Source: Thermomonas carbonis
GTDB taxonomy: Bacteria; Pseudomonadota; Gammaproteobacteria; Xanthomonadales; Xanthomonadaceae
Direction of reading: 5' to 3'
Assembly (NCBI RefSeq): GCF_014396975.1
Contig: NZ_CP060719.1
Span: 2,514,001-2,578,000 of the forward strand
Length of the DNA: 64,000 bases
Shown piece by piece: positions 1-64,000 of the stretch. A model generated the notes under the pieces. It made no database searches. It was given only the letters and a program-made list of their open reading frames with translations, and was not told the origin of the DNA. Each line of letters begins with the position of its first letter. Within the stretch, counting starts at the first letter, position 1. The position numbers and the translations under genes were made by a program.

Positions 1-539
1 AACTTGGCGCAGCAGCCCATTGGGGCCTGGTAGATGTGCAGCGACACCGCGACAGCATCCGCACTGCTGTTGCGGATCGTGTGGTACTCGTGCGGCGGGA
101 TCAGGCTGCCGGCGCTACCCGGGCCGGCATGCATGCCGCCAGCGGCGCGGAATCGGGTGCGTTCGCCGACCTGTTCCAGCAGTTCGTATTGGGTGATCTC
201 CAGGTCGCCGTGCCAGACGCCTTCTACGCACCACAGGCCGGAATGGTCGTGCAGCGGCGTGCCTTGCCCCGGTCCCCAGGTCATCGCGACGACGCTGTAG
301 CCGTGTTCGGCACTGCGATACAGCTCGCGACGCGCGTAGTGGTCGACGATGGGTTCGTGCACACAGTCCGGCAAGTGCACATCGGGGTCGCGGATCAACT
401 TGCACAGGGCCGAGCGCAGCGCGGACATGACCGCATGCGTATCTCCGGCGCCGACCGCGGCATCGACCATGGCGATGAACTTGTCGCGGCCGTGGAATTC
501 GACCGGAGCGAATTGGAGCTCGGAACAGGGCGAGGTCAT
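1..539 (-). CDS. Cysteine dioxygenase-like cupin (3' end cut by window)
   Basis: About 179 residues are visible from the ATG at 539 to the window edge; the C-terminus is missing. The cupin metal-site pattern is clear: PLHDHSGLWCVEGVW supplies the H-x-H pair and HEYHTIRN the later histidine, as in type I cysteine dioxygenase and related thiol dioxygenases, which oxidise cysteine or 3-mercaptopropionate with Fe(II) and O2 in the cytosol. Substrate cannot be settled from the motif. It lies just downstream of the MetX homologue on the same strand, which fits sulfur amino acid metabolism. Confidence 0.8.
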   Translation of the reverse strand, partial: MTSPCSELQFAPVEFHGRDKFIAMVDAAVGAGDTHAVMSALRSALCKLIRDPDVHLPDCVHEPIVDHYARRELYRSAEHGYSVVAMTWGPGQGTPLHDHSGLWCVEGVWHGDLEITQYELLEQVGERTRFRAAGGMHAGPGSAGSLIPPHEYHTIRNSSADAVAVSLHIYQAPMGCCAK

Positions 540-565
540 GTCCGAAGTCTACTAAAGGTTATGTC

Positions 566-586
566 GTCATGCCCGTGAGGCATGAC
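566..586. repeat. Short palindrome between metX and the dioxygenase gene
   Basis: GTCATGCC and GGCATGAC pair around a five-base loop. It could be a REP-like element or a weak transcription attenuator; there is no T-run. Confidence 0.5.
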
Positions 587-592
587 CGGCTG

Positions 593-1708
593 TCATCCTG
601 CCAGGAAGTCGCGGACGGCCGGGCCGAATCGCTCGCTGTCCACCAGGAAGGCATCGTGGCCCTGCGGCGACGGCAATGGCAGGAACGTGGCTTCGCAGCC
701 GCTGGCGCGCAGGCCGTCGGCGATCTCCTCCTGCTGCTGGAGCGGGAACAGGATGTCGGCCTGCACCCCGATCGCCAGCGCCCGTTCCAGCCCGCGGATG
801 CCGGCCAAGCCTTGCGCGGTGGTGCCGGCGCAGCCTTCGCCCAGATCGAACCAGTCCATCGAGCGACTGAGGTAGAGATAGCAGTTCGGGTCGAAGCTGC
901 GCACGAACCGGCGCGCATGGCCTTCCAGGTAGCTTTCGACCTCGAACTCCAGGCCGAACGGATCCTCGTCATCGCGGCGGTCGGATTCCAGCCGCACGCG
1001 ACCGAAACGCCCGTCCCATTCCAGCGCGGAGCGGTAGGTGATCACACCCAGCTTGCGCGCCATGCGCATGCCGGACTCGGGATAGGCGTCGTCGCTGTAG
1101 TGGCCGTTGTTCCACAGCGGGTCGAGGCGTATCGCTTCGCGTTGCAGCGAGCGGATCGCGATCGAGAATGGCAGCGCGCGCGCGGCACCCGAAATGTTGA
1201 TGTGGGAGCGGGCGATGCCGGGATGCCGCTGCAGCAGCGCCAGCGCAGTCATCCCACCCATCGAATTGCCGACCACGCAGGCCAGTCGTTCGATGCCGAG
1301 CGCGCGCACTACCGCGACTGCGGCATCCGCGCCGTCCTCGATCGACAGTTCCGGGAAGTCCAGGCGGTACGTCTCGCCGGTGGCCGGGTTGATCGAGGCC
1401 GGCCCGGTCGAACCCTTGCAACTGCCCAGCGAATTCACGCAGACCACGAACCAGCGATTGGTGTCGATTGGCTTCCCGGCGCCGAGCATCCACTCCCACC
1501 AGCCCGGCGCGGGATTGCCGGCGTTGGCGGCGGCATGCGCGTCCGGCGACAGCCCGGTGACGATCAGGATCGCGTTGCTGCGCTCGGTGTCCAGCGTGCC
1601 CCAGGTCTCGTAGGCCAGACGCGGGCCATGCAACGCGCCGCCGCGTTTGATCGGGAACGCCGTGGGCAGGTCGAACCAGCGCGTGCCGGGTGGGATGAAT
1701 TCGGTCAT
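593..1708 (-). CDS. metX: MetX-family homoserine/serine O-acyltransferase
   Basis: 371 aa alpha/beta hydrolase of the MetX family, usual length. The nucleophile elbow GNSMGGM (about residue 150), the signature NSLGSCKGSTGPAS near residue 95 and the C-terminal GHDAFLVD carrying the catalytic His are all present. MetX enzymes acylate homoserine for methionine synthesis. Many Xanthomonadaceae members are reported to be serine O-succinyltransferases feeding cysteine synthesis, and the GSCKGSTGPAS variant makes that plausible here. The acyl donor and acceptor are inference. It starts at ATG 1708 and precedes the dioxygenase on the same strand. Confidence 0.85.
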   Translation of the reverse strand: MTEFIPPGTRWFDLPTAFPIKRGGALHGPRLAYETWGTLDTERSNAILIVTGLSPDAHAAANAGNPAPGWWEWMLGAGKPIDTNRWFVVCVNSLGSCKGSTGPASINPATGETYRLDFPELSIEDGADAAVAVVRALGIERLACVVGNSMGGMTALALLQRHPGIARSHINISGAARALPFSIAIRSLQREAIRLDPLWNNGHYSDDAYPESGMRMARKLGVITYRSALEWDGRFGRVRLESDRRDDEDPFGLEFEVESYLEGHARRFVRSFDPNCYLYLSRSMDWFDLGEGCAGTTAQGLAGIRGLERALAIGVQADILFPLQQQEEIADGLRASGCEATFLPLPSPQGHDAFLVDSERFGPAVRDFLAG

Positions 1709-1716
1709 GTTTTGCC

Positions 1717-1805
1717 GTCATCCCGGCGAAAGCCGGGATCCAGCTTCGGATTTTGACTTGCCCAGCGGATAGAGCAAGGCTGAATTCCGGCTTCCGCCGG
1801 AATGA
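1717..1805. repeat. Pair of REP-like palindromes downstream of ccmI
   Basis: Two imperfect palindromes built on CCCGGC-GAAA-GCCGGG (1720-1739) and CCGGC-TTCC-GCCGG (1785-1801), in inverted relation, fill the gap between ccmI and metX. Such intergenic elements flanked by GTCAT/ATGAC are typical of xanthomonad genomes and may act as terminators. Confidence 0.65.
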
Positions 1806-1820
1806 CGAGAAAAGCGGGAC

Positions 1821-2828
1821 TTATTTCCCGATCACCAACTTCACCGGCTCGTCTGCAGGCAACGTCACCCGCACCGGCTTCGATTCGATGTCGCCGTCCT
1901 GCTTGTTGGCGATGCCGCTCTGCGAGAGCCGCGCGACCAGCACGACTTCTTTCAGCTGCGAGAGTTTGAGCGTGGGCATCGGGCTGTCGCCATCGTCGAG
2001 GCTGGCGGTGAACGGCAGGTCGGACACGCTGCGCTTCTCCACCGCGACCGGCATCGGCGGGCCGTCCGGCGCACGCGCGATGACGAAGACAGTGGCATCG
2101 CCGCGCAGGCGCACGCGCGCCGCGAAGTCGGGATCCAACGCGACCTTCACAGCGAGTGCGTCACTTGTTTCGGGCGCAGCTGGAGCGAGCGCAACGACAA
2201 GCGCAGGCAGGCCTGCATCCGCGCGGGCGGCATCGATTTCCTTGCGCAGGCTGGTGGCGGTGGCGGCATCGACCTGCGCGAGCAACGGTTCCCAGGTCGC
2301 CGCCGCGGCGGCGTTGTCGCCGGTCTGGCGTTGGGCGATGCCCAGGAACCAGCGCGCACGTTGGTGAGTGGCTTCAGCCGCGATGGCGCGCTTGAGCAGG
2401 TCGACGGCCTGCGCATCGAACAACCGTTGCGGGTGGGCCAGCGCGCGCGACTGCGCGGCTTCGGTCAGCAGATCGGGATTGTCCGGCAGCAATGCAACGG
2501 CCTTGGCATAGGCATCGCGGGACTTCGCGGCCTGTCCTTCGCGCTGATAAGCCTGGCCCAGCAGTCGCCAGCCTTCGGCCTGGCGCGGATCGCGTTGCAG
2601 TTCGGCTTCGAGCTGGACAATCGCATCGCCCAAGGTCTTCGGGGTTTGTTGCGCCGTGCCATCCAACGCGCGCGGGGTGCCGACGAGCATGTACAGCAGG
2701 CCGGTCGAGGCCAGCATTATCACGCCGATGCCCAGGGCCACGCCGCGTGCGTCGCGCCACAACGGACGTAACAACACGGCCACGGTGGCGAGACACAACA
2801 GGGTGGCTAGCGCGACAAAAACGGTCAT
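1821..2828 (-). CDS. ccmI: Cytochrome c maturation protein CcmI
   Basis: 335 aa from ATG 2828, which overlaps the ccmH stop as TGATG. Two N-terminal membrane segments (about residues 2-22 and 32-50) are followed by TPR-like helices (LGDAIVQLEAEL, EGWRLLGQAYQREGQ, ALLPDNPDLLTEAAQ). The C-terminal periplasmic beta domain is typical of long CcmI. CcmI holds apocytochrome c for haem ligation by CcmFH. It is last in the leftward ccm cluster. Confidence 0.9.
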   Translation of the reverse strand: MTVFVALATLLCLATVAVLLRPLWRDARGVALGIGVIMLASTGLLYMLVGTPRALDGTAQQTPKTLGDAIVQLEAELQRDPRQAEGWRLLGQAYQREGQAAKSRDAYAKAVALLPDNPDLLTEAAQSRALAHPQRLFDAQAVDLLKRAIAAEATHQRARWFLGIAQRQTGDNAAAAATWEPLLAQVDAATATSLRKEIDAARADAGLPALVVALAPAAPETSDALAVKVALDPDFAARVRLRGDATVFVIARAPDGPPMPVAVEKRSVSDLPFTASLDDGDSPMPTLKLSQLKEVVLVARLSQSGIANKQDGDIESKPVRVTLPADEPVKLVIGK

Positions 2829-3280
2829 CACCACTCCTGCGGTTCGTCATTGCGCGGCAGGGGCTGCGCGGGTTTGCGGCGCACAAGCACCACGACCAGG
2901 GCCATGCCGGCCAGCAGGATCAAGGCCGGGCCCAGCCACAGCAGCCAGGTGCGACCTTCGACCCGCGGCTTGTACAGCACGAACTCGCCGTAGCGCTGCA
3001 CCAGATGCTCCTTGACCTGCGCATCGCTCTTGCCCGCACGCATGAGATCCAGTACTTCACGGCGCAGTTCCAGTGCGATCAACGCGTTGGAATCGGCCAG
3101 CGACTGGTTCTGGCACATCACGCAGCGCAACTCGGCGGCCAGATCGTGGAAGCGCGTTTCCTCGGCGGCATCGCGGAATTGCAGAGGCGCGGCATCGGCC
3201 TGCTGGTTGGCCTGCGCGAATGCCGGCAGGGATGCGGGCAGCGTGGCCAGCCACAGCAGCAGGGCAAGCACGAGCCGCAT
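2828..3280 (-). CDS. ccmH: Cytochrome c maturation protein CcmH
   Basis: 150 aa with a signal peptide (residues 1-22, ending ASLPAFA), the redox motif LRCVMCQNQS (about residues 51-60) and a C-terminal membrane anchor. The CxxC thiol reductant keeps the apocytochrome haem-binding cysteines reduced. ATG 3280 overlaps the stop region of ccmG, indicating translational coupling. Confidence 0.93.
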   Translation of the reverse strand: MRLVLALLLWLATLPASLPAFAQANQQADAAPLQFRDAAEETRFHDLAAELRCVMCQNQSLADSNALIALELRREVLDLMRAGKSDAQVKEHLVQRYGEFVLYKPRVEGRTWLLWLGPALILLAGMALVVVLVRRKPAQPLPRNDEPQEW

Positions 3281-3825
3281 CAGCGCGCAGCCTCGACCTG
3301 CTGCAGCGCCGGCAACAACTCATCGACGATGACGGCATCGGTGAGCGCGCCGACGTGCTTCCAGCGGATGATGCCGGCACCATCGACCAGGAACGTTTCC
3401 GGCGCGCCGTAGATGCCCCAGTCGATCGCAGCACGACCCTCGATATCAGCCAGCACCAGCCAGAACGGGTTGCCGAATTGCTCCAGCCAGCGCAGTGCGT
3501 CGGCCGGTTCGTCTTTCCAGTTGTAGCCGACCACGCGCACGCGCTTGGTCTCGGCGAAGCGGGTGAGCACCGGGTGCTCCACGCGACATTCAACGCACCA
3601 GCTGCCCCAGACATTGAGCAGGAACGGCTGTCCGCGAAGATCGGCCAGGCGCACCGTGTGCTTCGGGTCGTGCAAGACGGGCAGCGCGAACTCCGGTGCC
3701 GGCTTGCCGATCAGCGGCGATGGCAACACATCGCGGTCGGGGTTGCGGCTCATCCAGACACCGGCGGCAAGCAGTGCGGCCAGTGCGAAGAATACGGCCA
3801 GCGGCAACCATCGCGAGGTTTTCAT
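3280..3825 (-). CDS. ccmG: Thiol:disulfide interchange protein CcmG/DsbE
   Basis: 181 aa membrane-anchored thioredoxin-fold protein. An N-terminal membrane segment (7-25) is followed by LLNVWGSWCVECRVEHP carrying the active site and a cis-proline loop near GAPETFLVD. The active site reads WCVEC, where most CcmG proteins have WCPTC or WCxPC; the acidic third position could change the redox potential. The gene overlaps ccmF by four bases. Confidence 0.92.
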   Translation of the reverse strand: MKTSRWLPLAVFFALAALLAAGVWMSRNPDRDVLPSPLIGKPAPEFALPVLHDPKHTVRLADLRGQPFLLNVWGSWCVECRVEHPVLTRFAETKRVRVVGYNWKDEPADALRWLEQFGNPFWLVLADIEGRAAIDWGIYGAPETFLVDGAGIIRWKHVGALTDAVIVDELLPALQQVEAAR

Positions 3826-5765
3826 GCTCGCACTCCCTGCGGTTTGCCGTCATCCCGGCGTACTCTGAAACGCTTGTCGGTGGCGGCGACCAATCCGCCA
3901 AGCGCCATCAGGAATGCGCCCGCCCAGATCCAGCGCACGAATGGCTTCACGTGCACGCGCAACGCCCACGCGCCTTCGCCCAGCGGTTCGCCGAGTGCGA
4001 CATACAGGTCACGGGTGATACCGCGCTCCAGCGCCACTTCGCTCATCACCTGGCCGCCGCGATAGCTGCGCTTTTCCGGATGCAGGGTGGCGATGTGATC
4101 CGAGCAATCCCGAAGGACGTCGACCGTGCCGCGTTCGGCACCGTAATTCGGGCCGTCGAGATGTTGCACGCCCTTGAGGAGGAAGCAGTACGTGCCCAGG
4201 GGCACCGACTGGCCCGGTGTCACCGCGACCTCGCGTTGCTGGCTCAGCCCATCGTCGAGCAATGCGCCGATCAGGAACACGGCGATGCCGAGATGCGCCA
4301 GGGTCATGCCCCACATTTCGCGGGTCAGGCGTGCGCCCGGCATCTTCCAGTGTGACCACAGGAAGCGCAGGGTGCCTGCGGCAACCCAGACTGCGCCGAG
4401 GATGCCGGCTGCGGTTTTCCATCCGCCTTGGGGGGCGAGGAAGAAGGTGGCCACGCCCAGTATCAGTGCCAGTACCGCCCATGGCAGCAGCATCCGCAGC
4501 GGCATCGCCATGTCCTCGCGCTGCCAGCGTGTCAGCGGACCGAACGGCAACAGCAGTACCAGCGGTGCCATCAGCAGCAGGAACATCATCGCGAAGTAGG
4601 GCGGGCCGACCGAGATCTTGCCGAGTTCCAGTGCGTCGGCCAGCAGCGGATACAGCGTGCCGAGCAGGACCATCGCGCAGGAGGTGGTGAGCAGCAGGTT
4701 GTTGAGCAGCAGCAGGGTTTCGCGCGAGCCGGCGGTGAACGGCTTGGCGCTGGCGTCGGCCTCGGGTGCGCGCAGTGCGTACAGCAGCAGCGATCCGCCA
4801 ATGACGATGCCGAGGAAGATCAGCACGAACAGGCCACGGGTCGGGTCGGCCGCGAATGCATGCACGCTGGTCAGCACGCCCGAGCGCACCAGGAAGGTGC
4901 CGAGCAACGACAGCGAGAATGCGGAGATCGCCAGCAGCAACGTCCAGCCGGCGAAGCTGCCGCGCTTCTCGGTGACCGCCTGCGAATGCAGCAGCGCAGT
5001 GCCGGCCAGCCACGGCATGAAGCTGGCGTTCTCGACCGGATCCCAGAACCACCAACCGCCCCAGCCGAGTTCGTAATACGCCCACCAACTGCCGAGTGCG
5101 ATGCCGACGGTCAGGAACGCCCACGCCACGTTGGTCCATGGTCGCGTCCAGCGCAGCCACTGCGCGTCGACGCGGCCTTCCAGTAACGCGGCGATGGCGA
5201 ACGCGAACGGCACCGAAAACCCGACATAGCCCAGGTAGAGCATCGGCGGATGGATGATCATCCCCGGGTCCTGCAGCAGCGGATTCAGGTCGCGGCCTTC
5301 GGCAGCAGCCGGCAGCAGCCGCTCGAAGGGATTGCTGGTGAAGATCAGGAAGGCGAGGAAGCCGACAGCGACGATGCCCATCACGCCGAGCACGCGCGCG
5401 ACCACCGGCATCGGCAATGCGCGCGAGAATCGGGCGACCGCTGCGGTCCACAGCGCCAGGATCAGCGTCCACAGCAGCAGCGAGCCTTCGTGCGCGCCCC
5501 ACACCGCGGTGTAGCGGTAGATCACCGGCAGCAGCGAATTGGAGTTCTCGGCGATGTAGCGCTGCGAGAAATCCTGAGTGATGAAGCCGTGGGTGAGGAT
5601 GGCGAAGGCGAGCGCGACCAGCGCCAGTTGCAGGTAAGCGGCGGGCCGCGCGATCGCCATCAGCGGCGCCACCCCGCGATGCGCGCCGAGCATCGGCAGC
5701 AGCGACTGCAGGATCGCGGCAAGCAGGGCCAGGATCAGCGCGACTTGTCCCAGTTCGGGCAGCAT
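3822..5765 (-). CDS. ccmF: Haem lyase subunit CcmF
   Basis: 647 aa polytopic membrane protein, full length for CcmF. The tryptophan-rich haem-handling motif WGGWWFWDPVENASFMPW lies near residues 232-250, with more than a dozen hydrophobic helices. It works with CcmH and CcmI to ligate haem to apocytochrome c at the periplasmic face. ATG 5765 overlaps the ccmE stop as TGATG. Confidence 0.95.
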   Translation of the reverse strand: MLPELGQVALILALLAAILQSLLPMLGAHRGVAPLMAIARPAAYLQLALVALAFAILTHGFITQDFSQRYIAENSNSLLPVIYRYTAVWGAHEGSLLLWTLILALWTAAVARFSRALPMPVVARVLGVMGIVAVGFLAFLIFTSNPFERLLPAAAEGRDLNPLLQDPGMIIHPPMLYLGYVGFSVPFAFAIAALLEGRVDAQWLRWTRPWTNVAWAFLTVGIALGSWWAYYELGWGGWWFWDPVENASFMPWLAGTALLHSQAVTEKRGSFAGWTLLLAISAFSLSLLGTFLVRSGVLTSVHAFAADPTRGLFVLIFLGIVIGGSLLLYALRAPEADASAKPFTAGSRETLLLLNNLLLTTSCAMVLLGTLYPLLADALELGKISVGPPYFAMMFLLLMAPLVLLLPFGPLTRWQREDMAMPLRMLLPWAVLALILGVATFFLAPQGGWKTAAGILGAVWVAAGTLRFLWSHWKMPGARLTREMWGMTLAHLGIAVFLIGALLDDGLSQQREVAVTPGQSVPLGTYCFLLKGVQHLDGPNYGAERGTVDVLRDCSDHIATLHPEKRSYRGGQVMSEVALERGITRDLYVALGEPLGEGAWALRVHVKPFVRWIWAGAFLMALGGLVAATDKRFRVRRDDGKPQGVRA

Positions 5766-6280
5766 CAGTAGTTCCCCTCTCCCTTCGTGGGAGAGGGTGC
5801 CGCCGCGCCAGCGGTGGCGGGAGAGGGGGGCACGTCATGCTTCGTGTGCGCTTTGCCCATCTTGTCGGCGACTTCCTTGGGCATGTAGGCCTCGTCGTGC
5901 TTGGCCAGCACGTTCTCGGCGACGAACACGCCGTCCTGCATGCGGCCGGTGGCGACGACCGCCTGCTTCTCGCGGAACAGGTCAGGGAGGATGCCGGTGT
6001 AGACCACCGGCAGGCGCGCGTCGCCGTCGTCCACCTCGAAGCGGGATTCCAGCGAACCCGGCGTGCGCTTGAACGAATTGGCGGCGACCATCCCGCCCAG
6101 GCGGAAGCGGGCTTCGCCGGACGCGACCTGCGGGCCGGCTTCGCCGGTCAGCACTTCGTTCGGCGTGTACAGGTAGGCCACGTTGCGCTGCAGGGCCAGC
6201 GCGATCAGGGTGGTGGCCAGCGCGGCGGCGGCCACCACGGCCAGCACCAGCCACAGGCGGCGCTTGCGAGTCGGGTTCAT
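5765..6280 (-). CDS. ccmE: Haem chaperone CcmE
   Basis: 171 aa from ATG 6280 (MNPTRKRR). One N-terminal membrane anchor precedes a beta-barrel (OB-fold) periplasmic domain. The covalent haem-binding histidine is seen in [10 protein letters not shown] (about residues 130-139). A low-complexity Pro/Ala tail follows. It receives haem from CcmABCD and passes it to CcmF. Confidence 0.94.
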
Positions 6281-6447
6281 CGTTCGAGTTCCGTGTTCGC
6301 GGCGGGGGCGCGATTGGGGTTGCGGGCCGCGCGCTGGCGCACGGCGCGCAGGGCGGTGCGCCACTGCAGTTTCGGCGCGATGTAGTCCCACAACATCACC
6401 ACCGCGAAGACCGCGTAGGCGGCGATGACGTATTCGCGGTAGCTCAT
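6277..6447 (-). CDS. ccmD: Haem exporter protein CcmD
   Basis: 56 aa from ATG 6447 ([22 protein letters not shown]), one membrane helix followed by a basic tail. Size and position between ccmC and ccmE are diagnostic. It overlaps both neighbours by four bases. CcmD helps release holo-CcmE from CcmABC. Confidence 0.88.
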
Positions 6448-7238
6448 CGCTCGTGCTCCGGGGCAGACTGCGTCGTCACCAGTTTCGCCACCCAGTCCTT
6501 GCCGGCTTCGCGGCGCAGGTTGTCTGCACGGGCGCGTGCGAGCAGCGAGCCGACAAACCACAGGTGGGTGCCGATCACCATCCACCACAGCGGCGCGATC
6601 ATGCTCGCGTCCATCGAGGACTCGCCGAGCAGGCGGATGGTCTGGCCTTGGTGCAGCGAGTTCCACCACACCACCGACCAGCGGATCACCGGCAGCAGGG
6701 CGACGCCGACGATCGCCAGCAGGCCGGCAGCGCGGGCGGCGTTTCGGCGGTCGTCGATGGCCGCGTACAGGCCCATCACGCCCAAGTAGAGGAACAGCAG
6801 GATCAGCTCGGTGGTCAGGCGCGGATCCCAGTCCCACCACGTGCCCCACATCGGCTTGCCCCAGATCGAACCCGTGGCCAGGGTGATCAGGGTGAAGGCG
6901 GCGCCGCTGGGTGCGCAGGCCATCGCCAGGATCTCGCACAGCTTGATCCGCCAGATCAGCGCGATCGCGGCATACACCGCCATCAGTCCGAAGATGCCCA
7001 TGCTCATCCACGCGCTCGGCACATGGATGTAGAGGATCCGGAAACTGTCGCCCTGCTGGTAATCGGCGGGTACCTGGAACAGCGCGCCATACAGGCCGAT
7101 GCCCATCGTCAGCAGGCCGAGCAGGTACGCCCATGGCGTCCAACGGGCGGCGAAGCGGTCGAAGTAGGGGGGCGAACCGAGTTGGTGGAACCAGCGGATC
7201 AGCGGGGACATCGCGGCCTGTGCGGGTGCGGCGCACAT
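6444..7238 (-). CDS. ccmC: Haem exporter protein CcmC
   Basis: 264 aa, or 255 aa if translation starts at the internal ATG ([13 protein letters not shown]). Six membrane helices and the haem-handling motif [12 protein letters not shown] near residue 135 define CcmC, which loads haem onto CcmE. It is separated from ccmAB by an azurin gene. Confidence 0.93.
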
Positions 7239-7294
7239 GGGGCCGCGGCAATCCGGGAAGGATACCAGCCCCGCGCGCCAGGCGGCCTCGGCGT

Positions 7295-7335
7295 GGCGGC
7301 ACGGGTGTGGCCTGGCAGCGCCCGCCCGTGCCGCC
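7295..7335 (-). terminator. GC-rich hairpin after the azurin gene
   Basis: An 11-bp perfect stem (GGCGGCACGGG with CCCGTGCCGCC) and a 19-base loop lie ten bases past the azurin stop codon. No T-run follows, so termination is inferred from position and stability. Confidence 0.45.
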
Positions 7336-7344
7336 GCGTCGGAC

Positions 7345-7920
7345 TCATTGCACCTGCAGGCTGCCCTGCATCAGCGACATGTGGCCGGGGAAACTGCAGA
7401 AGAACTTGAACGGGCCGCCGTCCTTGAGCTTTGCCACGTCGAAGGTCACCGACGTGGATTCGCCGCCGCCGAGCATCTTCGTGTGGGCGATGACGCGGGC
7501 ATCGTCCGGCTTGATGTGTTCCGGGGTGACCGACATGCCGTCGGCGGCGATGCCGGACATGTCGGCCTGCCTCGCCACCACCACGTTGTGGCCCATCACG
7601 TTCACCGCCATGGTGCCGACGTGCTTGAGGTTGATGGTGAACTGGGCGCAGCTGGCGGGAACGGTGATCGAGTCCGCGTTGTACTGCATGGCATCGTTGC
7701 CTTCGATCGTGGTGGTGCAATCGGCGACGGTGGCCGGTTTGCTGCCGGTGGAGGCGACGGGCGCGGGTGCGACCGGGGCGGCTTCGGCGGGCGCCGGGGC
7801 TGCCGCCGCTTCCGTTGCCGGTGCGGCAACGGGGGGCTCGGCGGATGGTGCGGGCGACTGGCTGCAGGCGGACAGGGCAAGCGCCAGCGCGCTGGCGACG
7901 AGGATGTGGCGGGATTTCAT
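7345..7920 (-). CDS. Azurin (lipoprotein-type with Pro/Ala linker)
   Basis: 191 aa. A lipoprotein signal ends in ALSACS (Cys 19), followed by a roughly 45-residue Ala/Pro-rich linker and an azurin cupredoxin domain. The type 1 copper ligands are visible: His in VMGHNVV, and Cys, His and Met in FFCSFPGHMSLM. It is a periplasmic, probably membrane-tethered electron carrier. It lies inside the ccm cluster between ccmB and ccmC, an unusual site. The 88-base upstream gap may hold its own promoter. Confidence 0.9.
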   Translation of the reverse strand: MKSRHILVASALALALSACSQSPAPSAEPPVAAPATEAAAAPAPAEAAPVAPAPVASTGSKPATVADCTTTIEGNDAMQYNADSITVPASCAQFTINLKHVGTMAVNVMGHNVVVARQADMSGIAADGMSVTPEHIKPDDARVIAHTKMLGGGESTSVTFDVAKLKDGGPFKFFCSFPGHMSLMQGSLQVQ

Positions 7921-8009
7921 GGGGAAACTCCTGGTGCACGTGGGGCCGGCGTGATCCGCCGGGATGTCGCCATCGTCCCGCTTCGCGGTAGCGCGCACCT
8001 TGATCCCGA

Positions 8010-8681
8010 TCAATCGTGGGCAATGCGCAATGCCGCGGCCGCGGTCAGCGGCGCCAACACCGACGCCAGCACCAGCCCGGCGCCCAGCAGGAGCAGGGCA
8101 CCCACCGCATCCAGGCCCTGTGCGCTTGCCGCCACCGCGCCGGCGCCAAACACCAGTACCGGCACATAGAGCGGCAGCGCCAGCAGCGCGACCAGCACGC
8201 CGGCGCGGCGCATGCCCACGGTCAGCGCCGCGACCACCGCGCCGAGCAGGCTCAGGATCGGCGTGCCCAGCAGCAGGCTGGCCATCAGCACCGGCAATTG
8301 CGCCTGCGGCAGGTGCAGGAGTTCGCCGAGCAGCGGTACCGACACGATCACCGGCAGCGCGGTGGTCGCCCAGTGCATCAGCGTGCGCACCAGCACCAGC
8401 CACCACAACGGCACCGGCGCCAGCATCCACTGCTCCAGCGAGCCGTCCTCGGCGTCGCCGCGAAACAGGCTGTCGAGCGCCAGCAGGCCGGCCAGCAGCA
8501 CCGCCAGCCACAGCACGGCGGATGCGACCGGCGCCAGCGATTCGGCATCGCCACCCAGCGCCAGCGCGAACAGCACGACCGTCAGCAGCGCGAATAGCGC
8601 AGGCTGGAAGGCATCGCCGCGGCGTGCCCACAGCAGTTGCAGGTCGCGACGCAGCAGCGCATTGGCGGCCTGCCACATCAT
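8010..8681 (-). CDS. ccmB: Haem exporter protein CcmB
   Basis: 223 aa from ATG 8681 ([23 protein letters not shown]). Six hydrophobic helices and the family N-terminus identify it as the membrane subunit of the CcmAB ABC transporter. It overlaps ccmA by four bases. Confidence 0.92.
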
Positions 8682-9328
8682 GCGGCTGCCCCGAGTTCGA
8701 GCAGACGCGTACGCACCGGCGGCGCTGCGTAGGCGCCATGGGTGGTGATCAGCGCCGCGCCGCCGTCGCGGAGGTGCGCCTGCACCATCCGGTTGACCAG
8801 GGTGATGCCGTCGAGGTCGAGGTTGGCGTAGGGTTCGTCGAGCAGCCACAGCGGCGCCGGCGACAGCCACAGGCGGGCCAGCCCGAGCCGCTTCTTCTGG
8901 CCGGCGGACAAGGTGCGCAGCGGCGCGTCCTCGTAGCCGGCCAGGCCGACGATGGCCATTGCGGCTTCGGTGCCCTGCGCTTCGCGGCGGCCGTGCAGGC
9001 CGCACAGGAAATCGAGGTTCTGCAGGGCCGACAGATCCGCCTTCAGCCCGGGCAAGTGGCCCAGGTAAGCGACGAAGCGCGCACGCAATTCATGCCGCGC
9101 CGGTTGGCCATCGATCTGCATGCTGCCGGCATCCGGCCGGAGCAGTCCGGCGAGCACGCGCAGCAGGGTGGTCTTGCCGGCGCCGTTGCCGCCCTGGACC
9201 AGCAGCGCCTCGTTGGCGTCCACCGCGAAATCCAGCGGCCCGAACACCGGCGTCTCGTTGCGGGAGAACGCCAGCCCGCGCACGGCGAGCAGGGGACTGG
9301 GGGAGACGGCGGAATCGGGCATGGGCAC
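8678..9328 (-). CDS. ccmA: Haem exporter ATP-binding protein CcmA
   Basis: 216 aa ABC ATPase: Walker [10 protein letters not shown] (about residues 47-55), signature [14 protein letters not shown] and Walker [13 protein letters not shown]. Either ATG 9328 or the one six bases later could start it. It drives release of haem-loaded CcmE and is the first gene of the leftward ccm cluster; the promoter should lie in 9329-9413. Confidence 0.93.
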
Positions 9329-9413
9329 GGGATTCTACCGACATGGGGATCGGTCACATGTCTGCGCGACGGGATTCCGTAAACTCCGGCATCCATACAA
9401 TCAGTTCGCATCG

Positions 9414-10562
9414 ATGCAGATCGCAACCAAGTTGCCGAAGGTCGGCACCACCATCTTCACCGTGATGTCGCAGCTGGCCGTCGAGCACGGCGCGGTCAAC
9501 CTCGGCCAGGGCTTCCCGGATTTCCCGGTGCCGGGGCGCCTGGTGGACGCATTGACCCGCGCGATGCAGGCCGGACACAATCAGTACGCGATGATGACCG
9601 GCGTGCCCGCGCTGCGGCAGGCGATCGCCGGCAAGACCGAGCGCTGCTACGGCTGGCAACCCGATGCCGATGCCGAAATCACCATCACCAGCGGCGCCAC
9701 CGAGGCGATCTTCGACGCGATCCATGCGGTGGTGCGCGCGGGCGACGAGGTGATCGTCCTCGATCCCTGCTACGACTGCTACGAGCCGGCGATCGACCTG
9801 GCCGGCGCGAAAGCGGTGCACGTTGCGCTGGATCCGCTCACGTTTGCGCCCGATTGGGCTGCGGTGCGCGCCGCGATCACCCCGCGTACGCGGATGCTGA
9901 TGATCAACAGCCCGCACAACCCGTCCGGCGCGATGTTCGGCGTAGAGGACATGCGTGAAGTGGCATCCATCCTCGCCGGCACGGACATCATCCTGTTGAG
10001 CGACGAGGTCTACGAACACATCGTCTTCGATGGCGCGCGCCACGAGTCCGCACTGCGCTATCCGGAACTGCGCGAACGTGCGTTCGTGGTCTCCAGCTTC
10101 GGCAAGACCTACCACTGCACCGGCTGGAAGATCGGTTACTGCATCGCGCCGCCGGCGTTGAGTGCGGAGTTCCGCAAGGTCCACCAGTACAACGTGTTCT
10201 GCACGTTCGCCCCGGCGCAGCACGCGTTCGCCGAGATGCTGGTCGAAGAGCCCGAACACTACGAGGAACTCGGCGCGTTCTACCAGGCCAAGCGCGACCG
10301 CTTTCGCGCGCAGTTGCTCACCACCAAGCTCAAGCCACTGGCGGTGCCGGGTGGGTATTTCCAGTTGGTCGACTACTCGACGGTCAGCGACCTCGACGAT
10401 GCCGCGTTCTGTCGCTGGCTGACCATCGAGAAGGGCGTGGCCGCGATCCCGCTGTCCCCGTTCTACGAAACCCCGCCCGCCGGCCAGCGCCTGGCGCGGC
10501 TGTGCTTCGCCAAGAACGACGCGACGCTGGATGCGGCGATCGAACGCTTGCGCTTGCTTTGA
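9414..10562 (+). CDS. PLP-dependent methionine/glutamine aminotransferase (YbdL-like)
   Basis: 382 aa fold-type I class I/II aminotransferase. The PLP lysine is in SSFGKTYHCTGWKIGY (about residue 234), with NSPHNPSG and LSDEVYEHI earlier. It starts at ATG 9414, divergent from ccmA. Together with the amidase downstream it matches a glutamine transaminase plus omega-amidase pair, which makes transamination of 4-methylthio-2-oxobutanoate irreversible (methionine salvage). The pairing is seen; the substrate is inference. Confidence 0.85.
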   Translation: MQIATKLPKVGTTIFTVMSQLAVEHGAVNLGQGFPDFPVPGRLVDALTRAMQAGHNQYAMMTGVPALRQAIAGKTERCYGWQPDADAEITITSGATEAIFDAIHAVVRAGDEVIVLDPCYDCYEPAIDLAGAKAVHVALDPLTFAPDWAAVRAAITPRTRMLMINSPHNPSGAMFGVEDMREVASILAGTDIILLSDEVYEHIVFDGARHESALRYPELRERAFVVSSFGKTYHCTGWKIGYCIAPPALSAEFRKVHQYNVFCTFAPAQHAFAEMLVEEPEHYEELGAFYQAKRDRFRAQLLTTKLKPLAVPGGYFQLVDYSTVSDLDDAAFCRWLTIEKGVAAIPLSPFYETPPAGQRLARLCFAKNDATLDAAIERLRLL

Positions 10563-10563
10563 A

Positions 10564-10636
10564 GTCATCGCCCTGAGCGCAGCGAAGGGCCTGCTGTTTC
10601 AGACGAAAACAGATCCTTCACTGCGCTCAGGATGAC
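10564..10636. repeat. Long imperfect inverted repeat between the aminotransferase and amidase genes
   Basis: GTCATCGCCCTGAGCGCAG at 10564 is mirrored by CTGCGCTCAGGATGAC ending at 10636, with an inner CTGTTT/AAAACAG hairpin. It is an intergenic REP-type element common in related genomes. Confidence 0.6.
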
Positions 10637-10673
10637 AAATTCCCTAAGCTTGGGATGACAGAAGGAACGAGCC

Positions 10674-11519
10674 ATGCAAAATCTCCGCGTCTCCATCGTC
10701 CAGGGCGAAACCCGCTGGCACGATCCTGCCGGCAATCGCGCCTATTACGGCGAACTGATCGCGCCACTGCACGGCATCACCGACCTGGTGGTGTTGCCGG
10801 AGACTTTCACCAGCGGCTTTTCCAACGATGCGATCGGCAATGCCGAGACCATGGACGGGCCCACCGTCGAATGGATTCGAGACCAGGCCCTGAAGCTCGA
10901 TGCGGCGATCACTGGCAGTGTTCAACTGCGCACGCAGCAGGGCGTCTTCAATCGTATGTTGTTTGCCACCCCCGATGGCGGGCTCACGCATTACGACAAG
11001 CGGCATCTGTTCTCCTTTGCGAAGGAAAACGAGCGCTACGCCTCGGGGCAGGAGCGTGTCGTCGTTTCCTGGAAGGGCTGGAATATCCTGCTGCAGGTTT
11101 GCTACGACCTACGCTTCCCGGTGTTCGCGCGCAACCGTTTCAATGTGGATCGCACTGAGGCAGCCGACTACGACCTCGCGCTGTACGTGGCGAATTGGCC
11201 GTCGGCGCGTGCCTATCCATGGAAGACGTTACTGCGCGCGCGCGCCATCGAGAACCTATGCTATGTGGTCGGCGTCAACCGCGTCGGCACCGACGGCAAC
11301 GGCCTGCACTACAGCGGCGGCAGCGCGGTGATCGACTTCCTAGGCCATCCGGTCAGCGAAGCCGCCGACGAGGAAGTGGTTGCTACTACAGCATTGCAGG
11401 CTGCCGAACTGGCAGAGCATCTCCGCCGCTTCCCGGCGCTGTCAGATCGAGATGTGTTCGAACTGGATTCCGTTAAGGAAACTAGGGTCGATTTCGGTCC
11501 AGGAGCTTATCGTAATTGA
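10674..11519 (+). CDS. Carbon-nitrogen hydrolase, probable omega-amidase (YafV-like)
   Basis: 281 aa nitrilase-superfamily enzyme with the Glu-Lys-Cys triad visible in LPETFTSGF, HYDKRHLFSFA and LLQVCYDLRFP. It likely hydrolyses 2-oxoglutaramate (or 2-oxosuccinamate) made by the upstream aminotransferase. This is the last core gene before the mobile region. Confidence 0.87.
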   Translation: MQNLRVSIVQGETRWHDPAGNRAYYGELIAPLHGITDLVVLPETFTSGFSNDAIGNAETMDGPTVEWIRDQALKLDAAITGSVQLRTQQGVFNRMLFATPDGGLTHYDKRHLFSFAKENERYASGQERVVVSWKGWNILLQVCYDLRFPVFARNRFNVDRTEAADYDLALYVANWPSARAYPWKTLLRARAIENLCYVVGVNRVGTDGNGLHYSGGSAVIDFLGHPVSEAADEEVVATTALQAAELAEHLRRFPALSDRDVFELDSVKETRVDFGPGAYRN

Positions 11520-11645
11520 TATGGGGCTGTCGTAGATGAGGTGGGTTTAAGCTGGTGGAATGGGCCTGAACCGCTGCAAATTAAGAACAAGACTGCAATC
11601 TCGGCTGGTCGAGTTTTTGTGCTCGAAGTGACCGTCCGTCCAGCC
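11520..11645. other. Spacer without recognisable gene
   Basis: 126 bases between the amidase stop and the IS3 left end. I see no ORF, attC or terminal repeat; it may be what survives of the original integron boundary. Confidence 0.5.
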
Positions 11646-11658
11646 GTAAGCTCCCCCG

Positions 11659-12444
11659 TCAAGCAGACACTGCAAAAGTAGAGCTTCCGGCGTGCTTGTC
11701 GCGGTACTCGGCGGGGCTTAGTCCTCCGAGCGAGTCGTGGGGCCGTTCTTCGTTGTAGTCGATCATCCAACAGTGCGCAGCCTCGCGGACGTCCTCAAGG
11801 CGGGCGAACAGATGCTGGTCTAGCACTTCCTCGCGGAAGGTGCGGTTGAAACGCTCGATGTAGGCGTTCTGGTTGCGCTTGCCCGGCTGGATGTATTGGA
11901 TGGCCACGCGGTTCGCTTTTGCCCACTGGGTGAAGGCCTCACCCAGGAACTCCGGCCCGTTATCGGAGCGCATGACTTGCGGCAGGCCATGGTCGCGCTT
12001 GAGTTGCTCGAAGATGCGAACCAGCCGGTTCGAGTTGATCGACGTGCCGATCTCGATGTGCAGGGCTTCGCGGTTGAAGTCATCGACGACGTTGAAGGTC
12101 CGAAAGCGCGGCCGCACGCGAGTGCATCGCTCATGAAGTCGATTTACCACACGGTATCGGGCAGCTTCGGCACGTACAGCGCCACGCGCTCACGCTTGGG
12201 CAGATGCCGCTTGGCGGCTCGTCGCAGGTTCAACTTCATCGCCCTGTACACCCGATAGATCCGCTTGGGGTTCCAGTCCGGCCGCGTCTTGCGTAACTGG
12301 TCGCTGCACTTCCAGAAGCCGCGGCTTGGCCGCACTTCCAACAACCTGGCCAGCGCGACAACTCTACGCATGCACAGGACCGGCTCAGAGGGCGCGCGTG
12401 TACCTGCATCAGGTACCGCGCCGCCTCGCGCTTCTGCGCCGGCC
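11659..12444 (-). pseudogene. IS3-family transposase orfB, broken
   Basis: The rve-type integrase core is recognisable in pieces: RGFWKCSDQLRKTRPDWNPKRIYRVY, then IDFMSDALACG, then TFNVVDDFNREALHIEI, RSDNGPEF and NAYIERFNRTFREEV, which carry the D, D and E residues. A TAA (12140-12142) replaces the Ser codon expected after LPDTVW, and a one-base loss near 12115 shifts the frame. The N-terminal quarter is also scrambled. The element cannot make OrfAB. Confidence 0.85.
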
Positions 12445-12711
12445 CTACAGCTTTTTTGCGATCAGGTCCTTCATCGCTGCGTTGTCCAGCGCCAACTCCG
12501 CGTACATGCGCTTGAGCTTGGCGTTCTCGGCTTCAAGCTCCTTCGCCCGACGCAGCTCGGAGGCTTCCAAGCCGCCGTACTTGCTCTTCCACTGGTAGTA
12601 CGTCGCCGTGCTGATGCTGGCTTGGCGGCAGATGTCCTTCACCGGAATCCCGGCGTCGGCTTGTTTGAGGATCGAGACGATCTGCGTCTCGGTGAATTTG
12701 GATGTGCGCAT
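12445..12711 (-). CDS. IS3-family transposase OrfA
   Basis: 88 aa, intact: helix-turn-helix (FTETQIVSILKQADAG...STATYYQWKSKYGG) followed by a leucine-zipper coiled coil (LRRAKELEAENAKLKRMYAE). Start ATG 12711 has GGAGG just upstream. Alone it is at most a regulator of transposition. Confidence 0.9.
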   Translation of the reverse strand: MRTSKFTETQIVSILKQADAGIPVKDICRQASISTATYYQWKSKYGGLEASELRRAKELEAENAKLKRMYAELALDNAAMKDLIAKKL

Positions 12712-12784
12712 GGAACCTCCTGGCTGGGAAACGATGCCAGAAAGTGTTCTAGTTATGAGATTTCTGTCAGGCGGGCGAGCTTAC

Positions 12785-12851
12785 GAATCGATCTGCACGC
12801 GCCAGAAATCGTCTTCAAATACTGGATTCAATTTTGACTCTCCCTGAGCCC
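12785..12851 (-). pseudogene. Remnant of a cassette truncated by the IS3 element
   Basis: Reading leftward from attC 1, the first bases of a cassette (GTTAGGGCTC...) remain and could encode NPVFEDDFWRVQIDS before a stop at the IS border. The rest of this cassette and its attC are absent. Confidence 0.5.
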
Positions 12852-12952
12852 TAACGCCTGAGTTAAGCCGGACCGCTGCGCGGAACGGCGGAGTGGTACA
12901 CGTCACCATGCAGCCGAGCCGCGAAGCGGTCTCGGCTTGAACGAATTGTTAG
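12852..12952 (-). repeat. attC 1, class I
   Basis: Last surviving attC at the distal end. Class I sites are 101 bases: an outer pair TAAC/GTTA, an inner pair GTTAAGCC/GGCTTGAAC with one unpaired G on the + strand, and a central arm with GGCGGAGTGGTACACGTCACC. Attached to cassette 1. Confidence 0.95.
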
Positions 12953-12962
12953 GCGGCGGCAA

Positions 12963-12990
12963 TTGACGTTCGTACCTATTTAGGTACAAT
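12963..12990 (+). promoter_or_regulatory. Promoter and operator of the cassette 1 toxin-antitoxin pair
   Basis: TTGACG (12963) and TACAAT (12985) are 16 bases apart. A perfect palindrome GTACCTA-TT-TAGGTAC (12972-12987) overlaps the -10 box, a good autoregulatory operator. The toxin ATG follows seven bases after the -10. Confidence 0.8.
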
Positions 12991-12996
12991 GCGCCC

Positions 12997-13338
12997 ATGC
13001 CACCCATCTTGTCAGTTCGTTTCTACTGTACGACAACAGGCAATGAGCCTGTCCGCGATTGGCTGTTAGCGCAAGTCTCACCAGGCGCCAGAAAGGCGAT
13101 TGGTGCAGACATCAAGACAGTTCAGTTTGGGTGGCCGATAGGAATGCCGGTTGTACGCAAGATGGAATCAGGCCTTTGGGAAGTTCGGAGCAATATTCCG
13201 GAGGGAATTGCCCGAGTGCTTTTCACGATAGTTGGCGCAGACATGGTGTTGCTGCATGGTTTTGTAAAGAAGACACAAGCCACACCAAAGGCGGATCTCG
13301 CTTTGGCACAAACCCGAATGAAAGAGGTGAGAGCGTGA
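12997..13338 (+). CDS. RelE/HigB-type toxin (Gp49-like), cassette 1
   Basis: 113 aa, phage-derived Gp49-like/HigB fold: RFYCTTTGNEPVRDWLLAQ, then GMPVVRKMESGLWEVRSNI and VLLHGFVKKTQATPK. Predicted ribosome-dependent mRNA interferase. The gene is inverted relative to the cassette direction and has its own promoter. An identical cassette occurs at 47320-47989. Confidence 0.85.
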   Translation: MPPILSVRFYCTTTGNEPVRDWLLAQVSPGARKAIGADIKTVQFGWPIGMPVVRKMESGLWEVRSNIPEGIARVLFTIVGADMVLLHGFVKKTQATPKADLALAQTRMKEVRA

Positions 13339-13625
13339 GCAAGAGCAAGCACATTGGTAGTGACTTTGATGCTTTCCTGGCTGAGCAAGGCGAGCTTGAA
13401 GAGGCAACTGCGATTGCCGTTAAGCGTGTGATTGCCTGGCAGATTGAGCAGGCGATGCAAACGACTGGCGTGAATAAGAGCGCTTTGGCTAAACGCATGC
13501 ACACAAGCAGAACGGTCGTAGATCGGATGCTAGATGCGACTGACACGGGGCTGACGCTCGAGACCATGACAAGGGCAGCAACTGCTCTTGGGTTCAGGGT
13601 GCGAGTGGATTTGGTAGCCGCCTAA
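13335..13625 (+). CDS. HigA-type antitoxin (XRE/HTH), cassette 1
   Basis: 96 aa from GTG 13335, overlapping the toxin stop as GTGA. A helix-turn-helix lies in VNKSALAKRMHTSRTVVDRMLD. Toxin-first order and overlap fit HigBA. The stop TAA falls within attC 2. Confidence 0.85.
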   Translation: MSKSKHIGSDFDAFLAEQGELEEATAIAVKRVIAWQIEQAMQTTGVNKSALAKRMHTSRTVVDRMLDATDTGLTLETMTRAATALGFRVRVDLVAA

Positions 13626-13723
13626 CGCCTGAGTTAAGCCGGACCGCTGCGCGGAACGGCGGAGTGGTACACGTCACCATGCAGCCGAGCCGCGAAGCGG
13701 TCTCGGCTTGAACGAATTGTTAG
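13623..13723 (-). repeat. attC 2, class I
   Basis: Attached to cassette 2. Confidence 0.95.
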
Positions 13724-14112
13724 CGCGCACCAAACACGACTGGAACTATCACCAAGAAAACTGCCAGCGGCAACAGTATGAATGCGGTGAACTTCCACAG
13801 CAAAGAGCGTCTAGTTGGGGGAGTCCACCGCTCTGTCCGTAGCCTCCGTTCCATGCCCAAGTTCCAGCTGGCATAGCGCGGTGAGTGCACGAAACTCACT
13901 AGAACGAAGAATGCGCTCATGACGGCTTGGATCTGGATAACTCCCAAGAAGCTTTCAGGGTCGTCTGCGCGTACGTAAAGACGGCCAGGAGCAAATCCAC
14001 CGGGGATATATGTCTGGCCTTGGTAAAGACCCGCTACGAACCACGCGGACATTGCTAGTCCAAAGCCGAAGTAAAGCCACTCGATCTTGCGTCTTCTAGC
14101 GAGAATCTTCAT
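13720..14112 (-). CDS. Membrane protein of unknown function, cassette 2
   Basis: 130 aa, three likely membrane segments (about 13-30, 62-80, 108-127) and a polar loop. ATG 14112 lies eight bases inside the cassette; the stop TAA is supplied by attC 2. No family recognised. Confidence 0.7.
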   Translation of the reverse strand: MKILARRRKIEWLYFGFGLAMSAWFVAGLYQGQTYIPGGFAPGRLYVRADDPESFLGVIQIQAVMSAFFVLVSFVHSPRYASWNLGMERRLRTERWTPPTRRSLLWKFTAFILLPLAVFLVIVPVVFGAR

Positions 14113-14120
14113 TTGCGCGC

Positions 14121-14223
14121 TAACGCCTGAGTTAAGCCGGGCCGATTTGCGGCCTTGGGCAAGTGAAACTTGCAAGAACTTGCACGAGGCCGCGAAGCGG
14201 GCTCGGCTTGAACGAATTGTTAG
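14121..14223 (-). repeat. attC 3, class III
   Basis: Class III: 103 bases, central arm GGCCTTGGGCAAGTG...ACTTGCACGAGGCC. Attached to cassette 3. Confidence 0.95.
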
Positions 14224-14244
14224 GCGCATGCTCTGGGCGAAAAT

Positions 14245-14685
14245 TCAGGCGCGCCGCCAAACGGGAAACGCTAGATCGAGTCCGACCTTCTCAGCCGTGT
14301 CAATTAGATCGTTCAATATGGAATCAGTGACATAAGGCGGGACATCAATAGCGTAAAGCGCGAATCTCTCTAGAGCTTCCGTGGAGCATCCGACTTCTCT
14401 GAACTTGGACAAGATTGGATCAATTTCGGCTTCAGTATTGTTGAGCATCCAAATTAGTGAGTGCGCAGATGGCTCGGTCACGACAAACTCAAATATATGC
14501 TCATTGACCGAGTCAGGTTGCGCTTCAAAGACGTCATTGACGGCTAGGCCCTTGATGAAGAATGGCGCATTTCTCAGCCGAAATGCATTACCAATCTGGT
14601 CGCACCACACTGCCTCACTCGATATCGGTGGCCAATCGCCGTCAGTGTCGATTGCGAACTGACGCTTGCGAGAAACTGCGGTCAT
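14245..14685 (-). CDS. DUF4265 family protein, cassette 3
   Basis: 146 aa. DGDWPPISSEAVWCDQIGN, FRLRNAPFFIKGLAVNDVF and the later EPSAHSLIWML match the DUF4265 pattern; function unknown. ATG 14685 is five bases inside the cassette (GGCGCATG). Cassette 41 is a near-identical copy, differing at residue 8 (R here, L there). Confidence 0.8.
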   Translation of the reverse strand: MTAVSRKRQFAIDTDGDWPPISSEAVWCDQIGNAFRLRNAPFFIKGLAVNDVFEAQPDSVNEHIFEFVVTEPSAHSLIWMLNNTEAEIDPILSKFREVGCSTEALERFALYAIDVPPYVTDSILNDLIDTAEKVGLDLAFPVWRRA

Positions 14686-14690
14686 GCGCC

Positions 14691-14793
14691 TAACGCCTGA
14701 GTTAAGCCGCGCCGATTTGCGGCGTTGTGCAAGTGAAGATTAGCAAGACTTGCACGACGCCGCGAAGCGGTGTCGGCTTGGACGAATTGTTAG
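14691..14793 (-). repeat. attC 4, class IV
   Basis: Class IV: 103 bases, arm GCGGCGTTGTGC...GCACGACGCCGC and GGCTTGGACGAATTG near the right box. Attached to cassette 4. Confidence 0.95.
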
Positions 14794-15002
14794 CGCGGTG
14801 CGTAGTCACAGAGGCTCAGATTGCCAACCTGATTGCATCCCGTCCGTCGAAGCTGGCGTTCGGTCAGGGCCAGCCACCGCTTTTCCCGAGAACCAATGCC
14901 TGGAGAAGATCGACAGGTGTTGATCGCGAGCAATCTCGGAGAGGCTGGGACCAACACAAAATTTTTAAAAAGCAAGTTCCGTGAACTCGTTCTACCCCGC
15001 GC
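14794..15002 (-). other. Gene-poor cassette 4, family N1
   Basis: Type copy of N1, identical to cassettes 29 and 83. A minus-strand frame is open for 61 codons from TTG 14975 and ends LALTERQLRRTGCNQVGNL...CDYAPR with the TAA of attC 4. No ATG or Shine-Dalgarno is present, so it is either a small unusual gene, a decayed one or non-coding. Confidence 0.75.
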
Positions 15003-15103
15003 TAACGCCTGAGTTAAGCCGGACCGCTGCGCGGAACGGCGGAGTGGTACACGTCACCATGCAGCCGAGCCGCGAAGCGGTCTCGGCTTGAACGAATTGT
15101 TAG
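15003..15103 (-). repeat. attC 5, class I
   Basis: Attached to cassette 5. Confidence 0.95.
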
Positions 15104-15762
15104 GGCCGCTTTGCGGGGAGTAGAGCAGCCTGCAAGCTGATCGGGTCAACAAGTTCCCTAAGAGCGAGCCACTTGCCGGAGAGAATTTTCACCGTCTCCA
15201 AGCCACCCAGCAGAGCATGGGCCCGATCAGTGATTTTGGATTGCGGTGGATTTGGCGAAACGATGCTAGAGGTCCCGTGCGTGTGCATTGACAGCATTTT
15301 GTAGAGAACCTGATAAAAGTGCTCAAGCCCGAGAGCCTTCGACATCTCTCGAACATTTGGGGCCTTATCGCCGGAGTCGATCACCGCTAGCTGTATCACG
15401 GTTTCATCAAGTGACAAGCCGCCGTCTGAGTCCTCCAGCGAGAGAACTCCTTCATTGATCAGAGACTTGAGATTTCTTCTGAACTCGTTGTGCGCGGTTC
15501 GTTCAAGCGACATTGCGTTCTCTGCTGATCGAAGTCCCCAAGCTAGTTTCAGGATCGATTCGATGATGCACCTTAGAAGGATATGAAAAGCCGCCGTGTT
15601 CTCAGGGCCGAGCAGCAAAGAAGAGGAGTGACCAAGTTCCGATGCATATTTTGCAGAGTCATGAGCCAAGCGATCTCTTGGATCGTCTTTGATAGGCATC
15701 TCGCAAATGAATTGCAGCAGCGAAATTTGCTCTTTTACTGAGTTGGCGATGTCGTTTGGCAT
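15100..15762 (-). CDS. DUF5677-like helical protein, cassette 5
   Basis: 220 aa, all-helical. IIESILKLAWGLRSAENAM, VREMSKALGLEHFYQVLYKMLSMHTHG and the final helices resemble the DUF5677/HEPN-like group often seen in mobile or defence contexts, but no RxxxxH catalytic motif is visible. ATG 15762; stop TAA from attC 5. Confidence 0.55.
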   Translation of the reverse strand: MPNDIANSVKEQISLLQFICEMPIKDDPRDRLAHDSAKYASELGHSSSLLLGPENTAAFHILLRCIIESILKLAWGLRSAENAMSLERTAHNEFRRNLKSLINEGVLSLEDSDGGLSLDETVIQLAVIDSGDKAPNVREMSKALGLEHFYQVLYKMLSMHTHGTSSIVSPNPPQSKITDRAHALLGGLETVKILSGKWLALRELVDPISLQAALLPAKRP

Positions 15763-15769
15763 GCGGCCC

Positions 15770-15871
15770 TAACGCCTGAGTTAAGACGGACCGCTTTGCG
15801 GAACGGCGGCGTGCTACACGCTAGCACGCAAGCCGAGCCGCGAAGCGGTCTCGGCTTGAACGAATTGTTAG
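15770..15871 (-). repeat. attC 6, class II
   Basis: Class II: 102 bases, arm GGCGGCGTGCTACACGCTAGCACGC. Attached to cassette 6. Confidence 0.95.
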
Positions 15872-16161
15872 GCAGCAATCCTGATGTAAGTAGCTGCACC
15901 CATTAGCCCAAGCAGCAAGCCGAACAACAGGGCGGCGAGGTGTCTCTGAAGCATAGGCGCCATGAGGAAAGCCCACAGCCCGGCCCCGAGCGAAAAGGCC
16001 AGAATTCGTGTCAAAGCGGAGAGTGCAGACGGCCAATCCACCGATTGGTCACGGAACAGCAAGCTCACGACGAAGATCTTTGCCAGCGTGGTGAATGACG
16101 CGAAGAAGGCGAGGGCGCTGGGCGTCAGGCGGGACTTCGCTCCGGTCTTTGAGAGCTTCAA
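15868..16161 (-). CDS. Membrane protein, cassette 6
   Basis: 97 aa with three to four membrane helices (FFASFTTLAKIFVVSLLF, ILAFSLGAGLWAFLMAP, LAALLFGLLLGLMGAATYI). No ATG in frame; TTG 16161 is the likely start. Stop TAA from attC 6. Confidence 0.6.
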   Translation of the reverse strand: MKLSKTGAKSRLTPSALAFFASFTTLAKIFVVSLLFRDQSVDWPSALSALTRILAFSLGAGLWAFLMAPMLQRHLAALLFGLLLGLMGAATYIRIAA

Positions 16162-16174
16162 TGTGTCTGCTGCC

Positions 16175-16277
16175 TAACGCCTGAGTTAAGCCGGGCCGCT
16201 GCGCGGCCTTGGGCAAGTGAAGATCATAGCGACTTGCACGAGGCCGCGAAGCGGTCTCGGCTTGAACGAAATGTTAG
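16175..16277 (-). repeat. attC 7, class III
   Basis: Attached to cassette 7; right box preceded by GAAATGTT rather than GAATTGTT. Confidence 0.95.
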
Positions 16278-16485
16278 CGCGGTGCGTAGGCACAGAGGCT
16301 CAGGTCGCCAACCTGTTTGCATCCTGGAGGTCGATGTTGGCGTTCGGTCAGGGCCAGCCGCCGCTTTCCCGAAAACCCAATGCTGGAAAGCGCGATTGGC
16401 CTGCCAATGGCGAGCATCTTAGAGAATGCGGAGAACAGGCCAAATTTTTTAAGAGCAACTTCTGTGAACTCGTTCTACCCCGCGC
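16278..16485 (-). other. Gene-poor cassette 7, family N1
   Basis: Divergent N1 copy. Its minus-strand frame is open for about 70 codons: ALKKFGLFSAFSKMLAIG, then FSGKRRLALTERQHRPPG and CAYAPR, ending at the attC TAA. This is the copy that looks most like a real small protein, yet it also lacks a standard start near the cassette end. Confidence 0.7.
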
Positions 16486-16587
16486 TAACGCCTGAGTTAA
16501 GACGGACCGCTTTGCGGAACGGCGGCGTGCTACACGCTAGCACGCAAGCCGAGCCGCGAAGCGGTCTCGGCTTGAACGAATTGTTGG
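16486..16587 (-). repeat. attC 8, class II
   Basis: Right box is GTTGGGC instead of GTTAGGC. Attached to cassette 8. Confidence 0.93.
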
Positions 16588-16605
16588 GCACCGCCCCGTG
16601 ATGCT

Positions 16606-16914
16606 TTACTCACCTGATCGGGGGCGCTTGCGTCCCTTCATCATTTTGAGCACCTCAGTGCCGATGACAACGAAACCGGCTGCCATGAACAGGATGGCCC
16701 AAGCACCGATGAACTGACTAATGCGTTCTTGGGGCGTTGAGCCAGAGCCGGGGAAGAACAGCAGCCAGAAGATCAGCAAAACTGCAGCGACGAGAATGAA
16801 CCACGCGAATTTCTCCGTGGGTCCACCGCGCTTCCGTGCGAATTGCCACAGGAAAAGCCCTGGTCCGAGGATTGCAAGGATCACTATCGCGATGGCGAAT
16901 ATCTGGGCCAGCAT
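16606..16914 (-). CDS. Membrane protein, cassette 8
   Basis: 102 aa, three membrane helices and a basic C-terminus (KMMKGRKRPRSGE). ATG 16914. No family recognised. Confidence 0.65.
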   Translation of the reverse strand: MLAQIFAIAIVILAILGPGLFLWQFARKRGGPTEKFAWFILVAAVLLIFWLLFFPGSGSTPQERISQFIGAWAILFMAAGFVVIGTEVLKMMKGRKRPRSGE

Positions 16915-16931
16915 TGTAGTTACGCGGTGCC

Positions 16932-17032
16932 TAACGCCTGAGTTAAGCCGGACCGCTGCGCGGAACGGCGGAGTGGTACACGTCACCATGCAGCCGAGCC
17001 GCGAAGCGGTCTCGGCTTGAACGAATTGTTAG
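16932..17032 (-). repeat. attC 9, class I
   Basis: Attached to cassette 9. Confidence 0.95.
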
Positions 17033-17727
17033 CCTTTGTGTGACTTCTTTTTCTTCTTTTTTGGAGTGGTTTTCGGTGCGGCTTTTGGCGTAGAAACAGG
17101 TAGCCGAGCTTTACCAGATGTTACAAATTCCGCGAGCTTCTTGAGCCTGCGATACTGGGCACTGAGCAGTTTTGAAGTGACATGCACACTTCCAGTGCGG
17201 TCTTGCAGCTCACTTAGTCTGTTGAAGTTCATAGAATCCGCAAGATCTTTGTTCAGTCCTTCAAGTTCTTTGACCTCTTGACGAGTGAGCTGAATCTTCT
17301 CAATCCGTGCTTTTCTTGCTCTTGCACTTATCTTGTAGAGGCAGTCTTGGATTGCGGCATATGCCTTTACTGCGCCCGCAGTGGATGTGGCAATCGCCGT
17401 TACTGCCCCGGCGATTTGTACGGCTGGATGAACATTGAGAAGAAGGTCGATCCAGCCTGGGGATGCGTACCTAATTTCCTTAACAACTGGTTTGAATCTT
17501 GGGCTGACTTGGCTTTGAAGGACAGAATACATATTGACGATCGAGTATCCACCTGCCCATGGGTAGCTTTCGAGAGCATGGTTGATCCGCTCCTCATCTC
17601 TAGTGGGGAGATCTGTGTCGAAGGCATATATGAATGCATAGACCTGAAGATACGCATGGGGGAACTCGTACAAGTCTTTCAGATTCCAGCGGCCATCCAT
17701 TTCGACACGGTAGATTCCGGATTCCAT
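17029..17727 (-). CDS. Unknown protein with central hydrophobic segment, cassette 9
   Basis: 232 aa. The N-terminal soluble part is rich in aromatics (GRWNLKDLYEFPHAYLQVYAF), then a glycine/alanine-rich hydrophobic stretch (AVQIAGAVTAIATSTAGAV), a charged coiled-coil region and a Lys-rich tail. The layout recalls sensor or adaptor domains fused to effectors, but I cannot name a family. ATG 17727; stop TAA from attC 9. Confidence 0.65.
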   Translation of the reverse strand: MESGIYRVEMDGRWNLKDLYEFPHAYLQVYAFIYAFDTDLPTRDEERINHALESYPWAGGYSIVNMYSVLQSQVSPRFKPVVKEIRYASPGWIDLLLNVHPAVQIAGAVTAIATSTAGAVKAYAAIQDCLYKISARARKARIEKIQLTRQEVKELEGLNKDLADSMNFNRLSELQDRTGSVHVTSKLLSAQYRRLKKLAEFVTSGKARLPVSTPKAAPKTTPKKKKKKSHKG

Positions 17728-17744
17728 GATTCCCCTGAAAAGGC

Positions 17745-17847
17745 TAACGCCTGAGTTAAGCCGCACCGATTTGCGGCGTTGTGCGAGTAAAGATTAGCAA
17801 GACTCGCACGACGCCGCGAAGCGGTGTCGGCTTGGACGAATTGTTAT
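17745..17847 (-). repeat. attC 10, class IV
   Basis: Right box GTTATGC. Attached to cassette 10. Confidence 0.95.
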
Positions 17848-18063
17848 GCGCTTGATCCAGTGGGTGAACCCAGCGAGCTGAAGTGATCTTAAGCCCGCGA
17901 AGATCGGGATGCGATTGCCACATCAAGAAGGACAGGGCGGTAGGCGGTGCGGATCTGCTTTTCCCAACGAACAACTGCACTCAGCCAACCCCAGACCGCC
18001 GAACCAGAGCACGATCACTGTTGCCCGAAAAAAATCGAAAAGCTCTTTGCGTTTGACCGCGCA
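17848..18063 (-). other. Gene-poor cassette 10, family N2
   Basis: N2 body. The pseudoknot-capable core lies at about 17874-17910: GCGAGCT...GATCTT-A-AGCCCGCG-AAGATC on the + strand. A minus-strand frame (MQLFVGKSRSAPPTALSFLM...) crosses it. Confidence 0.75.
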
Positions 18064-18164
18064 TAACGCCTGAGTTAAGCCGGACCGCTGCGCGGAACGG
18101 CGGAGTGGTACACGTCACCATGCAGCCGAGCCGCGAAGCGGTCTCGGCTTGAACGAATTGTTAG
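18064..18164 (-). repeat. attC 11, class I
   Basis: Attached to cassette 11. Confidence 0.95.
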
Positions 18165-18181
18165 CCTGCCGCCTCTATTGT

Positions 18182-18202
18182 AGACTAGTCAGGTATCTAG
18201 TC
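18182..18202 (+). promoter_or_regulatory. Putative operator of the cassette 11 TA pair
   Basis: The palindrome GACTAGTC (18183-18190) is followed by a related half-site ATCTAGTC, upstream of the antitoxin start. It is a plausible Phd autoregulatory site; no clear -35/-10 spacing. Confidence 0.5.
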
Positions 18203-18219
18203 ATTTGAAGGTGCCGGAA

Positions 18220-18474
18220 ATGAGTACTTGGCCTGTTCAGGACGCAAAAGCGAGGTTCAGTGAACTCTTGGAGGCTTGCATGTCCGAGGGCCCTCAGCTT
18301 GTCACAAAGCGTGGGGCCGAGGCTGCAGTTCTCGTTGATATCTCGGAGTGGCGCCGACTGAGAGAGGCGGCGAGGCCAAGCTTAAAGGATCTCCTCTTGG
18401 CTCCCGCCGCGCGTGGCGATCTGCAGATCCCGAAGCGTGGGGTGGCAAAGCGCCGTCCGCTGGAATTGAGCTGA
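18220..18474 (+). CDS. Phd/YefM-type antitoxin, cassette 11
   Basis: 84 aa from ATG 18220. The N-terminal Phd domain is WPVQDAKARFSELLEACMSEGPQLVTKRGAEAAVLVDISEWRRL; a basic tail should contact the toxin. Stop overlaps the toxin start (TGATG). Inverted relative to the cassette direction. Confidence 0.88.
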   Translation: MSTWPVQDAKARFSELLEACMSEGPQLVTKRGAEAAVLVDISEWRRLREAARPSLKDLLLAPAARGDLQIPKRGVAKRRPLELS

Positions 18475-18881
18475 TGTTCTTGCTTGATACGAATGTTGTT
18501 TCCGAATTGCGGAAGCCAAAGCCCCATGGCGGGGTTCTCGCCTGGATTGAACAGATGTCTGATGCGGAACTGCATCTGTCGGCGGTCACAATTGGCGAGA
18601 TCCAAGCAGGGATTGAGGTCACAAGGGATCAGGACAAAGCGAAGGCTGATGAATTGACCGCTTGGCTGGACCAAGTTGCCGGCGCCTACAACGTACTTCC
18701 GATGGACGGTGCGATTTTCCGGGAATGGGCGCGCCTGATGCACCGAAAGTCAGAGACTTTGTATGAAGACGGGATGATCGCAGCGACAGCGCGAGTGCAT
18801 GGCCTAACCGTGGTCACCCGAAACGTGGCGGACTTCAAGTCCTTCAAGGTGCCGCTCTTGAATCCGTTTGCGAAGAAGTAG
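18474..18881 (+). CDS. vapC: VapC-type PIN-domain toxin, cassette 11
   Basis: 135 aa PIN ribonuclease. Acidic residues are in place: FLLDTNVVSEL (Asp 5), TIGEIQAGIE (Glu), YEDGMIAATARVHGLTVVTRNVADF (Asp pair). It cleaves RNA when released from the upstream antitoxin. Confidence 0.9.
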   Translation: MFLLDTNVVSELRKPKPHGGVLAWIEQMSDAELHLSAVTIGEIQAGIEVTRDQDKAKADELTAWLDQVAGAYNVLPMDGAIFREWARLMHRKSETLYEDGMIAATARVHGLTVVTRNVADFKSFKVPLLNPFAKK

Positions 18882-18890
18882 GGTGCAGGC

Positions 18891-18993
18891 TAACGCCTGA
18901 GTTAAGCCGCACCGATTTGCGGCGTTGTGCGAGTGAAGATTAGCAAGACTCGCACGACGCCGCGAAGCGGTGTCGGCTTGGACGAAATGTTAG
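18891..18993 (-). repeat. attC 12, class IV
   Basis: Attached to cassette 12. Confidence 0.95.
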
Positions 18994-19204
18994 CGCGGTG
19001 CGTAGTCACAGTGGCTCAGATCGCGTCCCTGATTGCATCCTGGCCGTCGAAGCTGGCGTTCGGTCAGGGCCAGCCACCGCTTTCCCGAAAAAACCAACGC
19101 CTGAAAAAGCGTTTTTGCTGCCTGATCGCGAGCAATTGCGACAACAGCTGAGAACAGAACAAAATGTTTAAGAGCAAGTTCCGTGAACTCGTTCTACCCC
19201 GCGC
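18994..19204 (-). other. Gene-poor cassette 12, family N1
   Basis: N1 copy; the minus-strand frame reads ALKHFVLFSAVVAIARDQ, then FSGKRWLALTERQLRRPG and CDYAPR. It keeps the same frame at both ends as cassette 7 despite small indels. Confidence 0.7.
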
Positions 19205-19307
19205 TAACGCCTGAGTTAAGCCGGGCCGATTTGCGGCCTTGGGCGAGTGAAAATGAGCAGCGCTCGCACGAGGCCGCGAAGCGGTCTCGGCTTGAACGAA
19301 TTGTTAG
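19205..19307 (-). repeat. attC 13, class III
   Basis: Attached to cassette 13. Confidence 0.95.
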
Positions 19308-19525
19308 ACCGGTGCCAGCCGTTGCTTTTGACCAACGAACCAATCTGACCTGAGTCTATCGCCGACAACCGCTCTTTGCGAACAAGCCGAACCCAGCAAC
19401 GGAGTGCCGGCGCTCTAGCCGGCACGGAGTTTGTGGCGACGCTCAGAAGCCTGGGCGAGGCGACGGACGAACAAGTGGCAACTTGGCTTGATGCTTGTTG
19501 ACCGGCCTTTGTTTCTGGACCGGTC
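19308..19525 (-). other. Gene-less cassette 13, family N3
   Basis: N3 body with the hairpin TGCCGGC-GCTCTA-GCCGGCA framed by CGGAG on both sides (19400-19429). Confidence 0.75.
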
Positions 19526-19626
19526 TAACGCCTGAGTTAAGCCGGACCGCTGCGCGGAACGGCGGAGTGGTACACGTCACCATGCAGCCGAGCCGCGAAG
19601 CGGTCTCGGCTTGAACGAATTGTTAG
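19526..19626 (-). repeat. attC 14, class I
   Basis: Attached to cassette 14. Confidence 0.95.
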
Positions 19627-19885
19627 GCATCAGCCACTTGTCTCAACAGATGAAGAAATGCCAAGCCAACCAACAACCAGAAGAAGAGTTTATGGACGCT
19701 CTTGTCCGCTGCCGACTTGTCTGAGGCATAGCCGTCTCTACCTGGAATCGTAGAGCATGCGGCGATGAAAATGGGAGCCAAAAATCGGTTCGGAAATCCA
19801 ACGTCCTCCCGAAGAACGCCAAGAACACAGCGAGTCCGAACAGACAATATGCAGAGATCGTCCATGGGTCGAGAGATCGCTTCAT
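19623..19885 (-). pseudogene. Frameshifted small membrane protein, cassette 14
   Basis: From ATG 19885 the frame reads MKRSLDPWTISAYCLFGLAV...FLAFF. The continuation with the second membrane helix (LFFWLLVGLAFLHLLRQV) and the attC-borne stop is in another frame. A single-base indel near 19815 would restore an 87-residue two-helix protein. Confidence 0.65.
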
Positions 19886-19891
19886 GATGCC

Positions 19892-19996
19892 TAACGCCTG
19901 AGCTAAGCCGGGCCGCTGCGCGGCATTGGCGATGGTCAAATCATAGCCGGCCAGCGCCGAGGCCGCGAAGCGGGCTCGGCTTGAGCGAATTGTTAG
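19892..19996 (-). repeat. attC 15, class V
   Basis: Class V: 105 bases, arm GGCATTGGCGATGG, inner box CTAAGCC/GGCTTGAGC. Attached to cassette 15. Confidence 0.93.
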
Positions 19997-20178
19997 ACCG
20001 CTGACGCCGCGCTCTTTGCATGCGCAACTTGGACACAGTGCTCGCCTTGACACGCGAACCTGCCACTAGGCGGAGGCATAACGGGTTTGAGTTATGCCTG
20101 AGGCTGGGCGAGGGTAATTCAGGGAAGCTCTTGGGCTTGCGCCAACTGCTTTTGACAAAGGTCTTGCCGTCTGCGGTC
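19997..20178 (-). other. Gene-less cassette 15, family N4
   Basis: The central hairpin GGCATAAC-GGGTTTGA-GTTATGCC lies at 20075-20098. The motif GGGCGAG and a second hairpin AAGCTC/GGGCTT follow. Confidence 0.75.
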
Positions 20179-20280
20179 TAACGCCTGAGTTAAGCCGGGC
20201 CGCTTTGCGGCTTTTGGCGAGTGAAGATCATAGCGACTTACACGAGCCGCGAAGCGGTCTCGGCTTGAACGAATTGTTAG
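20179..20280 (-). repeat. attC 16, class III variant
   Basis: Arm CGGCTTTTGGCGAGTG...ACTTACACGAGCCG. Attached to cassette 16. Confidence 0.94.
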
Positions 20281-20286
20281 GCCGCT

Positions 20287-20574
20287 TCACGTCATGCAGA
20301 CGATAGCGTCTCCTTGCCGATAGCCCTCTGGAGTTGGCACGTAGAAGACATGGAATCCGTCGCAAACGTACTTCGACGAGCGCTTAGGGCACACGAGGTA
20401 CTCACCTTTAGCATTGGAGTACCAGAAACGGTCGAATGATGAAATCTGCAAGACCTGTTGCGGCACGTTGTCCGTGGGCATCCAGCCATCTTTCTGGAGG
20501 GAGAAATCACAATAGCCGGTCGTCTTGCAGCCGACGAGCAGCGTGATCATTGCTAGTAGAGAGAAGCGATTCAT
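20287..20574 (-). CDS. Small lipoprotein, cassette 16
   Basis: 95 aa. Lipoprotein signal MNRFSLLAMITLLVGC, then a short periplasmic domain with further cysteines (YCDFSLQ, LVCPKRSSKYVCDGF). ATG 20574. Function unknown. Confidence 0.7.
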   Translation of the reverse strand: MNRFSLLAMITLLVGCKTTGYCDFSLQKDGWMPTDNVPQQVLQISSFDRFWYSNAKGEYLVCPKRSSKYVCDGFHVFYVPTPEGYRQGDAIVCMT

Positions 20575-20588
20575 TCTTGGCAGCGGCC

Positions 20589-20690
20589 TAACGCCTGAGT
20601 TAAGACGGACCGCTGCGCGGAACGGCGGCGTGCTACACGCTAGCACGCAAGCCGAGCCGCGAAGCGGTCTCGGCTTGAACGAATTGTTAG
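20589..20690 (-). repeat. attC 17, class II
   Basis: Sits at the low end of the composite cassette 17, whose two ends are not complementary, so this site probably came from another cassette. Confidence 0.93.
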
Positions 20691-20707
20691 GCCTGAAACC
20701 GGTTCGG

Positions 20708-20777
20708 TCTGGGTTGATAGGTAACACTTTAGTCTGGGTTGATAGGTAACACTTTAGTCTGGGTTGATAGGTAACAC
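20708..20777. repeat. Triplicated terminal repeat of the IS481 element
   Basis: Three direct copies of a 20-base terminal sequence spaced by TTTAG. Confidence 0.9.
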
Positions 20778-20814
20778 ACCAACGATGATCGAGGGCACCC
20801 GAAGGAGGTGCCCC

Positions 20815-21990
20815 ATGCCTTGGAGTGAGACCTCAGCGATGGACGAGAAGGCGCGGTTTATTCGAGACTGGATAGCAGGTCATTGGTCGGTGACCGAGTT
20901 GTGTAGCCGCTATGGCGTGAGTCGGAAGACGGGTTACAAGTGGGCCGAGCGGTTTGCGCTTCAGGGGCCGGATGGGTTGTTGGATCAAGGGCATGCCCCG
21001 CGTCATTCGCCGCATCGCACGCCGGAAGCGACCGAGCAGGCACTGCTGGCGGTGCGGCTAAAGTACCCCCGGTGGGGTGCCAAGAAATTGCTGATCAAGG
21101 CGGCCAAGCAGTGGCCTGAGATGGTGTTGCCGCACCGGTCGACGGTCTGCGAGATCTTGCGTCGCAATCAATTGGTGGTTCCCCGTAGCAAGCGGCGTGG
21201 CATCGGCCACCCGGGCCGCCCGAGTGTTGAAGTCAAAGGCCCCAACGATTGTTGGAGCATCGATTTCAAAGGGCAATTCAAGACGTGCGATGGTCGTTAC
21301 TGCTACCCGCTGACCGTGACCGACAACTACAGCCGTTACCTGCTCGCATGCCAAGGAATGTCGGGGCCGTTGCTTGAGCCGACGCAAGCCGTACTGACGC
21401 GCCTGTTCAAGACGTTTGGACTGCCGCGGCGCATCCGAAGCGACAATGGAACGCCGTTTGCCGCCTATACCCTTGGGCGCTTGACCCGGTTGTCGGTGTG
21501 GCTGCTCAAGCTCGGCGTGATGCCCGAGTTGATCGAGCCTGGAAAGCCACAACAGAATGGCCGACATGAGCGCATGCACCGAACACTCAAGGACGGGACC
21601 ACTCACCCGCCTGGTGCGAACCTGCGTGCCCAACAGCGAAAGTTCAACCTGTTCATTCGTGAATTCAACGATGAGCGGCCGCACGAAGCATTGGACATGA
21701 AAACGCCAGCCGAGGTGTATCAGCCCTCGCCGCGTCCGATGCCGACGCGACTGCATGCTCCAACCTACCCGGATCGATTTGAAGTGCGCTACGTGAGCGC
21801 GAACGGTGGTATCCGCTGGAAGAGCAACTGGGTGAATGTGACGAGTGCCCTGATCGGTGAGTACGTCGGACTGGAAGAAATCGACGAAGGAATCTGGGAG
21901 GTGTACTTTGGATCAAAGCGACTGGGCCGCTTGCACGAACGCCTCATGCGGATTGAGGATTGCTACGGAATGACACGCAGACACGTGTAA
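20815..21990 (+). CDS. IS481-family transposase
   Basis: 391 aa from ATG 20815, preceded by GAAGGAGGTG. An N-terminal helix-turn-helix (WSVTELCSRYGVSRKTGYKW) precedes an rve catalytic core with WSIDFKGQF, RSDNGTPF and NGRHERMHRTLK supplying D, D and E. It appears intact. Confidence 0.95.
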   Translation: MPWSETSAMDEKARFIRDWIAGHWSVTELCSRYGVSRKTGYKWAERFALQGPDGLLDQGHAPRHSPHRTPEATEQALLAVRLKYPRWGAKKLLIKAAKQWPEMVLPHRSTVCEILRRNQLVVPRSKRRGIGHPGRPSVEVKGPNDCWSIDFKGQFKTCDGRYCYPLTVTDNYSRYLLACQGMSGPLLEPTQAVLTRLFKTFGLPRRIRSDNGTPFAAYTLGRLTRLSVWLLKLGVMPELIEPGKPQQNGRHERMHRTLKDGTTHPPGANLRAQQRKFNLFIREFNDERPHEALDMKTPAEVYQPSPRPMPTRLHAPTYPDRFEVRYVSANGGIRWKSNWVNVTSALIGEYVGLEEIDEGIWEVYFGSKRLGRLHERLMRIEDCYGMTRRHV

Positions 21991-22011
21991 CCCATCATCC
22001 CAGACTATTTG

Positions 22012-22344
22012 TTACCCATCACCCCGGTCACTCACTTGTCTGGAGCGCGAGGTCAGCTGTCCCTTGCGTAACAGGCGCTCTGAACGCATGACATGCACGA
22101 TAAAGACCTTGTGCCCGTCATGGCGGTAAAAGATACGGCAAGGTGGCTCCACTATTTGACGATAACGGGAGCGCGCGAGCTCTTGGGGACGGCTACCGCT
22201 GTCAGGATGGTCAACTAGTTGCTCAACGTGGCCGAAGACACGTTTGACGAGTTCAGCAGCCGCGACCGGATTCTCCAGAGCAATGAAGTCAGCAATTGCA
22301 TCAAGGTCCGCCAGTGCAGGCTCTGACCAGACTATTTCAGCCAT
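22012..22344 (-). CDS. RelE/ParE-type toxin with IS-derived C-terminus, cassette 17
   Basis: 110 aa. EIVWSEPALADLDAIADFIALENP, RYRQIVEPPCRIFYRHDG and VFIVHVMRSERLLRKG are typical of RelE/ParE toxins. The last residues and the TAA stop (22012) lie inside the IS481 right end, so the native tail has been replaced. It overlaps the antitoxin gene. Confidence 0.85.
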   Translation of the reverse strand: MAEIVWSEPALADLDAIADFIALENPVAAAELVKRVFGHVEQLVDHPDSGSRPQELARSRYRQIVEPPCRIFYRHDGHKVFIVHVMRSERLLRKGQLTSRSRQVSDRGDG

Positions 22345-22589
22345 CTGGCGAGGCGCTTCTTAGCTTGCGTGTGGGTCGCCGTGCGACCCTCAGCGATCGC
22401 CTGTTCTCCGCGGGCAATGCCTTCAAGGATGGCCATGCGTTGCTGCATGAGTTGATAGGTCTCAACGTCGAGCAGATAGGCGCTTGGCAGGCCATGCTGG
22501 GTAATGAGAATTGGCTCCTTATCCCGCTCGATATCGGAGAGGAGTTCAGTGGCCTGGCGCTTGAGCGTCGTGACGAGTTCGGTACGCAT
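22332..22589 (-). CDS. Phd/YefM-type antitoxin, cassette 17
   Basis: 85 aa: ELVTTLKRQATELLSDIERDKEPILITQHGLPSAYLLDVETYQLM is a YefM-like DNA-binding domain, followed by a helical toxin-binding tail. Direct TAGTG repeats lie just upstream in a possible promoter. Confidence 0.88.
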   Translation of the reverse strand: MRTELVTTLKRQATELLSDIERDKEPILITQHGLPSAYLLDVETYQLMQQRMAILEGIARGEQAIAEGRTATHTQAKKRLARWLK

Positions 22590-22642
22590 AAAGTGACACT
22601 ACAGTAGCACTATGACGCGCGCAAGTGGCCGGTGCAAAGACC

Positions 22643-22744
22643 TAACGCCTGAGTTAAGACGGACCGCTTTGCGGAACGGCGGCGTGCTACACGCTAGCAC
22701 GCAAGCCGAGCCGCGAAGCGGTCTCGGCTTGAACGAATTGTTAG
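22643..22744 (-). repeat. attC 18, class II
   Basis: Attached to cassette 18. Confidence 0.95.
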
Positions 22745-22953
22745 GCCGCACCCGCGCTACTTGGGCTGCAGCTCACCATGCCACCAGATGAGAGCAGAAC
22801 ACCAATGAGCAGCAGGCGGAAAGCGACCAAGAACTCGATCTTTCTTCCGCCATCGAATGCAAGAGGAATCGTCATGTTCCAGAGCCATTGCAGAAGCCTT
22901 GTCAGGATGATGATTAGAAGGAGGACGGCCGGAACGATGACGAAAATGGACAT
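22741..22953 (-). CDS. Small two-helix membrane protein, cassette 18
   Basis: 70 aa: IVPAVLLLIIILTRLLQWLW and FLVAFRLLLIGVLLSSGGM are membrane helices. Stop TAA from attC 18. Confidence 0.6.
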   Translation of the reverse strand: MSIFVIVPAVLLLIIILTRLLQWLWNMTIPLAFDGGRKIEFLVAFRLLLIGVLLSSGGMVSCSPSSAGAA

Positions 22954-22984
22954 CAGATCTCCTGTGACTATCTTGGCTGCGGCC

Positions 22985-23086
22985 TAACGCCTGAGTTAAG
23001 CCGGACCGATTTGCGGCGCGGCGGAGTGGTACACGTCACCGCGCAAGCCGAGCCGCGAAGCGGTCTCGGCTTGAACGAATTGCTAG
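22985..23086 (-). repeat. attC 19, damaged right box
   Basis: Class I-like but the box beside cassette 19 reads GCTAGGT instead of GTTAGGT, changing the invariant core beside the crossover point. Confidence 0.9.
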
Positions 23087-23290
23087 GTCACTCTGCAATG
23101 TGCGGCCAAGCGATTCAAGTGGGCGGCCCGGAACTCTGGTTGGGATGCGAAGGCCAAGGCGCGGATCAGCGCTTCAGCGCCCGCGCCGCAACACGCCACT
23201 TGGCAATGCCAGCGCTTGTAAAGCCGACACGAACCAACAAAGCAGGCCACTGAACTTGCGATGTTGATGACATGAAAACAACCCGAGACC
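23087..23290 (-). other. Cassette 19 without a convincing gene
   Basis: About 200 bases. The only minus-strand frame from an ATG is 35 codons (MSSTSQVQWPALLVRVG...). No similarity to families N1-N6 seen. Confidence 0.5.
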
Positions 23291-23391
23291 TAACGCCTGA
23301 GTTAAGCCGGACCGCTGCGCGGAACGGCGGAGTGGTACACGTCACCATGCAGCCGAGCCGCGAAGCGGTCTCGGCTTGAACGAATTGTTAG
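23291..23391 (-). repeat. attC 20, class I
   Basis: Attached to cassette 20. Confidence 0.95.
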
Positions 23392-23681
23392 GCTGCGCGC
23401 ATTTCAAGCTTTCCTACCCGATTGAGGTTGACGCTCTTCTTGGCCAGCCAAAGATCGTGGCTGTCCTGCATGGTCAGCCAACTCTCAGGGGAACGGCCGA
23501 TCGCTTTAGACAGCCGCAGTGCCATCTCAGGCGTAATGCGGCTAGACCCATTCAGCACGCGGCTCAGGGTCGATGCGGCAACGTCAAGCTTTGCAGCCAG
23601 CTCCCGACCACTGATGCCATTGGGTTCAAGATAAACGCCGGTGATGAACTCACCAGGATGCGGAGGGTTGTGCATTGCCAT
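23388..23681 (-). CDS. higA: HigA antitoxin, cassette 20
   Basis: 97 aa XRE-family protein: MHNPPHPGEFI then ISGRELAAKLDVAASTLSRVLNG is the classic HigA start and helix-turn-helix. Second gene of the pair; stop TAA from attC 20. Confidence 0.93.
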   Translation of the reverse strand: MAMHNPPHPGEFITGVYLEPNGISGRELAAKLDVAASTLSRVLNGSSRITPEMALRLSKAIGRSPESWLTMQDSHDLWLAKKSVNLNRVGKLEMRAA

Positions 23682-23959
23682 TAGTGATAGTCCTCGTAGT
23701 CGAGTACATAGACGTTTCCGTCCTTGAACTCAAAAGTCAGGCGCCAATTGCCATTGACCCAAATGGACCACCGACCTTTGAGTTTGCCTTTTAGTGGATG
23801 CAAGCCGAAGCCGGGGATGTCCATGTCGTCAATGACCTGAGCCGTGTCCAATGCAGCGAGCTGGAGCCTCAGGCGCTTGGCATGGCTGACTTGGACGCCG
23901 GCAGTGCTTCCACTCTCGAAGAGCTTGCCAAGGCCTTTGTGCCGGATCGTCTTGATCAT
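23681..23959 (-). CDS. higB: HigB toxin, cassette 20
   Basis: 92 aa RelE-superfamily mRNA interferase: MIKTIRHKGLGKLFESGS, then GLHPLKGKLKGRWSIWVNG and WRLTFEFKDG. Precedes higA in standard HigBA order. Confidence 0.93.
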   Translation of the reverse strand: MIKTIRHKGLGKLFESGSTAGVQVSHAKRLRLQLAALDTAQVIDDMDIPGFGLHPLKGKLKGRWSIWVNGNWRLTFEFKDGNVYVLDYEDYH

Positions 23960-23978
23960 GCCCGAAGTTTACCCAAAC

Positions 23979-23995
23979 GTTGCGTAGTGCGCAAC
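23979..23995. promoter_or_regulatory. Operator palindrome upstream of higB
   Basis: GTTGCG-TAGTG-CGCAAC, a perfect inverted repeat 20 bases before the higB start; likely HigA binding site. Confidence 0.65.
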
Positions 23996-24003
23996 ACGCA
24001 GCC

Positions 24004-24106
24004 TAACGCCTGAGTTAAGACGGGCCGCTTTGCGGCCTTGTGTAAGTGAAGATCATAGCGGCTTACACGAGGCCGCGAAGCGGTCTCGGCTTGAACGAAT
24101 TGTTAG
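24004..24106 (-). repeat. attC 21, class III variant
   Basis: Arm GGCCTTGTGTAAGTG. Attached to cassette 21. Confidence 0.94.
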
Positions 24107-24343
24107 ACCGCTGACCGAGACCCACGGGAAGAAAGCGACAAAGCCTGCACGTGTTGAAGCTGGTGCGACTGTTCCGATGACAAGCATAGCAATGGCCAGA
24201 AGACCGAAGCCGGAAGTTCTGAGGTCAAGCCCCCAAGTGACGTAAGACAGATAGCCGCAGGCAGCCATTGCGAGAAAGATGACAAGACAGATCAGCCTGG
24301 CAAAGGTGTCTGTTGTTTTTCCCGCGTTCTCTTGGTCTGCCAT
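24053..24343 (-). CDS. Two-helix membrane protein reading through into attC, cassette 21
   Basis: Same family as cassette 39: MADQENAGKTTDTFARLICL, two membrane helices, VAFFPWV. In cassette 39 a TAG follows PWV. Here the codon is TCG, so the frame runs on through attC 21 to a stop at 24053, adding about 20 attC-encoded residues. ATG 24343. Confidence 0.65.
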   Translation of the reverse strand: MADQENAGKTTDTFARLICLVIFLAMAACGYLSYVTWGLDLRTSGFGLLAIAMLVIGTVAPASTRAGFVAFFPWVSVSGLTIRSSRDRFAASCKPL

Positions 24344-24351
24344 CTGCGGTC

Positions 24352-24452
24352 TAACGCCTGAGTTAAGCCGGACCGCTGCGCGGAACGGCGGAATGGTACA
24401 CGTCACCATGCAGCCGAGCCGCGAAGCGGTCTCGGCTTGAACGAATTGTTAG
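24352..24452 (-). repeat. attC 22, class I
   Basis: Attached to cassette 22. Confidence 0.95.
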
Positions 24453-24455
24453 CGC

Positions 24456-24665
24456 TCACTTCCAGGACATATCCAACTTTCGATGAGAAGCGGCACAGTC
24501 ACGCAAGTACAGATTGATCAGGCTCTGATAGGGAATTCCCACTTCACCAGAGATAGTCTTGAAGTAGTCAATTGCTTCCTGGTCAAGCCTGAGCGTGATT
24601 TGCTTCTTAAGCAGGGACGCATAAGGATTCTTCTTTGCTTTGGAGAAGTCGTATTCTTTGCGCAT
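24456..24665 (-). CDS. brnA: BrnA antitoxin, cassette 22
   Basis: 69 aa: KEYDFSKAKKNPYASLLKKQITLRLDQEAIDYFK is the BrnA/CopG-like ribbon-helix-helix domain. Downstream of brnT. Confidence 0.93.
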   Translation of the reverse strand: MRKEYDFSKAKKNPYASLLKKQITLRLDQEAIDYFKTISGEVGIPYQSLINLYLRDCAASHRKLDMSWK

Positions 24666-24673
24666 ATTGATCC

Positions 24674-24952
24674 TCAGTACTGCAAAGTTTCCGTTCTTGT
24701 TGCTTTGCGAGCGGAAATGATCCGAATCACGTGATCAGCGCCACGGTAGCAGTGGCAGACGACGAGAAGCTTCATGGTTGAACTCAAGCCAAGAAGAATG
24801 AATCGATCCTCTTGCTCTGAGTGATCCGGGTCCGCCATGTATTTGCCATTCTCGTCGGCGAAGACGGAGCATGCTTCATCAAATGTGATGCCATGCTTCT
24901 TGGCGTTTGCCGAAGCTTTGGTGTCATGCCATTCGAAGCGAAGCTCGGTCAT
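24674..24952 (-). CDS. brnT: BrnT toxin, cassette 22
   Basis: 92 aa RelE-fold ribonuclease: FEWHDTKASANAKKHGITFDEA, DRFILLGLSSTMKLLVVCHCY and IRIISARKATRTE are BrnT hallmarks. Confidence 0.95.
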   Translation of the reverse strand: MTELRFEWHDTKASANAKKHGITFDEACSVFADENGKYMADPDHSEQEDRFILLGLSSTMKLLVVCHCYRGADHVIRIISARKATRTETLQY

Positions 24953-24958
24953 GTCGAG

Positions 24959-24987
24959 AATGTAACTACAAAGTAGCTACGCGTCAA
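24959..24987 (-). promoter_or_regulatory. Promoter and operator of brnTA
   Basis: On the minus strand TTGACG and TACATT are separated by 17 bases; the spacer holds the repeated half-sites GTAGCTAC and GTAGTTAC, suited to BrnA autoregulation. Confidence 0.75.
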
Positions 24988-24996
24988 CATGAGCGC

Positions 24997-25097
24997 TAAC
25001 GCCTGAGTTAAGCCGGACCGCTGCGCGGAACGGCGGAGTGGTACACGTCACCATGCAGCCGAGCCGCGAAGCGGTCTCGGCTTGAACGAATTGTTAG
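24997..25097 (-). repeat. attC 23, class I
   Basis: Attached to cassette 23. Confidence 0.95.
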
Positions 25098-25537
25098 CCC
25101 GCAGACTCACATGCTTCACTGATCTTTACTTGGTACTCGATGACAGCTGACTCTTGAGTGATCTCTGTCTTGCTGCATTGAATCAGGAACGGTCTCTTTG
25201 CGCCCGCAGGAATAGGGCCAATGAGTCGCGTTTCACATTCATTGACTTGTGACCCTGGCTTTCCAATCGTTGCGGAAATCACAGCATCACGCCACTCGAG
25301 GTTTGAAGAATTGTGGGCCACGCCAAAGATGGCCACTTGATCCACGTCTGGAACGAGATTGTGCCTGTCAATAGCGAGTCCTGCTGGTGCGGTCTTGCAG
25401 GGGTCATGTACGGGAGCGCTGGATTGCATGTCCTTCATGTACTGCCTCTCCGCGTACAACATGAAGCCGAAGACGGTGGCTGCAATAAGTGCGATCGTGA
25501 TTATTGCGCCGAGGACGGAGATGAGAAGTTGCTTCAT
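25094..25537 (-). CDS. Membrane-anchored periplasmic protein, cassette 23
   Basis: 147 aa: N-terminal membrane helix (LISVLGAIITIALIAATVFGF), then a beta-rich domain with three cysteines. Stop TAA from attC 23. Function unknown. Confidence 0.65.
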   Translation of the reverse strand: MKQLLISVLGAIITIALIAATVFGFMLYAERQYMKDMQSSAPVHDPCKTAPAGLAIDRHNLVPDVDQVAIFGVAHNSSNLEWRDAVISATIGKPGSQVNECETRLIGPIPAGAKRPFLIQCSKTEITQESAVIEYQVKISEACESAG

Positions 25538-25543
25538 GCGGGC

Positions 25544-25646
25544 TAACGCCTGAGTTAAGCCGCACCGATTTGCGGCGTTGTGCGAGTGAAGATTAGCAAG
25601 ACTCGCACGACGCCGCGAAGCGGTGTCGGCTTGGACGAATTGTTAT
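25544..25646 (-). repeat. attC 24, class IV
   Basis: Attached to cassette 24. Confidence 0.95.
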
Positions 25647-25862
25647 GCGCCTGATCCAGTTGGTGAACCCGGCGAGCTGAAGTGATCTTAAGCCCGCGAA
25701 GATCGGGATGCGATTGCCACATCACGAAAGACAGGGCAATAGGCGGTGCGGATCTGCTTTTGCTAACGAACAACTGCACTCAGCCAACACCAGACCGCCG
25801 AACCAGAACACGATCACTGTTGCCCGAAAAAAATCGAAGAGCTCTTTGCGTTTGACCGCGCA
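25647..25862 (-). other. Gene-poor cassette 24, family N2
   Basis: N2 body with the pseudoknot-capable core around 25672-25708. Followed directly by another N2 cassette. Confidence 0.75.
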
Positions 25863-25965
25863 TAACGCCTGAGTTAAGCCGCACCGATTTGCGGCGTTGT
25901 GCGAGTCAAGATTAGCAAGACTCGCACGACGCCGCGAAGCGGTGTCGGCTTGGACGAATTGTTAT
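25863..25965 (-). repeat. attC 25, class IV
   Basis: Attached to cassette 25. Confidence 0.95.
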
Positions 25966-26181
25966 GCGCCTGATCCAGTGGGTGAACCCAGCGAGCTGAA
26001 GTGATCTTAAGCCCGCGAAGATCGGGATGCGATTGCCACATCACGAAAGACAGGGCGGTAGGCGGTGCGGATCTGCTTTTGCCAACGAACAACTGCACTC
26101 AGCCAACACCAGACCGCTGAACCAGAACACGATCACTGTTGCCCGAAAAAAATCGAAATGCTCTTTGCGTTTGACCGCGCA
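25966..26181 (-). other. Gene-poor cassette 25, family N2
   Basis: Tandem neighbour of cassette 24 and nearly identical to it; the core lies around 25990-26027. Confidence 0.75.
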
Positions 26182-26282
26182 TAACGCCTGAGTTAAGCCG
26201 GACCGCTGCGCGGAACGGCGGAGTGGTACACGTCACCATGCAGCCGAGCCGCGAAGCGGTCTCGGCTTGAACGAATTGTTAG
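26182..26282 (-). repeat. attC 26, class I
   Basis: Attached to cassette 26. Confidence 0.95.
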
Positions 26283-26290
26283 ATCTCACC

Positions 26291-26521
26291 CTAGTCACCT
26301 AGGAAATCAATGATGCGGGTGCCGGTGCCAAGCTTCTTGTTGTAGAACTCCGTGTACCCACATTTGCCACACGAAACGAATGTAAAGCGCTCAGTGGCAA
26401 AGTCAAAGAACGATGAGATTAGTCCACCAGATGCGCGGAACTCGCCTGTCTTACGCTCAGTTGATCCGCATTTCTTGCAGGGCTTGATGCGTGGTGTATA
26501 TTCGGTCTGGATTTCAATCAC
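26291..26521 (-). CDS. Small zinc-ribbon protein, cassette 26
   Basis: 76 aa from GTG 26521. Two CxxC knuckles (CKKCGSTERKTG and VSCGKCGYTEFYN) form a zinc ribbon. Likely nucleic-acid or protein binding; role unknown. Confidence 0.75.
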   Translation of the reverse strand: MIEIQTEYTPRIKPCKKCGSTERKTGEFRASGGLISSFFDFATERFTFVSCGKCGYTEFYNKKLGTGTRIIDFLGD

Positions 26522-26545
26522 GTTGCGAAAATTCCGAGTGAGATC

Positions 26546-26646
26546 TAACGCCTGAGTTAAGCCGGACCGCTGCGCGGAACGGCGGAGTGGTACACGTCAC
26601 CATGCAGCCGAGCCGCGAAGCGGTCTCGGCTTGAACGAATTGTTAG
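26546..26646 (-). repeat. attC 27, class I
   Basis: Attached to cassette 27. Confidence 0.95.
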
Positions 26647-26939
26647 CGCCCAGTACGTTGAGTCAACTGAGTTGGGTTGCGGCGGTGATGGAATACCGCA
26701 ATTACCAAAAGCTGGTCCCCACGAACGCGGAAAACGAGCGAAAAGGGAAACTTCCTAAGCAGGAGGCGGCGGCAACTGCCAGCCACGTAAGCGAATGCTT
26801 CTGGATTGCGGGCTGCAGATGAAACAGCTGCATCAACGACACGGGCAAACTCCAGACCGAGGCCAACCGCACGGGACTCGTACCAAGTCTGGGCTTCAAG
26901 GACTTCCGCCCGAGCCTCCGGCCGAAATAGGATACGCAT
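26643..26939 (-). CDS. ParE/RelE-type toxin, cassette 27
   Basis: 98 aa: RPEARAEVLEAQTWYESRAVGLG, then RKFPFSLVFRVRGDQLLVIAVFHHRRNP is the standard RelE/ParE strand pattern. Stop TAA from attC 27. Adjoins its antitoxin. Confidence 0.92.
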   Translation of the reverse strand: MRILFRPEARAEVLEAQTWYESRAVGLGLEFARVVDAAVSSAARNPEAFAYVAGSCRRLLLRKFPFSLVFRVRGDQLLVIAVFHHRRNPTQLTQRTGR

Positions 26940-27163
26940 CAGTGACTGCGCTGGAACAACTCAGTTCTGACCTGATCCCAAGACACCGCGGTGGAAGGGT
27001 CTTGGTCATGTGCGTCGAGACGCGCTTGAAGTTCCTGAAGCTGAAGGGGAGTAAGCGCCGCAGATTCTGGGCTTTCAGTAGCGATACTGTCCCAAATATC
27101 TTCGGCAAGCTGGATCCGCTCAGCGACGGACAGGCTCAGGAAGTCGGGTCTTGTCTGGCTCAT
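26939..27163 (-). CDS. Addiction-module antitoxin, cassette 27
   Basis: 74 aa, unstable-antitoxin type: FLSLSVAERIQLAEDIWDSIA and LQARLDAHDQDPSTAVSWDQVRTEL are characteristic. First gene of the pair. Confidence 0.92.
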   Translation of the reverse strand: MSQTRPDFLSLSVAERIQLAEDIWDSIATESPESAALTPLQLQELQARLDAHDQDPSTAVSWDQVRTELFQRSH

Positions 27164-27196
27164 AGGTCGAGTATAGAACGAGCTTAGGTTGGGCGC

Positions 27197-27297
27197 TAAC
27201 GCCTGAGTTAAGCCGGACCGCTGCGCGGAACGGCGGAGTGGTACACGTCACCATGCAGCCGAGCCGCGAAGCGGTCTCGGCTTGAACGAATTGTTAG
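27197..27297 (-). repeat. attC 28, class I
   Basis: Attached to cassette 28. Confidence 0.95.
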
Positions 27298-27662
27298 CGC
27301 CGACCGCTGCCACGCAGCGCCTTGAGTTTACTGGTGAACCACGACCGGCTGGATTGCGCAGGCGCTTTGCCGCAACGAACTTGGTAAGGCTTGCCCGACA
27401 TGCTGCTTTTGGTGGCGGCAAGCTCGATAAACGCTTCGGTGGATGTGACCAAGCCTTTCTTAAGCAGGTAGTCGTACTTGCGTTGCAAGTGCTCGCTGGC
27501 CTTCTGGGCGTTGTACCAGGAACCGTTGCGAGAGAACTCACAGTTGGACTGCTTTAGGGCTGCGAACAGCTGGCCGACCTCCTGAGTGGTTGCAGGCGAG
27601 GGCGACTGAGCGGATGCAACGCTTGAAATCAGTAGCAGGAGTGTGAGGAATGCGATCTTCAT
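27294..27662 (-). CDS. DUF5329 family secreted protein, cassette 28
   Basis: 122 aa with a signal peptide (MKIAFLTLLLLISSVASAQ). CEFSRNGSWYNAQKASEHL, KYDYLLKKGLVTSTEAFIE and SGKPYQVRCG match DUF5329. Stop TAA from attC 28. Confidence 0.85.
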   Translation of the reverse strand: MKIAFLTLLLLISSVASAQSPSPATTQEVGQLFAALKQSNCEFSRNGSWYNAQKASEHLQRKYDYLLKKGLVTSTEAFIELAATKSSMSGKPYQVRCGKAPAQSSRSWFTSKLKALRGSGRR

Positions 27663-27675
27663 GCAATTTAGGCGC

Positions 27676-27778
27676 TAACGCCTGAGTTAAGCCGCGCCGA
27701 TTTGCGGCGTTGTGCAAGTGAAGATTAGCAAGACTTGCACGACGCCGCGAAGCGGTGTCGGCTTGGACGAATTGTTAG
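27676..27778 (-). repeat. attC 29, class IV
   Basis: Attached to cassette 29. Confidence 0.95.
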
Positions 27779-27987
27779 CGCGGTGCGTAGTCACAGAGGC
27801 TCAGATTGCCAACCTGATTGCATCCCGTCCGTCGAAGCTGGCGTTCGGTCAGGGCCAGCCACCGCTTTTCCCGAGAACCAATGCCTGGAGAAGATCGACA
27901 GGTGTTGATCGCGAGCAATCTCGGAGAGGCTGGGACCAACACAAAATTTTTAAAAAGCAAGTTCCGTGAACTCGTTCTACCCCGCGC
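27779..27987 (-). other. Gene-poor cassette 29, family N1
   Basis: Appears identical to cassettes 4 and 83. Confidence 0.75.
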
Positions 27988-28090
27988 TAACGCCTGAGTT
28001 AAGCCGCACCGATTTGCGGCGTTGTGCGAGTGAAGATTAGCAAGACTTGCACGACGCCGCGAAGCGGTGTCGGCTTGGACGAATTGTTAG
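27988..28090 (-). repeat. attC 30, class IV
   Basis: Attached to cassette 30. Confidence 0.95.
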
Positions 28091-28300
28091 GCCGCACCAG
28101 CCTGGTTTTGCAGGCTTTTCCCGCAAACAGGCTCTTGCGAAGAACTCACGAGCGAGACCTGCGACGAGTCTGCGCCAGGTGCGCGTTGGCCGAAGGCTTA
28201 CGCGGCCCGCGACCAAAGGCCAACACACCTGAACTTTTGCGTCTTGGCCCAGCGGAAGAGCTGGACCCCCGCCAAACCGCAATCTTTCATGGCTGCGGCC
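28091..28300 (-). other. Gene-less cassette 30, family N5
   Basis: Shares ends and a central segment with cassette 43. The segment can fold as CGCG-TT-GGCCG-loop-CGGCC-CGCG around 28181-28210. Confidence 0.7.
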
Positions 28301-28405
28301 TAACGCTTGAGTTAAGCCGGGCAGCGTAGCGGCCGAGGCAATGGCCTAATCATAGCTGCCATGGTCCGAGGCCGCGAAGCGGACTCGGCTTGAACGAATT
28401 GTTAG
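28301..28405 (-). repeat. attC 31, class V variant
   Basis: Starts TAACGCTTGAG; arm GGGCAGCGTAGCGGCCGAGG. Attached to cassette 31. Confidence 0.92.
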
Positions 28406-28624
28406 ACCGGTGCCAGCCGGGGCTCTTACCTAGTCACTCCTTGTTTGATCTGAGTTCTGAGCCGAAAACCGCTGTTTGCGAACAAGCCGAACCCAGAAAC
28501 GGAGTGCCGGCGCTCTAGCCGGCACGGAGTTTGTGGCGAGGATCAAAACCTGGGCGAGGCGAGGGAGGAGCCAACAGCAACTTGGTCTCACGCTTGTTGA
28601 CCGGCATCTGCTTCTGGACCGGTC
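28406..28624 (-). other. Gene-less cassette 31, family N3
   Basis: CGGAG-framed hairpin TGCCGGC-GCTCTA-GCCGGCA at about 28499-28528. Confidence 0.75.
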
Positions 28625-28729
28625 TAACGCCTGAGCTAAGCCGGGCCGCTGCGCGGCATTGGCGATGGTCAAATCATAGCCGGCCAGCGCCGAGGCCGCG
28701 AAGCGGGCTCGGCTTGAGCGAATTGTTAG
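28625..28729 (-). repeat. attC 32, class V
   Basis: Attached to cassette 32. Confidence 0.94.
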
Positions 28730-28912
28730 GCCGCTGACGCCGCGCTCTTTGCATGGCAAATTTGAACTTGGGCCTCGCCTTGAACACGCGAACCTGCCAC
28801 CAGGCGGAGGCATAACGGGTTTGAGTTATGCCGGAGGCTGGGCGAGAGTGGATCAGAGAAGCTCTTGGGCTTATGCCAACTGCTTTTTGCCAAGATCTTG
28901 CCGTCTGCGGCC
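28730..28912 (-). other. Gene-less cassette 32, family N4
   Basis: Hairpin GGCATAAC-GGGTTTGA-GTTATGCC at 28809-28832. Confidence 0.75.
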
Positions 28913-29013
28913 TAACGCCTGAGTTAAGCCGGACCGCTGCGCGGAACGGCGGAGTGGTACACGTCACCATGCAGCCGAGCCGCGAAGCGGTCTCGGCTTG
29001 AACGAATTGTTAG
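28913..29013 (-). repeat. attC 33, class I
   Basis: Attached to cassette 33. Confidence 0.95.
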
Positions 29014-29024
29014 ACCTCAGGCGT

Positions 29025-29393
29025 TCAAAGGTAAGTGACACGATCATTTGCATCAATGCAGATGTGTTTCAGTCGCTGCAGCTCAGAGATGATTGCGTTC
29101 CTGTCTGCTTCTGAGACGCTGCCTTGGAACTGGAACATCGCTGCAATGGCGTTCACGAGGCTCGCTCTTCGGCCAGGTCGCAGTTTGACTAGGCGATCCG
29201 CAACGTACTTGATCATTTCAGGGTCGGTTGGGCGAGCCGAGGGAGCATCACTGCGACTCGCAGGATGACTTTCCTCCTCTTCTTTTCGCCCGAGCTGGAG
29301 CAATAGCTGTGCGAGTCTGAACTTGTCTCTGTAGCCGAGATCTTCAATGAGCAACGTCAGATGTTGGTAACGCATCTCCGAATCTTTGGTCAT
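29025..29393 (-). CDS. Hypothetical soluble protein, cassette 33
   Basis: 122 aa: two helical halves (LIEDLGYRDKFRLAQLLLQLGRKEEE and IKYVADRLVKLRPGRRASLVNAIAAMF) joined by a polar linker. No family recognised. Confidence 0.65.
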   Translation of the reverse strand: MTKDSEMRYQHLTLLIEDLGYRDKFRLAQLLLQLGRKEEEESHPASRSDAPSARPTDPEMIKYVADRLVKLRPGRRASLVNAIAAMFQFQGSVSEADRNAIISELQRLKHICIDANDRVTYL

Positions 29394-29399
29394 GAGGTC

Positions 29400-29500
29400 T
29401 AACGCCTGAGTTAAGCCGGACCGCTGCGCGGAACGGCGGAGTGGTACACGTCACCATGCAGCCGAGCCGCGAAGCGGTCTCGGCTTGAACGAATTGTTAG
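29400..29500 (-). repeat. attC 34, class I
   Basis: Attached to cassette 34. Confidence 0.95.
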
Positions 29501-29511
29501 GCCGCCAGCAA

Positions 29512-29835
29512 TTACTCGTGATCATGCATCCAAGCTGGTATGTCGCGCTGCGATTGCAAAAGACGCCAGACATCTATGTGCTGCGTTTGCTCGACATAAA
29601 AAATCAAGTACGGAAAGCCCTTGACTGACCAATGCCTCAGGCCAGGAAGGTTCAGCTCGTGAGCGTACCGAGGTGATCCAGCCGCTGGGTGGCGGCTAAT
29701 GTGCGCTATTGCAGTTTCCAGTGCATCCGCAAATGAAAGCGCTATCTCAGATCCAGCTTCCGTAAGGTAGTGGTCAAACGCCTCTTGAATATCGGCGTCT
29801 GCCTGCTTGCGCGGGATTACAGGCTTTGATTTCAC
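29512..29835 (-). CDS. parE: ParE-type toxin, cassette 34
   Basis: 107 aa: IPRKQADADIQEAFDHYLTEAG, then AAGSPRYAHELNLPGLRHW and FPYLIFYVEQTQHIDVWRLL are ParE signatures (gyrase inhibitor family). Overlaps parD. Confidence 0.92.
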   Translation of the reverse strand: MKSKPVIPRKQADADIQEAFDHYLTEAGSEIALSFADALETAIAHISRHPAAGSPRYAHELNLPGLRHWSVKGFPYLIFYVEQTQHIDVWRLLQSQRDIPAWMHDHE

Positions 29836-30074
29836 CGCTTCTTTGGCCTACTTGCGCGCAGGCGCAAACTATCAAAGTAGTTAGAGGAGAACGGCGTCGC
29901 TCCAAGCTCCGACTCAGCACCGGCAAGCAGTAGGTTGCGAAGTCGCAGCCTATCTTGATCCTTGCGGATCAGTTCTCGGACATATTCGCTGCTAGTGCCA
30001 TAGCCACCTTGCGACACTTGCTTGTCGACGAAGGACTTCAACGTTTCTGGCAAAGAGATATTCATTGTGCTCAT
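29832..30074 (-). CDS. parD: ParD-type antitoxin, cassette 34
   Basis: 80 aa from ATG 30074: MSTMNISLPETLKSFVDKQVSQGGYGTSSEYVRELIRKDQDR is a ParD ribbon-helix-helix. Confidence 0.92.
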   Translation of the reverse strand: MSTMNISLPETLKSFVDKQVSQGGYGTSSEYVRELIRKDQDRLRLRNLLLAGAESELGATPFSSNYFDSLRLRASRPKKR

Positions 30075-30093
30075 GTGGCTGAGCCTACCGCTG

Positions 30094-30110
30094 TTGGCAA
30101 AAATTGGCAA
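30094..30110. promoter_or_regulatory. Direct repeats upstream of parD
   Basis: TTGGCAA-AAA-TTGGCAA, two direct half-sites 20 bases before the start; candidate ParD operator. Confidence 0.55.
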
Positions 30111-30129
30111 GAAGCTTGATTCGGCGGCC

Positions 30130-30232
30130 TAACGCCTGAGTTAAGCCGGGCCGCTTTGCGGCCTTGGGCAGGTGAAAATGTATAGCACTTGCACGAGGCC
30201 GCGAAGCGGGCTCGGCTTGAACGAATTGTTAG
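30130..30232 (-). repeat. attC 35, class III
   Basis: Attached to cassette 35. Confidence 0.95.
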
Positions 30233-30591
30233 GGCGCGGTCTCAACGCCTTTCCGTGCTGAAATGATGTGGGGCTTCAACTCCCGCCATGGGGTACGCCG
30301 TTCCTCTGGCCAAGGCAAGCGGATCAGCGGCCTGCGCTTGCGGGCGAGTATTGAAGTCACGAGCCAATCCTCATTAAAGCCGTCCCAGACACCAGCCGCT
30401 GCCCAGAGGTTCGAATGAACGATGGGATGAACTTCATCAAAGAGGATTCGCCTCAGTTCAGAGATATCAAAGGGCGAGGCCGCACAGATTGAGGCGACTC
30501 TTTCCCAGTCGGGCTCTGTATCAAGATAGAGCTCACTGAGCGCGATCCAGAGTGGTCGGCGAATCTCGAGCTCTTTTGCTGCAAACTTCAT
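30229..30591 (-). CDS. DUF7079-like protein, cassette 35
   Basis: 120 aa: RRPLWIALSELYLDTEPDWERVASICAASPF, then LRRILFDEVHPIVHSNL and GFNEDWLVTSI resemble a small helical family common in cassettes. Function unknown. Stop TAA from attC 35. Confidence 0.65.
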   Translation of the reverse strand: MKFAAKELEIRRPLWIALSELYLDTEPDWERVASICAASPFDISELRRILFDEVHPIVHSNLWAAAGVWDGFNEDWLVTSILARKRRPLIRLPWPEERRTPWRELKPHIISARKGVETAP

Positions 30592-30600
30592 TCAGCGCCC

Positions 30601-30702
30601 TAACGCCTGAGTTAAGCCGGGCCGCTTTGCGGCTTTTGGCGAGTGAAGATCATAGCGACTTACACGAGCCGCGAAGCGGTCTCGGCTTGAACGAATTGTT
30701 AG
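30601..30702 (-). repeat. attC 36, class III variant
   Basis: Same arm as attC 16. Attached to cassette 36. Confidence 0.94.
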
Positions 30703-30886
30703 ACCGCTGACGCCGTGCTCTGTGCATGCCCAACTTGAACACTGAGCTCGCCTTGAACACGCGAACATGTCACCAGGCGGAGGCATAACGGGTTTGAGTT
30801 ATGCCGGAGGCTGGGCGAGGGTGGATCAGAGAAGCCCTTTGGGCTTACGCCAACTGCTTTTTGCAGAGGTCTTGCCGTCTGCGGTC
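30703..30886 (-). other. Gene-less cassette 36, family N4
   Basis: Hairpin at 30782-30805; its second hairpin is fully paired here (AAGCCC-TTT-GGGCTT), where other copies have a T.G pair. Confidence 0.75.
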
Positions 30887-30987
30887 TAACGCCTGAGTTA
30901 AGCCGGACCGCTGCGCGGAACGGCGGAGTGGTACACGTCACCATGCAGCCGAGCCGCGAAGCGGTCTCGGCTTGAACGAATTGTTAG
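30887..30987 (-). repeat. attC 37, class I
   Basis: Attached to cassette 37. Confidence 0.95.
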
Positions 30988-31315
30988 GTGGCGTGCCGTA
31001 CGTAATACGCCGCTGTGCCAAGTGCTGCAACCAGTCCGATGAGGACAAGAAAGCCGAACCGGAGGTGGAACGGAATTGGCACCTTGTCCAAGCTGCGTTC
31101 CATGGTCGCCGTGTCCAGCCGCCAGCCGTGGTTGCACTCCTGGCAAGCGAGTTGATAGCGCTTGCCGTATACAAATCCGAAGAGCAGGTCGAACCGGCCG
31201 AATTTGTAGGTGAGCTGGGGTTCGAAGTCCCGAACGGCATCACAGCCTGGGCAGTGGTGTTGCTCCAGGGGCCAACAGCGACGATTCTTTCCCCTTGGCC
31301 GATCATGAACATCAT
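30984..31315 (-). pseudogene. Frameshifted zinc-ribbon membrane protein, cassette 37
   Basis: The N-terminus MMFMIGQGERIVAVGPW is in one frame. The body, in another, has CPGCDAVRDFEPQLTYKFG, LACQECNHGWRLD and a C-terminal membrane helix ending AAYYVRHAT at the attC stop. Together these match a family of MIGxG...CxxC...CxxC zinc-ribbon proteins broken by one indel near 31270. Confidence 0.7.
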
Positions 31316-31334
31316 GCGGTCACCTGCAGCCACC

Positions 31335-31437
31335 TAACGCCTGAGTTAAGCCGGGCCGCTTTGCGGCCTTGGGCAGGTGAAAATGTATAGCACTTGCACG
31401 AGGCCGCGAAGCGGGCTCGGCTTGAACGAATTGTTAG
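31335..31437 (-). repeat. attC 38, class III
   Basis: Attached to cassette 38. Confidence 0.95.
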
Positions 31438-31460
31438 GTGCCAGCTTGTTGTGCCAGGCC

Positions 31461-31715
31461 TCATTTCTGAGGACGGTACGGCTCTGCCCGGAACAAGAGC
31501 ACGCCGGCTATGGCGGCTAGAAGCGGAAGCACTACAGCGCAGACGCGGTAGACAAGGTCGTCTGTACTCGTACCGTCAGCCTCAATAGTGGCGCCAGGGA
31601 GAAGCAGAGGCACGTTCGCGCAGGCGATGAGCAGGCCGATCACCACCCAAGTGATCGCAACGACGCGGCGAACGAAGAAGTTGAAAAATCGCCAGTAGAT
31701 GTCGCTGAACGTCAT
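31461..31715 (-). CDS. Two-helix membrane protein, cassette 38
   Basis: 84 aa: aromatic amphipathic start (MTFSDIYWRFFNFFVRR), helices VVAITWVVIGLLIACANVPL and VCAVVLPLLAAIAGVLLF. Cassette 94 encodes a paralogue with only conservative changes. Confidence 0.75.
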   Translation of the reverse strand: MTFSDIYWRFFNFFVRRVVAITWVVIGLLIACANVPLLLPGATIEADGTSTDDLVYRVCAVVLPLLAAIAGVLLFRAEPYRPQK

Positions 31716-31721
31716 GGCACC

Positions 31722-31823
31722 TAACGCCTGAGTTAAGCCGGGCCGCTTTGCGGCTTTTGGCGAGTGAAGATCATAGCGACTTACACGAGCCGCGAAGCGG
31801 TCTCGGCTTGAACGAATTGTTAG
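31722..31823 (-). repeat. attC 39, class III variant
   Basis: Attached to cassette 39. Confidence 0.94.
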
Positions 31824-31832
31824 ACCGCTGAC

Positions 31833-32060
31833 CTAGACCCACGGGAAAAAAGCGACAAAGCCTGCACGTGTTGAAGCTGGTGCGACGGTTCCGATGACAA
31901 GCATAGCAATGGCAAGAAGACCGAAGCCGTAAGTTCTGAGGTCAAGCCCCCAAGTGGCGTAAGACAGATAGCTGCAGGCAGCCATTGCGAGGAAGATGCC
32001 AAGACAGATCAGCCTGGCAAAGGCGTCTGTTGCTTCTCCCGCTTTCTCTTGGTTTGCCAT
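31833..32060 (-). CDS. Two-helix membrane protein, cassette 39
   Basis: 75 aa (MANQEKAGEATDAFARLICL...GFVAFFPWV), two membrane helices, TAG stop. Paralogue of cassette 21. Confidence 0.75.
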   Translation of the reverse strand: MANQEKAGEATDAFARLICLGIFLAMAACSYLSYATWGLDLRTYGFGLLAIAMLVIGTVAPASTRAGFVAFFPWV

Positions 32061-32068
32061 CTGCGGTC

Positions 32069-32172
32069 TAACGCCTGAGTTAAGCCGGACCGATTTGCGG
32101 CCTTGGGCACGGTGAAAATTACCAGAACTCGCACGAGGCCGCGAAGCGGGCTCGGCTTGAACGATGAGTTAT
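32069..32172 (-). repeat. attC 40, class III, atypical right box
   Basis: The spacer reads CGATGAGTTATGT instead of CGAATTGTTATGC. Attached to cassette 40. Confidence 0.9.
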
Positions 32173-32378
32173 GTGCCTGCCTCAGTAGGTGAACCCGGCG
32201 GGCTGAAGCGATCTTAAGCCCGCGAAGATCGGGATGCGAGGGTCACGACACGCAGGCTAGGGTAGTAGATGGCCACGTAAGCCAACTCTTTCAGCCGCAA
32301 CGCACGATCAATCGGGACTTTCAGATCGCATGGCTGATGGATTCAAGCCAAAGAAACGTGGACAAGCATGACCACGCA
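32173..32378 (-). other. Gene-poor cassette 40, family N2
   Basis: Divergent N2 body with fully paired pseudoknot arms (GCGGGCT/AGCCCGC and GATCTT/AAGATC) around 32197-32233. Confidence 0.72.
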
Positions 32379-32481
32379 TAACGCCTGAGTTAAGCCGGGC
32401 CGATTTGCGGCCTTGGGCAAGTGAAACTTGCAAGAACTTGCACGAGGCCGCGAAGCGGGCTCGGCTTGAACGAATTGTTAG
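32379..32481 (-). repeat. attC 41, class III
   Basis: Attached to cassette 41. Confidence 0.95.
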
Positions 32482-32502
32482 GCGCATGCTCTGGGCGAAA
32501 AT

Positions 32503-32943
32503 TCAGGCGCGCCGCCAAACGGGAAACGCTAGATCGAGTCCGACCTTCTCAGCCGTGTCAATTAGATCGTTCAATATGGAATCAGTGACATAAGGCGGGA
32601 CATCAATAGCGTAAAGCGCGAATCTCTCTAGAGCTTCCGTGGAGCATCCGACTTCTCTGAACTTGGACAAGATTGGATCAATTTCGGCTTCAGTATTGTT
32701 GAGCATCCAAATTAGTGAGTGCGCAGATGGCTCGGTCACGACAAACTCAAATATATGCTCATTGACCGAGTCAGGTTGCGCTTCAAAGACGTCATTGACG
32801 GCTAGGCCCTTGATGAAGAATGGCGCATTTCTCAGCCGAAATGCATTACCAATCTGGTCGCACCACACTGCCTCACTCGATATCGGTGGCCAATCGCCGT
32901 CAGTGTCGATTGCGAACTGAAGCTTGCGAGAAACTGCGGTCAT
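32503..32943 (-). CDS. DUF4265 family protein, cassette 41
   Basis: 146 aa, near-identical to cassette 3 18 kb away (Leu instead of Arg at residue 8). Confidence 0.8.
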   Translation of the reverse strand: MTAVSRKLQFAIDTDGDWPPISSEAVWCDQIGNAFRLRNAPFFIKGLAVNDVFEAQPDSVNEHIFEFVVTEPSAHSLIWMLNNTEAEIDPILSKFREVGCSTEALERFALYAIDVPPYVTDSILNDLIDTAEKVGLDLAFPVWRRA

Positions 32944-32948
32944 GCGCC

Positions 32949-33050
32949 TAACGCCTGAGTTAAGCCGGACCGCTGCGCGGCACGGCGTGATGGTACGCGT
33001 CACCATTTAAGCCGAGCCGCGAAGCGGTCTCGGCTTGAACGAATTGTTAG
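32949..33050 (-). repeat. attC 42, class VI
   Basis: Class VI: arm GGCACGGCGTGATGGTACGCGTCACCATTTAAGCC. Attached to cassette 42. Confidence 0.94.
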
Positions 33051-33549
33051 GCGCGCGCCACTGAAGCTTGATTGATTCCGTATGCGCTCCATCTGATTCC
33101 AGTCGATCGATTAAGCCAATGCATATATCTTGCAGAATCAAAAGCAATGGCACAGCAGTTTCTCTACGGTGCCTGAGGAAATTCAGTGCCTCATAGAACT
33201 TCGATTCCGTGTCAAGGCGCGAGAACGGCTGCTCTACGTAATGGTGCATCACCTCGTTACGATATTTGACGATTTGCGTCCAATCTCGGTCTAGCAGTTC
33301 TGGATGGCTTGAGTCGACGTGCTCTTTCAGCTTTTGAATCAAAGGGCCGAGTGTGTTCTTTGAGTCTAGGTAGAGCCTCCAGTTGGAAGGGTCTTCACCA
33401 GCAAGGCTGGCGTCTTTCCCGGGCGGAATTAGATGAGGCAGCATCATCTTAAGTCTTGCCTCAATTCCTTGGAAAACATAAACACACCTTCCAAGCTCCG
33501 CGAAAAGTAGCTCGTGTTGCTTTGAAGTTGGGATCCAAACTTTGCTCAT
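33007..33549 (-). CDS. HEPN-like protein with RNExxH motif, cassette 42
   Basis: 180 aa, helical. KYRNEVMHHYVEQ contains Arg-x4-His, the arrangement of HEPN ribonucleases. LFAELGRCVYVFQGIEARLKMM is a matching first helix. ATG 33549. The frame has no own stop and continues into attC 42, ending NNSFKPRPLRGSA. A toxin or RNase role is inference. Confidence 0.6.
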   Translation of the reverse strand: MSKVWIPTSKQHELLFAELGRCVYVFQGIEARLKMMLPHLIPPGKDASLAGEDPSNWRLYLDSKNTLGPLIQKLKEHVDSSHPELLDRDWTQIVKYRNEVMHHYVEQPFSRLDTESKFYEALNFLRHRRETAVPLLLILQDICIGLIDRLESDGAHTESIKLQWRAPNNSFKPRPLRGSA

Positions 33550-33560
33550 CGATAAGCGCC

Positions 33561-33663
33561 TAACGCCTGAGTTAAGCCGCACCGATTTGCGGCGTTGTGC
33601 AAGTGAAGATTAGCAAGACTTGCACGACGCCGCGAAGCGGTGTCGGCTTGGACGAATTGTTAG
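33561..33663 (-). repeat. attC 43, class IV
   Basis: Attached to cassette 43. Confidence 0.95.
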
Positions 33664-33873
33664 GCCGCACCAGCCAAGTTTTGCAGGCTTTACCCGCAAA
33701 CAGGCTCTACCCAAGAAGTCACCTGGGCGACTTGCGATGACCCCGTGTCAGGTGCGCGTTGGCCGAAGGCTTACGCGGCCCGCGTACAAAGCGGGGTCGG
33801 CTGCGGGGTAGGGCTCTAGTTTTGGCGGAATTGTTCGATTCTCGCAAAACCACGATCTTTCATGGCTGCGGCC
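33664..33873 (-). other. Gene-less cassette 43, family N5
   Basis: Second N5 copy. Conserved blocks shared with cassette 30 are at its ends and in the central GGCCG/CGGCC hairpin; the right half differs. Confidence 0.7.
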
Positions 33874-33976
33874 TAACGCCTGAGTTAAGACGGACCGCTT
33901 TGCGGCCTTGTGTAGGTGAAAATTAGCAGAACCTGCACGAGGCCGCGAAGCGGTCTCGGCTTGAACGAATTGTTAG
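33874..33976 (-). repeat. attC 44, class III variant
   Basis: Arm GGCCTTGTGTAGGTG. Attached to cassette 44. Confidence 0.94.
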
Positions 33977-34194
33977 ACCGGTGCCAGCCGTGGCTTTTGA
34001 CCAAGAACCATGAACTGAGCCAAGTCTAGAACCGACGATCGCTCTTTGCGAGATGCCGAACCCGGAAACGGAGTGCCGGCGCTCTAGCCGGCACGGAGTT
34101 TGTGGCGAAGATCAAAAGCCTGGAGGAGACGAGGGAAGAACGAACGCCAACTTGGCCTGACGCTTGTTGACCGGCACTTGTTCCTGGACCGGTC
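33977..34194 (-). other. Gene-less cassette 44, family N3
   Basis: CGGAG-framed hairpin at about 34069-34098, perfectly paired. Confidence 0.75.
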
Positions 34195-34297
34195 TAACGC
34201 CTGAGTTAAGCCGGGCCGCTTTGCGGCCTTGGGCAGGTGAAAATGTATAGCACTTGCACGAGGCCGCGAAGCGGGCTCGGCTTGAACGAATTGTTAG
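34195..34297 (-). repeat. attC 45, class III
   Basis: Attached to cassette 45. Confidence 0.95.
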
Positions 34298-34305
34298 GCC
34301 GCACC

Positions 34306-34611
34306 TTAGCGGGAACCACAGTACGTCTTAATTACTGTGCGGTCCGCCACAGCGCGTGAGGGAGCATCATTCAACGCGATGCCTACGGGTCCGCCAGGCT
34401 GATGCGGCCACTCGCTAAGCTTACCGCGCCCATAAAGGAGCATCAGCCCGTTAGGAGGATGGCCCGTGAGATATGAATCACGAGGCTCACCCATGATCTC
34501 GATCACTTGGGGAACGCGCATGCCGGGCTGGACCTTTGCACAGTTCTCGTGCGACCGATCGCACGCAGCGAGAGCCAAGGCGATGGATAGCGAGGTTAGT
34601 AGACGAGCCAT
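34306..34611 (-). CDS. SmpA/BamE-like small lipoprotein, cassette 45
   Basis: 101 aa: lipoprotein signal LTSLSIALALAAC, then KVQPGMRVPQVIEIMGEPRDSY, the start of a BamE-like fold. ATG 34611. Confidence 0.7.
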   Translation of the reverse strand: MARLLTSLSIALALAACDRSHENCAKVQPGMRVPQVIEIMGEPRDSYLTGHPPNGLMLLYGRGKLSEWPHQPGGPVGIALNDAPSRAVADRTVIKTYCGSR

Positions 34612-34628
34612 GTGTCTTGAGTGCGGCC

Positions 34629-34731
34629 TAACGCCTGAGTTAAGCCGGGCCGCTTTGCGGCCTTGGGCAGGTGAAGATGTATAGCACTTGCACGAGGCCG
34701 CGAAGCGGGCTCGGCTTGAACGAATTGTTAG
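34629..34731 (-). repeat. attC 46, class III
   Basis: Attached to cassette 46. Confidence 0.95.
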
Positions 34732-35072
34732 GCACCAGCTCCGCCGAAAACCACGCCGTCTCCTTGGCCAAAACCCAGCACCATTGCCCATGTAAGTAGC
34801 ACGAGCAGGCTCACAGTGACCGTGGCGGGAAACGCTGCTGCAATGATGCATCCGATGTTGCGAACGTTGCGGGAATCTGGGTCTCGGACAAGGACTTGAA
34901 TAGCCTGCGGCAAATGGCTAACCGAGAAGGCACCGCAAACGGCTATCCCCAGAATAGCTAATAGCGTAGTCGACGATCTTGGAGCCCAAAAGACCACTGC
35001 GAGCGCAAACAAGACACTTGCTATCCCCGCAGGGAAAACCAGGCTCCTAGTAAGCGCACGATCAAAGTTCAT
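34728..35072 (-). CDS. Membrane protein, cassette 46
   Basis: 114 aa with four membrane helices; ATG 35072; stop TAA from attC 46. No family recognised. Confidence 0.65.
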   Translation of the reverse strand: MNFDRALTRSLVFPAGIASVLFALAVVFWAPRSSTTLLAILGIAVCGAFSVSHLPQAIQVLVRDPDSRNVRNIGCIIAAAFPATVTVSLLVLLTWAMVLGFGQGDGVVFGGAGA

Positions 35073-35080
35073 CTGGTGCC

Positions 35081-35181
35081 TAACGCCGGAGTTAAGCCGG
35101 ACCGCTGCGCGGAACGGCGGAGTGGTACACGTCACCATGCAGCCGAGCCGCGAAGCGGTCTCGGCTTGAACGAATTGTTAG
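35081..35181 (-). repeat. attC 47, class I
   Basis: Starts TAACGCCGGAG rather than TAACGCCTGAG. Attached to cassette 47. Confidence 0.94.
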
Positions 35182-35222
35182 GGCAGCGTGCCGCGTGTCC
35201 CTAACAAATTCACCAGGGATCG

Positions 35223-35443
35223 CTAGCTTTGGCCGAGCAATGTAGCTGACACCCTTGGATCAACGATAAACCAAACGACCAGGCCGAGCGCAAGAACAAC
35301 AAACAGCAAGCCAACGGGCCTAGCAGCGGGCCGTTTGATGAGCTGGAAAGCGTCAGCGCCAAGCCACGGCCGGCAACTGCGCGCAGGCCAGTAACGAGCA
35401 GCATGACGACGATGAAAAGATAGAGGATGAAATGGATCGTCAT
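35223..35443 (-). pseudogene. Frameshifted two-helix membrane protein, cassette 47
   Basis: The frame MTIHFILYLFIVVMLLVTGLRAVAGRG from ATG 35443 loses register at a G-run (TTGGCG, about 35360). DAFQLIKRPAARPVGLLFVVLALGLVVWFIVD continues in the next frame. One extra G would restore about 73 residues. Confidence 0.65.
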
Positions 35444-35455
35444 TTCCTGCTGCCC

Positions 35456-35558
35456 TAACGCCTGAGTTAAGCCGCACCGATTTGCGGCGTTGTGCAAGTG
35501 AAGATTAGCAAGACTTGCACGACGCCGCGAAGCGGTGTCGGCTTGGACGAATTGTTAG
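35456..35558 (-). repeat. attC 48, class IV
   Basis: Attached to cassette 48. Confidence 0.95.
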
Positions 35559-35744
35559 CCCGCTGAAGCCGGCTGTTTTTGCAGATTGGAAGCTTAAGTG
35601 GGTTCATTTGAAGCCAAGAAATCTTCCACCGCGCGGAGTTGTAGCGGGTTTGAGGTGCGACGGAGCGCGGGCGAGAGGCGATCAGGGAAGCTCTTCGGGC
35701 TTTGCCGAAAATGCTCTAACCGATGATCTATTTCTTCTGCGGGC
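35559..35744 (-). other. Gene-less cassette 48, family N6
   Basis: Hairpin GTTGTAGC-GGGTTTGA-GGTGCGAC at 35638-35661 uses two G.T pairs on the + strand; nearly identical to cassette 76. Confidence 0.75.
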
Positions 35745-35845
35745 TAACGCCTGAGTTAAGCCGGACCGCTGCGCGGAACGGCGGAGTGGTACACGTCACC
35801 ATGCAGCCGAGCCGCGAAGCGGTCTCGGCTTGAACGAATTGTTAG
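35745..35845 (-). repeat. attC 49, class I
   Basis: Attached to cassette 49. Confidence 0.95.
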
Positions 35846-35855
35846 GCACCACGCG

Positions 35856-36209
35856 CTATCCCTTGATCTCATACGAGTAGAGGCCAGTGACGATAAGTCT
35901 AAATGCTGGGTCGCCACCCGATTCCGCGACGAATGTCGGAGACCGCGCTATGAAGAGCCCCTTCTCATTTACGAAGAAAGTAGACGTGATGATGTAAAGG
36001 CCGTCATCCGTTGCATAGACCTTCTCTGGATCAAAAGTCCTGACTTCTGATGGCCACTTGTCAGGCGGCAATTCGCTTCCGGCCGGGGTGGCCTGCATGA
36101 GCTGCGGAGCGACTTTGAGCAGAGCAGCCAGTTCGTTTGCTCGATTACCGCGCAAGCAGCCTGTAAGCATCAGTAGGACTAGCATCACGGTAGCGAGAAT
36201 CTTCAACAT
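35856..36209 (-). CDS. Lipoprotein, cassette 49
   Basis: 117 aa: signal MLKILATVMLVLLMLTGC, soluble domain with FDPEKVYATDDGLYIITSTFF. Unknown role. Confidence 0.7.
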   Translation of the reverse strand: MLKILATVMLVLLMLTGCLRGNRANELAALLKVAPQLMQATPAGSELPPDKWPSEVRTFDPEKVYATDDGLYIITSTFFVNEKGLFIARSPTFVAESGGDPAFRLIVTGLYSYEIKG

Positions 36210-36216
36210 TGGTGCC

Positions 36217-36317
36217 TAACGCCTGAGTTAAGCCGGACCGCTGCGCGGAACGGCGGAGTGGTACACGTCACCATGCAGCCGAGCCGCGAAGCGGTCTCGG
36301 CTTGAACGAATTGTTAG
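36217..36317 (-). repeat. attC 50, class I
   Basis: Attached to cassette 50. Confidence 0.95.
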
Positions 36318-36331
36318 ATTGCGTCCGCGAG

Positions 36332-36748
36332 CTAGTTTCTTGGGATGCACACGAAGCTCGTTCTCTCGGAGACGTGGGAGAGGTGTTCACGCAGAATCTT
36401 ATGCTGCGGCTCATCTGAGTTCTCAACAAGCAATCCAACGAAAGCTGTGCCAAGCAGGATTCCAGACACGCGGCCATCGAACTCTACAAGTACTTGGGCT
36501 TGCGTTTGAGGCGGAAGTCTATCTTTGAATGAGAGGCTTTCGAAGTTGATGGAATACCTTCCCATCTTTGCCGGAACTCCATGAGATCTAGAGTCGAGAC
36601 CCGCCGCATGAATTCTCTCCACCCATGCTTCTAGTTCAGCAACGTAGGTGGGGTTCTCCGAAATTGATTTGTATGGCGCGCATTCGTCCTCTTTGCGAGC
36701 GCATGCGACCAGAAGCAGGAGGGCGAGTGCAGCTATTAACCGTTGCAT
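36332..36748 (-). CDS. Lipoprotein, cassette 50
   Basis: 138 aa: signal LIAALALLLLVAC, then a mixed domain (YVAELEAWVERIHAAGLDSR and VLVEFDGRVSGILLG). Unknown role. Confidence 0.7.
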   Translation of the reverse strand: MQRLIAALALLLLVACARKEDECAPYKSISENPTYVAELEAWVERIHAAGLDSRSHGVPAKMGRYSINFESLSFKDRLPPQTQAQVLVEFDGRVSGILLGTAFVGLLVENSDEPQHKILREHLSHVSERTSFVCIPRN

Positions 36749-36794
36749 CTAGCGACTGCCTTTTGGTGGTACATCGTATTGCTCCGAAGCAATC

Positions 36795-36897
36795 TAACGC
36801 CTGAGTTAAGCCGGGCCGCTTTGCGGCCTTGGGCAAGTGAAAATCAATGGTACTTGCACGAGGCCGCGAAGCGGGCTCGGCTTGAACGAATTGTTAG
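36795..36897 (-). repeat. attC 51, class III
   Basis: Attached to cassette 51. Confidence 0.95.
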
Positions 36898-37250
36898 GTC
36901 TCCCCAGCGACCATGCTGATGGCAACCTTCTTGCCAGAGCGCAACACTGTCATCTTGACGGTGTCTCCGGCTTGGACGGCACCCATGTCTTTGTCCAGCT
37001 TGCGTGCGGAAGCACCGGCCACAATCGAGCCGTTCAAAAGTTCGATTACGTCGCCTGGTAGGAGCCCCGCGCGCTTTGCAGGGGAGTTTTCTCTGACCTC
37101 GGTCACGACGACACGATCAAGCTTTGCGTCGAAGGCGCTGCGCTTGAGCGTGTAATGAACCGTGAACCCGAGATGGCCTTTACCGGCTGCGGCAGACATC
37201 GAGGTAGCGAGAAATGCCAGAAAGAGCAGGCTCTTGAGAAGATCTTTCAT
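36894..37250 (-). CDS. Secreted PDZ-domain protein, cassette 51
   Basis: 118 aa: signal peptide (LLFLAFLATSMSAAAG) and a PDZ domain with VVVTEVRENSPAKRAGLLPG and DVIELLNGSIVAG. Probably binds periplasmic protein C-termini; no protease domain. Confidence 0.8.
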   Translation of the reverse strand: MKDLLKSLLFLAFLATSMSAAAGKGHLGFTVHYTLKRSAFDAKLDRVVVTEVRENSPAKRAGLLPGDVIELLNGSIVAGASARKLDKDMGAVQAGDTVKMTVLRSGKKVAISMVAGET

Positions 37251-37258
37251 GGGAGACC

Positions 37259-37359
37259 TAACGCCTGAGTTAAGCCGGACCGCTGCGCGGAACGGCGGAG
37301 TGGTACACGTCACCATGCAGCCGAGCCGCGAAGCGGTCTCGGCTTGAACGAATTGTTAG
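37259..37359 (-). repeat. attC 52, class I
   Basis: Attached to cassette 52. Confidence 0.95.
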
Positions 37360-37706
37360 GTTGCAGCTTCCTTGAGCTTGGAAACCAGGTCCGTGGCAGA
37401 TTGCCTTGTAAGAGGCCTGGTAATCAATGGGTTGGCTAGCTCGAAAACGACAGATGCCATCAGGCTTTCTTGGTCTAGCCCAATATCCTCACGGCATTCG
37501 ATCGCATTGGCCCAGTCTTCTACGTCCGTGACCGATAGCTCACCTGCGAGGAAGCGGATGAGAACAGCGAAGGCGTGTACTGGTTCCAGCGTGATCAAGT
37601 CTTCATCTGAGTCCCAGCCAAAGGCTGCCAAATCCCTAGCTACTTCAGCAACTGGGCGCCTGAAGTGAAGGAGTTCTGCCAAGTGGGAAGCGCGAGTGTC
37701 TGTCAC
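37356..37706 (-). CDS. Hypothetical soluble protein, cassette 52
   Basis: 116 aa, acidic and helical (HAFAVLIRFLAGELSVTDVEDWANAIECRED). It resembles small immunity-like proteins but no family is certain. Stop TAA from attC 52. Confidence 0.65.
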   Translation of the reverse strand: MTDTRASHLAELLHFRRPVAEVARDLAAFGWDSDEDLITLEPVHAFAVLIRFLAGELSVTDVEDWANAIECREDIGLDQESLMASVVFELANPLITRPLTRQSATDLVSKLKEAAT

Positions 37707-37713
37707 TGCAACC

Positions 37714-37816
37714 TAACGCCTGAGTTAAGCCGGACCGATTTGCGGCCTTGGGCAAGTGAAGATCATAGCGACTTGCACGAGGCCGCGAAGCGGTCTCGGC
37801 TTGGACGAAATGTTAG
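37714..37816 (-). repeat. attC 53, class III
   Basis: Attached to cassette 53. Confidence 0.95.
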
Positions 37817-38024
37817 CGCGGTGCGTAGTCACAGAGGCTCAGGTCGCTGACCTGATTGCATCCCGGCCGTCGATGCTGGCGTTCGGTCAGGGCCAGCCGC
37901 CGCTTTTGCCGAGAACAGAAGCCTGGAGAAGTAGGGCGCTTATCACTTGCAAGCAAGTTCGACAGAGCTGCAACTACTACAGACCATTTTCCGAACAAGT
38001 CCCGTGAACTCGTTCTACCCGCGC
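37817..38024 (-). other. Gene-poor cassette 53, family N1
   Basis: N1 copy with a divergent middle. The minus-strand frame is open throughout (DLFGKWSVVVAALSNLLASDK...LALTERQHRRPG...CDYAPR). Confidence 0.7.
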
Positions 38025-38126
38025 TAACGCCTGAGTTAAGACGGACCGCTTTGCGGAACGGCGGCGTGCTACACGCTAGCACGCAAGCCGAGCCGCGAAG
38101 CGGTCTCGGCTTGAACGAATTGTTAG
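38025..38126 (-). repeat. attC 54, class II
   Basis: Attached to cassette 54. Confidence 0.95.
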
Positions 38127-38141
38127 GCGCGAACGATTTCT

Positions 38142-38441
38142 CTAAACAATCTGCCAAACAACGTAGAGCAGGCCGAGCAGGAGGGACCACCCGATTATCT
38201 TTCTGACTACTTCGCTAAATTTGAGGAAAAGGGCGCCTCCAATAAGCGCGCTGAATACTATGGCTGCCCACCGTGCCAATCTCAGTAATTTTGGCAGCTC
38301 AAGTTCTGCTGTGAGATACCACGCGAGACACCCTACAAGTCCAGCGCCAAGGAAGAACAACCCAAGGGTTTCTTCAAATGATTTCTCGCTTTGATATTCT
38401 TCCTCGGTTAGATATCGGTCGCCTTTTTTGTGCAACGCCAT
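38142..38441 (-). CDS. Membrane protein, cassette 54
   Basis: 99 aa: charged N-terminus (MALHKKGDRYLTEEEYQSEK) and three membrane helices. GGAG lies eight bases before ATG 38441, one of the few clear ribosome-binding sites in the array. Confidence 0.7.
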   Translation of the reverse strand: MALHKKGDRYLTEEEYQSEKSFEETLGLFFLGAGLVGCLAWYLTAELELPKLLRLARWAAIVFSALIGGALFLKFSEVVRKIIGWSLLLGLLYVVWQIV

Positions 38442-38460
38442 GACGTTCTCCAATAGCGCC

Positions 38461-38562
38461 TAACGCCTGAGTTAAGACGGACCGCTGCGCGGAACGGCGG
38501 CGTGCTACACGCTAGCACGCAAGCCGAGCCGCGAAGCGGTCTCGGCTTGAACGAATTGTTAG
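38461..38562 (-). repeat. attC 55, class II
   Basis: Attached to cassette 55. Confidence 0.95.
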
Positions 38563-38879
38563 ACGCGCCCGCTAGGTGTATCTGACTGAAATTCTTTGAC
38601 GCCGGCAGCTGCCAACTGCGACCTTGCTTCCGGATCCTTGGCAACAAGACGATATAACGTGTGGAAAACGTAGATTCGGCAGAGACCTGGCCAAGCGACG
38701 AGCAAATAGACAGCGCCCGCAATCAGCCAATTGACGTCGCTTATCAGCCGCCAACCACTGAAGTGCCCGATTGCGATGTAGGCAAGGACAGCCAAGAGTA
38801 CCCAGCGGAACCAACGATGGAAGCGTGTACCCCAAAGTACGTTCTTGAAATGAGTAATTTCTGACTCAGTGAGCTTCAT
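38559..38879 (-). CDS. Membrane protein, cassette 55
   Basis: 106 aa: two central helices (WVLLAVLAYIAIGHFSGW, WLIAGAVYLLVAWPGLCRIY) between polar ends. Stop in attC 55. Unknown. Confidence 0.65.
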   Translation of the reverse strand: MKLTESEITHFKNVLWGTRFHRWFRWVLLAVLAYIAIGHFSGWRLISDVNWLIAGAVYLLVAWPGLCRIYVFHTLYRLVAKDPEARSQLAAAGVKEFQSDTPSGRV

Positions 38880-38910
38880 CTTTCACCTGCGGAGATGCTT
38901 CTAGCGCGTC

Positions 38911-39014
38911 TAACGCCTGAGTTAAGACGGACCGCTTTGCGGCCTTGTGTGGGTGAAAATCTAGCAGAACTCACACGAGGCCGCGAAGCGGTCTCGGCTT
39001 GAACGAATTGTTAG
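38911..39014 (-). repeat. attC 56, class III variant
   Basis: Arm GGCCTTGTGTGGGTG. Attached to cassette 56. Confidence 0.94.
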
Positions 39015-39203
39015 CGCGCTGAAGCCGGCTGTTGTCGCAGGTTGCTATGGAAGCCTGGCGTGGCGTGGAGCAAGGAAATGCTGCACCGGGCGGAGGCATA
39101 TTGGGTTTGAAATATGCCGGAGACAGGGCGAGAGTCTGTCAGGGAAGCTCTTGATGGCTTTGCCGACAACCGCTCTTTGCAAAGATCTAGTTCTTCTGCG
39201 CGC
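39015..39203 (-). other. Gene-less cassette 56, family N6 (compensatory hairpin)
   Basis: Hairpin GGCATATT-GGGTTTGA-AATATGCC at 39095-39118: two base pairs differ from the N4 copies, with pairing preserved. Confidence 0.78.
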
Positions 39204-39304
39204 TAACGCCTGAGTTAAGCCGGACCGCTGCGCGGAACGGCGGAGTGGTACACGTCACCATGCAGCCGAGCCGCGAAGCGGTCTCGGCTTGAACGAATTG
39301 TTAG
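39204..39304 (-). repeat. attC 57, class I
   Basis: Attached to cassette 57. Confidence 0.95.
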
Positions 39305-39315
39305 GTGCCGCCCGA

Positions 39316-39714
39316 TTACGGCACATAGACTAGATCAACTTCAACGCTGAACCCGGAATCCAGTTCCCTGACTCGCGTGTGCAGTACAAGATCACTCCGA
39401 CCTTCTTGCTCTGTCCAAAGGTCTACCAGCGCTGCCCAGTGGTCGCCGTACCAGATGCAAACGGACGAATTCCAGGTTTCTTCGGGCAGTGCAACCAGGG
39501 TTGCCCCGTAGCCCTCAACGTAATCTCGTATTTGAGAGGCTCTGTCCGCCGACAGGGGCGGGACACCTTTGACCCCGGCACTCAGTCCATAGTCTCCAAC
39601 TGCGAAAGCGTTCACGATCTCGCGGAGCTGCTGTCGCCATGCGTTTGGGATGGGACGTTCCGATTCCTCGTCCTTCACCGCGAGCACTTCGTTGCTTTGG
39701 CTCTGTTCTTTCAC
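39316..39714 (-). CDS. DUF7668-like protein, cassette 57
   Basis: 132 aa from GTG 39714: LREIVNAFAVGDYGLSAGV, ALPEETWNSSVCIWYGDHW and VDLWTEQEGRSDLVLHTRV fit this cassette-associated family. Function unknown. Confidence 0.65.
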   Translation of the reverse strand: MKEQSQSNEVLAVKDEESERPIPNAWRQQLREIVNAFAVGDYGLSAGVKGVPPLSADRASQIRDYVEGYGATLVALPEETWNSSVCIWYGDHWAALVDLWTEQEGRSDLVLHTRVRELDSGFSVEVDLVYVP

Positions 39715-39740
39715 TTTGCGAAGCGCTCCATTGCGGCACC

Positions 39741-39845
39741 TAACGCCTGAGTTAAGCCGGGCAGCGCAGCGGCCGCGGCGGTGGCGTAATCATAGCTGCC
39801 GCCGTCCGAGGCCGCGAAGCGGACTCGGCTTGAACGAATTGTTAG
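39741..39845 (-). repeat. attC 58, class V variant
   Basis: Arm GGGCAGCGCAGCGGCCGCGG. Attached to cassette 58. Confidence 0.92.
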
Positions 39846-40040
39846 GCCGCTGAAGCCGAGGCTCTTGGCTGAACAGCCAGGACGCAAGATGGGCTTGAAG
39901 CGTGAACCCGCAACCGGGCGGAGGCATAACGGGTTTGAGTTATGCCGGAGCGCCGGGCAATGCTCTTTCGTTGGCAGCCAGATCATTGCCGACGAAAGAA
40001 CTCGGAAAGCTCTCTACTCTGAAGTCTGACTTCTGCGGCC
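39846..40040 (-). other. Gene-less cassette 58, divergent family N4
   Basis: Same hairpin GGCATAAC-GGGTTTGA-GTTATGCC (39923-39946) in an otherwise divergent body. Confidence 0.72.
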
Positions 40041-40141
40041 TAACGCCTGAGTTAAGCCGGACCGCTGCGCGGAACGGCGGAGTGGTACACGTCACCATGC
40101 AGCCGAGCCGCGAAGCGGTCTCGGCTTGAACGAATTGTTAG
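40041..40141 (-). repeat. attC 59, class I
   Basis: Attached to cassette 59. Confidence 0.95.
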
Positions 40142-40524
40142 GTTGCGGTCACGTGCGTGGCTCGCTGTGTGGCGAGTGCTTGACCCAACATAGCTCCTAT
40201 CAGGGTGGTGACACCGGAGCCCAGGAACGCGACCCAGTTGTGGCGAGCGATCATAGGGAGCGGGTTTGGATCAACTGGTGCTGCAATAGCGTAGAGGAAG
40301 TAGACCGTTACAGCCCAGAGGGCAAGCCAAACCCCGATTGCTGGAAGGATGATTCCTTTACGAGCGACGAATCCGCCGACGAAGGCGGACAAGAGCGCTA
40401 CCACTACAGAGCGGAGAGCTATTTGCTCCATAGACTCGGCCAAAAGCGAGCTCGCAAGATTGTTCAAGAGGATCTGCGTAATGATCAGGGCGGCTACCCC
40501 AAGCAAGAGCCTTTTTGATGACAT
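40138..40524 (-). CDS. Four-helix membrane protein, cassette 59
   Basis: 128 aa, four predicted helices; ATG 40524 with GGAGAA upstream; stop TAA from attC 59. Unknown. Confidence 0.68.
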   Translation of the reverse strand: MSSKRLLLGVAALIITQILLNNLASSLLAESMEQIALRSVVVALLSAFVGGFVARKGIILPAIGVWLALWAVTVYFLYAIAAPVDPNPLPMIARHNWVAFLGSGVTTLIGAMLGQALATQRATHVTAT

Positions 40525-40547
40525 TCGAAAGTTCTCCTTGAGCAACC

Positions 40548-40648
40548 TAACGCCTGAGTTAAGCCGGACCGCTGCGCGGAACGGCGGAGTGGTACACGTC
40601 ACCATGCAGCCGAGCCGCGAAGCGGTCTCGGCTTGAACGAATTGTTAG
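40548..40648 (-). repeat. attC 60, class I
   Basis: Attached to cassette 60. Confidence 0.95.
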
Positions 40649-40911
40649 GCACCACCGCTTTGCGGCGACAGAGCAAGAACGACCGACAAGAGAACTACTG
40701 CGACAAAACCTGCGCGATAGGGTGAGCGATCTGCAGCCGATAGATCCGAAGCAAACCCCTTGATGCCCCAGCTGACATAGGTCGCAGCGAGAAAGACACC
40801 AAACCCCCAGCGAGCTGACAGGTTAGTGAGGAGGCTCGCAATCAATAAAACTGAAGATGCCAGCATCATGCTGCGGAAGATCTTTTCTTCGGCTTGCCTG
40901 GAAATCTTCAT
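40645..40911 (-). CDS. Membrane protein, cassette 60
   Basis: 88 aa, three helices (MMLASSVLLIASLLTNL, WGFGVFLAATYVSWGIKGF, AGFVAVVLLSVVLAL). Unknown. Confidence 0.65.
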   Translation of the reverse strand: MKISRQAEEKIFRSMMLASSVLLIASLLTNLSARWGFGVFLAATYVSWGIKGFASDLSAADRSPYRAGFVAVVLLSVVLALSPQSGGA

Positions 40912-40919
40912 GTGGTGCC

Positions 40920-41020
40920 TAACGCCTGAGTTAAGCCGGACCGCTGCGCGGAACGGCGGAGTGGTACACGTCACCATGCAGCCGAGCCGCGAAGCGGTCT
41001 CGGCTTGAACGAATTGTTAG
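40920..41020 (-). repeat. attC 61, class I
   Basis: Attached to cassette 61. Confidence 0.95.
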
Positions 41021-41397
41021 GCCGCAACCCGCCATGGTGGATTCTTGCGGTTGTCGCCGGCCCAGAACAGACAGATTACGTTGCCAGATGGATCACCAAG
41101 GCGAGCCTCCCGCCAGAGCCAACGCTCATCCGTAGGGAGTTTGGTGAACTCAATCCCTGCGGCAAGAAGGTAGTCAACCCGAGCATCCAGGTCAGAACAC
41201 TCAAAGTACACAACGACTCCCGTGCTGGGGGACGGAGTATCTACCGAATGCAGCGAGAACGTGGACTCACCCTCCGGGCATTCGAAGCGAGCGTAGCGCG
41301 GGGGAGAATGAACAATCAGCGTAAAGCCCATGGCCTGATAGAACGCGACTGTGCGATCGAAGTCGGTAACCGGCAGGGTGATTTGGTTGAGATTCAC
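41017..41397 (-). CDS. VOC/glyoxalase-family protein, cassette 61
   Basis: 126 aa from GTG 41397: LNQITLPVTDFDRTVAFYQAMGF, VVVYFECSDLDARVDYLLAAG and ARLGDPSGNVICLFW form a vicinal-oxygen-chelate fold. Metal-site residues look incomplete (Gln in place of the first His), so a binding role is possible. Confidence 0.85.
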   Translation of the reverse strand: MNLNQITLPVTDFDRTVAFYQAMGFTLIVHSPPRYARFECPEGESTFSLHSVDTPSPSTGVVVYFECSDLDARVDYLLAAGIEFTKLPTDERWLWREARLGDPSGNVICLFWAGDNRKNPPWRVAA

Positions 41398-41417
41398 GAG
41401 TGTCTCTGTTTGCGGCC

Positions 41418-41518
41418 TAACGCGTGAGTTAAGCCGGACCGCTGCGCGGAACGGCGGAGTGGTACACGTCACCATGCAGCCGAGCCGCGAAGCGGTCTCG
41501 GCTTGAACGAATTGTTAG
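41418..41518 (-). repeat. attC 62, class I
   Basis: Starts TAACGCGTGAG. Attached to cassette 62. Confidence 0.94.
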
Positions 41519-41527
41519 ACATGCGCT

Positions 41528-41959
41528 CTAGATTGGGCATGTCAGCTCTTCAACATATGTGTCTATTACATCCCCGCCAGAATTGATCCAGACGTGGATT
41601 CCCTGACTGCAAGTGCCATGCATATTCAGCGTTGCCTCGTCTCCGTAGTAGAACGTGACTTGACGATATGGCACACCTAGTGACCTGACTAGCGTCTCTC
41701 CGTAGAGCATCAGTGAGGCACGAGGAGTAGCGAGTGTGGGGAACTTGGCTTTTAGCTGCCCCGTTAAGTCGCTGGTGGTCGCGCGGACAACCATTTGCAC
41801 GTCTGGCGAGAGCGACGAGTAGTTGATCTCCTCAAACGCCGGTGCAACATTCACGGGTAGTGCGATGGGCTCCGGCACTGGTTTGGGACTATTTGAGGCA
41901 CACGATGCGGAAGAGATTCCAATCGTAGCTACCAAAAGAGCCGAAATGGCTGTGCGCAT
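41528..41959 (-). CDS. Lipoprotein, cassette 62
   Basis: 143 aa: signal ISALLVATIGISSASC, Pro-rich linker, soluble domain (VTFYYGDEATLNMHGTCSQG). Unknown. Confidence 0.68.
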   Translation of the reverse strand: MRTAISALLVATIGISSASCASNSPKPVPEPIALPVNVAPAFEEINYSSLSPDVQMVVRATTSDLTGQLKAKFPTLATPRASLMLYGETLVRSLGVPYRQVTFYYGDEATLNMHGTCSQGIHVWINSGGDVIDTYVEELTCPI

Positions 41960-41962
41960 GTC

Positions 41963-42063
41963 TAACGCCTGAGTTAAGCCGGACCGCTGCGCGGAACGGC
42001 GGAGTGGTACACGTCACCATGCAGCCGAGCCGCGAAGCGGTCTCGGCTTGAACGAATTGTTAG
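41963..42063 (-). repeat. attC 63, class I
   Basis: Attached to cassette 63. Confidence 0.95.
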
Positions 42064-42085
42064 GCAGCGCCCGCTCCAGAAGTTG

Positions 42086-42406
42086 TCAATCCCGCTTGTC
42101 TTCATGCTGCTGCGCTCGCCGTTCCTGAATGAGCCTATCAAGAAATGGCTTCATAGCGATCCATGATTGAGTAGCTGCGCCGCGTTCACCGCCGCGTGGA
42201 ACAAGTGGCGATTGAGGCGAGGACTCCTCATGTATGAACCAGTAGAGCAGTAGACCCACAAAAGGAATAACAAGTAGCGCAGCCCCGACGAACTTTTCAG
42301 CGACGCTATTTGATCCTCTTAGAAGTTTGACCAACAGAACGAGGCTCGCGATGCTCGTAAGCACGAAAACCGCGATCAGGACATTCTGTTCAAGTGGAGA
42401 GAGCAT
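42086..42406 (-). CDS. Two-helix membrane protein (PLDc_N-like), cassette 63
   Basis: 106 aa: VLIAVFVLTSIASLVLLVKLL and VGAALLVIPFVGLLLYWFI; the second helix resembles PLDc_N-type membrane modules. Polar C-terminus. Confidence 0.6.
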   Translation of the reverse strand: MLSPLEQNVLIAVFVLTSIASLVLLVKLLRGSNSVAEKFVGAALLVIPFVGLLLYWFIHEESSPQSPLVPRGGERGAATQSWIAMKPFLDRLIQERRAQQHEDKRD

Positions 42407-42428
42407 GAGAGTCTCGATCTGCGCTGCC

Positions 42429-42531
42429 TAACGCCTGAGTTAAGCCGCACCGATTTGCGGCGTTGTGCGAGTGAAGATTAGCAAGACTCGCACGACGCCG
42501 CGAAGCGGTGTCGGCTTGGACGAAATGTTAG
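42429..42531 (-). repeat. attC 64, class IV
   Basis: Attached to cassette 64. Confidence 0.95.
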
Positions 42532-42740
42532 CGCGGTGCGTAGTCACAGTGGTTCAGATCGCGTCCCTGATTGCATCCTGGCCGTCGAAGCTGGCGTTCG
42601 GTCAGGGCCAGCCGCCGCTTTTCCCGAGAACCAATGCCTGGAGAAGATCGACAGTTGCTGATCGCGAGCACTTTCGGGGAGGGCGGGAGCCAGCACAAAT
42701 TTTCTAAGAGCAGGTTCCGTGAACTCGTTCTACCCCGCGC
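42532..42740 (-). other. Gene-poor cassette 64, family N1
   Basis: N1 copy nearly identical to cassette 74; the frame ends LALTERQLRRPGCNQGRD...CDYAPR. Confidence 0.72.
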
Positions 42741-42845
42741 TAACGCCTGAGCTAAGCCGGGCCGCTTTGCGGCCTTGGCGATGGTCAAATCATAGCCGGC
42801 CAGCGCCGAGGCCGCGAAGCGGGCTCGGCTTGAGCGAATTGTTAG
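42741..42845 (-). repeat. attC 65, class V
   Basis: Attached to cassette 65. Confidence 0.94.
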
Positions 42846-43075
42846 GCCGCTGTTGCCTGGTAGATGTAATAGCCGCCAATGCCAACTGCCAGCCAGAACA
42901 GTAGACCAACAATTGCGGATTCAGTTTCGCTGGGCGCAGGCTTTGGTTTGATCATGCGGATCAATGCATAGCCAGTGCTTTTGATCAGCAGCTCGAAGAA
43001 GACTTCAACCAGGATGCGACCCAGAACACGGAAGACTCCAACGATTGCGTCACCTGCGAGATCCCCGAGTGGCAT
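42842..43075 (-). CDS. Small membrane protein, cassette 65
   Basis: 77 aa: amphipathic N-terminus (GVFRVLGRILVEVFFELLIK) and a C-terminal helix (IVGLLFWLAVGIGGYYIY). Stop TAA from attC 65. Confidence 0.65.
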   Translation of the reverse strand: MPLGDLAGDAIVGVFRVLGRILVEVFFELLIKSTGYALIRMIKPKPAPSETESAIVGLLFWLAVGIGGYYIYQATAA

Positions 43076-43094
43076 GAGATTCCTGTAAGCGGCC

Positions 43095-43195
43095 TAACGC
43101 CTGAGTTAAGCCGGACCGCTGCGCGGAACGGCGGAGTGGTACACGTCACCATGCAGCCGAGCCGCGAAGCGGTCTCGGCTTGAACGAATTGTTAG
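43095..43195 (-). repeat. attC 66, class I
   Basis: Attached to the three-gene cassette 66. Confidence 0.95.
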
Positions 43196-43206
43196 GCCAC
43201 AACTCG

Positions 43207-43401
43207 TTATTTTTGCTCGACCCGTTTCACTGTGAATGTGTAGTCAACATAACTTGGGTGCTGAGATCGAAGCTTGCCTTCAGCTATTTTGGCGGCCATA
43301 AAATCTGACTCCGATTCAACCGTTGTGTTTAATGTGGTTCCGCTATTAGTTTTCTTGCTTCGAATGTCGAAGGTAACTCGATATGTGCTCATGTATTTCA
43401 T
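43207..43401 (-). CDS. Small beta-rich protein, third gene of cassette 66
   Basis: 64 aa: YRVTFDIRSKKTNSGTTLNT and HPSYVDYTFTVKRVEQK suggest a small beta-sheet protein. The codons are AT-richer than neighbours. Unknown. Confidence 0.65.
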   Translation of the reverse strand: MKYMSTYRVTFDIRSKKTNSGTTLNTTVESESDFMAAKIAEGKLRSQHPSYVDYTFTVKRVEQK

Positions 43402-43458
43402 CCAGTCGGTAAAATATTGAAGCGGGGTCTGGTCTGCTACTTGATTCTCTATTACGAA

Positions 43459-43719
43459 TCACTTCTTCCTTGACTGCCTTTCTGCAGTCTTTGCAATGGC
43501 TTCCGGTAGCTCTTCGAGTATCTTAAAGCCAAGCTTTCCGGAGAATATCACCGTGTTGAACAAGCCTTTCCCGATGAGTTTTGCGCTTTGTGCGGCCGTT
43601 TCTTTTACGCCAGTTGCTAGTGATACTTCATCGACTGCATCGCTTAGGTCGTAGTAGAGTTTGCTCTTGAATACGCTTTCATCTTCATTGGGATCGGAGT
43701 TGTTCATGTATTTCTCCAT
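43459..43719 (-). CDS. Small helical protein, second gene of cassette 66
   Basis: 86 aa (80 or more from the inner ATG MNNSDPNEDE): acidic start, central helix ETAAQSAKLIGKGLFNTVIF, basic tail AERQSRKK. Unknown. Confidence 0.65.
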   Translation of the reverse strand: MEKYMNNSDPNEDESVFKSKLYYDLSDAVDEVSLATGVKETAAQSAKLIGKGLFNTVIFSGKLGFKILEELPEAIAKTAERQSRKK

Positions 43720-43789
43720 GTTTGAATTGGCTCGTACGAGGTGTAATGAATCGTCTTTTATCTAGCATCTCACGGGTAGAGATGTTTTG

Positions 43790-44074
43790 CTATTTCTTGA
43801 ATTGACCTTTCGACCATCGGTAAGCAAGTGAAATAAGAACTAGAGCGCCGATTGCTCTTGGAGTTATCCTAAGAGACAAGTACATCCATATAGCGCTGAA
43901 GTAATAGAAAGACGATCCTGGATCTTCTCGTATTCTTGCGAATATCCCAATTGCTGTAATTACTAGAAAGCTGACTCCAAGAAGTAGTAGCCATACTACG
44001 GTTAGTATTCTTAGGGGGCGCGTTAAAATGGCTAGGCAGACTATGGTTGCCAGGATTCCTAATAAAATTGGCAT
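43790..44074 (-). CDS. Membrane protein, first gene of cassette 66
   Basis: 94 aa, two to three membrane helices (ILLGILATIVCLAILTRPL, ILTVVWLLLLGVSFLVITAIG) and an Arg/Lys-rich end. Heads a three-gene cassette of about 890 bp. Confidence 0.68.
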   Translation of the reverse strand: MPILLGILATIVCLAILTRPLRILTVVWLLLLGVSFLVITAIGIFARIREDPGSSFYYFSAIWMYLSLRITPRAIGALVLISLAYRWSKGQFKK

Positions 44075-44092
44075 GATGGTTTGATTGTGGCC

Positions 44093-44195
44093 TAACGCCT
44101 GAGTTAAGACGGACCGCTTCGCGGCTCGGCTTGCGTGCTACACGCTAGCACGCAAGCCGAGCCGCGAAGCGGTCTCGGCTTGAACGAATTGTTAG
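44093..44195 (-). repeat. attC 67, class II variant
   Basis: Arm GGCTCGGCTTGCGTGCTACACGC. Attached to cassette 67. Confidence 0.93.
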
Positions 44196-44482
44196 AGGGG
44201 TGACCAGTGCCGCTCAACTGGGAACTCCAACGGCTCATTCCATCTGGCGCGGTATGTAGGGTCTTTTGCGATCTTGCGAAGACGGTCCCTAAGCTTCGAT
44301 ACGTGCAGAGACTCAGCGGCTGAGAACCTAACTACGCCGGTCTCCGTTTTATCTTGATTCCAGAAGAGAATGCGTTGAGCGTGCTGACCGTCGACAGTCC
44401 CGTGCCATACGAGAAAGTGCCAAGCGGTGCCATCAGGTCCCTGGAGTGGGCCGTCCAGTCCCTGTCCGCGCCACCAAGTCAT
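44192..44482 (-). CDS. Hypothetical soluble protein, cassette 67
   Basis: 96 aa, aromatic-rich (MTWWRGQGLDGPLQGPDG, WHFLVWHGTVDGQ). ATG 44482; stop TAA from attC 67. Unknown. Confidence 0.65.
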   Translation of the reverse strand: MTWWRGQGLDGPLQGPDGTAWHFLVWHGTVDGQHAQRILFWNQDKTETGVVRFSAAESLHVSKLRDRLRKIAKDPTYRARWNEPLEFPVERHWSPL

Positions 44483-44492
44483 GACACCCCTC

Positions 44493-44594
44493 TAACGCCT
44501 GAGTTAAGCCGGGCCGCTTTGCGGCTTTTGGCGAGTGAAGATCATAGCGACTTACACGAGCCGCGAAGCGGTCTCGGCTTGAACGATTAGTTAT
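44493..44594 (-). repeat. attC 68, class III variant, atypical right spacer
   Basis: Spacer CGATTAGTTATGC instead of CGAATTGTTATGC. Attached to cassette 68. Confidence 0.9.
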
Positions 44595-44800
44595 GCGCCT
44601 GACTCAGTCGGTGAACCCGGCGGGCTGAAGCGATCTTAAGCCCGCGAAGATCGGAATGCGAAGGTCACTTCACGAAAGCTAGGTTGCTGGGTGGCAACGA
44701 AAGCCACCTCTGTCAGCCGCAACGATCGATCAAAGGGGAATTTCAGATCGCATTGCAGGTGAGTTCAACTCAAAGAATCCAGGTTACGCGTGACCACGCA
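44595..44800 (-). other. Gene-poor cassette 68, family N2
   Basis: Divergent N2 body. The pseudoknot arms are fully paired, while the coding frame seen in other copies is interrupted upstream of the core, favouring a non-coding role. Confidence 0.72.
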
Positions 44801-44903
44801 TAACGCCTGAGTTAAGCCGGGCCGCTTTGCGGCCTTGGGCAAGTGAAAATCAATGGTACTTGCACGAGGCCGCGAAGCGGGCTCGGCTTGAACGAATTGT
44901 TAG
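44801..44903 (-). repeat. attC 69, class III
   Basis: Attached to cassette 69. Confidence 0.95.
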
Positions 44904-45120
44904 ACCGGTGCCAGCCGTTGCTTTTGACCAACGAACCAGTCAGACCTGAGTCTAGTGCCGACAACCGCTCTTTGCGAGATGTCGAACACAGAAACGGAGT
45001 GCCGGCCGCTCTAGCCGGTACGGAGTTTGTGGCGAGGCTCAAAAGCCTCGGATAGGCGAGGGCCAACGGCTCCGAGACGGGCTTCACGCTTGCTGGCCGG
45101 CCTTTGTTTCTGGACCGGTC
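44904..45120 (-). other. Gene-less cassette 69, family N3
   Basis: CGGAG-framed hairpin near 44995-45026 with one C-to-T change that leaves a G.T pair on the + strand. Confidence 0.74.
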
Positions 45121-45223
45121 TAACGCCTGAGTTAAGCCGCACCGATTTGCGGCGTTGTGCAAGTGAAGATTAGCAAGACTTGCACGACGCCGCGAAGCGG
45201 TGTCGGCTTGGACGAATTGTTAT
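45121..45223 (-). repeat. attC 70, class IV
   Basis: Attached to cassette 70. Confidence 0.95.
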
Positions 45224-45437
45224 GCGCCTGATGCAGTGGGTGAACCCGGCGGGCTGAAGTGATCTTAAGCCCGCGAAGATCGGGATGCGATTGCCACATC
45301 ACGAAAGACAGGCCGGTAGGCGGTGCGTATCTGCCTTTTCCAACGAACAACTGCACACAGCCAACACCAAACCACTGAATTGCAACTTGGTCACTGTTGC
45401 CAAAAAAATCGGAAAGCTCTTTGCGTTTGACCGCGCA
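45224..45437 (-). other. Gene-poor cassette 70, family N2
   Basis: N2 body with fully paired arms (GCGGGCT/AGCCCGC) around 45249-45285. Confidence 0.74.
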
Positions 45438-45538
45438 TAACGCCTGAGTTAAGCCGGACCGCTGCGCGGAACGGCGGAGTGGTACACGCCACCATGCAGC
45501 CGAGCCGCGAAGCGGTCTCGGCTTGAACGAATTGTTAG
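45438..45538 (-). repeat. attC 71, class I
   Basis: Attached to cassette 71. Confidence 0.95.
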
Positions 45539-46074
45539 CCTTCTTTCTTGACCATTGACATGGACGCCATAGCCTGTGCAGTAGCTTTGCTGCTGGTGGA
45601 AGTAGTCAATACGAACAACAGTTCAGAAGCGTCTGCTGGGCGAGACCAAGTGTATGCAATGGTCTTAGTTTCATCGGTGTTTGGACCGAGTCCAGTTGTA
45701 CTAGCCAACTTGGCAATGAGCGGGCTCGGTGCGCTCTGAACAAGATCGTAGAAGCCAGACTGCGTGCGCTTCTGATCCGCTTGTTGTGCAAAGACCGAGC
45801 ACACTGAGTCACTCCTGAGCGAGACAACATATCGAGTCCCGGAGGTCACGATGATCCAGGCGGTTCCCGAGCCACCGCCAAGGAAGAACTCAGCTTGATC
45901 GCCCGCCAGAGTCTCAAAGCCTTCCTTCTTCATGTTCTCTCGCAGCTTGTCCTGCGAGTAGAAATTCTGCATGCATGTTGAAGCGAAGATCGCGTTGAAC
46001 GTGTCTGGCGTTGACGGCTCTGCTGAAAGCGCGGAGGAAGTTGCAAGCAAGCTTAGAAGTATCAAGTGGCGCAT
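45535..46074 (-). CDS. Secreted protein (NMCC_0638-like), cassette 71
   Basis: 179 aa with a signal peptide (LILLSLLATSSALSAE): FNAIFASTCMQNFYSQDKL, then GTAWIIVTSGTRYVVSLRS. It resembles the NMCC_0638 (lipo)protein family. Stop TAA from attC 71. Confidence 0.6.
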   Translation of the reverse strand: MRHLILLSLLATSSALSAEPSTPDTFNAIFASTCMQNFYSQDKLRENMKKEGFETLAGDQAEFFLGGGSGTAWIIVTSGTRYVVSLRSDSVCSVFAQQADQKRTQSGFYDLVQSAPSPLIAKLASTTGLGPNTDETKTIAYTWSRPADASELLFVLTTSTSSKATAQAMASMSMVKKEG

Positions 46075-46091
46075 ATGTGTCCAAAGAAGGC

Positions 46092-46194
46092 TAACGCCTG
46101 AGTTAAGCCGCACCGATTTGCGGCGTTGTGCAAGTGAAGATTAGCAAGACTTGCACGACGCCGCGAAGCGGTGTCGGCTTGGACGAATTGTTAG
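46092..46194 (-). repeat. attC 72, class IV
   Basis: Attached to cassette 72. Confidence 0.95.
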
Positions 46195-46403
46195 CGCGGT
46201 GCGTAGTCAGATTGGCTCAGGTCGCCAACTCCATTGCATCACGGCCGTCGAAACTGGCGTTCGGTCAGGGCCAGCCACCGCTTTTCCCGAGAACCAATGC
46301 CTGTAGAAGATCGTGACTTGGCGATTGCGAGCAATCTCGGAGAAGGCAGGAACCCGCACAAATTTTCTAAGAGCAAGTTCCGTGAACTCGTTCTACCCCG
46401 CGC
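46195..46403 (-). other. Gene-poor cassette 72, family N1
   Basis: N1 copy in which the conserved minus-strand frame is cut by a TGA after RRP, so no N1 peptide can be made here. Confidence 0.74.
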
Positions 46404-46505
46404 TAACGCCTGAGTTAAGCCGGACCGCTGCGCGGCACGGCGTGATGGTACACGTCACCATTTAAGCCGAGCCGCGAAGCGGTCTCGGCTTGAACGAATT
46501 GTTAG
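46404..46505 (-). repeat. attC 73, class VI
   Basis: Attached to cassette 73. Confidence 0.94.
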
Positions 46506-46890
46506 GCCCCGGCGCGGTGAACTGACACTGCCAGAGCCAGCGATTCTGCAGAATAGTCCAAGTCGTGCGGCATTAGCTCAAAGTGGAAGTGATGCCCGTC
46601 TCTGGCGTCCTCTGGAAAGAAGAAGCAACTTGCAAGCTCCTCAAGTCGTTCAGGAGTGGCTGATATGCGAAGAGCGTTGCCTTGAACCGACACCGAAGTT
46701 TCAGAGCCTTGAGTCACTGTGATCTCCGCCAAAGCGCGATCATATGGCGCTGGATCATGTCTCAAAGCTGGAACGGTAAATGAAGTCGAAGCCAAAAGCT
46801 TCAGAGCTCTGATTGTGAGCCCAATTTCTCTAAGATCAGCGACGCTGCCGCTGATGTCGATTTCATTCTGCGAGGCGGAAATGGCGATTA
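46502..46890 (-). CDS. Hypothetical protein lacking a standard start, cassette 73
   Basis: About 125 codons open from the cassette end (IIAISASQNEIDISGSVADL, LEELASCFFFPEDARDGHHF) to the attC 73 TAA. No ATG, GTG or TTG is available upstream of the conserved-looking start; ATT or ATC may serve. It looks like a soluble beta-alpha protein. Confidence 0.5.
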
Positions 46891-46906
46891 TGGTTGGAAA
46901 GGGGCC

Positions 46907-47009
46907 TAACGCCTGAGTTAAGCCGCACCGATTTGCGGCGTTGTGCAAGTGAAGATTAGCAAGACTCGCACGACGCCGCGAAGCGGTGTCGGCTTGGACG
47001 AAATGTTAG
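46907..47009 (-). repeat. attC 74, class IV
   Basis: Attached to cassette 74. Confidence 0.95.
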
Positions 47010-47218
47010 CGCGGTGCGTAGTCACAGAGGCTCAGATCGCGTCCCTGATTGCATCCTGGCCGTCGAAACTGGCGTTCGGTCAGGGCCAGCCGCCGCTTTT
47101 CCCGAGAACCAATGCCTGGAGAAGATCGACAGTTGCTGATCGCGAGCACTTTCGGGGAGGGCGGGAGCCAGCACAAATTTTCTAAGAGCAGGTTCCGTGA
47201 ACTCGTTCTACCCCGCGC
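47010..47218 (-). other. Gene-poor cassette 74, family N1
   Basis: Near-copy of cassette 64. Confidence 0.72.
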
Positions 47219-47319
47219 TAACGCCTGAGTTAAGCCGGACCGCTGCGCGGAACGGCGGAGTGGTACACGTCACCATGCAGCCGAGCCGCGAAGCGGTCTC
47301 GGCTTGAACGAATTGTTAG
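47219..47319 (-). repeat. attC 75, class I
   Basis: Attached to cassette 75. Confidence 0.95.
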
Positions 47320-47329
47320 GCGGCGGCAA

Positions 47330-47357
47330 TTGACGTTCGTACCTATTTAGGTACAAT
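47330..47357 (+). promoter_or_regulatory. Promoter and operator of the cassette 75 TA pair
   Basis: Same TTGACG/TACAAT pair and GTACCTA-TT-TAGGTAC palindrome (47339-47354) as in cassette 1. Confidence 0.8.
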
Positions 47358-47363
47358 GCGCCC

Positions 47364-47705
47364 ATGCCACCCATCTTGTCAGTTCGTTTCTACTGTACGA
47401 CAACAGGCAATGAGCCTGTCCGCGATTGGCTGTTAGCGCAAGTCTCACCAGGCGCCAGAAAGGCGATTGGTGCAGACATCAAGACAGTTCAGTTTGGGTG
47501 GCCGATAGGAATGCCGGTTGTACGCAAGATGGAATCAGGCCTTTGGGAAGTTCGGAGCAATATTCCGGAGGGAATTGCCCGAGTGCTTTTCACGATAGTT
47601 GGCGCAGACATGGTGTTGCTGCATGGTTTTGTAAAGAAGACACAAGCCACACCAAAGGCGGATCTCGCTTTGGCACAAACCCGAATGAAAGAGGTGAGAG
47701 CGTGA
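47364..47705 (+). CDS. RelE/HigB-type toxin, cassette 75
   Basis: 113 aa, identical to the cassette 1 toxin; inverted relative to the cassette direction. Confidence 0.85.
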   Translation: MPPILSVRFYCTTTGNEPVRDWLLAQVSPGARKAIGADIKTVQFGWPIGMPVVRKMESGLWEVRSNIPEGIARVLFTIVGADMVLLHGFVKKTQATPKADLALAQTRMKEVRA

Positions 47706-47992
47706 GCAAGAGCAAGCACATTGGTAGTGACTTTGATGCTTTCCTGGCTGAGCAAGGCGAGCTTGAAGAGGCAACTGCGATTGCCGTTAAGCGTGTGATT
47801 GCCTGGCAGATTGAGCAGGCGATGCAAACGACTGGCGTGAATAAGAGCGCTTTGGCTAAACGCATGCACACAAGCAGAACGGTCGTAGATCGGATGCTAG
47901 ATGCGACTGACACGGGGCTGACGCTCGAGACCATGACAAGGGCAGCAACTGCTCTTGGGTTCAGGGTGCGAGTGGATTTGGTAGCCGCCTAA
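47702..47992 (+). CDS. HigA-type antitoxin, cassette 75
   Basis: 96 aa from GTG 47702, identical to the cassette 1 antitoxin; stop TAA in attC 76. Confidence 0.85.
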   Translation: MSKSKHIGSDFDAFLAEQGELEEATAIAVKRVIAWQIEQAMQTTGVNKSALAKRMHTSRTVVDRMLDATDTGLTLETMTRAATALGFRVRVDLVAA

Positions 47993-48092
47993 CGCCTGAG
48001 TTAAGCCGCACCGATTTGCGGCGTTGTGCGAGTGAAGATTAGCAAGACTTGCACGACGCCGCGAAGCGGTGTCGGCTTGGACGAATTGTTAG
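47990..48092 (-). repeat. attC 76, class IV
   Basis: Attached to cassette 76. Confidence 0.95.
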
Positions 48093-48278
48093 CCCGCTGA
48101 AGCCGGCTGTTCTTGCAGATTGGAAGCTTAAGTGGGTTCATTTGAAGCCAAGAAATCTTCCACCGCGCGGAGTTGTAGCGGGTTTGAGGTGCGACGGAGC
48201 GCGGGCGAGAGGCGATCAGGGAAGCTTTTCGGGCTTTGCCGAGAATGCTCTAAGCGATGATCCATTTCTTCTGCGGGC
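48093..48278 (-). other. Gene-less cassette 76, family N6
   Basis: Hairpin GTTGTAGC-GGGTTTGA-GGTGCGAC at 48172-48195. The second hairpin carries two T.G pairs (AAGCTT/GGGCTT). Confidence 0.75.
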
Positions 48279-48379
48279 TAACGCCTGAGTTAAGCCGGAC
48301 CGCTGAGCGGAACGGCGGAGTGGTACACGTCACCATGCAGCCGAGCCGCGAAGCGGTCTCGGCTTGAACGAATTGTTAG
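48279..48379 (-). repeat. attC 77, class I
   Basis: Attached to cassette 77. Confidence 0.95.
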
Positions 48380-48397
48380 GCCGCTGGCGGTTGTTCA

Positions 48398-48634
48398 CTA
48401 GCCTAACCTCAGTTGTGCATCCACTTTGCCAGACACAGCTGCCGCTACGGCTTCTTTCCAGTCTGCGACAAATGCTTGATCTGCCGGAGATCCGTCCGCA
48501 AGTAACGACATTGAGCTAAGAATCCCCCCAAGCTCCTCGCATCCAAGCGAAAAATGCTTGTCCAAGAAGTGATACATGGCCAAGTAGGCTTGATCTTGGG
48601 TGATCAACGCTGGCTCTTGTATGGGCATCTGCAT
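48398..48634 (-). CDS. Small soluble protein, cassette 77
   Basis: 78 aa, helical and acidic (AYLAMYHFLDKHFSLGCEEL). Unknown. Confidence 0.65.
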   Translation of the reverse strand: MQMPIQEPALITQDQAYLAMYHFLDKHFSLGCEELGGILSSMSLLADGSPADQAFVADWKEAVAAAVSGKVDAQLRLG

Positions 48635-48651
48635 GGATTGTTCCTGCGGCC

Positions 48652-48752
48652 TAACGCCTGAGTTAAGCCGGACCGCTGCGCGGAACGGCGGAGTGGTACA
48701 CGTCACCATGCAGCCGAGCCGCGAAGCGGTCTCGGCTTGAACGAATTGTTAG
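48652..48752 (-). repeat. attC 78, class I
   Basis: Attached to cassette 78. Confidence 0.95.
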
Positions 48753-49234
48753 GCCCGCCCCTTGAACTTTACCCTGATAGCCACAACGACCGCCCCGAGT
48801 AGCCCAGCTACCATGCACGCCACGTGTAGATGACCGAGGCTTATCTGGCCAAGTAGCTGGTTTCCGCCGGCGACTGGCCACCAGGGCGACATATCTGAGT
48901 GCATGATTGCGCCGAGCACGATGTGGGAAAAGGTGCCGACGTAAGCGCCTAGGAAAGAAGCAGCCCAGGTGAACGGGTAGTGGGGAACTGATAGCCAGCG
49001 GAGTACCGCAGCGCTAATGGGCTTTCCGATGATTCCCGCAAGCGTCCCGATGGCCAGTGCACCGAGCAGCGTGTGGGTTGGTCCGTGCAGGATCGGCTTG
49101 TTCGTAAGAATGCCAATGAGTGGCTCAATGTCCATGAGGACCTGAGAGCCGCCGAACACCATGAAGCTGAAATGGCGGCCACCGATCGCCTTGAAGGCGG
49201 CACCGGGGCCGAGGTGGAATGGCGTGAACGGCAT
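48749..49234 (-). CDS. YdjM/DUF4184-like inner membrane hydrolase, cassette 78
   Basis: 161 aa: MPFTPFHLGPGAAFKAIGG, then GPTHTLLGALAIGTLAGI, several membrane helices and HSDMSPWWP. This is the pattern of LexA-regulated, membrane-bound predicted metal-dependent hydrolases. Stop TAA from attC 78. Confidence 0.75.
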   Translation of the reverse strand: MPFTPFHLGPGAAFKAIGGRHFSFMVFGGSQVLMDIEPLIGILTNKPILHGPTHTLLGALAIGTLAGIIGKPISAAVLRWLSVPHYPFTWAASFLGAYVGTFSHIVLGAIMHSDMSPWWPVAGGNQLLGQISLGHLHVACMVAGLLGAVVVAIRVKFKGRA

Positions 49235-49251
49235 TGTTGTCTCTACGGGCC

Positions 49252-49353
49252 TAACGCCTGAGTTAAGCCGGACCGCTTTGCGGAACGGCGGCGTGCTACA
49301 CGCTAGCACGCAAGCCGAGCCGCGAAGCGGTCTCGGCTTGAACGAATTGTTAG
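49252..49353 (-). repeat. attC 79, class II
   Basis: Attached to cassette 79. Confidence 0.95.
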
Positions 49354-49736
49354 CGCCCACCCGTGAATTTGCTTGGGAATAAGCGCATTGAGGCCAAATA
49401 GCGCTGGCTGTACCCGGGTACTTGGACAAATACTTGCGTCGATTGGGAGTCAACTAAGCCTAATCCGATGATCTTGACGACCTTGACTCGTGTTCCGACA
49501 TCTAGGCTTACCGCACCCTCTGGCAAGACCTTGAAGGCCAGTGTCAGGCAAGGAACAGGCTCCTGCCGAGTGCTGATAGGAGATGTTGCTTTCCATGCGG
49601 AGCAGGTTGTGAGTGTTCCGGGAGCCTCAGTCGTGATCTCGTCTCCAACAGCAATGCTGTACTCGGTAGAGCGATGCAATGGCATTGCACATCCCGCTAA
49701 GAGCGGTGCAAGTAGAAAGCCAACGAGAATTTTCAT
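49350..49736 (-). CDS. Lipoprotein, cassette 79
   Basis: 128 aa: signal ILVGFLLAPLLAGC and a beta-rich domain (LDVGTRVKVVKIIGLGLVDS). Stop TAA from attC 79. Confidence 0.7.
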   Translation of the reverse strand: MKILVGFLLAPLLAGCAMPLHRSTEYSIAVGDEITTEAPGTLTTCSAWKATSPISTRQEPVPCLTLAFKVLPEGAVSLDVGTRVKVVKIIGLGLVDSQSTQVFVQVPGYSQRYLASMRLFPSKFTGGR

Positions 49737-49742
49737 GGGCGC

Positions 49743-49844
49743 TAACGCCTGAGTTAAGACGGACCGCTTTGCGGAACGGCGGCGTGCTACACGCTAGCAC
49801 GCAAGCCGAGCCGCGAAGCGGTCTCGGCTTGAACGAATTGTTAG
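49743..49844 (-). repeat. attC 80, class II
   Basis: Attached to cassette 80. Confidence 0.95.
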
Positions 49845-49854
49845 GCGGCACTTC

Positions 49855-50073
49855 TCAAGCCATGCCTGCCCGACGCATGACCCAAGCAGCCGAACGTAGA
49901 AGAAGAAAGACGGACCAGCCAAGCACGAATGCAATCCACCAGTACGTGATACAGAAGGTGACTATTTCACCTGGCTTTCCGTCTTGACTGGGCAACAGCG
50001 TGATCCCCAACATCACGAAGGCAGGAATGATTGCTAGCCATGAAATGTGGCGGAGAAGTCTGGTCAGTGTCAT
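49855..50073 (-). CDS. Two-helix membrane protein, cassette 80
   Basis: 72 aa: LAIIPAFVMLGITLLP and WWIAFVLGWSVFLLLRSAAW. Unknown. Confidence 0.62.
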   Translation of the reverse strand: MTLTRLLRHISWLAIIPAFVMLGITLLPSQDGKPGEIVTFCITYWWIAFVLGWSVFLLLRSAAWVMRRAGMA

Positions 50074-50093
50074 CGCAATTCGCTTGTGCCGCC

Positions 50094-50194
50094 TAACGCC
50101 TGAGTTAAGCCGGACCGCTGCGCGGAACGGCGGAGTGGTACACGTCACCATGCAGCCGAGCCGCGAAGCGGTCTCGGCTTGAACGAATTGTTAG
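50094..50194 (-). repeat. attC 81, class I
   Basis: Attached to cassette 81. Confidence 0.95.
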
Positions 50195-50197
50195 CGG

Positions 50198-51139
50198 TCA
50201 CCCGCGTTGCCCGCGGTTGGTGATGCCGAACGGGATGTGCACAGAAGGTACGACTTCACTTGCTGTTGCAAGGTGGCCAGATTGATCGTCAAAGAAGATG
50301 TGAGGCTGCAACACATCAAGCACCAGCTTCTTCTCCACGCCCCCAAGAAAGAATGCGTCGTTTGCCATCACTCCCCAGCTTTTCAGGGTGTTGATGGCTC
50401 TCTCATGTGAAGGTGCGTTGCGAGCGGTGACAATAGAGACACGGAGCCGATTCTTGTATGACGGATCGGTCTTCCTGCGATCCTCCTCGGCGCGTTGAAT
50501 TTTTGATACACGTACTAAGAAGTTCTTTAGGGGGCCGTCGCCGTGAGGTTCCATGGCATTTGCCGTCTCGTGAGTGTGAAATTTCTCAAGGTTGCCCTCT
50601 TGCATCACCGTCTCTGAGGCGTCGTCTGCAAGGACTCCGTCGAAGTCGAAGGCGATCCGAAGCGTGTCGTCGTTTGGGTCGTCAATCTTCTTTGATTCCA
50701 TCACATAGCCAGCGGGAAATCCTTTGGCAATGGCTTCTAGTACGTCACTATTGTTTGAAGAGAGAAACAGAGAAATGCTGAGCGCATTTATGTACGCATA
50801 TGGCGATAGGCCTTGCTGAAATATGGCGCGGGTTATGCCAAGGCAATGGTGTTGAATAGAATTCATGACCCGCAGGCCAGTATCAGGGTCGTTGCGCGAT
50901 AGGAGAACAACCTCAATAAGTGGGCCTTCGTCCGCCGCGCTAAGATCGTTGAGAGATAGAAGACGTTTGATAAATGAGAACGCTATGCCGGGCGCTAGCG
51001 GAACCGTTTTATTGTCTTCTTGGTACTTGCGGTATTTTTCTTCGCCATCGGTGCGAAAGATCTTGTCCGATTCGGTAAGGTCAAACATAGCGCTTGACGC
51101 TACGCCAACGACGAGGCGGTCCTTAAGTTCGTATGGCAT
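50198..51139 (-). CDS. 5'-nucleotidase (cN-I family), cassette 81
   Basis: 313 aa, full-length 5'-nucleotidase of the cytosolic IA type (PF06189 family). LVVGVASSAMFDL, GLRVMNSIQHHCLGITRAIF, the HAD-like motif IAFDFDGVLADD (about residue 165), VSIVTARNAPSHERAIN and HIFFDDQSGH are all present. It should dephosphorylate nucleoside monophosphates in the cytosol. It is one of the longest and best-preserved genes of the array. Confidence 0.88.
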   Translation of the reverse strand: MPYELKDRLVVGVASSAMFDLTESDKIFRTDGEEKYRKYQEDNKTVPLAPGIAFSFIKRLLSLNDLSAADEGPLIEVVLLSRNDPDTGLRVMNSIQHHCLGITRAIFQQGLSPYAYINALSISLFLSSNNSDVLEAIAKGFPAGYVMESKKIDDPNDDTLRIAFDFDGVLADDASETVMQEGNLEKFHTHETANAMEPHGDGPLKNFLVRVSKIQRAEEDRRKTDPSYKNRLRVSIVTARNAPSHERAINTLKSWGVMANDAFFLGGVEKKLVLDVLQPHIFFDDQSGHLATASEVVPSVHIPFGITNRGQRG

Positions 51140-51158
51140 AAAACTCCCCTGTGACCGC

Positions 51159-51260
51159 TAACGCCTGAGTTAAGCCGGACCGCTGCGCGGCACGGCGGAG
51201 TGGTAAAACCTACCACTTAAGCCGAGCCGCGAAGCGGTCTCGGCTTGAACGAATTGTTAG
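51159..51260 (-). repeat. attC 82, class VI variant
   Basis: Arm GGCACGGCGGAGTGGTAAAACCTACCACTTAAGCC. Attached to cassette 82. Confidence 0.93.
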
Positions 51261-51535
51261 AACTCACCTGTCTCATCGCAATCTGGGCCGGAAAGGCACT
51301 CTGCCCAGCGGACCTTGCCAGTCTTTGGGCCGTTGCCGCTATCTTGTGCGCGATCTAGCGCGACGCACTCTTCTGTCCGCACCGTGCGTTTCTCTTCAGT
51401 GCCAGAAGCTTTCAGCCATTCGCCGGTGAAGTCTTTCTCGTCCTCGACCTGCACACAGTTTGAGTAGCCCGACTTGGTGCAAGCAACTACGACAAATATG
51501 AGAACGCTAACTGACGCCAGCCGAAGGTACTTCAT
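51257..51535 (-). CDS. Lipoprotein, cassette 82
   Basis: 92 aa: signal LRLASVSVLIFVVVAC, small Cys-containing domain. Stop TAA from attC 82. Confidence 0.68.
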   Translation of the reverse strand: MKYLRLASVSVLIFVVVACTKSGYSNCVQVEDEKDFTGEWLKASGTEEKRTVRTEECVALDRAQDSGNGPKTGKVRWAECLSGPDCDETGEF

Positions 51536-51543
51536 GTGAGTTC

Positions 51544-51646
51544 TAACGCCTGAGTTAAGCCGCGCCGATTTGCGGCGTTGTGCAAGTGAAGATTAGCAAG
51601 ACTTGCACGACGCCGCGAAGCGGTGTCGGCTTGGACGAATTGTTAG
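51544..51646 (-). repeat. attC 83, class IV
   Basis: Attached to cassette 83. Confidence 0.95.
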
Positions 51647-51855
51647 CGCGGTGCGTAGTCACAGAGGCTCAGATTGCCAACCTGATTGCATCCCGTCCGT
51701 CGAAGCTGGCGTTCGGTCAGGGCCAGCCACCGCTTTTCCCGAGAACCAATGCCTGGAGAAGATCGACAGGTGTTGATCGCGAGCAATCTCGGAGAGGCTG
51801 GGACCAACACAAAATTTTTAAAAAGCAAGTTCCGTGAACTCGTTCTACCCCGCGC
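51647..51855 (-). other. Gene-poor cassette 83, family N1
   Basis: Third apparently identical copy of cassettes 4 and 29. Confidence 0.75.
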
Positions 51856-51958
51856 TAACGCCTGAGTTAAGCCGGGCCGCTTTGCGGCCTTGGGCAAGTG
51901 AAACTCAATGGTACTTGCACGAGGCCGCGAAGCGGGCTCGGCTTGAACGAATTGTTAG
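51856..51958 (-). repeat. attC 84, class III
   Basis: Attached to cassette 84. Confidence 0.95.
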
Positions 51959-51977
51959 GTGGCGCGTCTCATGAACG

Positions 51978-52517
51978 CTAATCGACGGGTCCATCACGTT
52001 TAGTAAGGATCGACGTTGCTGGATGAGGTGCGCGTTTTGTGAGTAGTACAGATGCATTGCGGTTCGCTAGGAGCAATGTAAGCGACGCAGCGGTGATTTG
52101 GTAACGTGATCGCGGCCGCTTCGCTGAGTCTATGTGCTCGGGGTATTGCTTTGTCATCTCTGATGGCATCTTAAGTGACGCACATCTATCACGTATCGCC
52201 TTTGTCTCAAAGCTCAAGCCATGTTCTCCATGCGCAAACTCGTTCCTTATCCCCCTGATTACATTAAGGTCATGCTCTTCTTCTTCGGAAAGCAATCCGC
52301 TAACCCAAGCCAACTTGATCCGAGAAGAAAAAGTTGCCAGTGGCGCTTGACCATTGAAAAGCTTCTCTGAATCTTGCTTTGACAATGGGACAAAATAGGT
52401 AAGCAACAGCTCCTTTAATCTGTTCTCTAGGTTCGCCGCGAGCACCAGCGCACAAGCTCTGTCCCCTTCGGACTTAGCCTCTGCAAGCATATCCAGGAAT
52501 GACTGATAGCTATACAT
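51978..52517 (-). CDS. MltR/HEPN-like protein, cassette 84
   Basis: 179 aa: ACALVLAANLENRLKELLLTYF, FSSRIKLAWVSGLLSEEEEHDLNVIRGIRNEFAHGEH matches the MltR/DUF4145-type HEPN fold. IRNEFAH gives Arg-x4-His. The role could be regulatory (MltR-like) or ribonucleolytic. Confidence 0.75.
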   Translation of the reverse strand: MYSYQSFLDMLAEAKSEGDRACALVLAANLENRLKELLLTYFVPLSKQDSEKLFNGQAPLATFSSRIKLAWVSGLLSEEEEHDLNVIRGIRNEFAHGEHGLSFETKAIRDRCASLKMPSEMTKQYPEHIDSAKRPRSRYQITAASLTLLLANRNASVLLTKRAPHPATSILTKRDGPVD

Positions 52518-52547
52518 GAAAATCGCTCATTACTTTCCTTAGCCACC

Positions 52548-52648
52548 TAACGCCTGAGTTAAGCCGGACCGCTGCGCGGAACGGCGGAGTGGTACACGTC
52601 ACCATGCAGCCGAGCCGCGAAGCGGTCTCGGCTTGAACGAATTGTTAG
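52548..52648 (-). repeat. attC 85, class I
   Basis: Attached to cassette 85. Confidence 0.95.
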
Positions 52649-53043
52649 GTGCCAGCCTGTAACACTCTTACCACTTCCGCGGAAACAGTGCCCACCTTAT
52701 TGGGGAGGCACCGTGAGGTCTCTAGTCCAGAGCCATCTTGGTAAGCGAAGATCAAGTAAGTAGAACCGGGAAAGAAGAAAGGTTTGACGTAGCCACAAGA
52801 TGAGGAGTTGCTCTCAATGAGAACAACGGTCTCTTGATCAGTACGTCCCTTGAAGGCGCTCGAGACACTGAAGTTCACCGCAGTCTTGCCCGGAGTGCTT
52901 GAGCATTGAAGCATGGCAACTTGACCGACGAAAACAACGTCACTCACCTGTCTGGCTTGAGGGAGCGTGAAGCTCTTGCATGAACAGGCGATCGTGTTGC
53001 CGCTTGCGAGTAGCGCTGTCAGTGCGGCGACGTATTTCTTCAT
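52645..53043 (-). CDS. Secreted TIMP/NTR-like protein, cassette 85
   Basis: 132 aa: after the signal peptide the mature protein starts CSCKSFTLPQARQVSDVVFVGQV, the bacterial netrin/TIMP-like pattern. NFSVSSAFKGR and CGYVKPFFFPGSTYLIFA follow. Stop TAA from attC 85. Confidence 0.72.
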   Translation of the reverse strand: MKKYVAALTALLASGNTIACSCKSFTLPQARQVSDVVFVGQVAMLQCSSTPGKTAVNFSVSSAFKGRTDQETVVLIESNSSSCGYVKPFFFPGSTYLIFAYQDGSGLETSRCLPNKVGTVSAEVVRVLQAGT

Positions 53044-53049
53044 GGCACC

Positions 53050-53150
53050 TAACGCCTGAGTTAAGCCGGACCGCTGCGCGGAACGGCGGAGTGGTACACG
53101 TCACCATGCAGCCGAGCCGCGAAGCGGTCTCGGCTTGAACGAATTGTTAG
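53050..53150 (-). repeat. attC 86, class I
   Basis: Attached to cassette 86. Confidence 0.95.
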
Positions 53151-53167
53151 GCGCGATTCCGCCACCT

Positions 53168-53569
53168 CTAGGCTGGCAATACGTCCTCAATGGTCGACTC
53201 GATGCGCTCAATTTTGCAGTCTCGAATATAGATAGCGTTGCTCTTATGTATCTGCTTGCCTGGCTCTGCCGTGATCGAAGGAATGTTCAGCAGATGAAAC
53301 AATCCCCTGGCATCACGATCAAAAAGATACTCAACCTTCCACAGGTAGAGCCCTTCGCCGACAGGGACCTTGGGAAAGTAAGCAGCACACTCACGTGTCT
53401 TCATGTTGATAGCAACTGACGAGCTATCAACAATACGAACACTGATCATTTCACCGTCGATTGTCTCAAATTGCAGGTATTTCCATTCCGCTGCGCCCAT
53501 TCCGCTGGCGCAAGCTAGATTGAATGCCCCTACGAAATAAGCGGTGATGAAACAGAGTATGAGTCTCAC
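53168..53569 (-). CDS. Secreted protein, cassette 86
   Basis: 133 aa with a signal peptide (LILCFITAYFVGAFNLACAS) and a beta-rich domain (LQFETIDGEMISVRIVDSSS). Unknown. Confidence 0.66.
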   Translation of the reverse strand: MRLILCFITAYFVGAFNLACASGMGAAEWKYLQFETIDGEMISVRIVDSSSVAINMKTRECAAYFPKVPVGEGLYLWKVEYLFDRDARGLFHLLNIPSITAEPGKQIHKSNAIYIRDCKIERIESTIEDVLPA

Positions 53570-53593
53570 GTCGCCATCCTTCTTGCTAGCGCC

Positions 53594-53694
53594 TAACGCC
53601 TGAGTTAAGCCGGACCGCTGCGCGGAACGGCGGAGTGGTACACGTCACCATGCAGCCGAGCCGCGAAGCGGTCTCGGCTTGAACGAATTGTTAG
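53594..53694 (-). repeat. attC 87, class I
   Basis: Attached to cassette 87. Confidence 0.95.
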
Positions 53695-54209
53695 GCGTCA
53701 CTTCCACGAGGCCCATGCATTGCGATCTCATAGATCTCTGCAAGGCGATCATGGCTGATCCCCCCGCATTGTTCGATGTGCAGAGGATTCTCCGACGGAG
53801 ACACCTCAATGAAAGGGCGTGTTCCCTTGTTGCGAAGGTGCATGACAACGTGATGATTGAACGTGTCTGGATAGCCAGGCAGCCTTGAGCCAAGGTAGCC
53901 AGCGAACGGACCGAAATGCTCACGCTCTTCCAGATTGAATGCTTTGACCCACTCATCAAAGTCCTTCTGGCTAAGGTCCACCCAGGCGCCCCAGATAAAC
54001 GGCTGTTCTTCACCCTGGACTGGAATTTCAATGCAGCCGCGTACCAAAAAGCGCTCTTGGTCAATGACGCAGTCATCTGAGCCAAGGTCTACTCTTTTGT
54101 GCCGCTCATTCTCCGGAATCCACTCCGCAATTGCGGGCGCGTCGAAGCCGAAGGTCGGGATACCTTCATGTATTTCATTGCAGCAACTACACCGGAAGCT
54201 GAAAGCCAT
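53691..54209 (-). CDS. DUF2199 family protein, cassette 87
   Basis: 172 aa: FRCSCCNEIHEGIPTFGFDAP, DDCVIDQERFLVRGCIEIPV, FIWGAWVDLSQKDFDEW are DUF2199 signatures, with an N-terminal CxxC. Stop TAA from attC 87. Confidence 0.9.
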   Translation of the reverse strand: MAFSFRCSCCNEIHEGIPTFGFDAPAIAEWIPENERHKRVDLGSDDCVIDQERFLVRGCIEIPVQGEEQPFIWGAWVDLSQKDFDEWVKAFNLEEREHFGPFAGYLGSRLPGYPDTFNHHVVMHLRNKGTRPFIEVSPSENPLHIEQCGGISHDRLAEIYEIAMHGPRGSDA

Positions 54210-54221
54210 GTTTGTGACGCC

Positions 54222-54322
54222 TAACGCCTGAGTTAAGCCGGACCGCTGCGCGGAACGGCGGAGTGGTACACGTCACCATGCAGCCGAGCCGCGAAGCGGT
54301 CTCGGCTTGAACGAATTGTTAG
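54222..54322 (-). repeat. attC 88, class I
   Basis: Attached to cassette 88. Confidence 0.95.
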
Positions 54323-54699
54323 GCACGTGGCAGTAGGCGCTCACGTTCTAATATTTCCATTACCGCCGGCAGTGTGTATTGCTGCCATGGAATCACTGCC
54401 GCGGGCATATTTTCACGCCGATACGCGCCTGAGTCGAAGGCCTGGTAAATCTCAAACGGAAGCCCAGAAAACTCAATTCCTACATAGACAGCGAGGCAGT
54501 CCATGGTGCAAGCGGCGGCGCCGTAGCCAATCTCACCGTAGGAGAACTCGACAGCAACGTGTTTAGCTAGGAGCTCAGGGAAGTCCTCGGGTACAGCCCC
54601 GTGCTTCAAGCAAAATGCATCAACAGCCCCGTCGGTGAGGCCGTTGCGAGGAAATGCGTCAACGCACGCTTTGACAAGTTGCTGAAGTTCTTCGTCCAC
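54319..54699 (-). CDS. Hypothetical soluble protein, cassette 88
   Basis: 126 aa from GTG 54699, acidic helical start (DEELQQLVKACVDAFPRNG). Stop TAA from attC 88. Unknown. Confidence 0.66.
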   Translation of the reverse strand: MDEELQQLVKACVDAFPRNGLTDGAVDAFCLKHGAVPEDFPELLAKHVAVEFSYGEIGYGAAACTMDCLAVYVGIEFSGLPFEIYQAFDSGAYRRENMPAAVIPWQQYTLPAVMEILERERLLPRA

Positions 54700-54703
54700 T
54701 GCC

Positions 54704-54806
54704 TAACGCCTGAGTTAAGACGGACCGCTTTGCGGCCTTGTGTAAGTGAAGATCATAGCGGCTTACACGAGGCCGCGAAGCGGTCTCGGCTTGAACGAAT
54801 TGTTAG
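54704..54806 (-). repeat. attC 89, class III variant
   Basis: Attached to cassette 89. Confidence 0.94.
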
Positions 54807-55018
54807 GCCCCGCCCTGTGCTTTGCGATAAGCCACCAGCGCGTTTGCGTGGCCGTGACCAATCTTGTGCTCCGACTTGAGGAAAGCCACTTGCTCCATGT
54901 GCTTTCTGTCCTGCATAGAGTCCAGAAGCTTCAGCCAGTGCGCGACAGGCTTACCGTACGTTTTCTCAATGGAAGGGAAGTAGGAAGCGGGACCTTTGGC
55001 CTTTGCGTCAGTCGTCAT
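54803..55018 (-). CDS. DUF4287 domain protein, cassette 89
   Basis: 71 aa from ATG 55018: KGPASYFPSIEKTYGKPVAHW and LKSEHKIGHGHANALVAYRK are the DUF4287 pattern. ATG 55024 or GTG 55081 would extend it. Stop TAA from attC 89. Confidence 0.85.
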   Translation of the reverse strand: MTTDAKAKGPASYFPSIEKTYGKPVAHWLKLLDSMQDRKHMEQVAFLKSEHKIGHGHANALVAYRKAQGGA

Positions 55019-55105
55019 CGGCATTCTCGTGGTTTGCGTGGTCTTTCCAACATGACGAATGAGGTCGTAGGAAATCGACACGACGCTACGAATCGAAGCG
55101 GGGCC

Positions 55106-55206
55106 TAACGCCTGAGTTAAGCCGGACCGCTGCGCGGAACGGCGGAGTGGTACACGTCACCATGCAGCCGAGCCGCGAAGCGGTCTCGGCTTGAACGAAT
55201 TGTTAG
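55106..55206 (-). repeat. attC 90, class I
   Basis: Attached to cassette 90. Confidence 0.95.
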
Positions 55207-55217
55207 GCCTTGGGCTA

Positions 55218-55715
55218 TCAACCGCTGCACTTCTCAGTGATGGTTGGTGCCAACTTTGTCTGCAAGGTTCCAGCCGCTAGCTCGGCTAGCCAGGCATCAA
55301 AGTGGGGGATGCTTGCACCAGGGTCGGTCTTCACATACGTACGGTAAGCGGCGAGAAGACTGACAACGCCGGCCATCTGAGTCTTTTGTGGATCGCCCTT
55401 GCTTTCAGGGTGCTGGAGTTGAAAAGCAGCATTGCCAAACATTGACTGCACGAGAAGTTCTGGGCCATTCGGCACATTTGTTCCGGGAAGCGGGCCCAAG
55501 ATGTCGCAGACGAGAATGGTCACGTCTGGGGTTGCCTCAGCCCACTGCAGTAGCCATGCGCGCGCGTCACGCGCCGTGGGATCCAGTGGGCGTTCTTCAA
55601 GCGCCCGCGTTAGTTGAATGACCTTGGCGTGTTCCGCATTGATGGGCTGCAGGTCCTGCCCGGCGTGGGCGGAAAGGCATGAGGCAAGAAGAGATGCGGC
55701 AACTAGAAGCTTCAT
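55218..55715 (-). CDS. Secreted helical protein, cassette 90
   Basis: 165 aa with a signal peptide (MKLLVAASLLASCLSAHAG), TPR-like helices (ARAWLLQWAEATPDV, SLLAAYRTYVKTDP). Unknown. Confidence 0.68.
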   Translation of the reverse strand: MKLLVAASLLASCLSAHAGQDLQPINAEHAKVIQLTRALEERPLDPTARDARAWLLQWAEATPDVTILVCDILGPLPGTNVPNGPELLVQSMFGNAAFQLQHPESKGDPQKTQMAGVVSLLAAYRTYVKTDPGASIPHFDAWLAELAAGTLQTKLAPTITEKCSG

Positions 55716-55744
55716 TGAATTCTCGGGAACCTTTGGGAAAGGCC

Positions 55745-55849
55745 TAACGCCTGAGCTAAGCCGGGCCGCTGCGCGGCATTGGCGATGGCGTAATCATAGC
55801 GAGCCAGCGCCGAGGCCGCGAAGCGGGCTCGGCTTGAGCGAATTGTTAG
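55745..55849 (-). repeat. attC 91, class V
   Basis: Attached to cassette 91. Confidence 0.94.
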
Positions 55850-56121
55850 GTCTTGCGTACCGGAAACACTACGGCCACTACAAGACCAAGCACGAATCCG
55901 CCAGCAAGCGGTGGAACGCCAAGTTCAGGATTGGCCTGCGCAATACGCCAGCCGAAATAAGCGCCAGCAAGGGTGAAAAAACCAATTCGAAGGCGATCTA
56001 CGAATCGCCTTGTGCGCTTGCCAGCCTGGACCAAGGGAAGCGATTTTTGGCGCTCCTGCTCAAGCGCCGCATTTGCGATGTCATGAGCTTTTTCTCGATC
56101 CACCTTGTTCTCCCCGAGCAA
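55846..56121 (-). CDS. Membrane protein, cassette 91
   Basis: 91 aa from TTG 56121 (or GTG 56104): charged N-terminal helix, then two membrane helices. Stop TAA from attC 91. Confidence 0.6.
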   Translation of the reverse strand: MLGENKVDREKAHDIANAALEQERQKSLPLVQAGKRTRRFVDRLRIGFFTLAGAYFGWRIAQANPELGVPPLAGGFVLGLVVAVVFPVRKT

Positions 56122-56125
56122 GACC

Positions 56126-56227
56126 TAACGCCTGAGTTAAGCCGGGCCGCTGCGCGGCTTGGCGTGATGGTAAACGCTACCATTTAAGCCGAGCCGCGAA
56201 GCGGTCTCGGCTTGAACGAATTGTTAG
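56126..56227 (-). repeat. attC 92, class VI
   Basis: Attached to cassette 92. Confidence 0.93.
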
Positions 56228-56670
56228 GCCACACCTCTAGAAAGCCCGGCCCACACCTGCCGCAAGCCAAGAGCATGCAGAAGGCCGATGGCAAGACAGA
56301 CCGCAGAACTGACGTACCAGAAAGTGGTCGAATTGCCTGGGAAGTGCGCCTGCATGGGCGAGAACAGAAGTCCGCGCAACAGGTAAATTGCCGTGATGAT
56401 GAGGAGGACTGTTCGCAAGAATGGAAGGCGGCGGATTACGCCTGCGCCCGACCAAGCGTAGAGACCCCAAACGCTCAGCACGCCAGCAATGAAGATCGCC
56501 ATGGTTGTGGGATACCAATGCCCGTGGGCGGCCATCTGGGAAATCTGCGGTCCAGCGCCCAAAGTGCGGTACCAATCGGCTCCGCCGGCGATGCAGGCCA
56601 AGTGAAGCAAAGCGGCGACGAAAGAGGATGAGCCGGCAACGAGCAGAAATGGGATTCGCTTGGCGATCAT
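56224..56670 (-). CDS. Four-helix membrane protein, cassette 92
   Basis: 148 aa: HLACIAGGADWYRTLGAG between helices 1 and 2, four helices in all. Resembles small DoxX-like integral proteins; family uncertain. Confidence 0.68.
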   Translation of the reverse strand: MIAKRIPFLLVAGSSSFVAALLHLACIAGGADWYRTLGAGPQISQMAAHGHWYPTTMAIFIAGVLSVWGLYAWSGAGVIRRLPFLRTVLLIITAIYLLRGLLFSPMQAHFPGNSTTFWYVSSAVCLAIGLLHALGLRQVWAGLSRGVA

Positions 56671-56683
56671 CTGTTGTGTGGCC

Positions 56684-56785
56684 TAACGCCTGAGTTAAGA
56701 CGGACCGCTTTGCGGAACGGCGGCGTGCTACACGCTAGCACGCAAGCCGAGCCGCGAAGCGGTCTCGGCTTGAACGAATTGTTAG
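56684..56785 (-). repeat. attC 93, class II
   Basis: Attached to cassette 93. Confidence 0.95.
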
Positions 56786-57102
56786 GCCTCAGCTGCCTGC
56801 CGAAGCCACTCTTGAAACCACTGAGTGGGAACGTAAACCTGATCCTGATTGATCAAGTGCAGTTCATCCATGGGAAAACTGTTGTAAAAATTGAGATCCC
56901 ACTGAGCGTCAACGTCTGCGAGAACGGGTAGCAGCTTCTGAATGTCTGATGGAACGTCATCACCGTCCATGAATTCTGACCAGAAGCGACCGCACCAGTC
57001 TGCTATTTGTCGATGCGTGTAGGGCGAGGTGGATGGCGTAGCTCCCCACCCAAGCATTTGGCGCGCGTTGTCTGACGTATATGGTAGGTCGACGGGACTC
57101 AT
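56782..57102 (-). CDS. Hypothetical soluble protein, cassette 93
   Basis: 106 aa, acidic (IADWCGRFWSEFMDGDDVPS, YVPTQWFQEWLRQAAEA). Stop TAA from attC 93. Unknown. Confidence 0.66.
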   Translation of the reverse strand: MSPVDLPYTSDNARQMLGWGATPSTSPYTHRQIADWCGRFWSEFMDGDDVPSDIQKLLPVLADVDAQWDLNFYNSFPMDELHLINQDQVYVPTQWFQEWLRQAAEA

Positions 57103-57130
57103 AGAAAGCGAATGCGCGATGGGTGAGGCC

Positions 57131-57233
57131 TAACGCCTGAGTTAAGCCGGGCCGCTTTGCGGCCTTGGGCAAGTGAAACTCAATGGTACTTGCACGAGGC
57201 CGCGAAGCGGGCTCGGCTTGAACGAATTGTTAG
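57131..57233 (-). repeat. attC 94, class III
   Basis: Attached to cassette 94. Confidence 0.95.
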
Positions 57234-57256
57234 GTGCCAGCTTCTTGTGCCAAGCT

Positions 57257-57511
57257 CTATTTCTGAGGACGGTACGGATCTGCCCGGAACAAAAGCACGC
57301 CGGCTATGGCGGCTAGAAACGGAAGCACTACAGCGCAGACGCGGTAGACAAGGTCGTCTGTACTCGTACCGTTAACCTCAATAGTGGCGCCAGGGAGAAG
57401 CAGAGGCACGTTCGCGAAGGCGATGACCAGGCCGATTACCACCCAAGTGATCGCAATGACGCGGCGAACGAAGAAGTTGAAAAATCGCCAGTAGATGTCG
57501 CTGAATCCCAT
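57257..57511 (-). CDS. Two-helix membrane protein, cassette 94
   Basis: 84 aa paralogue of cassette 38, with conservative substitutions (V/I, A/F, A/V) that preserve both helices. Confidence 0.75.
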   Translation of the reverse strand: MGFSDIYWRFFNFFVRRVIAITWVVIGLVIAFANVPLLLPGATIEVNGTSTDDLVYRVCAVVLPFLAAIAGVLLFRADPYRPQK

Positions 57512-57517
57512 GGCACC

Positions 57518-57619
57518 TAACGCCTGAGTTAAGCCGGACTGCTGCGCGGCACGGCGTGATGGTACACGTCACCATTTAAGCCGAGCCGCGAAGCGGTCTC
57601 GGCTTGAACGAATTGTTAG
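57518..57619 (-). repeat. attC 95, class VI
   Basis: Attached to cassette 95. Confidence 0.94.
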
Positions 57620-58017
57620 CGCTCAGACGTAATGCCTTGGTAGCCAACAAAGCGGAACTCCACGGTTGTAGATGTTTCCCCGGTGTTGATGTTGGTTCCG
57701 TCCACAGCGGTTCGGACTACTGTAAGGATTCCACCTACGTTGATTCTTGTCGACCGCGGGACCGCGATCTGAAGTTGCTGGTCTGTCCCAATATGCTCGT
57801 GACACGATGTGTAGCTAGCCTCTCCGAGTCTGTCTTTAGTTCGTTGTGCTGCCCGAACCGAAAGGCTGACGTCCCGTGGCTGCCGGCCGAAGAGCTTCTT
57901 TCGGCTCGTCACGTTCACGACAGTGCCGGTGAGCTCGCAACTCTCGAACCATGAGGCGATCGCGCGGCCTGGCGTCACTGTCAGGAGAATGGCGACGAAA
58001 GCGAGTGCCTGCTTCAT
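57616..58017 (-). CDS. Secreted protein, cassette 95
   Basis: 133 aa with a signal peptide (LAFVAILLTVTPGRAIA), two or three cysteines, beta-rich. Stop TAA from attC 95. Confidence 0.66.
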   Translation of the reverse strand: MKQALAFVAILLTVTPGRAIASWFESCELTGTVVNVTSRKKLFGRQPRDVSLSVRAAQRTKDRLGEASYTSCHEHIGTDQQLQIAVPRSTRINVGGILTVVRTAVDGTNINTGETSTTVEFRFVGYQGITSER

Positions 58018-58023
58018 GAGCGC

Positions 58024-58125
58024 TAACGCCTGAGTTAAGACGGACCGCTTTGCGGAACGGCGGCGTGCTACACGCTAGCACGCAAGCCGAGCCGCGAAGC
58101 GGTCTCGGCTTGAACGAATTGTTAG
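58024..58125 (-). repeat. attC 96, class II
   Basis: Attached to cassette 96. Confidence 0.95.
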
Positions 58126-58135
58126 ACCCCACTCA

Positions 58136-58663
58136 TTACTGCGGTACAGGATCCCTTTGGGACCAAATGACGGAGATGATCTTCCACCCGTCGTCACTGC
58201 GAACGAGGTGCCACATCTCACGCCCCCAATGTTCTTCTTTCCCATTGACTAATAGAGAGTAGTTGAAATTCACGGAGGCGATTTCGCCGTCTGTGTCTAT
58301 GACTGGGTCCCGAAACACTTCTTCAATGGATTCCGACCCAACCGCGGTAATTCTATCGATCATGGTCAAGAAGTTGTTTTCTGGCCACCTCACTACTCGG
58401 CGTACTTCAGGCACAAAAGTCTTGAGTCGTGCAACCCGTGCATCGTCGTCTACGAGTTGCCAGGTAACGTGGGCAGGGTTGTCTGACACAAAGAGGGTGA
58501 CAAAAGTCGCCTTGTCTTTCTTGATGATCGATGTGCGAAATGCTTCAACTACCTCACGAATCGCCGCAACGTCCTTAGGATCGTTTTGGGCGGCTAATGC
58601 GGGCTGCAGGCCAGACGACAGTGCCAGCAGGGCAACGAAGGCAAAGGCTCTTAATGAGGACAT
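58136..58663 (-). CDS. Secreted NTF2/SnoaL-like protein, cassette 96
   Basis: 175 aa with a signal peptide: DVAAIREVVEAFRTSIIKKD, FVTLFVSDNP and EHWGREMWHLVRSDDGWKIISVIWS form an NTF2-like cone fold. Confidence 0.78.
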   Translation of the reverse strand: MSSLRAFAFVALLALSSGLQPALAAQNDPKDVAAIREVVEAFRTSIIKKDKATFVTLFVSDNPAHVTWQLVDDDARVARLKTFVPEVRRVVRWPENNFLTMIDRITAVGSESIEEVFRDPVIDTDGEIASVNFNYSLLVNGKEEHWGREMWHLVRSDDGWKIISVIWSQRDPVPQ

Positions 58664-58682
58664 TTGAACTCTCCGTGGGGTC

Positions 58683-58784
58683 TAACGCCTGAGTTAAGCC
58701 GGGCCGCTGCGCGGCTTGGCGATGGGGTAAACGCTACCACTTAAGCCGAGCCGCGAAGCGGTCTCGGCTTGAACGAATTGTTAG
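58683..58784 (-). repeat. attC 97, class VI variant
   Basis: Arm GGCTTGGCGATGGGGTAAACGCTACCAC. Attached to cassette 97. Confidence 0.92.
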
Positions 58785-59000
58785 GTTGGGGCCAGCTGCT
58801 CTCAGGCGCAACCGTTTGTGACGACGCTATTGCGGACTTCACGTCTCGCACAACGTTCATCCGGTGCGCGTTTGCACTGCAAACGTGTCCCGCGCGAGAA
58901 GTCCGGAGAAGCCGAGCGGTTCAAGAGCTCGCAAGCTAGAAAGGCCACACGCATTGCTAATGTAAAAACTGCTTTAGCGAAAATCTGTCCTGGCCCAACC
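58785..59000 (-). other. Cassette 97 without a convincing gene
   Basis: A minus-strand frame of 50 codons (MRVAFLACELLNRSASPDF...) exists but is unsupported. An 8-bp palindrome CGTTTGCA-C-TGCAAACG lies at about 58868-58884. Confidence 0.5.
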
Positions 59001-59101
59001 TAACGCCTGAGTTAAGCCGGACCGCTGCGCGGAACGGCGGAGTGGTACACGTCACCATGCAGCCGAGCCGCGAAGCGGTCTCGGCTTGAACGAATTGTTA
59101 G
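59001..59101 (-). repeat. attC 98, class I
   Basis: Attached to cassette 98. Confidence 0.95.
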
Positions 59102-59937
59102 ACCGCACTCTGGCAGTAGCGCTCAGTCACATAGTTCAGGTACGGCCGATGCTCCTCTCCAATTGCGGTACGAAGGCGCCCGAAGAATTTCTGATAACTG
59201 GCAGAGTAAAATTTCATGTCCGTACCGATAAGTTCAGAGAACGCTTCAATCTCAGCATGATGAATTGATGACTCCGGACCGAGGCAGTCGTAGTAGATGT
59301 AATACAGAGAGATTCGGCCAGGCGCGGCGGTCGCCAAGCCGAGCATATGCTTCAAGAGCTGGGCTGCGTCCAAATGGCGAAATTCTCTATCATTCTTCTG
59401 AATGCTTTCAGCTAGACGCTGAGCATTGGGAAGTCCAACTTGTGACCAAAGGAACTCATTCTTTGGGAAGTACTTGGCCTTGAAGTTCTCCTTGTGAGAG
59501 GGCTTAGGAGTCAGCCACTCCGAGAACTTACTTTCTACACCTAGTATTTGGCCATCCGGATATGAAAATGCCAGGTCAAGATTTGGCGGTGTGCCGCCAA
59601 GGCCAGTAGGGAATTGCGCCTCAAATCTGAATCGTTCCGGCGCTGGTTCTATGCCTAGAGCAGATGCAATAGCCGCGAGCGGCTTGCCGGACCAGTAGTC
59701 GAATGCGTTGACTGCCAACGCAGAAGACGAGTGGAGGGCCGCCATCTTTGCGGGGCGCATCTCCGATGGAAGAAGCTCAGATCCGCTGCCTTGAGTGAAC
59801 GCCGATAGTGCATCTGGCGATAGCGGCTGAAAGAGGTTGAGATCGTAGCTAGCCAAGTAGCCTCGTGGCTCAGGCAAACGCGATGCAGTGCTCGCCCAAT
59901 CAAGCTGATGTTGGCGGAGCGTTGTCTTGGCTGACAT
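59098..59937 (-). CDS. PD-(D/E)XK endonuclease-like protein (PGN_0703-like), cassette 98
   Basis: 279 aa. PNLDLAFSYPDGQILGVESKFSEWL provides the D...ExK catalytic core (about residues 117-141). YFPKNEFLWSQVGLPNAQRLA and ISLYYIYYDCLG follow. It resembles the PGN_0703 family of putative restriction endonucleases; no methyltransferase is nearby. Stop TAA from attC 98. Confidence 0.75.
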   Translation of the reverse strand: MSAKTTLRQHQLDWASTASRLPEPRGYLASYDLNLFQPLSPDALSAFTQGSGSELLPSEMRPAKMAALHSSSALAVNAFDYWSGKPLAAIASALGIEPAPERFRFEAQFPTGLGGTPPNLDLAFSYPDGQILGVESKFSEWLTPKPSHKENFKAKYFPKNEFLWSQVGLPNAQRLAESIQKNDREFRHLDAAQLLKHMLGLATAAPGRISLYYIYYDCLGPESSIHHAEIEAFSELIGTDMKFYSASYQKFFGRLRTAIGEEHRPYLNYVTERYCQSAV

Positions 59938-59958
59938 GCGACGGATCCTAGTGCGGTC

Positions 59959-60060
59959 TAACGCCTGAGTTAAGCCGGACCGCTGCGCGGCACGGCGTGA
60001 TGGTACACGTCACCATTTAAGCCGAGCCGCGAAGCGGTCTCGGCTTGAACGAATTGTTAG
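59959..60060 (-). repeat. attC 99, class VI
   Basis: Attached to cassette 99. Confidence 0.94.
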
Positions 60061-60632
60061 GTGGCTGGCTCTATGAGAGTGAATCGCACGCCTGCTGCGG
60101 AGAGGTCAGCTGGTGTTAGCCAAAGGATTGATTTGTGGGGAATCTGGCGGGCCTTGGCAATCAAAGACTCCGAAAAGCCAGCGTGGCGCAACATGTCGTC
60201 AGAAATCTTCTGCCTGGCCGGTGCGGCCACAAGCTCCAACGGTCCTGGAGCCTCCTTCCTTGGTCGTCCTGCGTGGAGCCCGAGACGTGCACTGGAGGTC
60301 AGTTCACGATGATCCGCTGCGGCCCAGAGATGAACGCATGCACTTGCACATTTACCCGCGACGCGCACAGCAATACTGTGTTCGTTGAGCAGTCGCGCAG
60401 CTCCCTTTGCTTCGAGTGTGAGTCCACCTGGACTCTCGATGTAGACACGTTTAATTTTTGGATTCTCCGCAATCTTGCGGCGAAGTTCTTCCTCAAATCC
60501 ATCGGTAATTCGACCGAGCACCATGAAATGCCCGAGTCGTTCGATCGGGGCAATTCGGAATTGCGGCGCAGGTGCGGAGCCGCTGGATGCTAGCAGTGCC
60601 AACAAAATTGCGAGGGTCTTCAAGCCTGCCAC
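60057..60632 (-). CDS. Periplasmic ClpP-like protein (COG3904 type), cassette 99
   Basis: 191 aa from GTG 60632 (or TTG 60623) with a signal peptide. RVYIESPGGLTLEAKGAARLL, GKCASACVHLWAAAD and LGLHAG match the crotonase/ClpP fold; the Ser in CASAC is the likely nucleophile. Stop TAA from attC 99. Confidence 0.8.
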   Translation of the reverse strand: MAGLKTLAILLALLASSGSAPAPQFRIAPIERLGHFMVLGRITDGFEEELRRKIAENPKIKRVYIESPGGLTLEAKGAARLLNEHSIAVRVAGKCASACVHLWAAADHRELTSSARLGLHAGRPRKEAPGPLELVAAPARQKISDDMLRHAGFSESLIAKARQIPHKSILWLTPADLSAAGVRFTLIEPAT

Positions 60633-60633
60633 C

Positions 60634-60734
60634 TAACGCCTGAGTTAAGCCGGACCGCTGCGCGGAACGGCGGAGTGGTATACGTCACCATGCAGCCGAG
60701 CCGCGAAGCGGTCTCGGCTTGAACGAATTGTTAG
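60634..60734 (-). repeat. attC 100, class I
   Basis: Attached to cassette 100. Confidence 0.95.
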
Positions 60735-60742
60735 GCATTGGC

Positions 60743-61189
60743 CTACGCTGTCGGCGAAGCTTCGCGCGGTGTCAGTCGGCGTTGATATTTGTGGTGGCAT
60801 GACGTGCAGATATGAATTCCGTGCTCAACAGGAGCCTCTGCCAGAAGCCGCAATTTGTGCTTGTCGTTCCAGCAGCCCAAGCAATGAGGCGATCCTATCG
60901 CCTTGCCTTGGTCATCCTGAAAGTACATGGCATCTAGATGTCTAACAACTTTATCTTTCGTCTCTATGGCATCAGTCAAGCGAGATATTTCAAGATCCTT
61001 TTCAGCGAGCAGGGTCTGGATCTCGCTGAGTTGAATTTTTGCTTCAGCGAGCGTCCCGACAAGGTCCGCAAGCTTTAGCTTCAATTCGGCCCTTTCGAGT
61101 GAGACGTCACTTTCACGGATGAATTTGACGATGTCAGTTGCTACTTTGAGACTGGACAACGCGCTAGCAATTGATGCGAGATCCGGCAT
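60743..61189 (-). CDS. Coiled-coil protein with C-terminal zinc ribbon, cassette 100
   Basis: 148 aa from ATG 61189 (TTG 61201 possible): a long heptad region (KLKLADLVGTLAEAKIQLSE, LLAEKDLEISRLTDAIETKD), then CLGCW...CTSCHHKY. This layout recurs in phage and mobile-element proteins. Unknown partner. Confidence 0.75.
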   Translation of the reverse strand: MPDLASIASALSSLKVATDIVKFIRESDVSLERAELKLKLADLVGTLAEAKIQLSEIQTLLAEKDLEISRLTDAIETKDKVVRHLDAMYFQDDQGKAIGSPHCLGCWNDKHKLRLLAEAPVEHGIHICTSCHHKYQRRLTPREASPTA

Positions 61190-61205
61190 AACTTTCTCCA
61201 ATGCC

Positions 61206-61307
61206 TAACGCCTGAGTTAAGCCGGACCGATTTGCGGAACGGCGGCGTGCTACACGCTAGCACGCAAGCCGAGCCGCGAAGCGGTCTCGGCTTGAACGAA
61301 TTGTTAG
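61206..61307 (-). repeat. attC 101, class II
   Basis: GATTTGCGG variant of the arm. Attached to cassette 101. Confidence 0.94.
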
Positions 61308-61711
61308 GTCCCGGCTCGTAGTGGGCGATACGCTCTGACCACAAATATAAAAGCGATCCCGAAGCAGATGGCGAGGGGCACCCAGAAGATAGATTTTTCA
61401 GGTTCCGCTACAACGAAAAGAACTCCGGGAAGAATTGAGGTGATGAATGCAAAGACGGGGTTCGCGAAGCGATACCGAAGGCCTAGCCAAAGAAGAGGAG
61501 TTGCGTAGAGCAGCATTGCAGCAAGTACAAACGGGTAGGCGATGAGCGTGGCAGATAGTGCGTCACCTAGAACAATGTCTAGGAGTGGGCGAGGATCACT
61601 TGAGCGGAAAAAGCCCGCAAGTACGCAGATAGAGAGCGCTCCAAGCGGTGGCCCTATCCCTGCGGAAATCCACAACGAGGTCCATGGTTTTTGTGGGACT
61701 CGCGTCAGCAT
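61304..61711 (-). CDS. Four-helix membrane protein, cassette 101
   Basis: 135 aa: four hydrophobic helices with Pro-rich first loop (WISAGIGPPLGALSICVLAG). Stop TAA from attC 101. Unknown. Confidence 0.66.
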   Translation of the reverse strand: MLTRVPQKPWTSLWISAGIGPPLGALSICVLAGFFRSSDPRPLLDIVLGDALSATLIAYPFVLAAMLLYATPLLWLGLRYRFANPVFAFITSILPGVLFVVAEPEKSIFWVPLAICFGIAFIFVVRAYRPLRAGT

Positions 61712-61723
61712 TTGAGCGGGACC

Positions 61724-61824
61724 TAACGCCTGAGTTAAGCCGGACCGCTGCGCGGAACGGCGGAGTGGTACACGTCACCATGCAGCCGAGCCGCGAAGCG
61801 GTCTCGGCTTGAACGAATTGTTAG
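61724..61824 (-). repeat. attC 102, class I
   Basis: Attached to cassette 102. Confidence 0.95.
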
Positions 61825-61827
61825 TCC

Positions 61828-62331
61828 TCAACCGCCACCGCATAGGCGCTCATATCTCGCTTCTGCTGAGCGAATTCTATTCATAGTCCTGTTCGGATCT
61901 TTCAGTACAGAATCACGCTCCATTCGGGCTTGCCCACAAGCGTCTGTGCGCGAAATTGGTTGCGCAGCATCCTGTACTCGACGAGTTGGAGGTGGGCTAA
62001 TCAGCTCGTGTCGCTGCCCGGTCTTTGGATCAATCATTCCGTTTCCTCCACCAGGGACCATGAAATGCTGTTGTCCGGTTGTAACATCCATAACCATTCC
62101 TGGTTGATGCTGGACTTGCTCTCGCCGCACTGGACAAGAAGTGCCGGCGTAGATGTAGCTATCTCCGTTCGGCTTGATGCAGCGAACGTATCCACCGGAA
62201 GAATTCGAGCTATAGCCAGCGCAAGGTGTCTGCTGGTAGACCTTTCCACCGCGTCCGTCCGGGCAGGTGTGAATTTGCGCTTGTGCAGGCAGAGAAAAGA
62301 CGGCTAAGAGGAATGCTAGTGCGAATTTCAT
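61828..62331 (-). CDS. DUF4124-like secreted protein, cassette 102
   Basis: 167 aa: signal peptide (FALAFLLAVFSLPAQAQ), then IHTCPDGRGGKVYQQTPC, the DUF4124 beta-hairpin, and a polar C-terminal half. Confidence 0.75.
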   Translation of the reverse strand: MKFALAFLLAVFSLPAQAQIHTCPDGRGGKVYQQTPCAGYSSNSSGGYVRCIKPNGDSYIYAGTSCPVRREQVQHQPGMVMDVTTGQQHFMVPGGGNGMIDPKTGQRHELISPPPTRRVQDAAQPISRTDACGQARMERDSVLKDPNRTMNRIRSAEARYERLCGGG

Positions 62332-62370
62332 GGCTCTTTCTCCAAGCATTCGAGAACTGTGATTGAGGAC

Positions 62371-62471
62371 TAACGCCTGAGTTAAGCCGGACCGCTGCGC
62401 GGAACGGCGGAGTGGTACACGTCACCATGCAGCCGAGCCGCGAAGCGGTCTCGGCTTGAACGAATTGTTAG
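62371..62471 (-). repeat. attC 103, class I
   Basis: Attached to cassette 103. Confidence 0.95.
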
Positions 62472-62848
62472 CCGTCTCCGAAGTCCGGCAGAGCTTCTGC
62501 AGCTCGCTGGAGTGCAGTGCGTGCCGGGGGATGGCGGCTGGAAATGTACAGGACCACGTCCTTTGGATTGGCGAGGCCGAACGGTCCCATGATCGCAGCG
62601 TGCTCGGGATTTACACAGTCGCTGCGGCCGCACAAACGCATGAAAGTATTGGGAAGGTCTGGGTCGTAGTCAGGGTCACGGTACAGAATCCATGCCGCAA
62701 CGAGTGCCGAGCGAATGCCACCCAAGCCGCCTAACCCAAACGTGCCTGATTTGGCGCCAAGCCATTCCCAGCACGCACCACCATCGGCCTTCCGTACCTT
62801 CCTCTCAAAAAGCTCAAGTCGATAGCTGTGCTCATCTTCAAAGTGCAT
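62468..62848 (-). CDS. Degenerate HNH-fold protein, cassette 103
   Basis: 126 aa: ACWEWLGAKSGTFGLGGLGG, RLCGRSDCVNPEHAAIM matches the HNH frame Cxx-W-G...C..xxCVNPxH, but the catalytic His positions upstream are Ala or Leu. Probably binds nucleic acid without cutting, or is an inactivated nuclease. Stop TAA from attC 103. Confidence 0.65.
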   Translation of the reverse strand: MHFEDEHSYRLELFERKVRKADGGACWEWLGAKSGTFGLGGLGGIRSALVAAWILYRDPDYDPDLPNTFMRLCGRSDCVNPEHAAIMGPFGLANPKDVVLYISSRHPPARTALQRAAEALPDFGDG

Positions 62849-62867
62849 CGAGAACTCCCGAGACGGC

Positions 62868-62968
62868 TAACGCCTGAGTTAAGCCGGACCGCTGCGCGGA
62901 ACGGCGGAGTGGTACACGTCACCATGCAGCCGAGCCGCGAAGCGGTCTCGGCTTGAACGAATTGTTAG
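62868..62968 (-). repeat. attC 104, class I
   Basis: Attached to cassette 104. Confidence 0.95.
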
Positions 62969-63360
62969 AGCCCGGGCCGTTGCGCACGATTGAGCTGCCA
63001 GAACGCCAGGCCCGTCAGTCCGCCAAACAGCGCGGCTGGCACAAACCCCTCTTGCCACGAGAATGGAAGTGCGAACGTCAGCAGCGATGGTGCCGCACCC
63101 GCGATCAAGTAGTGAAAAGGGCTGCTCCAACCTTTGGCGTTGGCAAGCCGTAGGAAAAGCTGCCCGTACGTGAAGATCAAGATGTAGGCGAGCGGCAGAA
63201 AAAGCATGGCCCAAGTGCTGGCGATCCGGGCGACCATTGCAAAGCTGGCGGGTGATGCGGGGAAGGTGGATGTGGTTTGGTAGTAGAGCCACGCCGCGTA
63301 GAACGGTGCGGCGGCACAGATGACGAGTGGACTGATTGCTGCTGCTTTGACTGCCGACAT
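62965..63360 (-). CDS. Four-helix membrane protein, cassette 104
   Basis: 131 aa, four helices; ATG 63360; stop in attC 104. Unknown. Confidence 0.66.
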   Translation of the reverse strand: MSAVKAAAISPLVICAAAPFYAAWLYYQTTSTFPASPASFAMVARIASTWAMLFLPLAYILIFTYGQLFLRLANAKGWSSPFHYLIAGAAPSLLTFALPFSWQEGFVPAALFGGLTGLAFWQLNRAQRPGL

Positions 63361-63376
63361 TATTGATTCCGGGCTC

Positions 63377-63477
63377 TAACGCCTGAGTTAAGCCGGACCG
63401 CTGCGCGGAACGGCGGAGTGGTACACGTCACCATGCAGCCGAGCCGCGAAGCGGTCTCGGCTTGAACGAATTGTTAG
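63377..63477 (-). repeat. attC 105, class I
   Basis: Attached to cassette 105. Confidence 0.95.
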
Positions 63478-63749
63478 GGCGAACCGAGGGTGCCTTGACT
63501 GGCTTGACGAGCATTGTCACGTAGTGCCAAGTCCTTCCCCGTGCCGTAACCGAACACGAGCATGAAGTAGACAAGCCCTAAAGCGCCAACGCCAAGACCA
63601 AGCCCCTTGTTCGTCTTTGCGATCTGCGCGCCAAACGCAAGAAAAGCGCAAGCAAAGAAAAGAGGCGACAGCACAATGCCTGCCAGCACGAATGCCATGG
63701 GAAGAAGCGCGGCAGCAGCGTTTGATGCTTTGAAAGCTTTGAGTTGCAT
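63474..63749 (-). CDS. Membrane protein, cassette 105
   Basis: 91 aa: helices AAAALLPMAFVLAGIVLSPL, FFACAFLAFGAQIAK and GLGVGALGLVYFMLVFGYG; AGGAGAAA precedes ATG 63749. Stop TAA from attC 105. Confidence 0.66.
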   Translation of the reverse strand: MQLKAFKASNAAAALLPMAFVLAGIVLSPLFFACAFLAFGAQIAKTNKGLGLGVGALGLVYFMLVFGYGTGKDLALRDNARQASQGTLGSP

Positions 63750-63766
63750 ATCTTTCTCCTGAGCCC

Positions 63767-63868
63767 TAACGCCTGAGTTAAGCCGGACCGCTGCGCGGCA
63801 CGGCGTGATGGTACACGTCACCATTTAAGCCGAGCCGCGAAGCGGTCTCGGCTTGAACAAATTGTTAG
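63767..63868 (-). repeat. attC 106, class VI
   Basis: GGCTTGAACAAATTG near the right box. Attached to cassette 106, cut by the window. Confidence 0.93.
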
Positions 63869-64000
63869 GCGGCAACTCGTAGACCATTTGAACGGCACCA
63901 GCGACCTCCAAATCTGGCTGGAAGCCCATGCGCGCGTACAGACGCTTGGCGGGGTTGTCGTCGTAGACCCGCAGCTGCAGGCGTTGGAACCCACGCGAGG
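63825..64000 (-). CDS. GNAT-type acetyltransferase C-terminus (5' end beyond window), cassette 106
   Basis: The last 44 native codons read GFQRLQLRVYDDNPAKRLYARMGFQP..., the closing part of a GNAT fold (acetyl-CoA-binding helix and beta bulge). There is no own stop: the frame runs into attC 106 and ends NNLFKPRPLRGSA at 63825. Confidence 0.8.
   Translation of the reverse strand, partial: SRGFQRLQLRVYDDNPAKRLYARMGFQPDLEVAGAVQMVYELPPNNLFKPRPLRGSA

Follow-up and report, generated by a model that had tools for sequence, protein, structure and literature searches.

Cassettes of an integron array in Thermomonas carbonis probably carry many copies of a putative small non-coding RNA with a conserved structure. 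Our results point to a candidate new family of small non-coding RNAs in the arrays of one Lysobacter-related group. The window analyzed here is a stretch of 64,000 nucleotides (contig NZ_CP060719.1, positions 2,514,001 to 2,578,000), and all coordinates below refer to it.

Hairpin cassettes of the array

The integron cassette array occupies positions 12852..64000 and continues past the window to a window-relative position of about 112590. The cassette sense was taken as the minus strand, and integrase remnants are located at the right end of the array, outside the window. The whole array contains 26 hairpins, and 73 were found among the 479 cassettes of five genomes of the genus, in three of which the hairpin is multi-copy. 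The hairpins have a common plan of an outer stem, a symmetric GGA/GGA internal loop, an 8-bp inner stem, and an apical loop of 6-8 nt, which would form the conserved core of the putative RNA. Families A, D, and F have little in common beyond this plan; outside the core, their cassettes are modular and vary with the family. As in other integron cassettes, the hairpin cassettes are bounded by attC sites, and each has its own attC with R and L boxes. The class of a cassette was poorly predicted from attC similarity, with a clear attC split seen only in genome G000. In addition, the high-copy ORF-less families B, C, G, and K lack the GGA hairpin.

The initial annotation described a hairpin with the loop GGGTTTGA in seven separate cassettes, and all seven were recovered, each loop lying between the claimed arms. 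The loop occurs on the plus strand at 20083, 28817, 30790, 35646, 39103, 39931, and 48180, and this count of seven compares with a shuffle mean of 1.51 (at least seven in 0 of 100 shuffles). These family A copies occupy separate cassettes that are bounded by attC sites and have bodies of 186-199 bp; the cassettes are numbered 16, 33, 37, 48, 56, 58, and 75 in our re-analysis (15, 32, 36, 48, 56, 58, and 76 before). The arms GGCATAAC/GTTATGCC were present as claimed in four plus-strand cores, at 20063..20114 (cassette body 19993-20178), 28797..28848 (28726-28912), 30770..30821 (30699-30886), and 39911..39962 (39842-40040). The core at 39083..39134 (+; body 39011-39203) indeed has the compensatory stem GGCATATT/AATATGCC at 39095-39118, with two pairs altered on both sides. 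The stems at 35638 and 48172, which had been described as paired by G.T with one mismatch, have the arms GTTGTAGC/GGTGCGAC with two T.G wobbles and one G.G mismatch; they belong to subfamily A2, with plus-strand cores at 35626..35677 (body 35555-35744) and 48160..48211 (body 48089-48278).

Across the 11 copies of family A in this array the loop is indeed constant, as had been stated, but in relatives it is not. Relatives have the loop variants GGGTTTCA, GGGTTTTA, and AGGTCCGC, and the loops of the sister families are CGCTTTGT, GCTCTCA, and GCTCTA. Moreover, a second ORF-less family of the same architecture, family D, contributes four further plus-strand hairpins to the window that had been overlooked. 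Their cores are located at 19392..19441 (arms GTGCCGGC/GCCGGCAC; cassette body 19304-19525), 28492..28541 (28402-28624), 34061..34110 (33973-34194), and 44987..45037 (one G.T pair; 44900-45120).

Covariation of the hairpin core

The covariance model has a length of 52 positions, and covariation was scored on 40 of the 52 distinct cores, near-identical ones having been thinned by hand; in one 11-row alignment, row A58 was shortened on the 3' side. Consensus folds of the full bodies were also computed, but their long-range pairs were distrusted, and our claim is restricted to the hairpin core. In the 40 cores, 99.0% of the inner-helix cells were paired, seven of the eight pairs were changed on both sides, and a single position could show as many as four pair types. 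When the structure was taken as a whole, 87.5% of the cells were paired, compared with 24-42% when the partners were slid by 1-3 columns. The covariation score was 0.655, compared with 0.06-0.17 for the slid partners, and was reached in 0 of 500 shuffles. Two other measures were equaled by shuffles, namely pairs changed on both sides (109/500) and further pair types (464/500).

A tree-aware null of our own design, with 60 null alignments, was applied to 57 sequences, comprising all 52 distinct cores and five from genomes outside the model. In this larger alignment the stem of the initial annotation held up, with three inner-stem pairs at E ≤0.05: 17-32 and 19-30 (E 0.0) and 14-35 (E 0.05). Pair 16-33 had an E of 0.2, and the inner pairs 18-31, 20-29, and 15-34 were not significant. 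Five of the six top-scoring column pairs were structural, although the non-structural pair 19-32 outscored the structural pair 14-35. These data support the inner stem as a conserved pairing kept by compensatory change. The outer helix was paired in 72.9% of cells in the 40 cores, and none of its pairs was significant in the tree-aware null, so the case for an outer stem is weak.

The pairing could also have been inherited from one ancestor by passive non-coding filler that was spread by recombination and has no present function. The copies do appear mosaic by eye, with interchangeable flanks, and when the 10 genomes of the genus that have 20 or more attC-like sites are compared, five carry the hairpin and five lack it. 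However, mere inheritance does not fit an inner stem that stays almost fully paired through so many pair types, with structural pairs heading the covariation list after 242 substitutions on the tree. We consider passive filler improbable.

Strand, folding and coding capacity

The hairpin is formed by the strand that opposes the cassette sense: a mismatch-neutral scan found 32 G.T cells and no A.C cell. The G.T pairs occupy 9 distinct positions across 7 stem types. When 129 short cassettes were scanned in the same neutral way, 73 matches were found on the hairpin strand (2 of them spurious) and none on the other. Common descent would fix the hairpin strand without any involvement of RNA.

In RNA folding of four representatives, the consensus inner stem was formed in every case, whereas DNA folding lost it in family F. 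The A2 stem had a probability of 0.87 as plus-strand RNA, 0.03 as minus-strand RNA, and 0.48 as plus-strand DNA. Families A and D folded equally well on the other strand (0.99 and 0.95 as minus-strand RNA), so their strand is argued by the G.T pairs alone. For family F, the inner-stem probability in context was 0.46 as RNA and 0.30 as DNA, and its folding was no better than that of shuffles (z -0.16).

These values also bear on whether the hairpin acts as single-stranded DNA on the bottom strand, aiding cassette capture, excision, or protection, so that hairpin cassettes multiply. The integrase folds the bottom strand at attC sites, and all 73 hairpins are on the strand bearing the folded attC. 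In G000, G237, and G212, the families with more than three copies are ORF-less except for one loosely linked cluster, and the clear ORF families reach at most three copies. Good folds as single-stranded DNA were also obtained for families A and D. On the other hand, the DNA optimum of family F lacks the inner stem, the A2 stem loses much of its probability as DNA, G.T pairs are costly in DNA, and 406 of the 479 cassettes have no hairpin, yet are still cassettes. This explanation is possible but fairly unlikely in our judgment, and both the test of strands and the comparison of folds favor RNA over single-stranded DNA without settling the choice.

A related and rather doubtful idea is that these are structure-dependent non-coding cassettes whose bottom-strand hairpin, either as RNA read towards the integrase or as single-stranded DNA in its folded form, favors its own capture and raises its own copy number. 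They would then be parasites of the integron, like the MITEs of transposons, and the ORF-less families B, C, G, and K would be other examples of this lifestyle.

A short protein-coding gene is very improbable. Of the 73 hairpin cassettes, 15 contained an ORF that starts with ATG and has at least 60 aa, both strands being considered, compared with 4.9% of shuffles. In 13 of these, all of them family D cassettes of G237, the ORF has 61-82 aa and runs on the hairpin strand, and 12 shared a near-identical 61-aa frame. Some minus-strand frames also stayed open from one end of the body to the other in a portion of the copies, for example in 11 of 19 family D copies of G237. However, the hairpin-strand ORF was absent from 6 of those 19 copies, and G000 and G212, with 22 family D copies in total, had no plus-strand ORF of that size in any of them. 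There was no family in which a single frame ran open through the body of every copy, and families differed in which frame was the most open. In family D of G000, 9 copies have an apical loop of 6 nt and 6 copies one of 7 nt, and the body lengths cover all residues modulo 3. The initial annotation had called the element a structured RNA or a functional single-stranded DNA hairpin rather than a gene. A base-paired element is borne out by the inner-stem covariation, the matches outside the model, and the lack of a frame conserved over the copies, but the invariant loop does not survive as its signature.

Transcription, related systems and distribution

The putative RNA would be read from the plus strand of the window, towards the integrase end and against the cassette sense, and therefore presumably also against the array promoter Pc. 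We infer that the hairpin cassettes are transcribed, that the hairpin may be the part recognized by a protein or by a second RNA, and that the copies may be retained for dosage or through self-amplification. A consensus scan, which does not exclude a promoter, found no sigma-70-like promoter in any of the window's 11 hairpin cassettes, and promoter-like sites were not enriched in two scanned stretches (8 found, 6.3 expected; 2 found, 6.5 expected). No terminator-like site (a T run after a stem) started from the window hairpins on the plus strand. Two minus-strand sites of this kind overlap the A2 cores at their 5' edge (35637-35625 and 48171-48159), and the totals were below expectation. A CsrB/RsmZ-type GGA sponge for a CsrA-type protein was ruled out, since the bodies contain a mean of 3.4 GGA (2 to 7), compared with 4.1 expected. 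Rfam 15 gave no match at the gathering score in the window, nor in the single 20 kb stretch searched from each of G237 and G212.

Gene-less cassettes of Vibrio and Treponema are, like ours, ORF-less members of integron arrays, and the available text of the two reports describes them as promoters and mentions no conserved covarying structure (PMC11014356, PMC6557892). The hairpin cassettes might likewise be double-stranded DNA driving their neighbors, the hairpin being incidental or a 5' leader. The Vibrio cassettes are reported to have promoter activity that is mostly directed along the sense strand (PMC11014356), and a recurring 'empty' Xanthomonas cassette has been proposed as a promoter (PMC12444791). 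The latter resembles ours in being ORF-less with several copies per array, and the accessible text gives it without sequence or structure, so it can be compared by description only (PMC12444791). A promoter would leave the compensatory changes unexplained, and the window's 11 hairpin cassettes contain no promoter-like site, although in-silico prediction is reported to fail for such promoters (PMC11014356). We regard a promoter cassette as unlikely.

The preferred reading, a cassette-borne RNA, has a parallel in Xanthomonas. According to the available text of the reports, sRNA-Xcc1 was detected by Northern analysis (PMC2996969) and is cassette-borne and opposed to Pc (PMC12444791). It is thus a structured non-coding RNA in integron cassettes, opposite to the cassette sense, a status that is predicted for the hairpin here. 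Identity with sRNA-Xcc1 was rejected by its Rfam model (RF02221), whose sole match in the genome scored 20.6 bits, below the cut-off and outside the integron. Conversely, the hairpin model gave a single match of 12 bits (E 0.7) against six RF02221 loci. RF02221 was found in 42 of 149 family genomes and in 0 of the five genus genomes listed. Four of the six fetched loci contained attC, and in those four RF02221 was on the strand opposite to the cassette sense, as is the hairpin here. The attC sites themselves are also imperfect hairpins, which share this strand and adjoin the cassette ends; however, the hairpin has no attC boxes by eye, and the cassette's own attC is separate and adjoining. A search of the open-licence PMC literature, limited to the text available there, found no description of the hairpin, which does not show that it is unpublished.

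The hairpin was found in 9 of 375 family genomes and in 6 of 25 genus genomes. When 348 genomes of the order and 274 of the class were sampled, the source genome was the only one with the hairpin. In the four genomes outside the model it always adjoined attC sites, and new matched stems were found in G329 (GGCGTATT/AATACGCC) and G189 (GGTGCGGC/GCTGCACC). A scan of named genomes gave one record, the Lysobacter MAG contig JAJAYW010000197.1, whose first 300 bases are identical to the locus of G023, a member of the window's family; NCBI places Lysobacter in Lysobacteraceae. Plasmids gave no match to two cassettes used as queries, and viral contigs gave none to two patterns.

ORF-less cassettes have mostly been dismissed as empty or taken for promoters. 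Our results indicate that, among the most-copied cassettes of three large arrays, some keep an RNA-like stem under selection, opposite to the cassette sense. Whether the hairpin works as RNA or as single-stranded DNA, the 52-position covariance model makes the question testable. If it is active as single-stranded DNA, it would offer a new handle on cassette capture. If the hairpin cassettes are transcribed, integrons would also be a mobile store of non-coding RNAs.

Hairpin families and their spread among genomes

All seven hairpins claimed by the initial annotation were confirmed as reported when checked against the sequence. Four additional copies of this family (family A) lie past the window in the array of the same genome (G000), giving 11 cassettes with bodies of 186-199 bp. 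The initial annotation overlooked family D, a second ORF-less family of this array with 15 copies (215-223 bp), built as outer stem, GGA, GTGCCGGC, loop, GCCGGCAC, GGA and outer stem followed by GCGA, which is the plan of family A in different letters. A third family, F, is the biggest in the array of the relative G212; its 16 copies have the inner stem GGCGCGGC/GCTGCGCC or one G.T variant, and GTA in place of the second GGA. One more F-like cassette, G212_27, was not captured by the hairpin pattern because of GTG. At E 1e-3, the best blastn alignment between families was 20 nt (A-D), and no A-F or D-F alignment was obtained. Together, the cassettes of five genomes contain 73 hairpins in 479 cassettes (G000, 26/208; G237, 22/129; G212, 23/89; G249, 1/49; G150, 1/4).

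The covariance model of family A (R1) matched 5 of 296 genomes of the taxonomic family, every one in the genus of the window. The 52-position core model (R2) matched 9 of 375 at E 0.05; six of these nine belong to the 25 listed genus genomes, and the others, G023, G189, and G229, represent three other genera. In the four matching genomes outside the R2 model (G329, G023, G189, and G229), the matches adjoin attC sites. New matched stems were found in G329 and G189, another G.T version of the F stem in G229, and two tandem D-type hairpins in a single cassette of G023 (a Lysobacter MAG; locus 192-314). With strict filters, R2 recovered only the source genome in the overlapping order and class samples (1/348 and 1/274 genomes, respectively). 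Within the genus, the hairpin is present in G000, G237, G212, G249, and G150 and absent from G225, G260, G051, G299, and G280 despite their 89, 70, 56, 25, and 22 attC-like sites, and this uneven presence argues against universality. In G260, switching the filters off still gave no credible match (the top one scored 10.7 bits, E 2.7). Arrays may be missing from draft assemblies.

Pairing, strand and molecule

In family A alone (11 sequences), 95.8% of cells were paired and 6 of 13 pairs had both-side changes, a count matched in 16 of 500 shuffles. When 40 distinct A, D, and F sequences were taken together, pairing reached 99.0% in the inner helix, with both-side changes at 7 of 8 pairs, and 87.5% in the full structure vs 24-42% with slid partners. 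The paired percentage and covariation score were reached by 0 of 500 shuffles, the double-change pair count by 109, and the pair-type count by 464. The outer helix was 72.9% paired, and its support is weak. We also applied a tree-aware null to 57 sequences, using our own script modelled on R-scape rather than R-scape itself; it reassigns every branch's substitutions to random columns (60 nulls). Core columns 17-32 and 19-30 gave E 0.0, followed by 14-35 (E 0.05), 16-33 (E 0.2), and 15-34 (E 3.25). The closing pairs 13-36 and 9-40 scored zero because covarying change was absent. Structural pairs were five of the six strongest column pairs, with the non-structural pair 19-32 ranking third. Covariation was significant for the pairs 17-32, 19-30, and 14-35 of the inner stem (E<=0.05) and not for 18-31, 20-29, or any outer pair.

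The strand was scanned with every mismatch kind weighted equally, yielding 32 G.T, 0 A.C, 5 G.G, and 4 C.T cells, the last all from two spurious matches. No short cassette had the motif on the opposite strand; among 350 long cassettes, 15 matched on the + strand (2 real) and 7 on the - strand (none convincing). In the 73 hairpins, G.T occurred at 9 distinct positions over 7 stem types, and under strand equality the chance of zero A.C is about 0.002 by positions and about 0.008 by stem types. These counts settle the strand, not which molecule is involved.

The initial annotation had offered a structured RNA or a functional single-stranded DNA hairpin. In the folding of four representatives (the third with an erroneous last base), RNA parameters recovered the consensus inner stem in 4/4, and DNA parameters lost the family F stem and weakened that of A2, a subfamily of A; the RNA fold of family F was not better than its own shuffles (z -0.16). 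Mean inner-stem probabilities with 30-nt flanks in 67 contexts were, as RNA/DNA on the + strand, 0.97/0.97 for D, 1.00/0.97 for A, 0.87/0.48 for A2, and 0.46/0.30 for F; the other strand as RNA gave 0.95, 0.99, 0.03, and 0.39, respectively. These predictions lean towards RNA on the + strand, chiefly via A2 and F.

Coding potential and copy number of ORF-less cassettes

No family has a frame open across the body in all copies. The loop of family D in G000 is 6 or 7 nt long, which shifts the frame, and body lengths represent all residues modulo 3. However, a + strand ORF of 61-82 aa occurs in 13 of 19 family D copies of G237; it was not found in the 22 copies of G000 and G212. Judged from sequence, the hairpin cassettes are not evidently genes.

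In G000, G237, and G212, families with more than 3 copies are ORF-less, except one loosely linked G000 cluster (6 cassettes, bodies 210-822 bp), and no clear ORF family exceeds 3 copies. The multi-copy hairpin families have 15, 11, 19, 17 (16 with hairpins), and 6 copies, and the hairpin-less ORF-less ones 14, 7, and 7. In addition, one family makes up 24 of the 70 cassettes of hairpin-less G260 (bodies 272-275 bp; one member embedded in a 638 bp body). Of 24 bodies measuring 270-276 bp, 23 have no ATG ORF longer than 19-47 aa. The attC sites of G260 are evenly spaced by 373 bases, suggesting tandem runs. Since G260 also amplified one family, amplification is not a special property of the hairpin.

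Among multi-copy ORF-less families that lack the GGA hairpin, G000 has B in 14 copies (for example window 14790-15002), C in 7 or 8, and E in 3, and G237 has G in 7. In G000, the attC class of ORF-less cassettes differs from that of ORF cassettes, GTGAA-type own attC being found in 20/26 hairpin, 24/30 other short ORF-less, and 22/138 ORF cassettes. Identical attC sites are common to A2 and B. The bottom-strand motif GCTYTT(T)GC, noted in ORF-less cassettes of the window, G237, G249, G212, and G260, occurs in 38/73 hairpin cassettes, 19/43 other short ORF-less cassettes, and 23/24 G260 bodies of 270-276 bp (other strand: 1, 0, and 0), and 363 other cassettes lack this strand bias (23 vs 24).

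Array orientation and possible function

The G000 assembly is a single 3.46 Mb contig (window at G000:C1:2514001-2578000). By attC pattern scan, the chromosomal integron array extends from about 12852 beyond the window to window-relative 112590 or so, with 212 attC-like sites (two-mismatch pattern) split into 208 cassettes. An IS481-type transposase ORF (Pfam rve, LZ_Tnp_IS481) lies within a cassette at 20764-21990. At the right end, window-relative 113190-115258, are two + strand tyrosine recombinase frames, both partial as called. In the first (113190-114020), the catalytic domain match is limited to positions 3-84 of 172; the second (114587-115258), as called, has no N-terminal domain. Because both match only part of the protein, the array may be inactive at present. 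Read on the + strand, the attC sites are reverse-complemented relative to textbook ones. From this and the recombinase remnants at the right end, we assign cassette sense and reading from the array promoter Pc to the minus strand and treat + as the bottom one. This call is supported by the left-hand attC in G000, which tracks body class; the right-hand attC does not.

The closest precedent is sRNA-Xcc1, a Northern-confirmed sRNA (PMC2996969) that is reported to be carried by integrons, to be oriented against Pc, and to be switched on by T3SS regulators (PMC12444791). Model searches identify the hairpin as a different RNA. Promoter-bearing gene-less cassettes have been described (PMC11014356, PMC6557892, PMC8876359), and mention is made of a recurring empty cassette in Xanthomonas (PMC12444791).

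The data establish the pairing of the inner stem, its strand, its linkage to cassettes, its multi-copy state, and the lack of a frame common to all copies. Transcription would start inside the cassette and run toward the integrase end. The GGA/GGA loop could adopt sheared G.A pairs, as (GGA)2 motifs do. A CsrA sponge was unsupported by GGA counts. The hairpin might serve as a recognition module in these integrons, with its action exerted through dosage.
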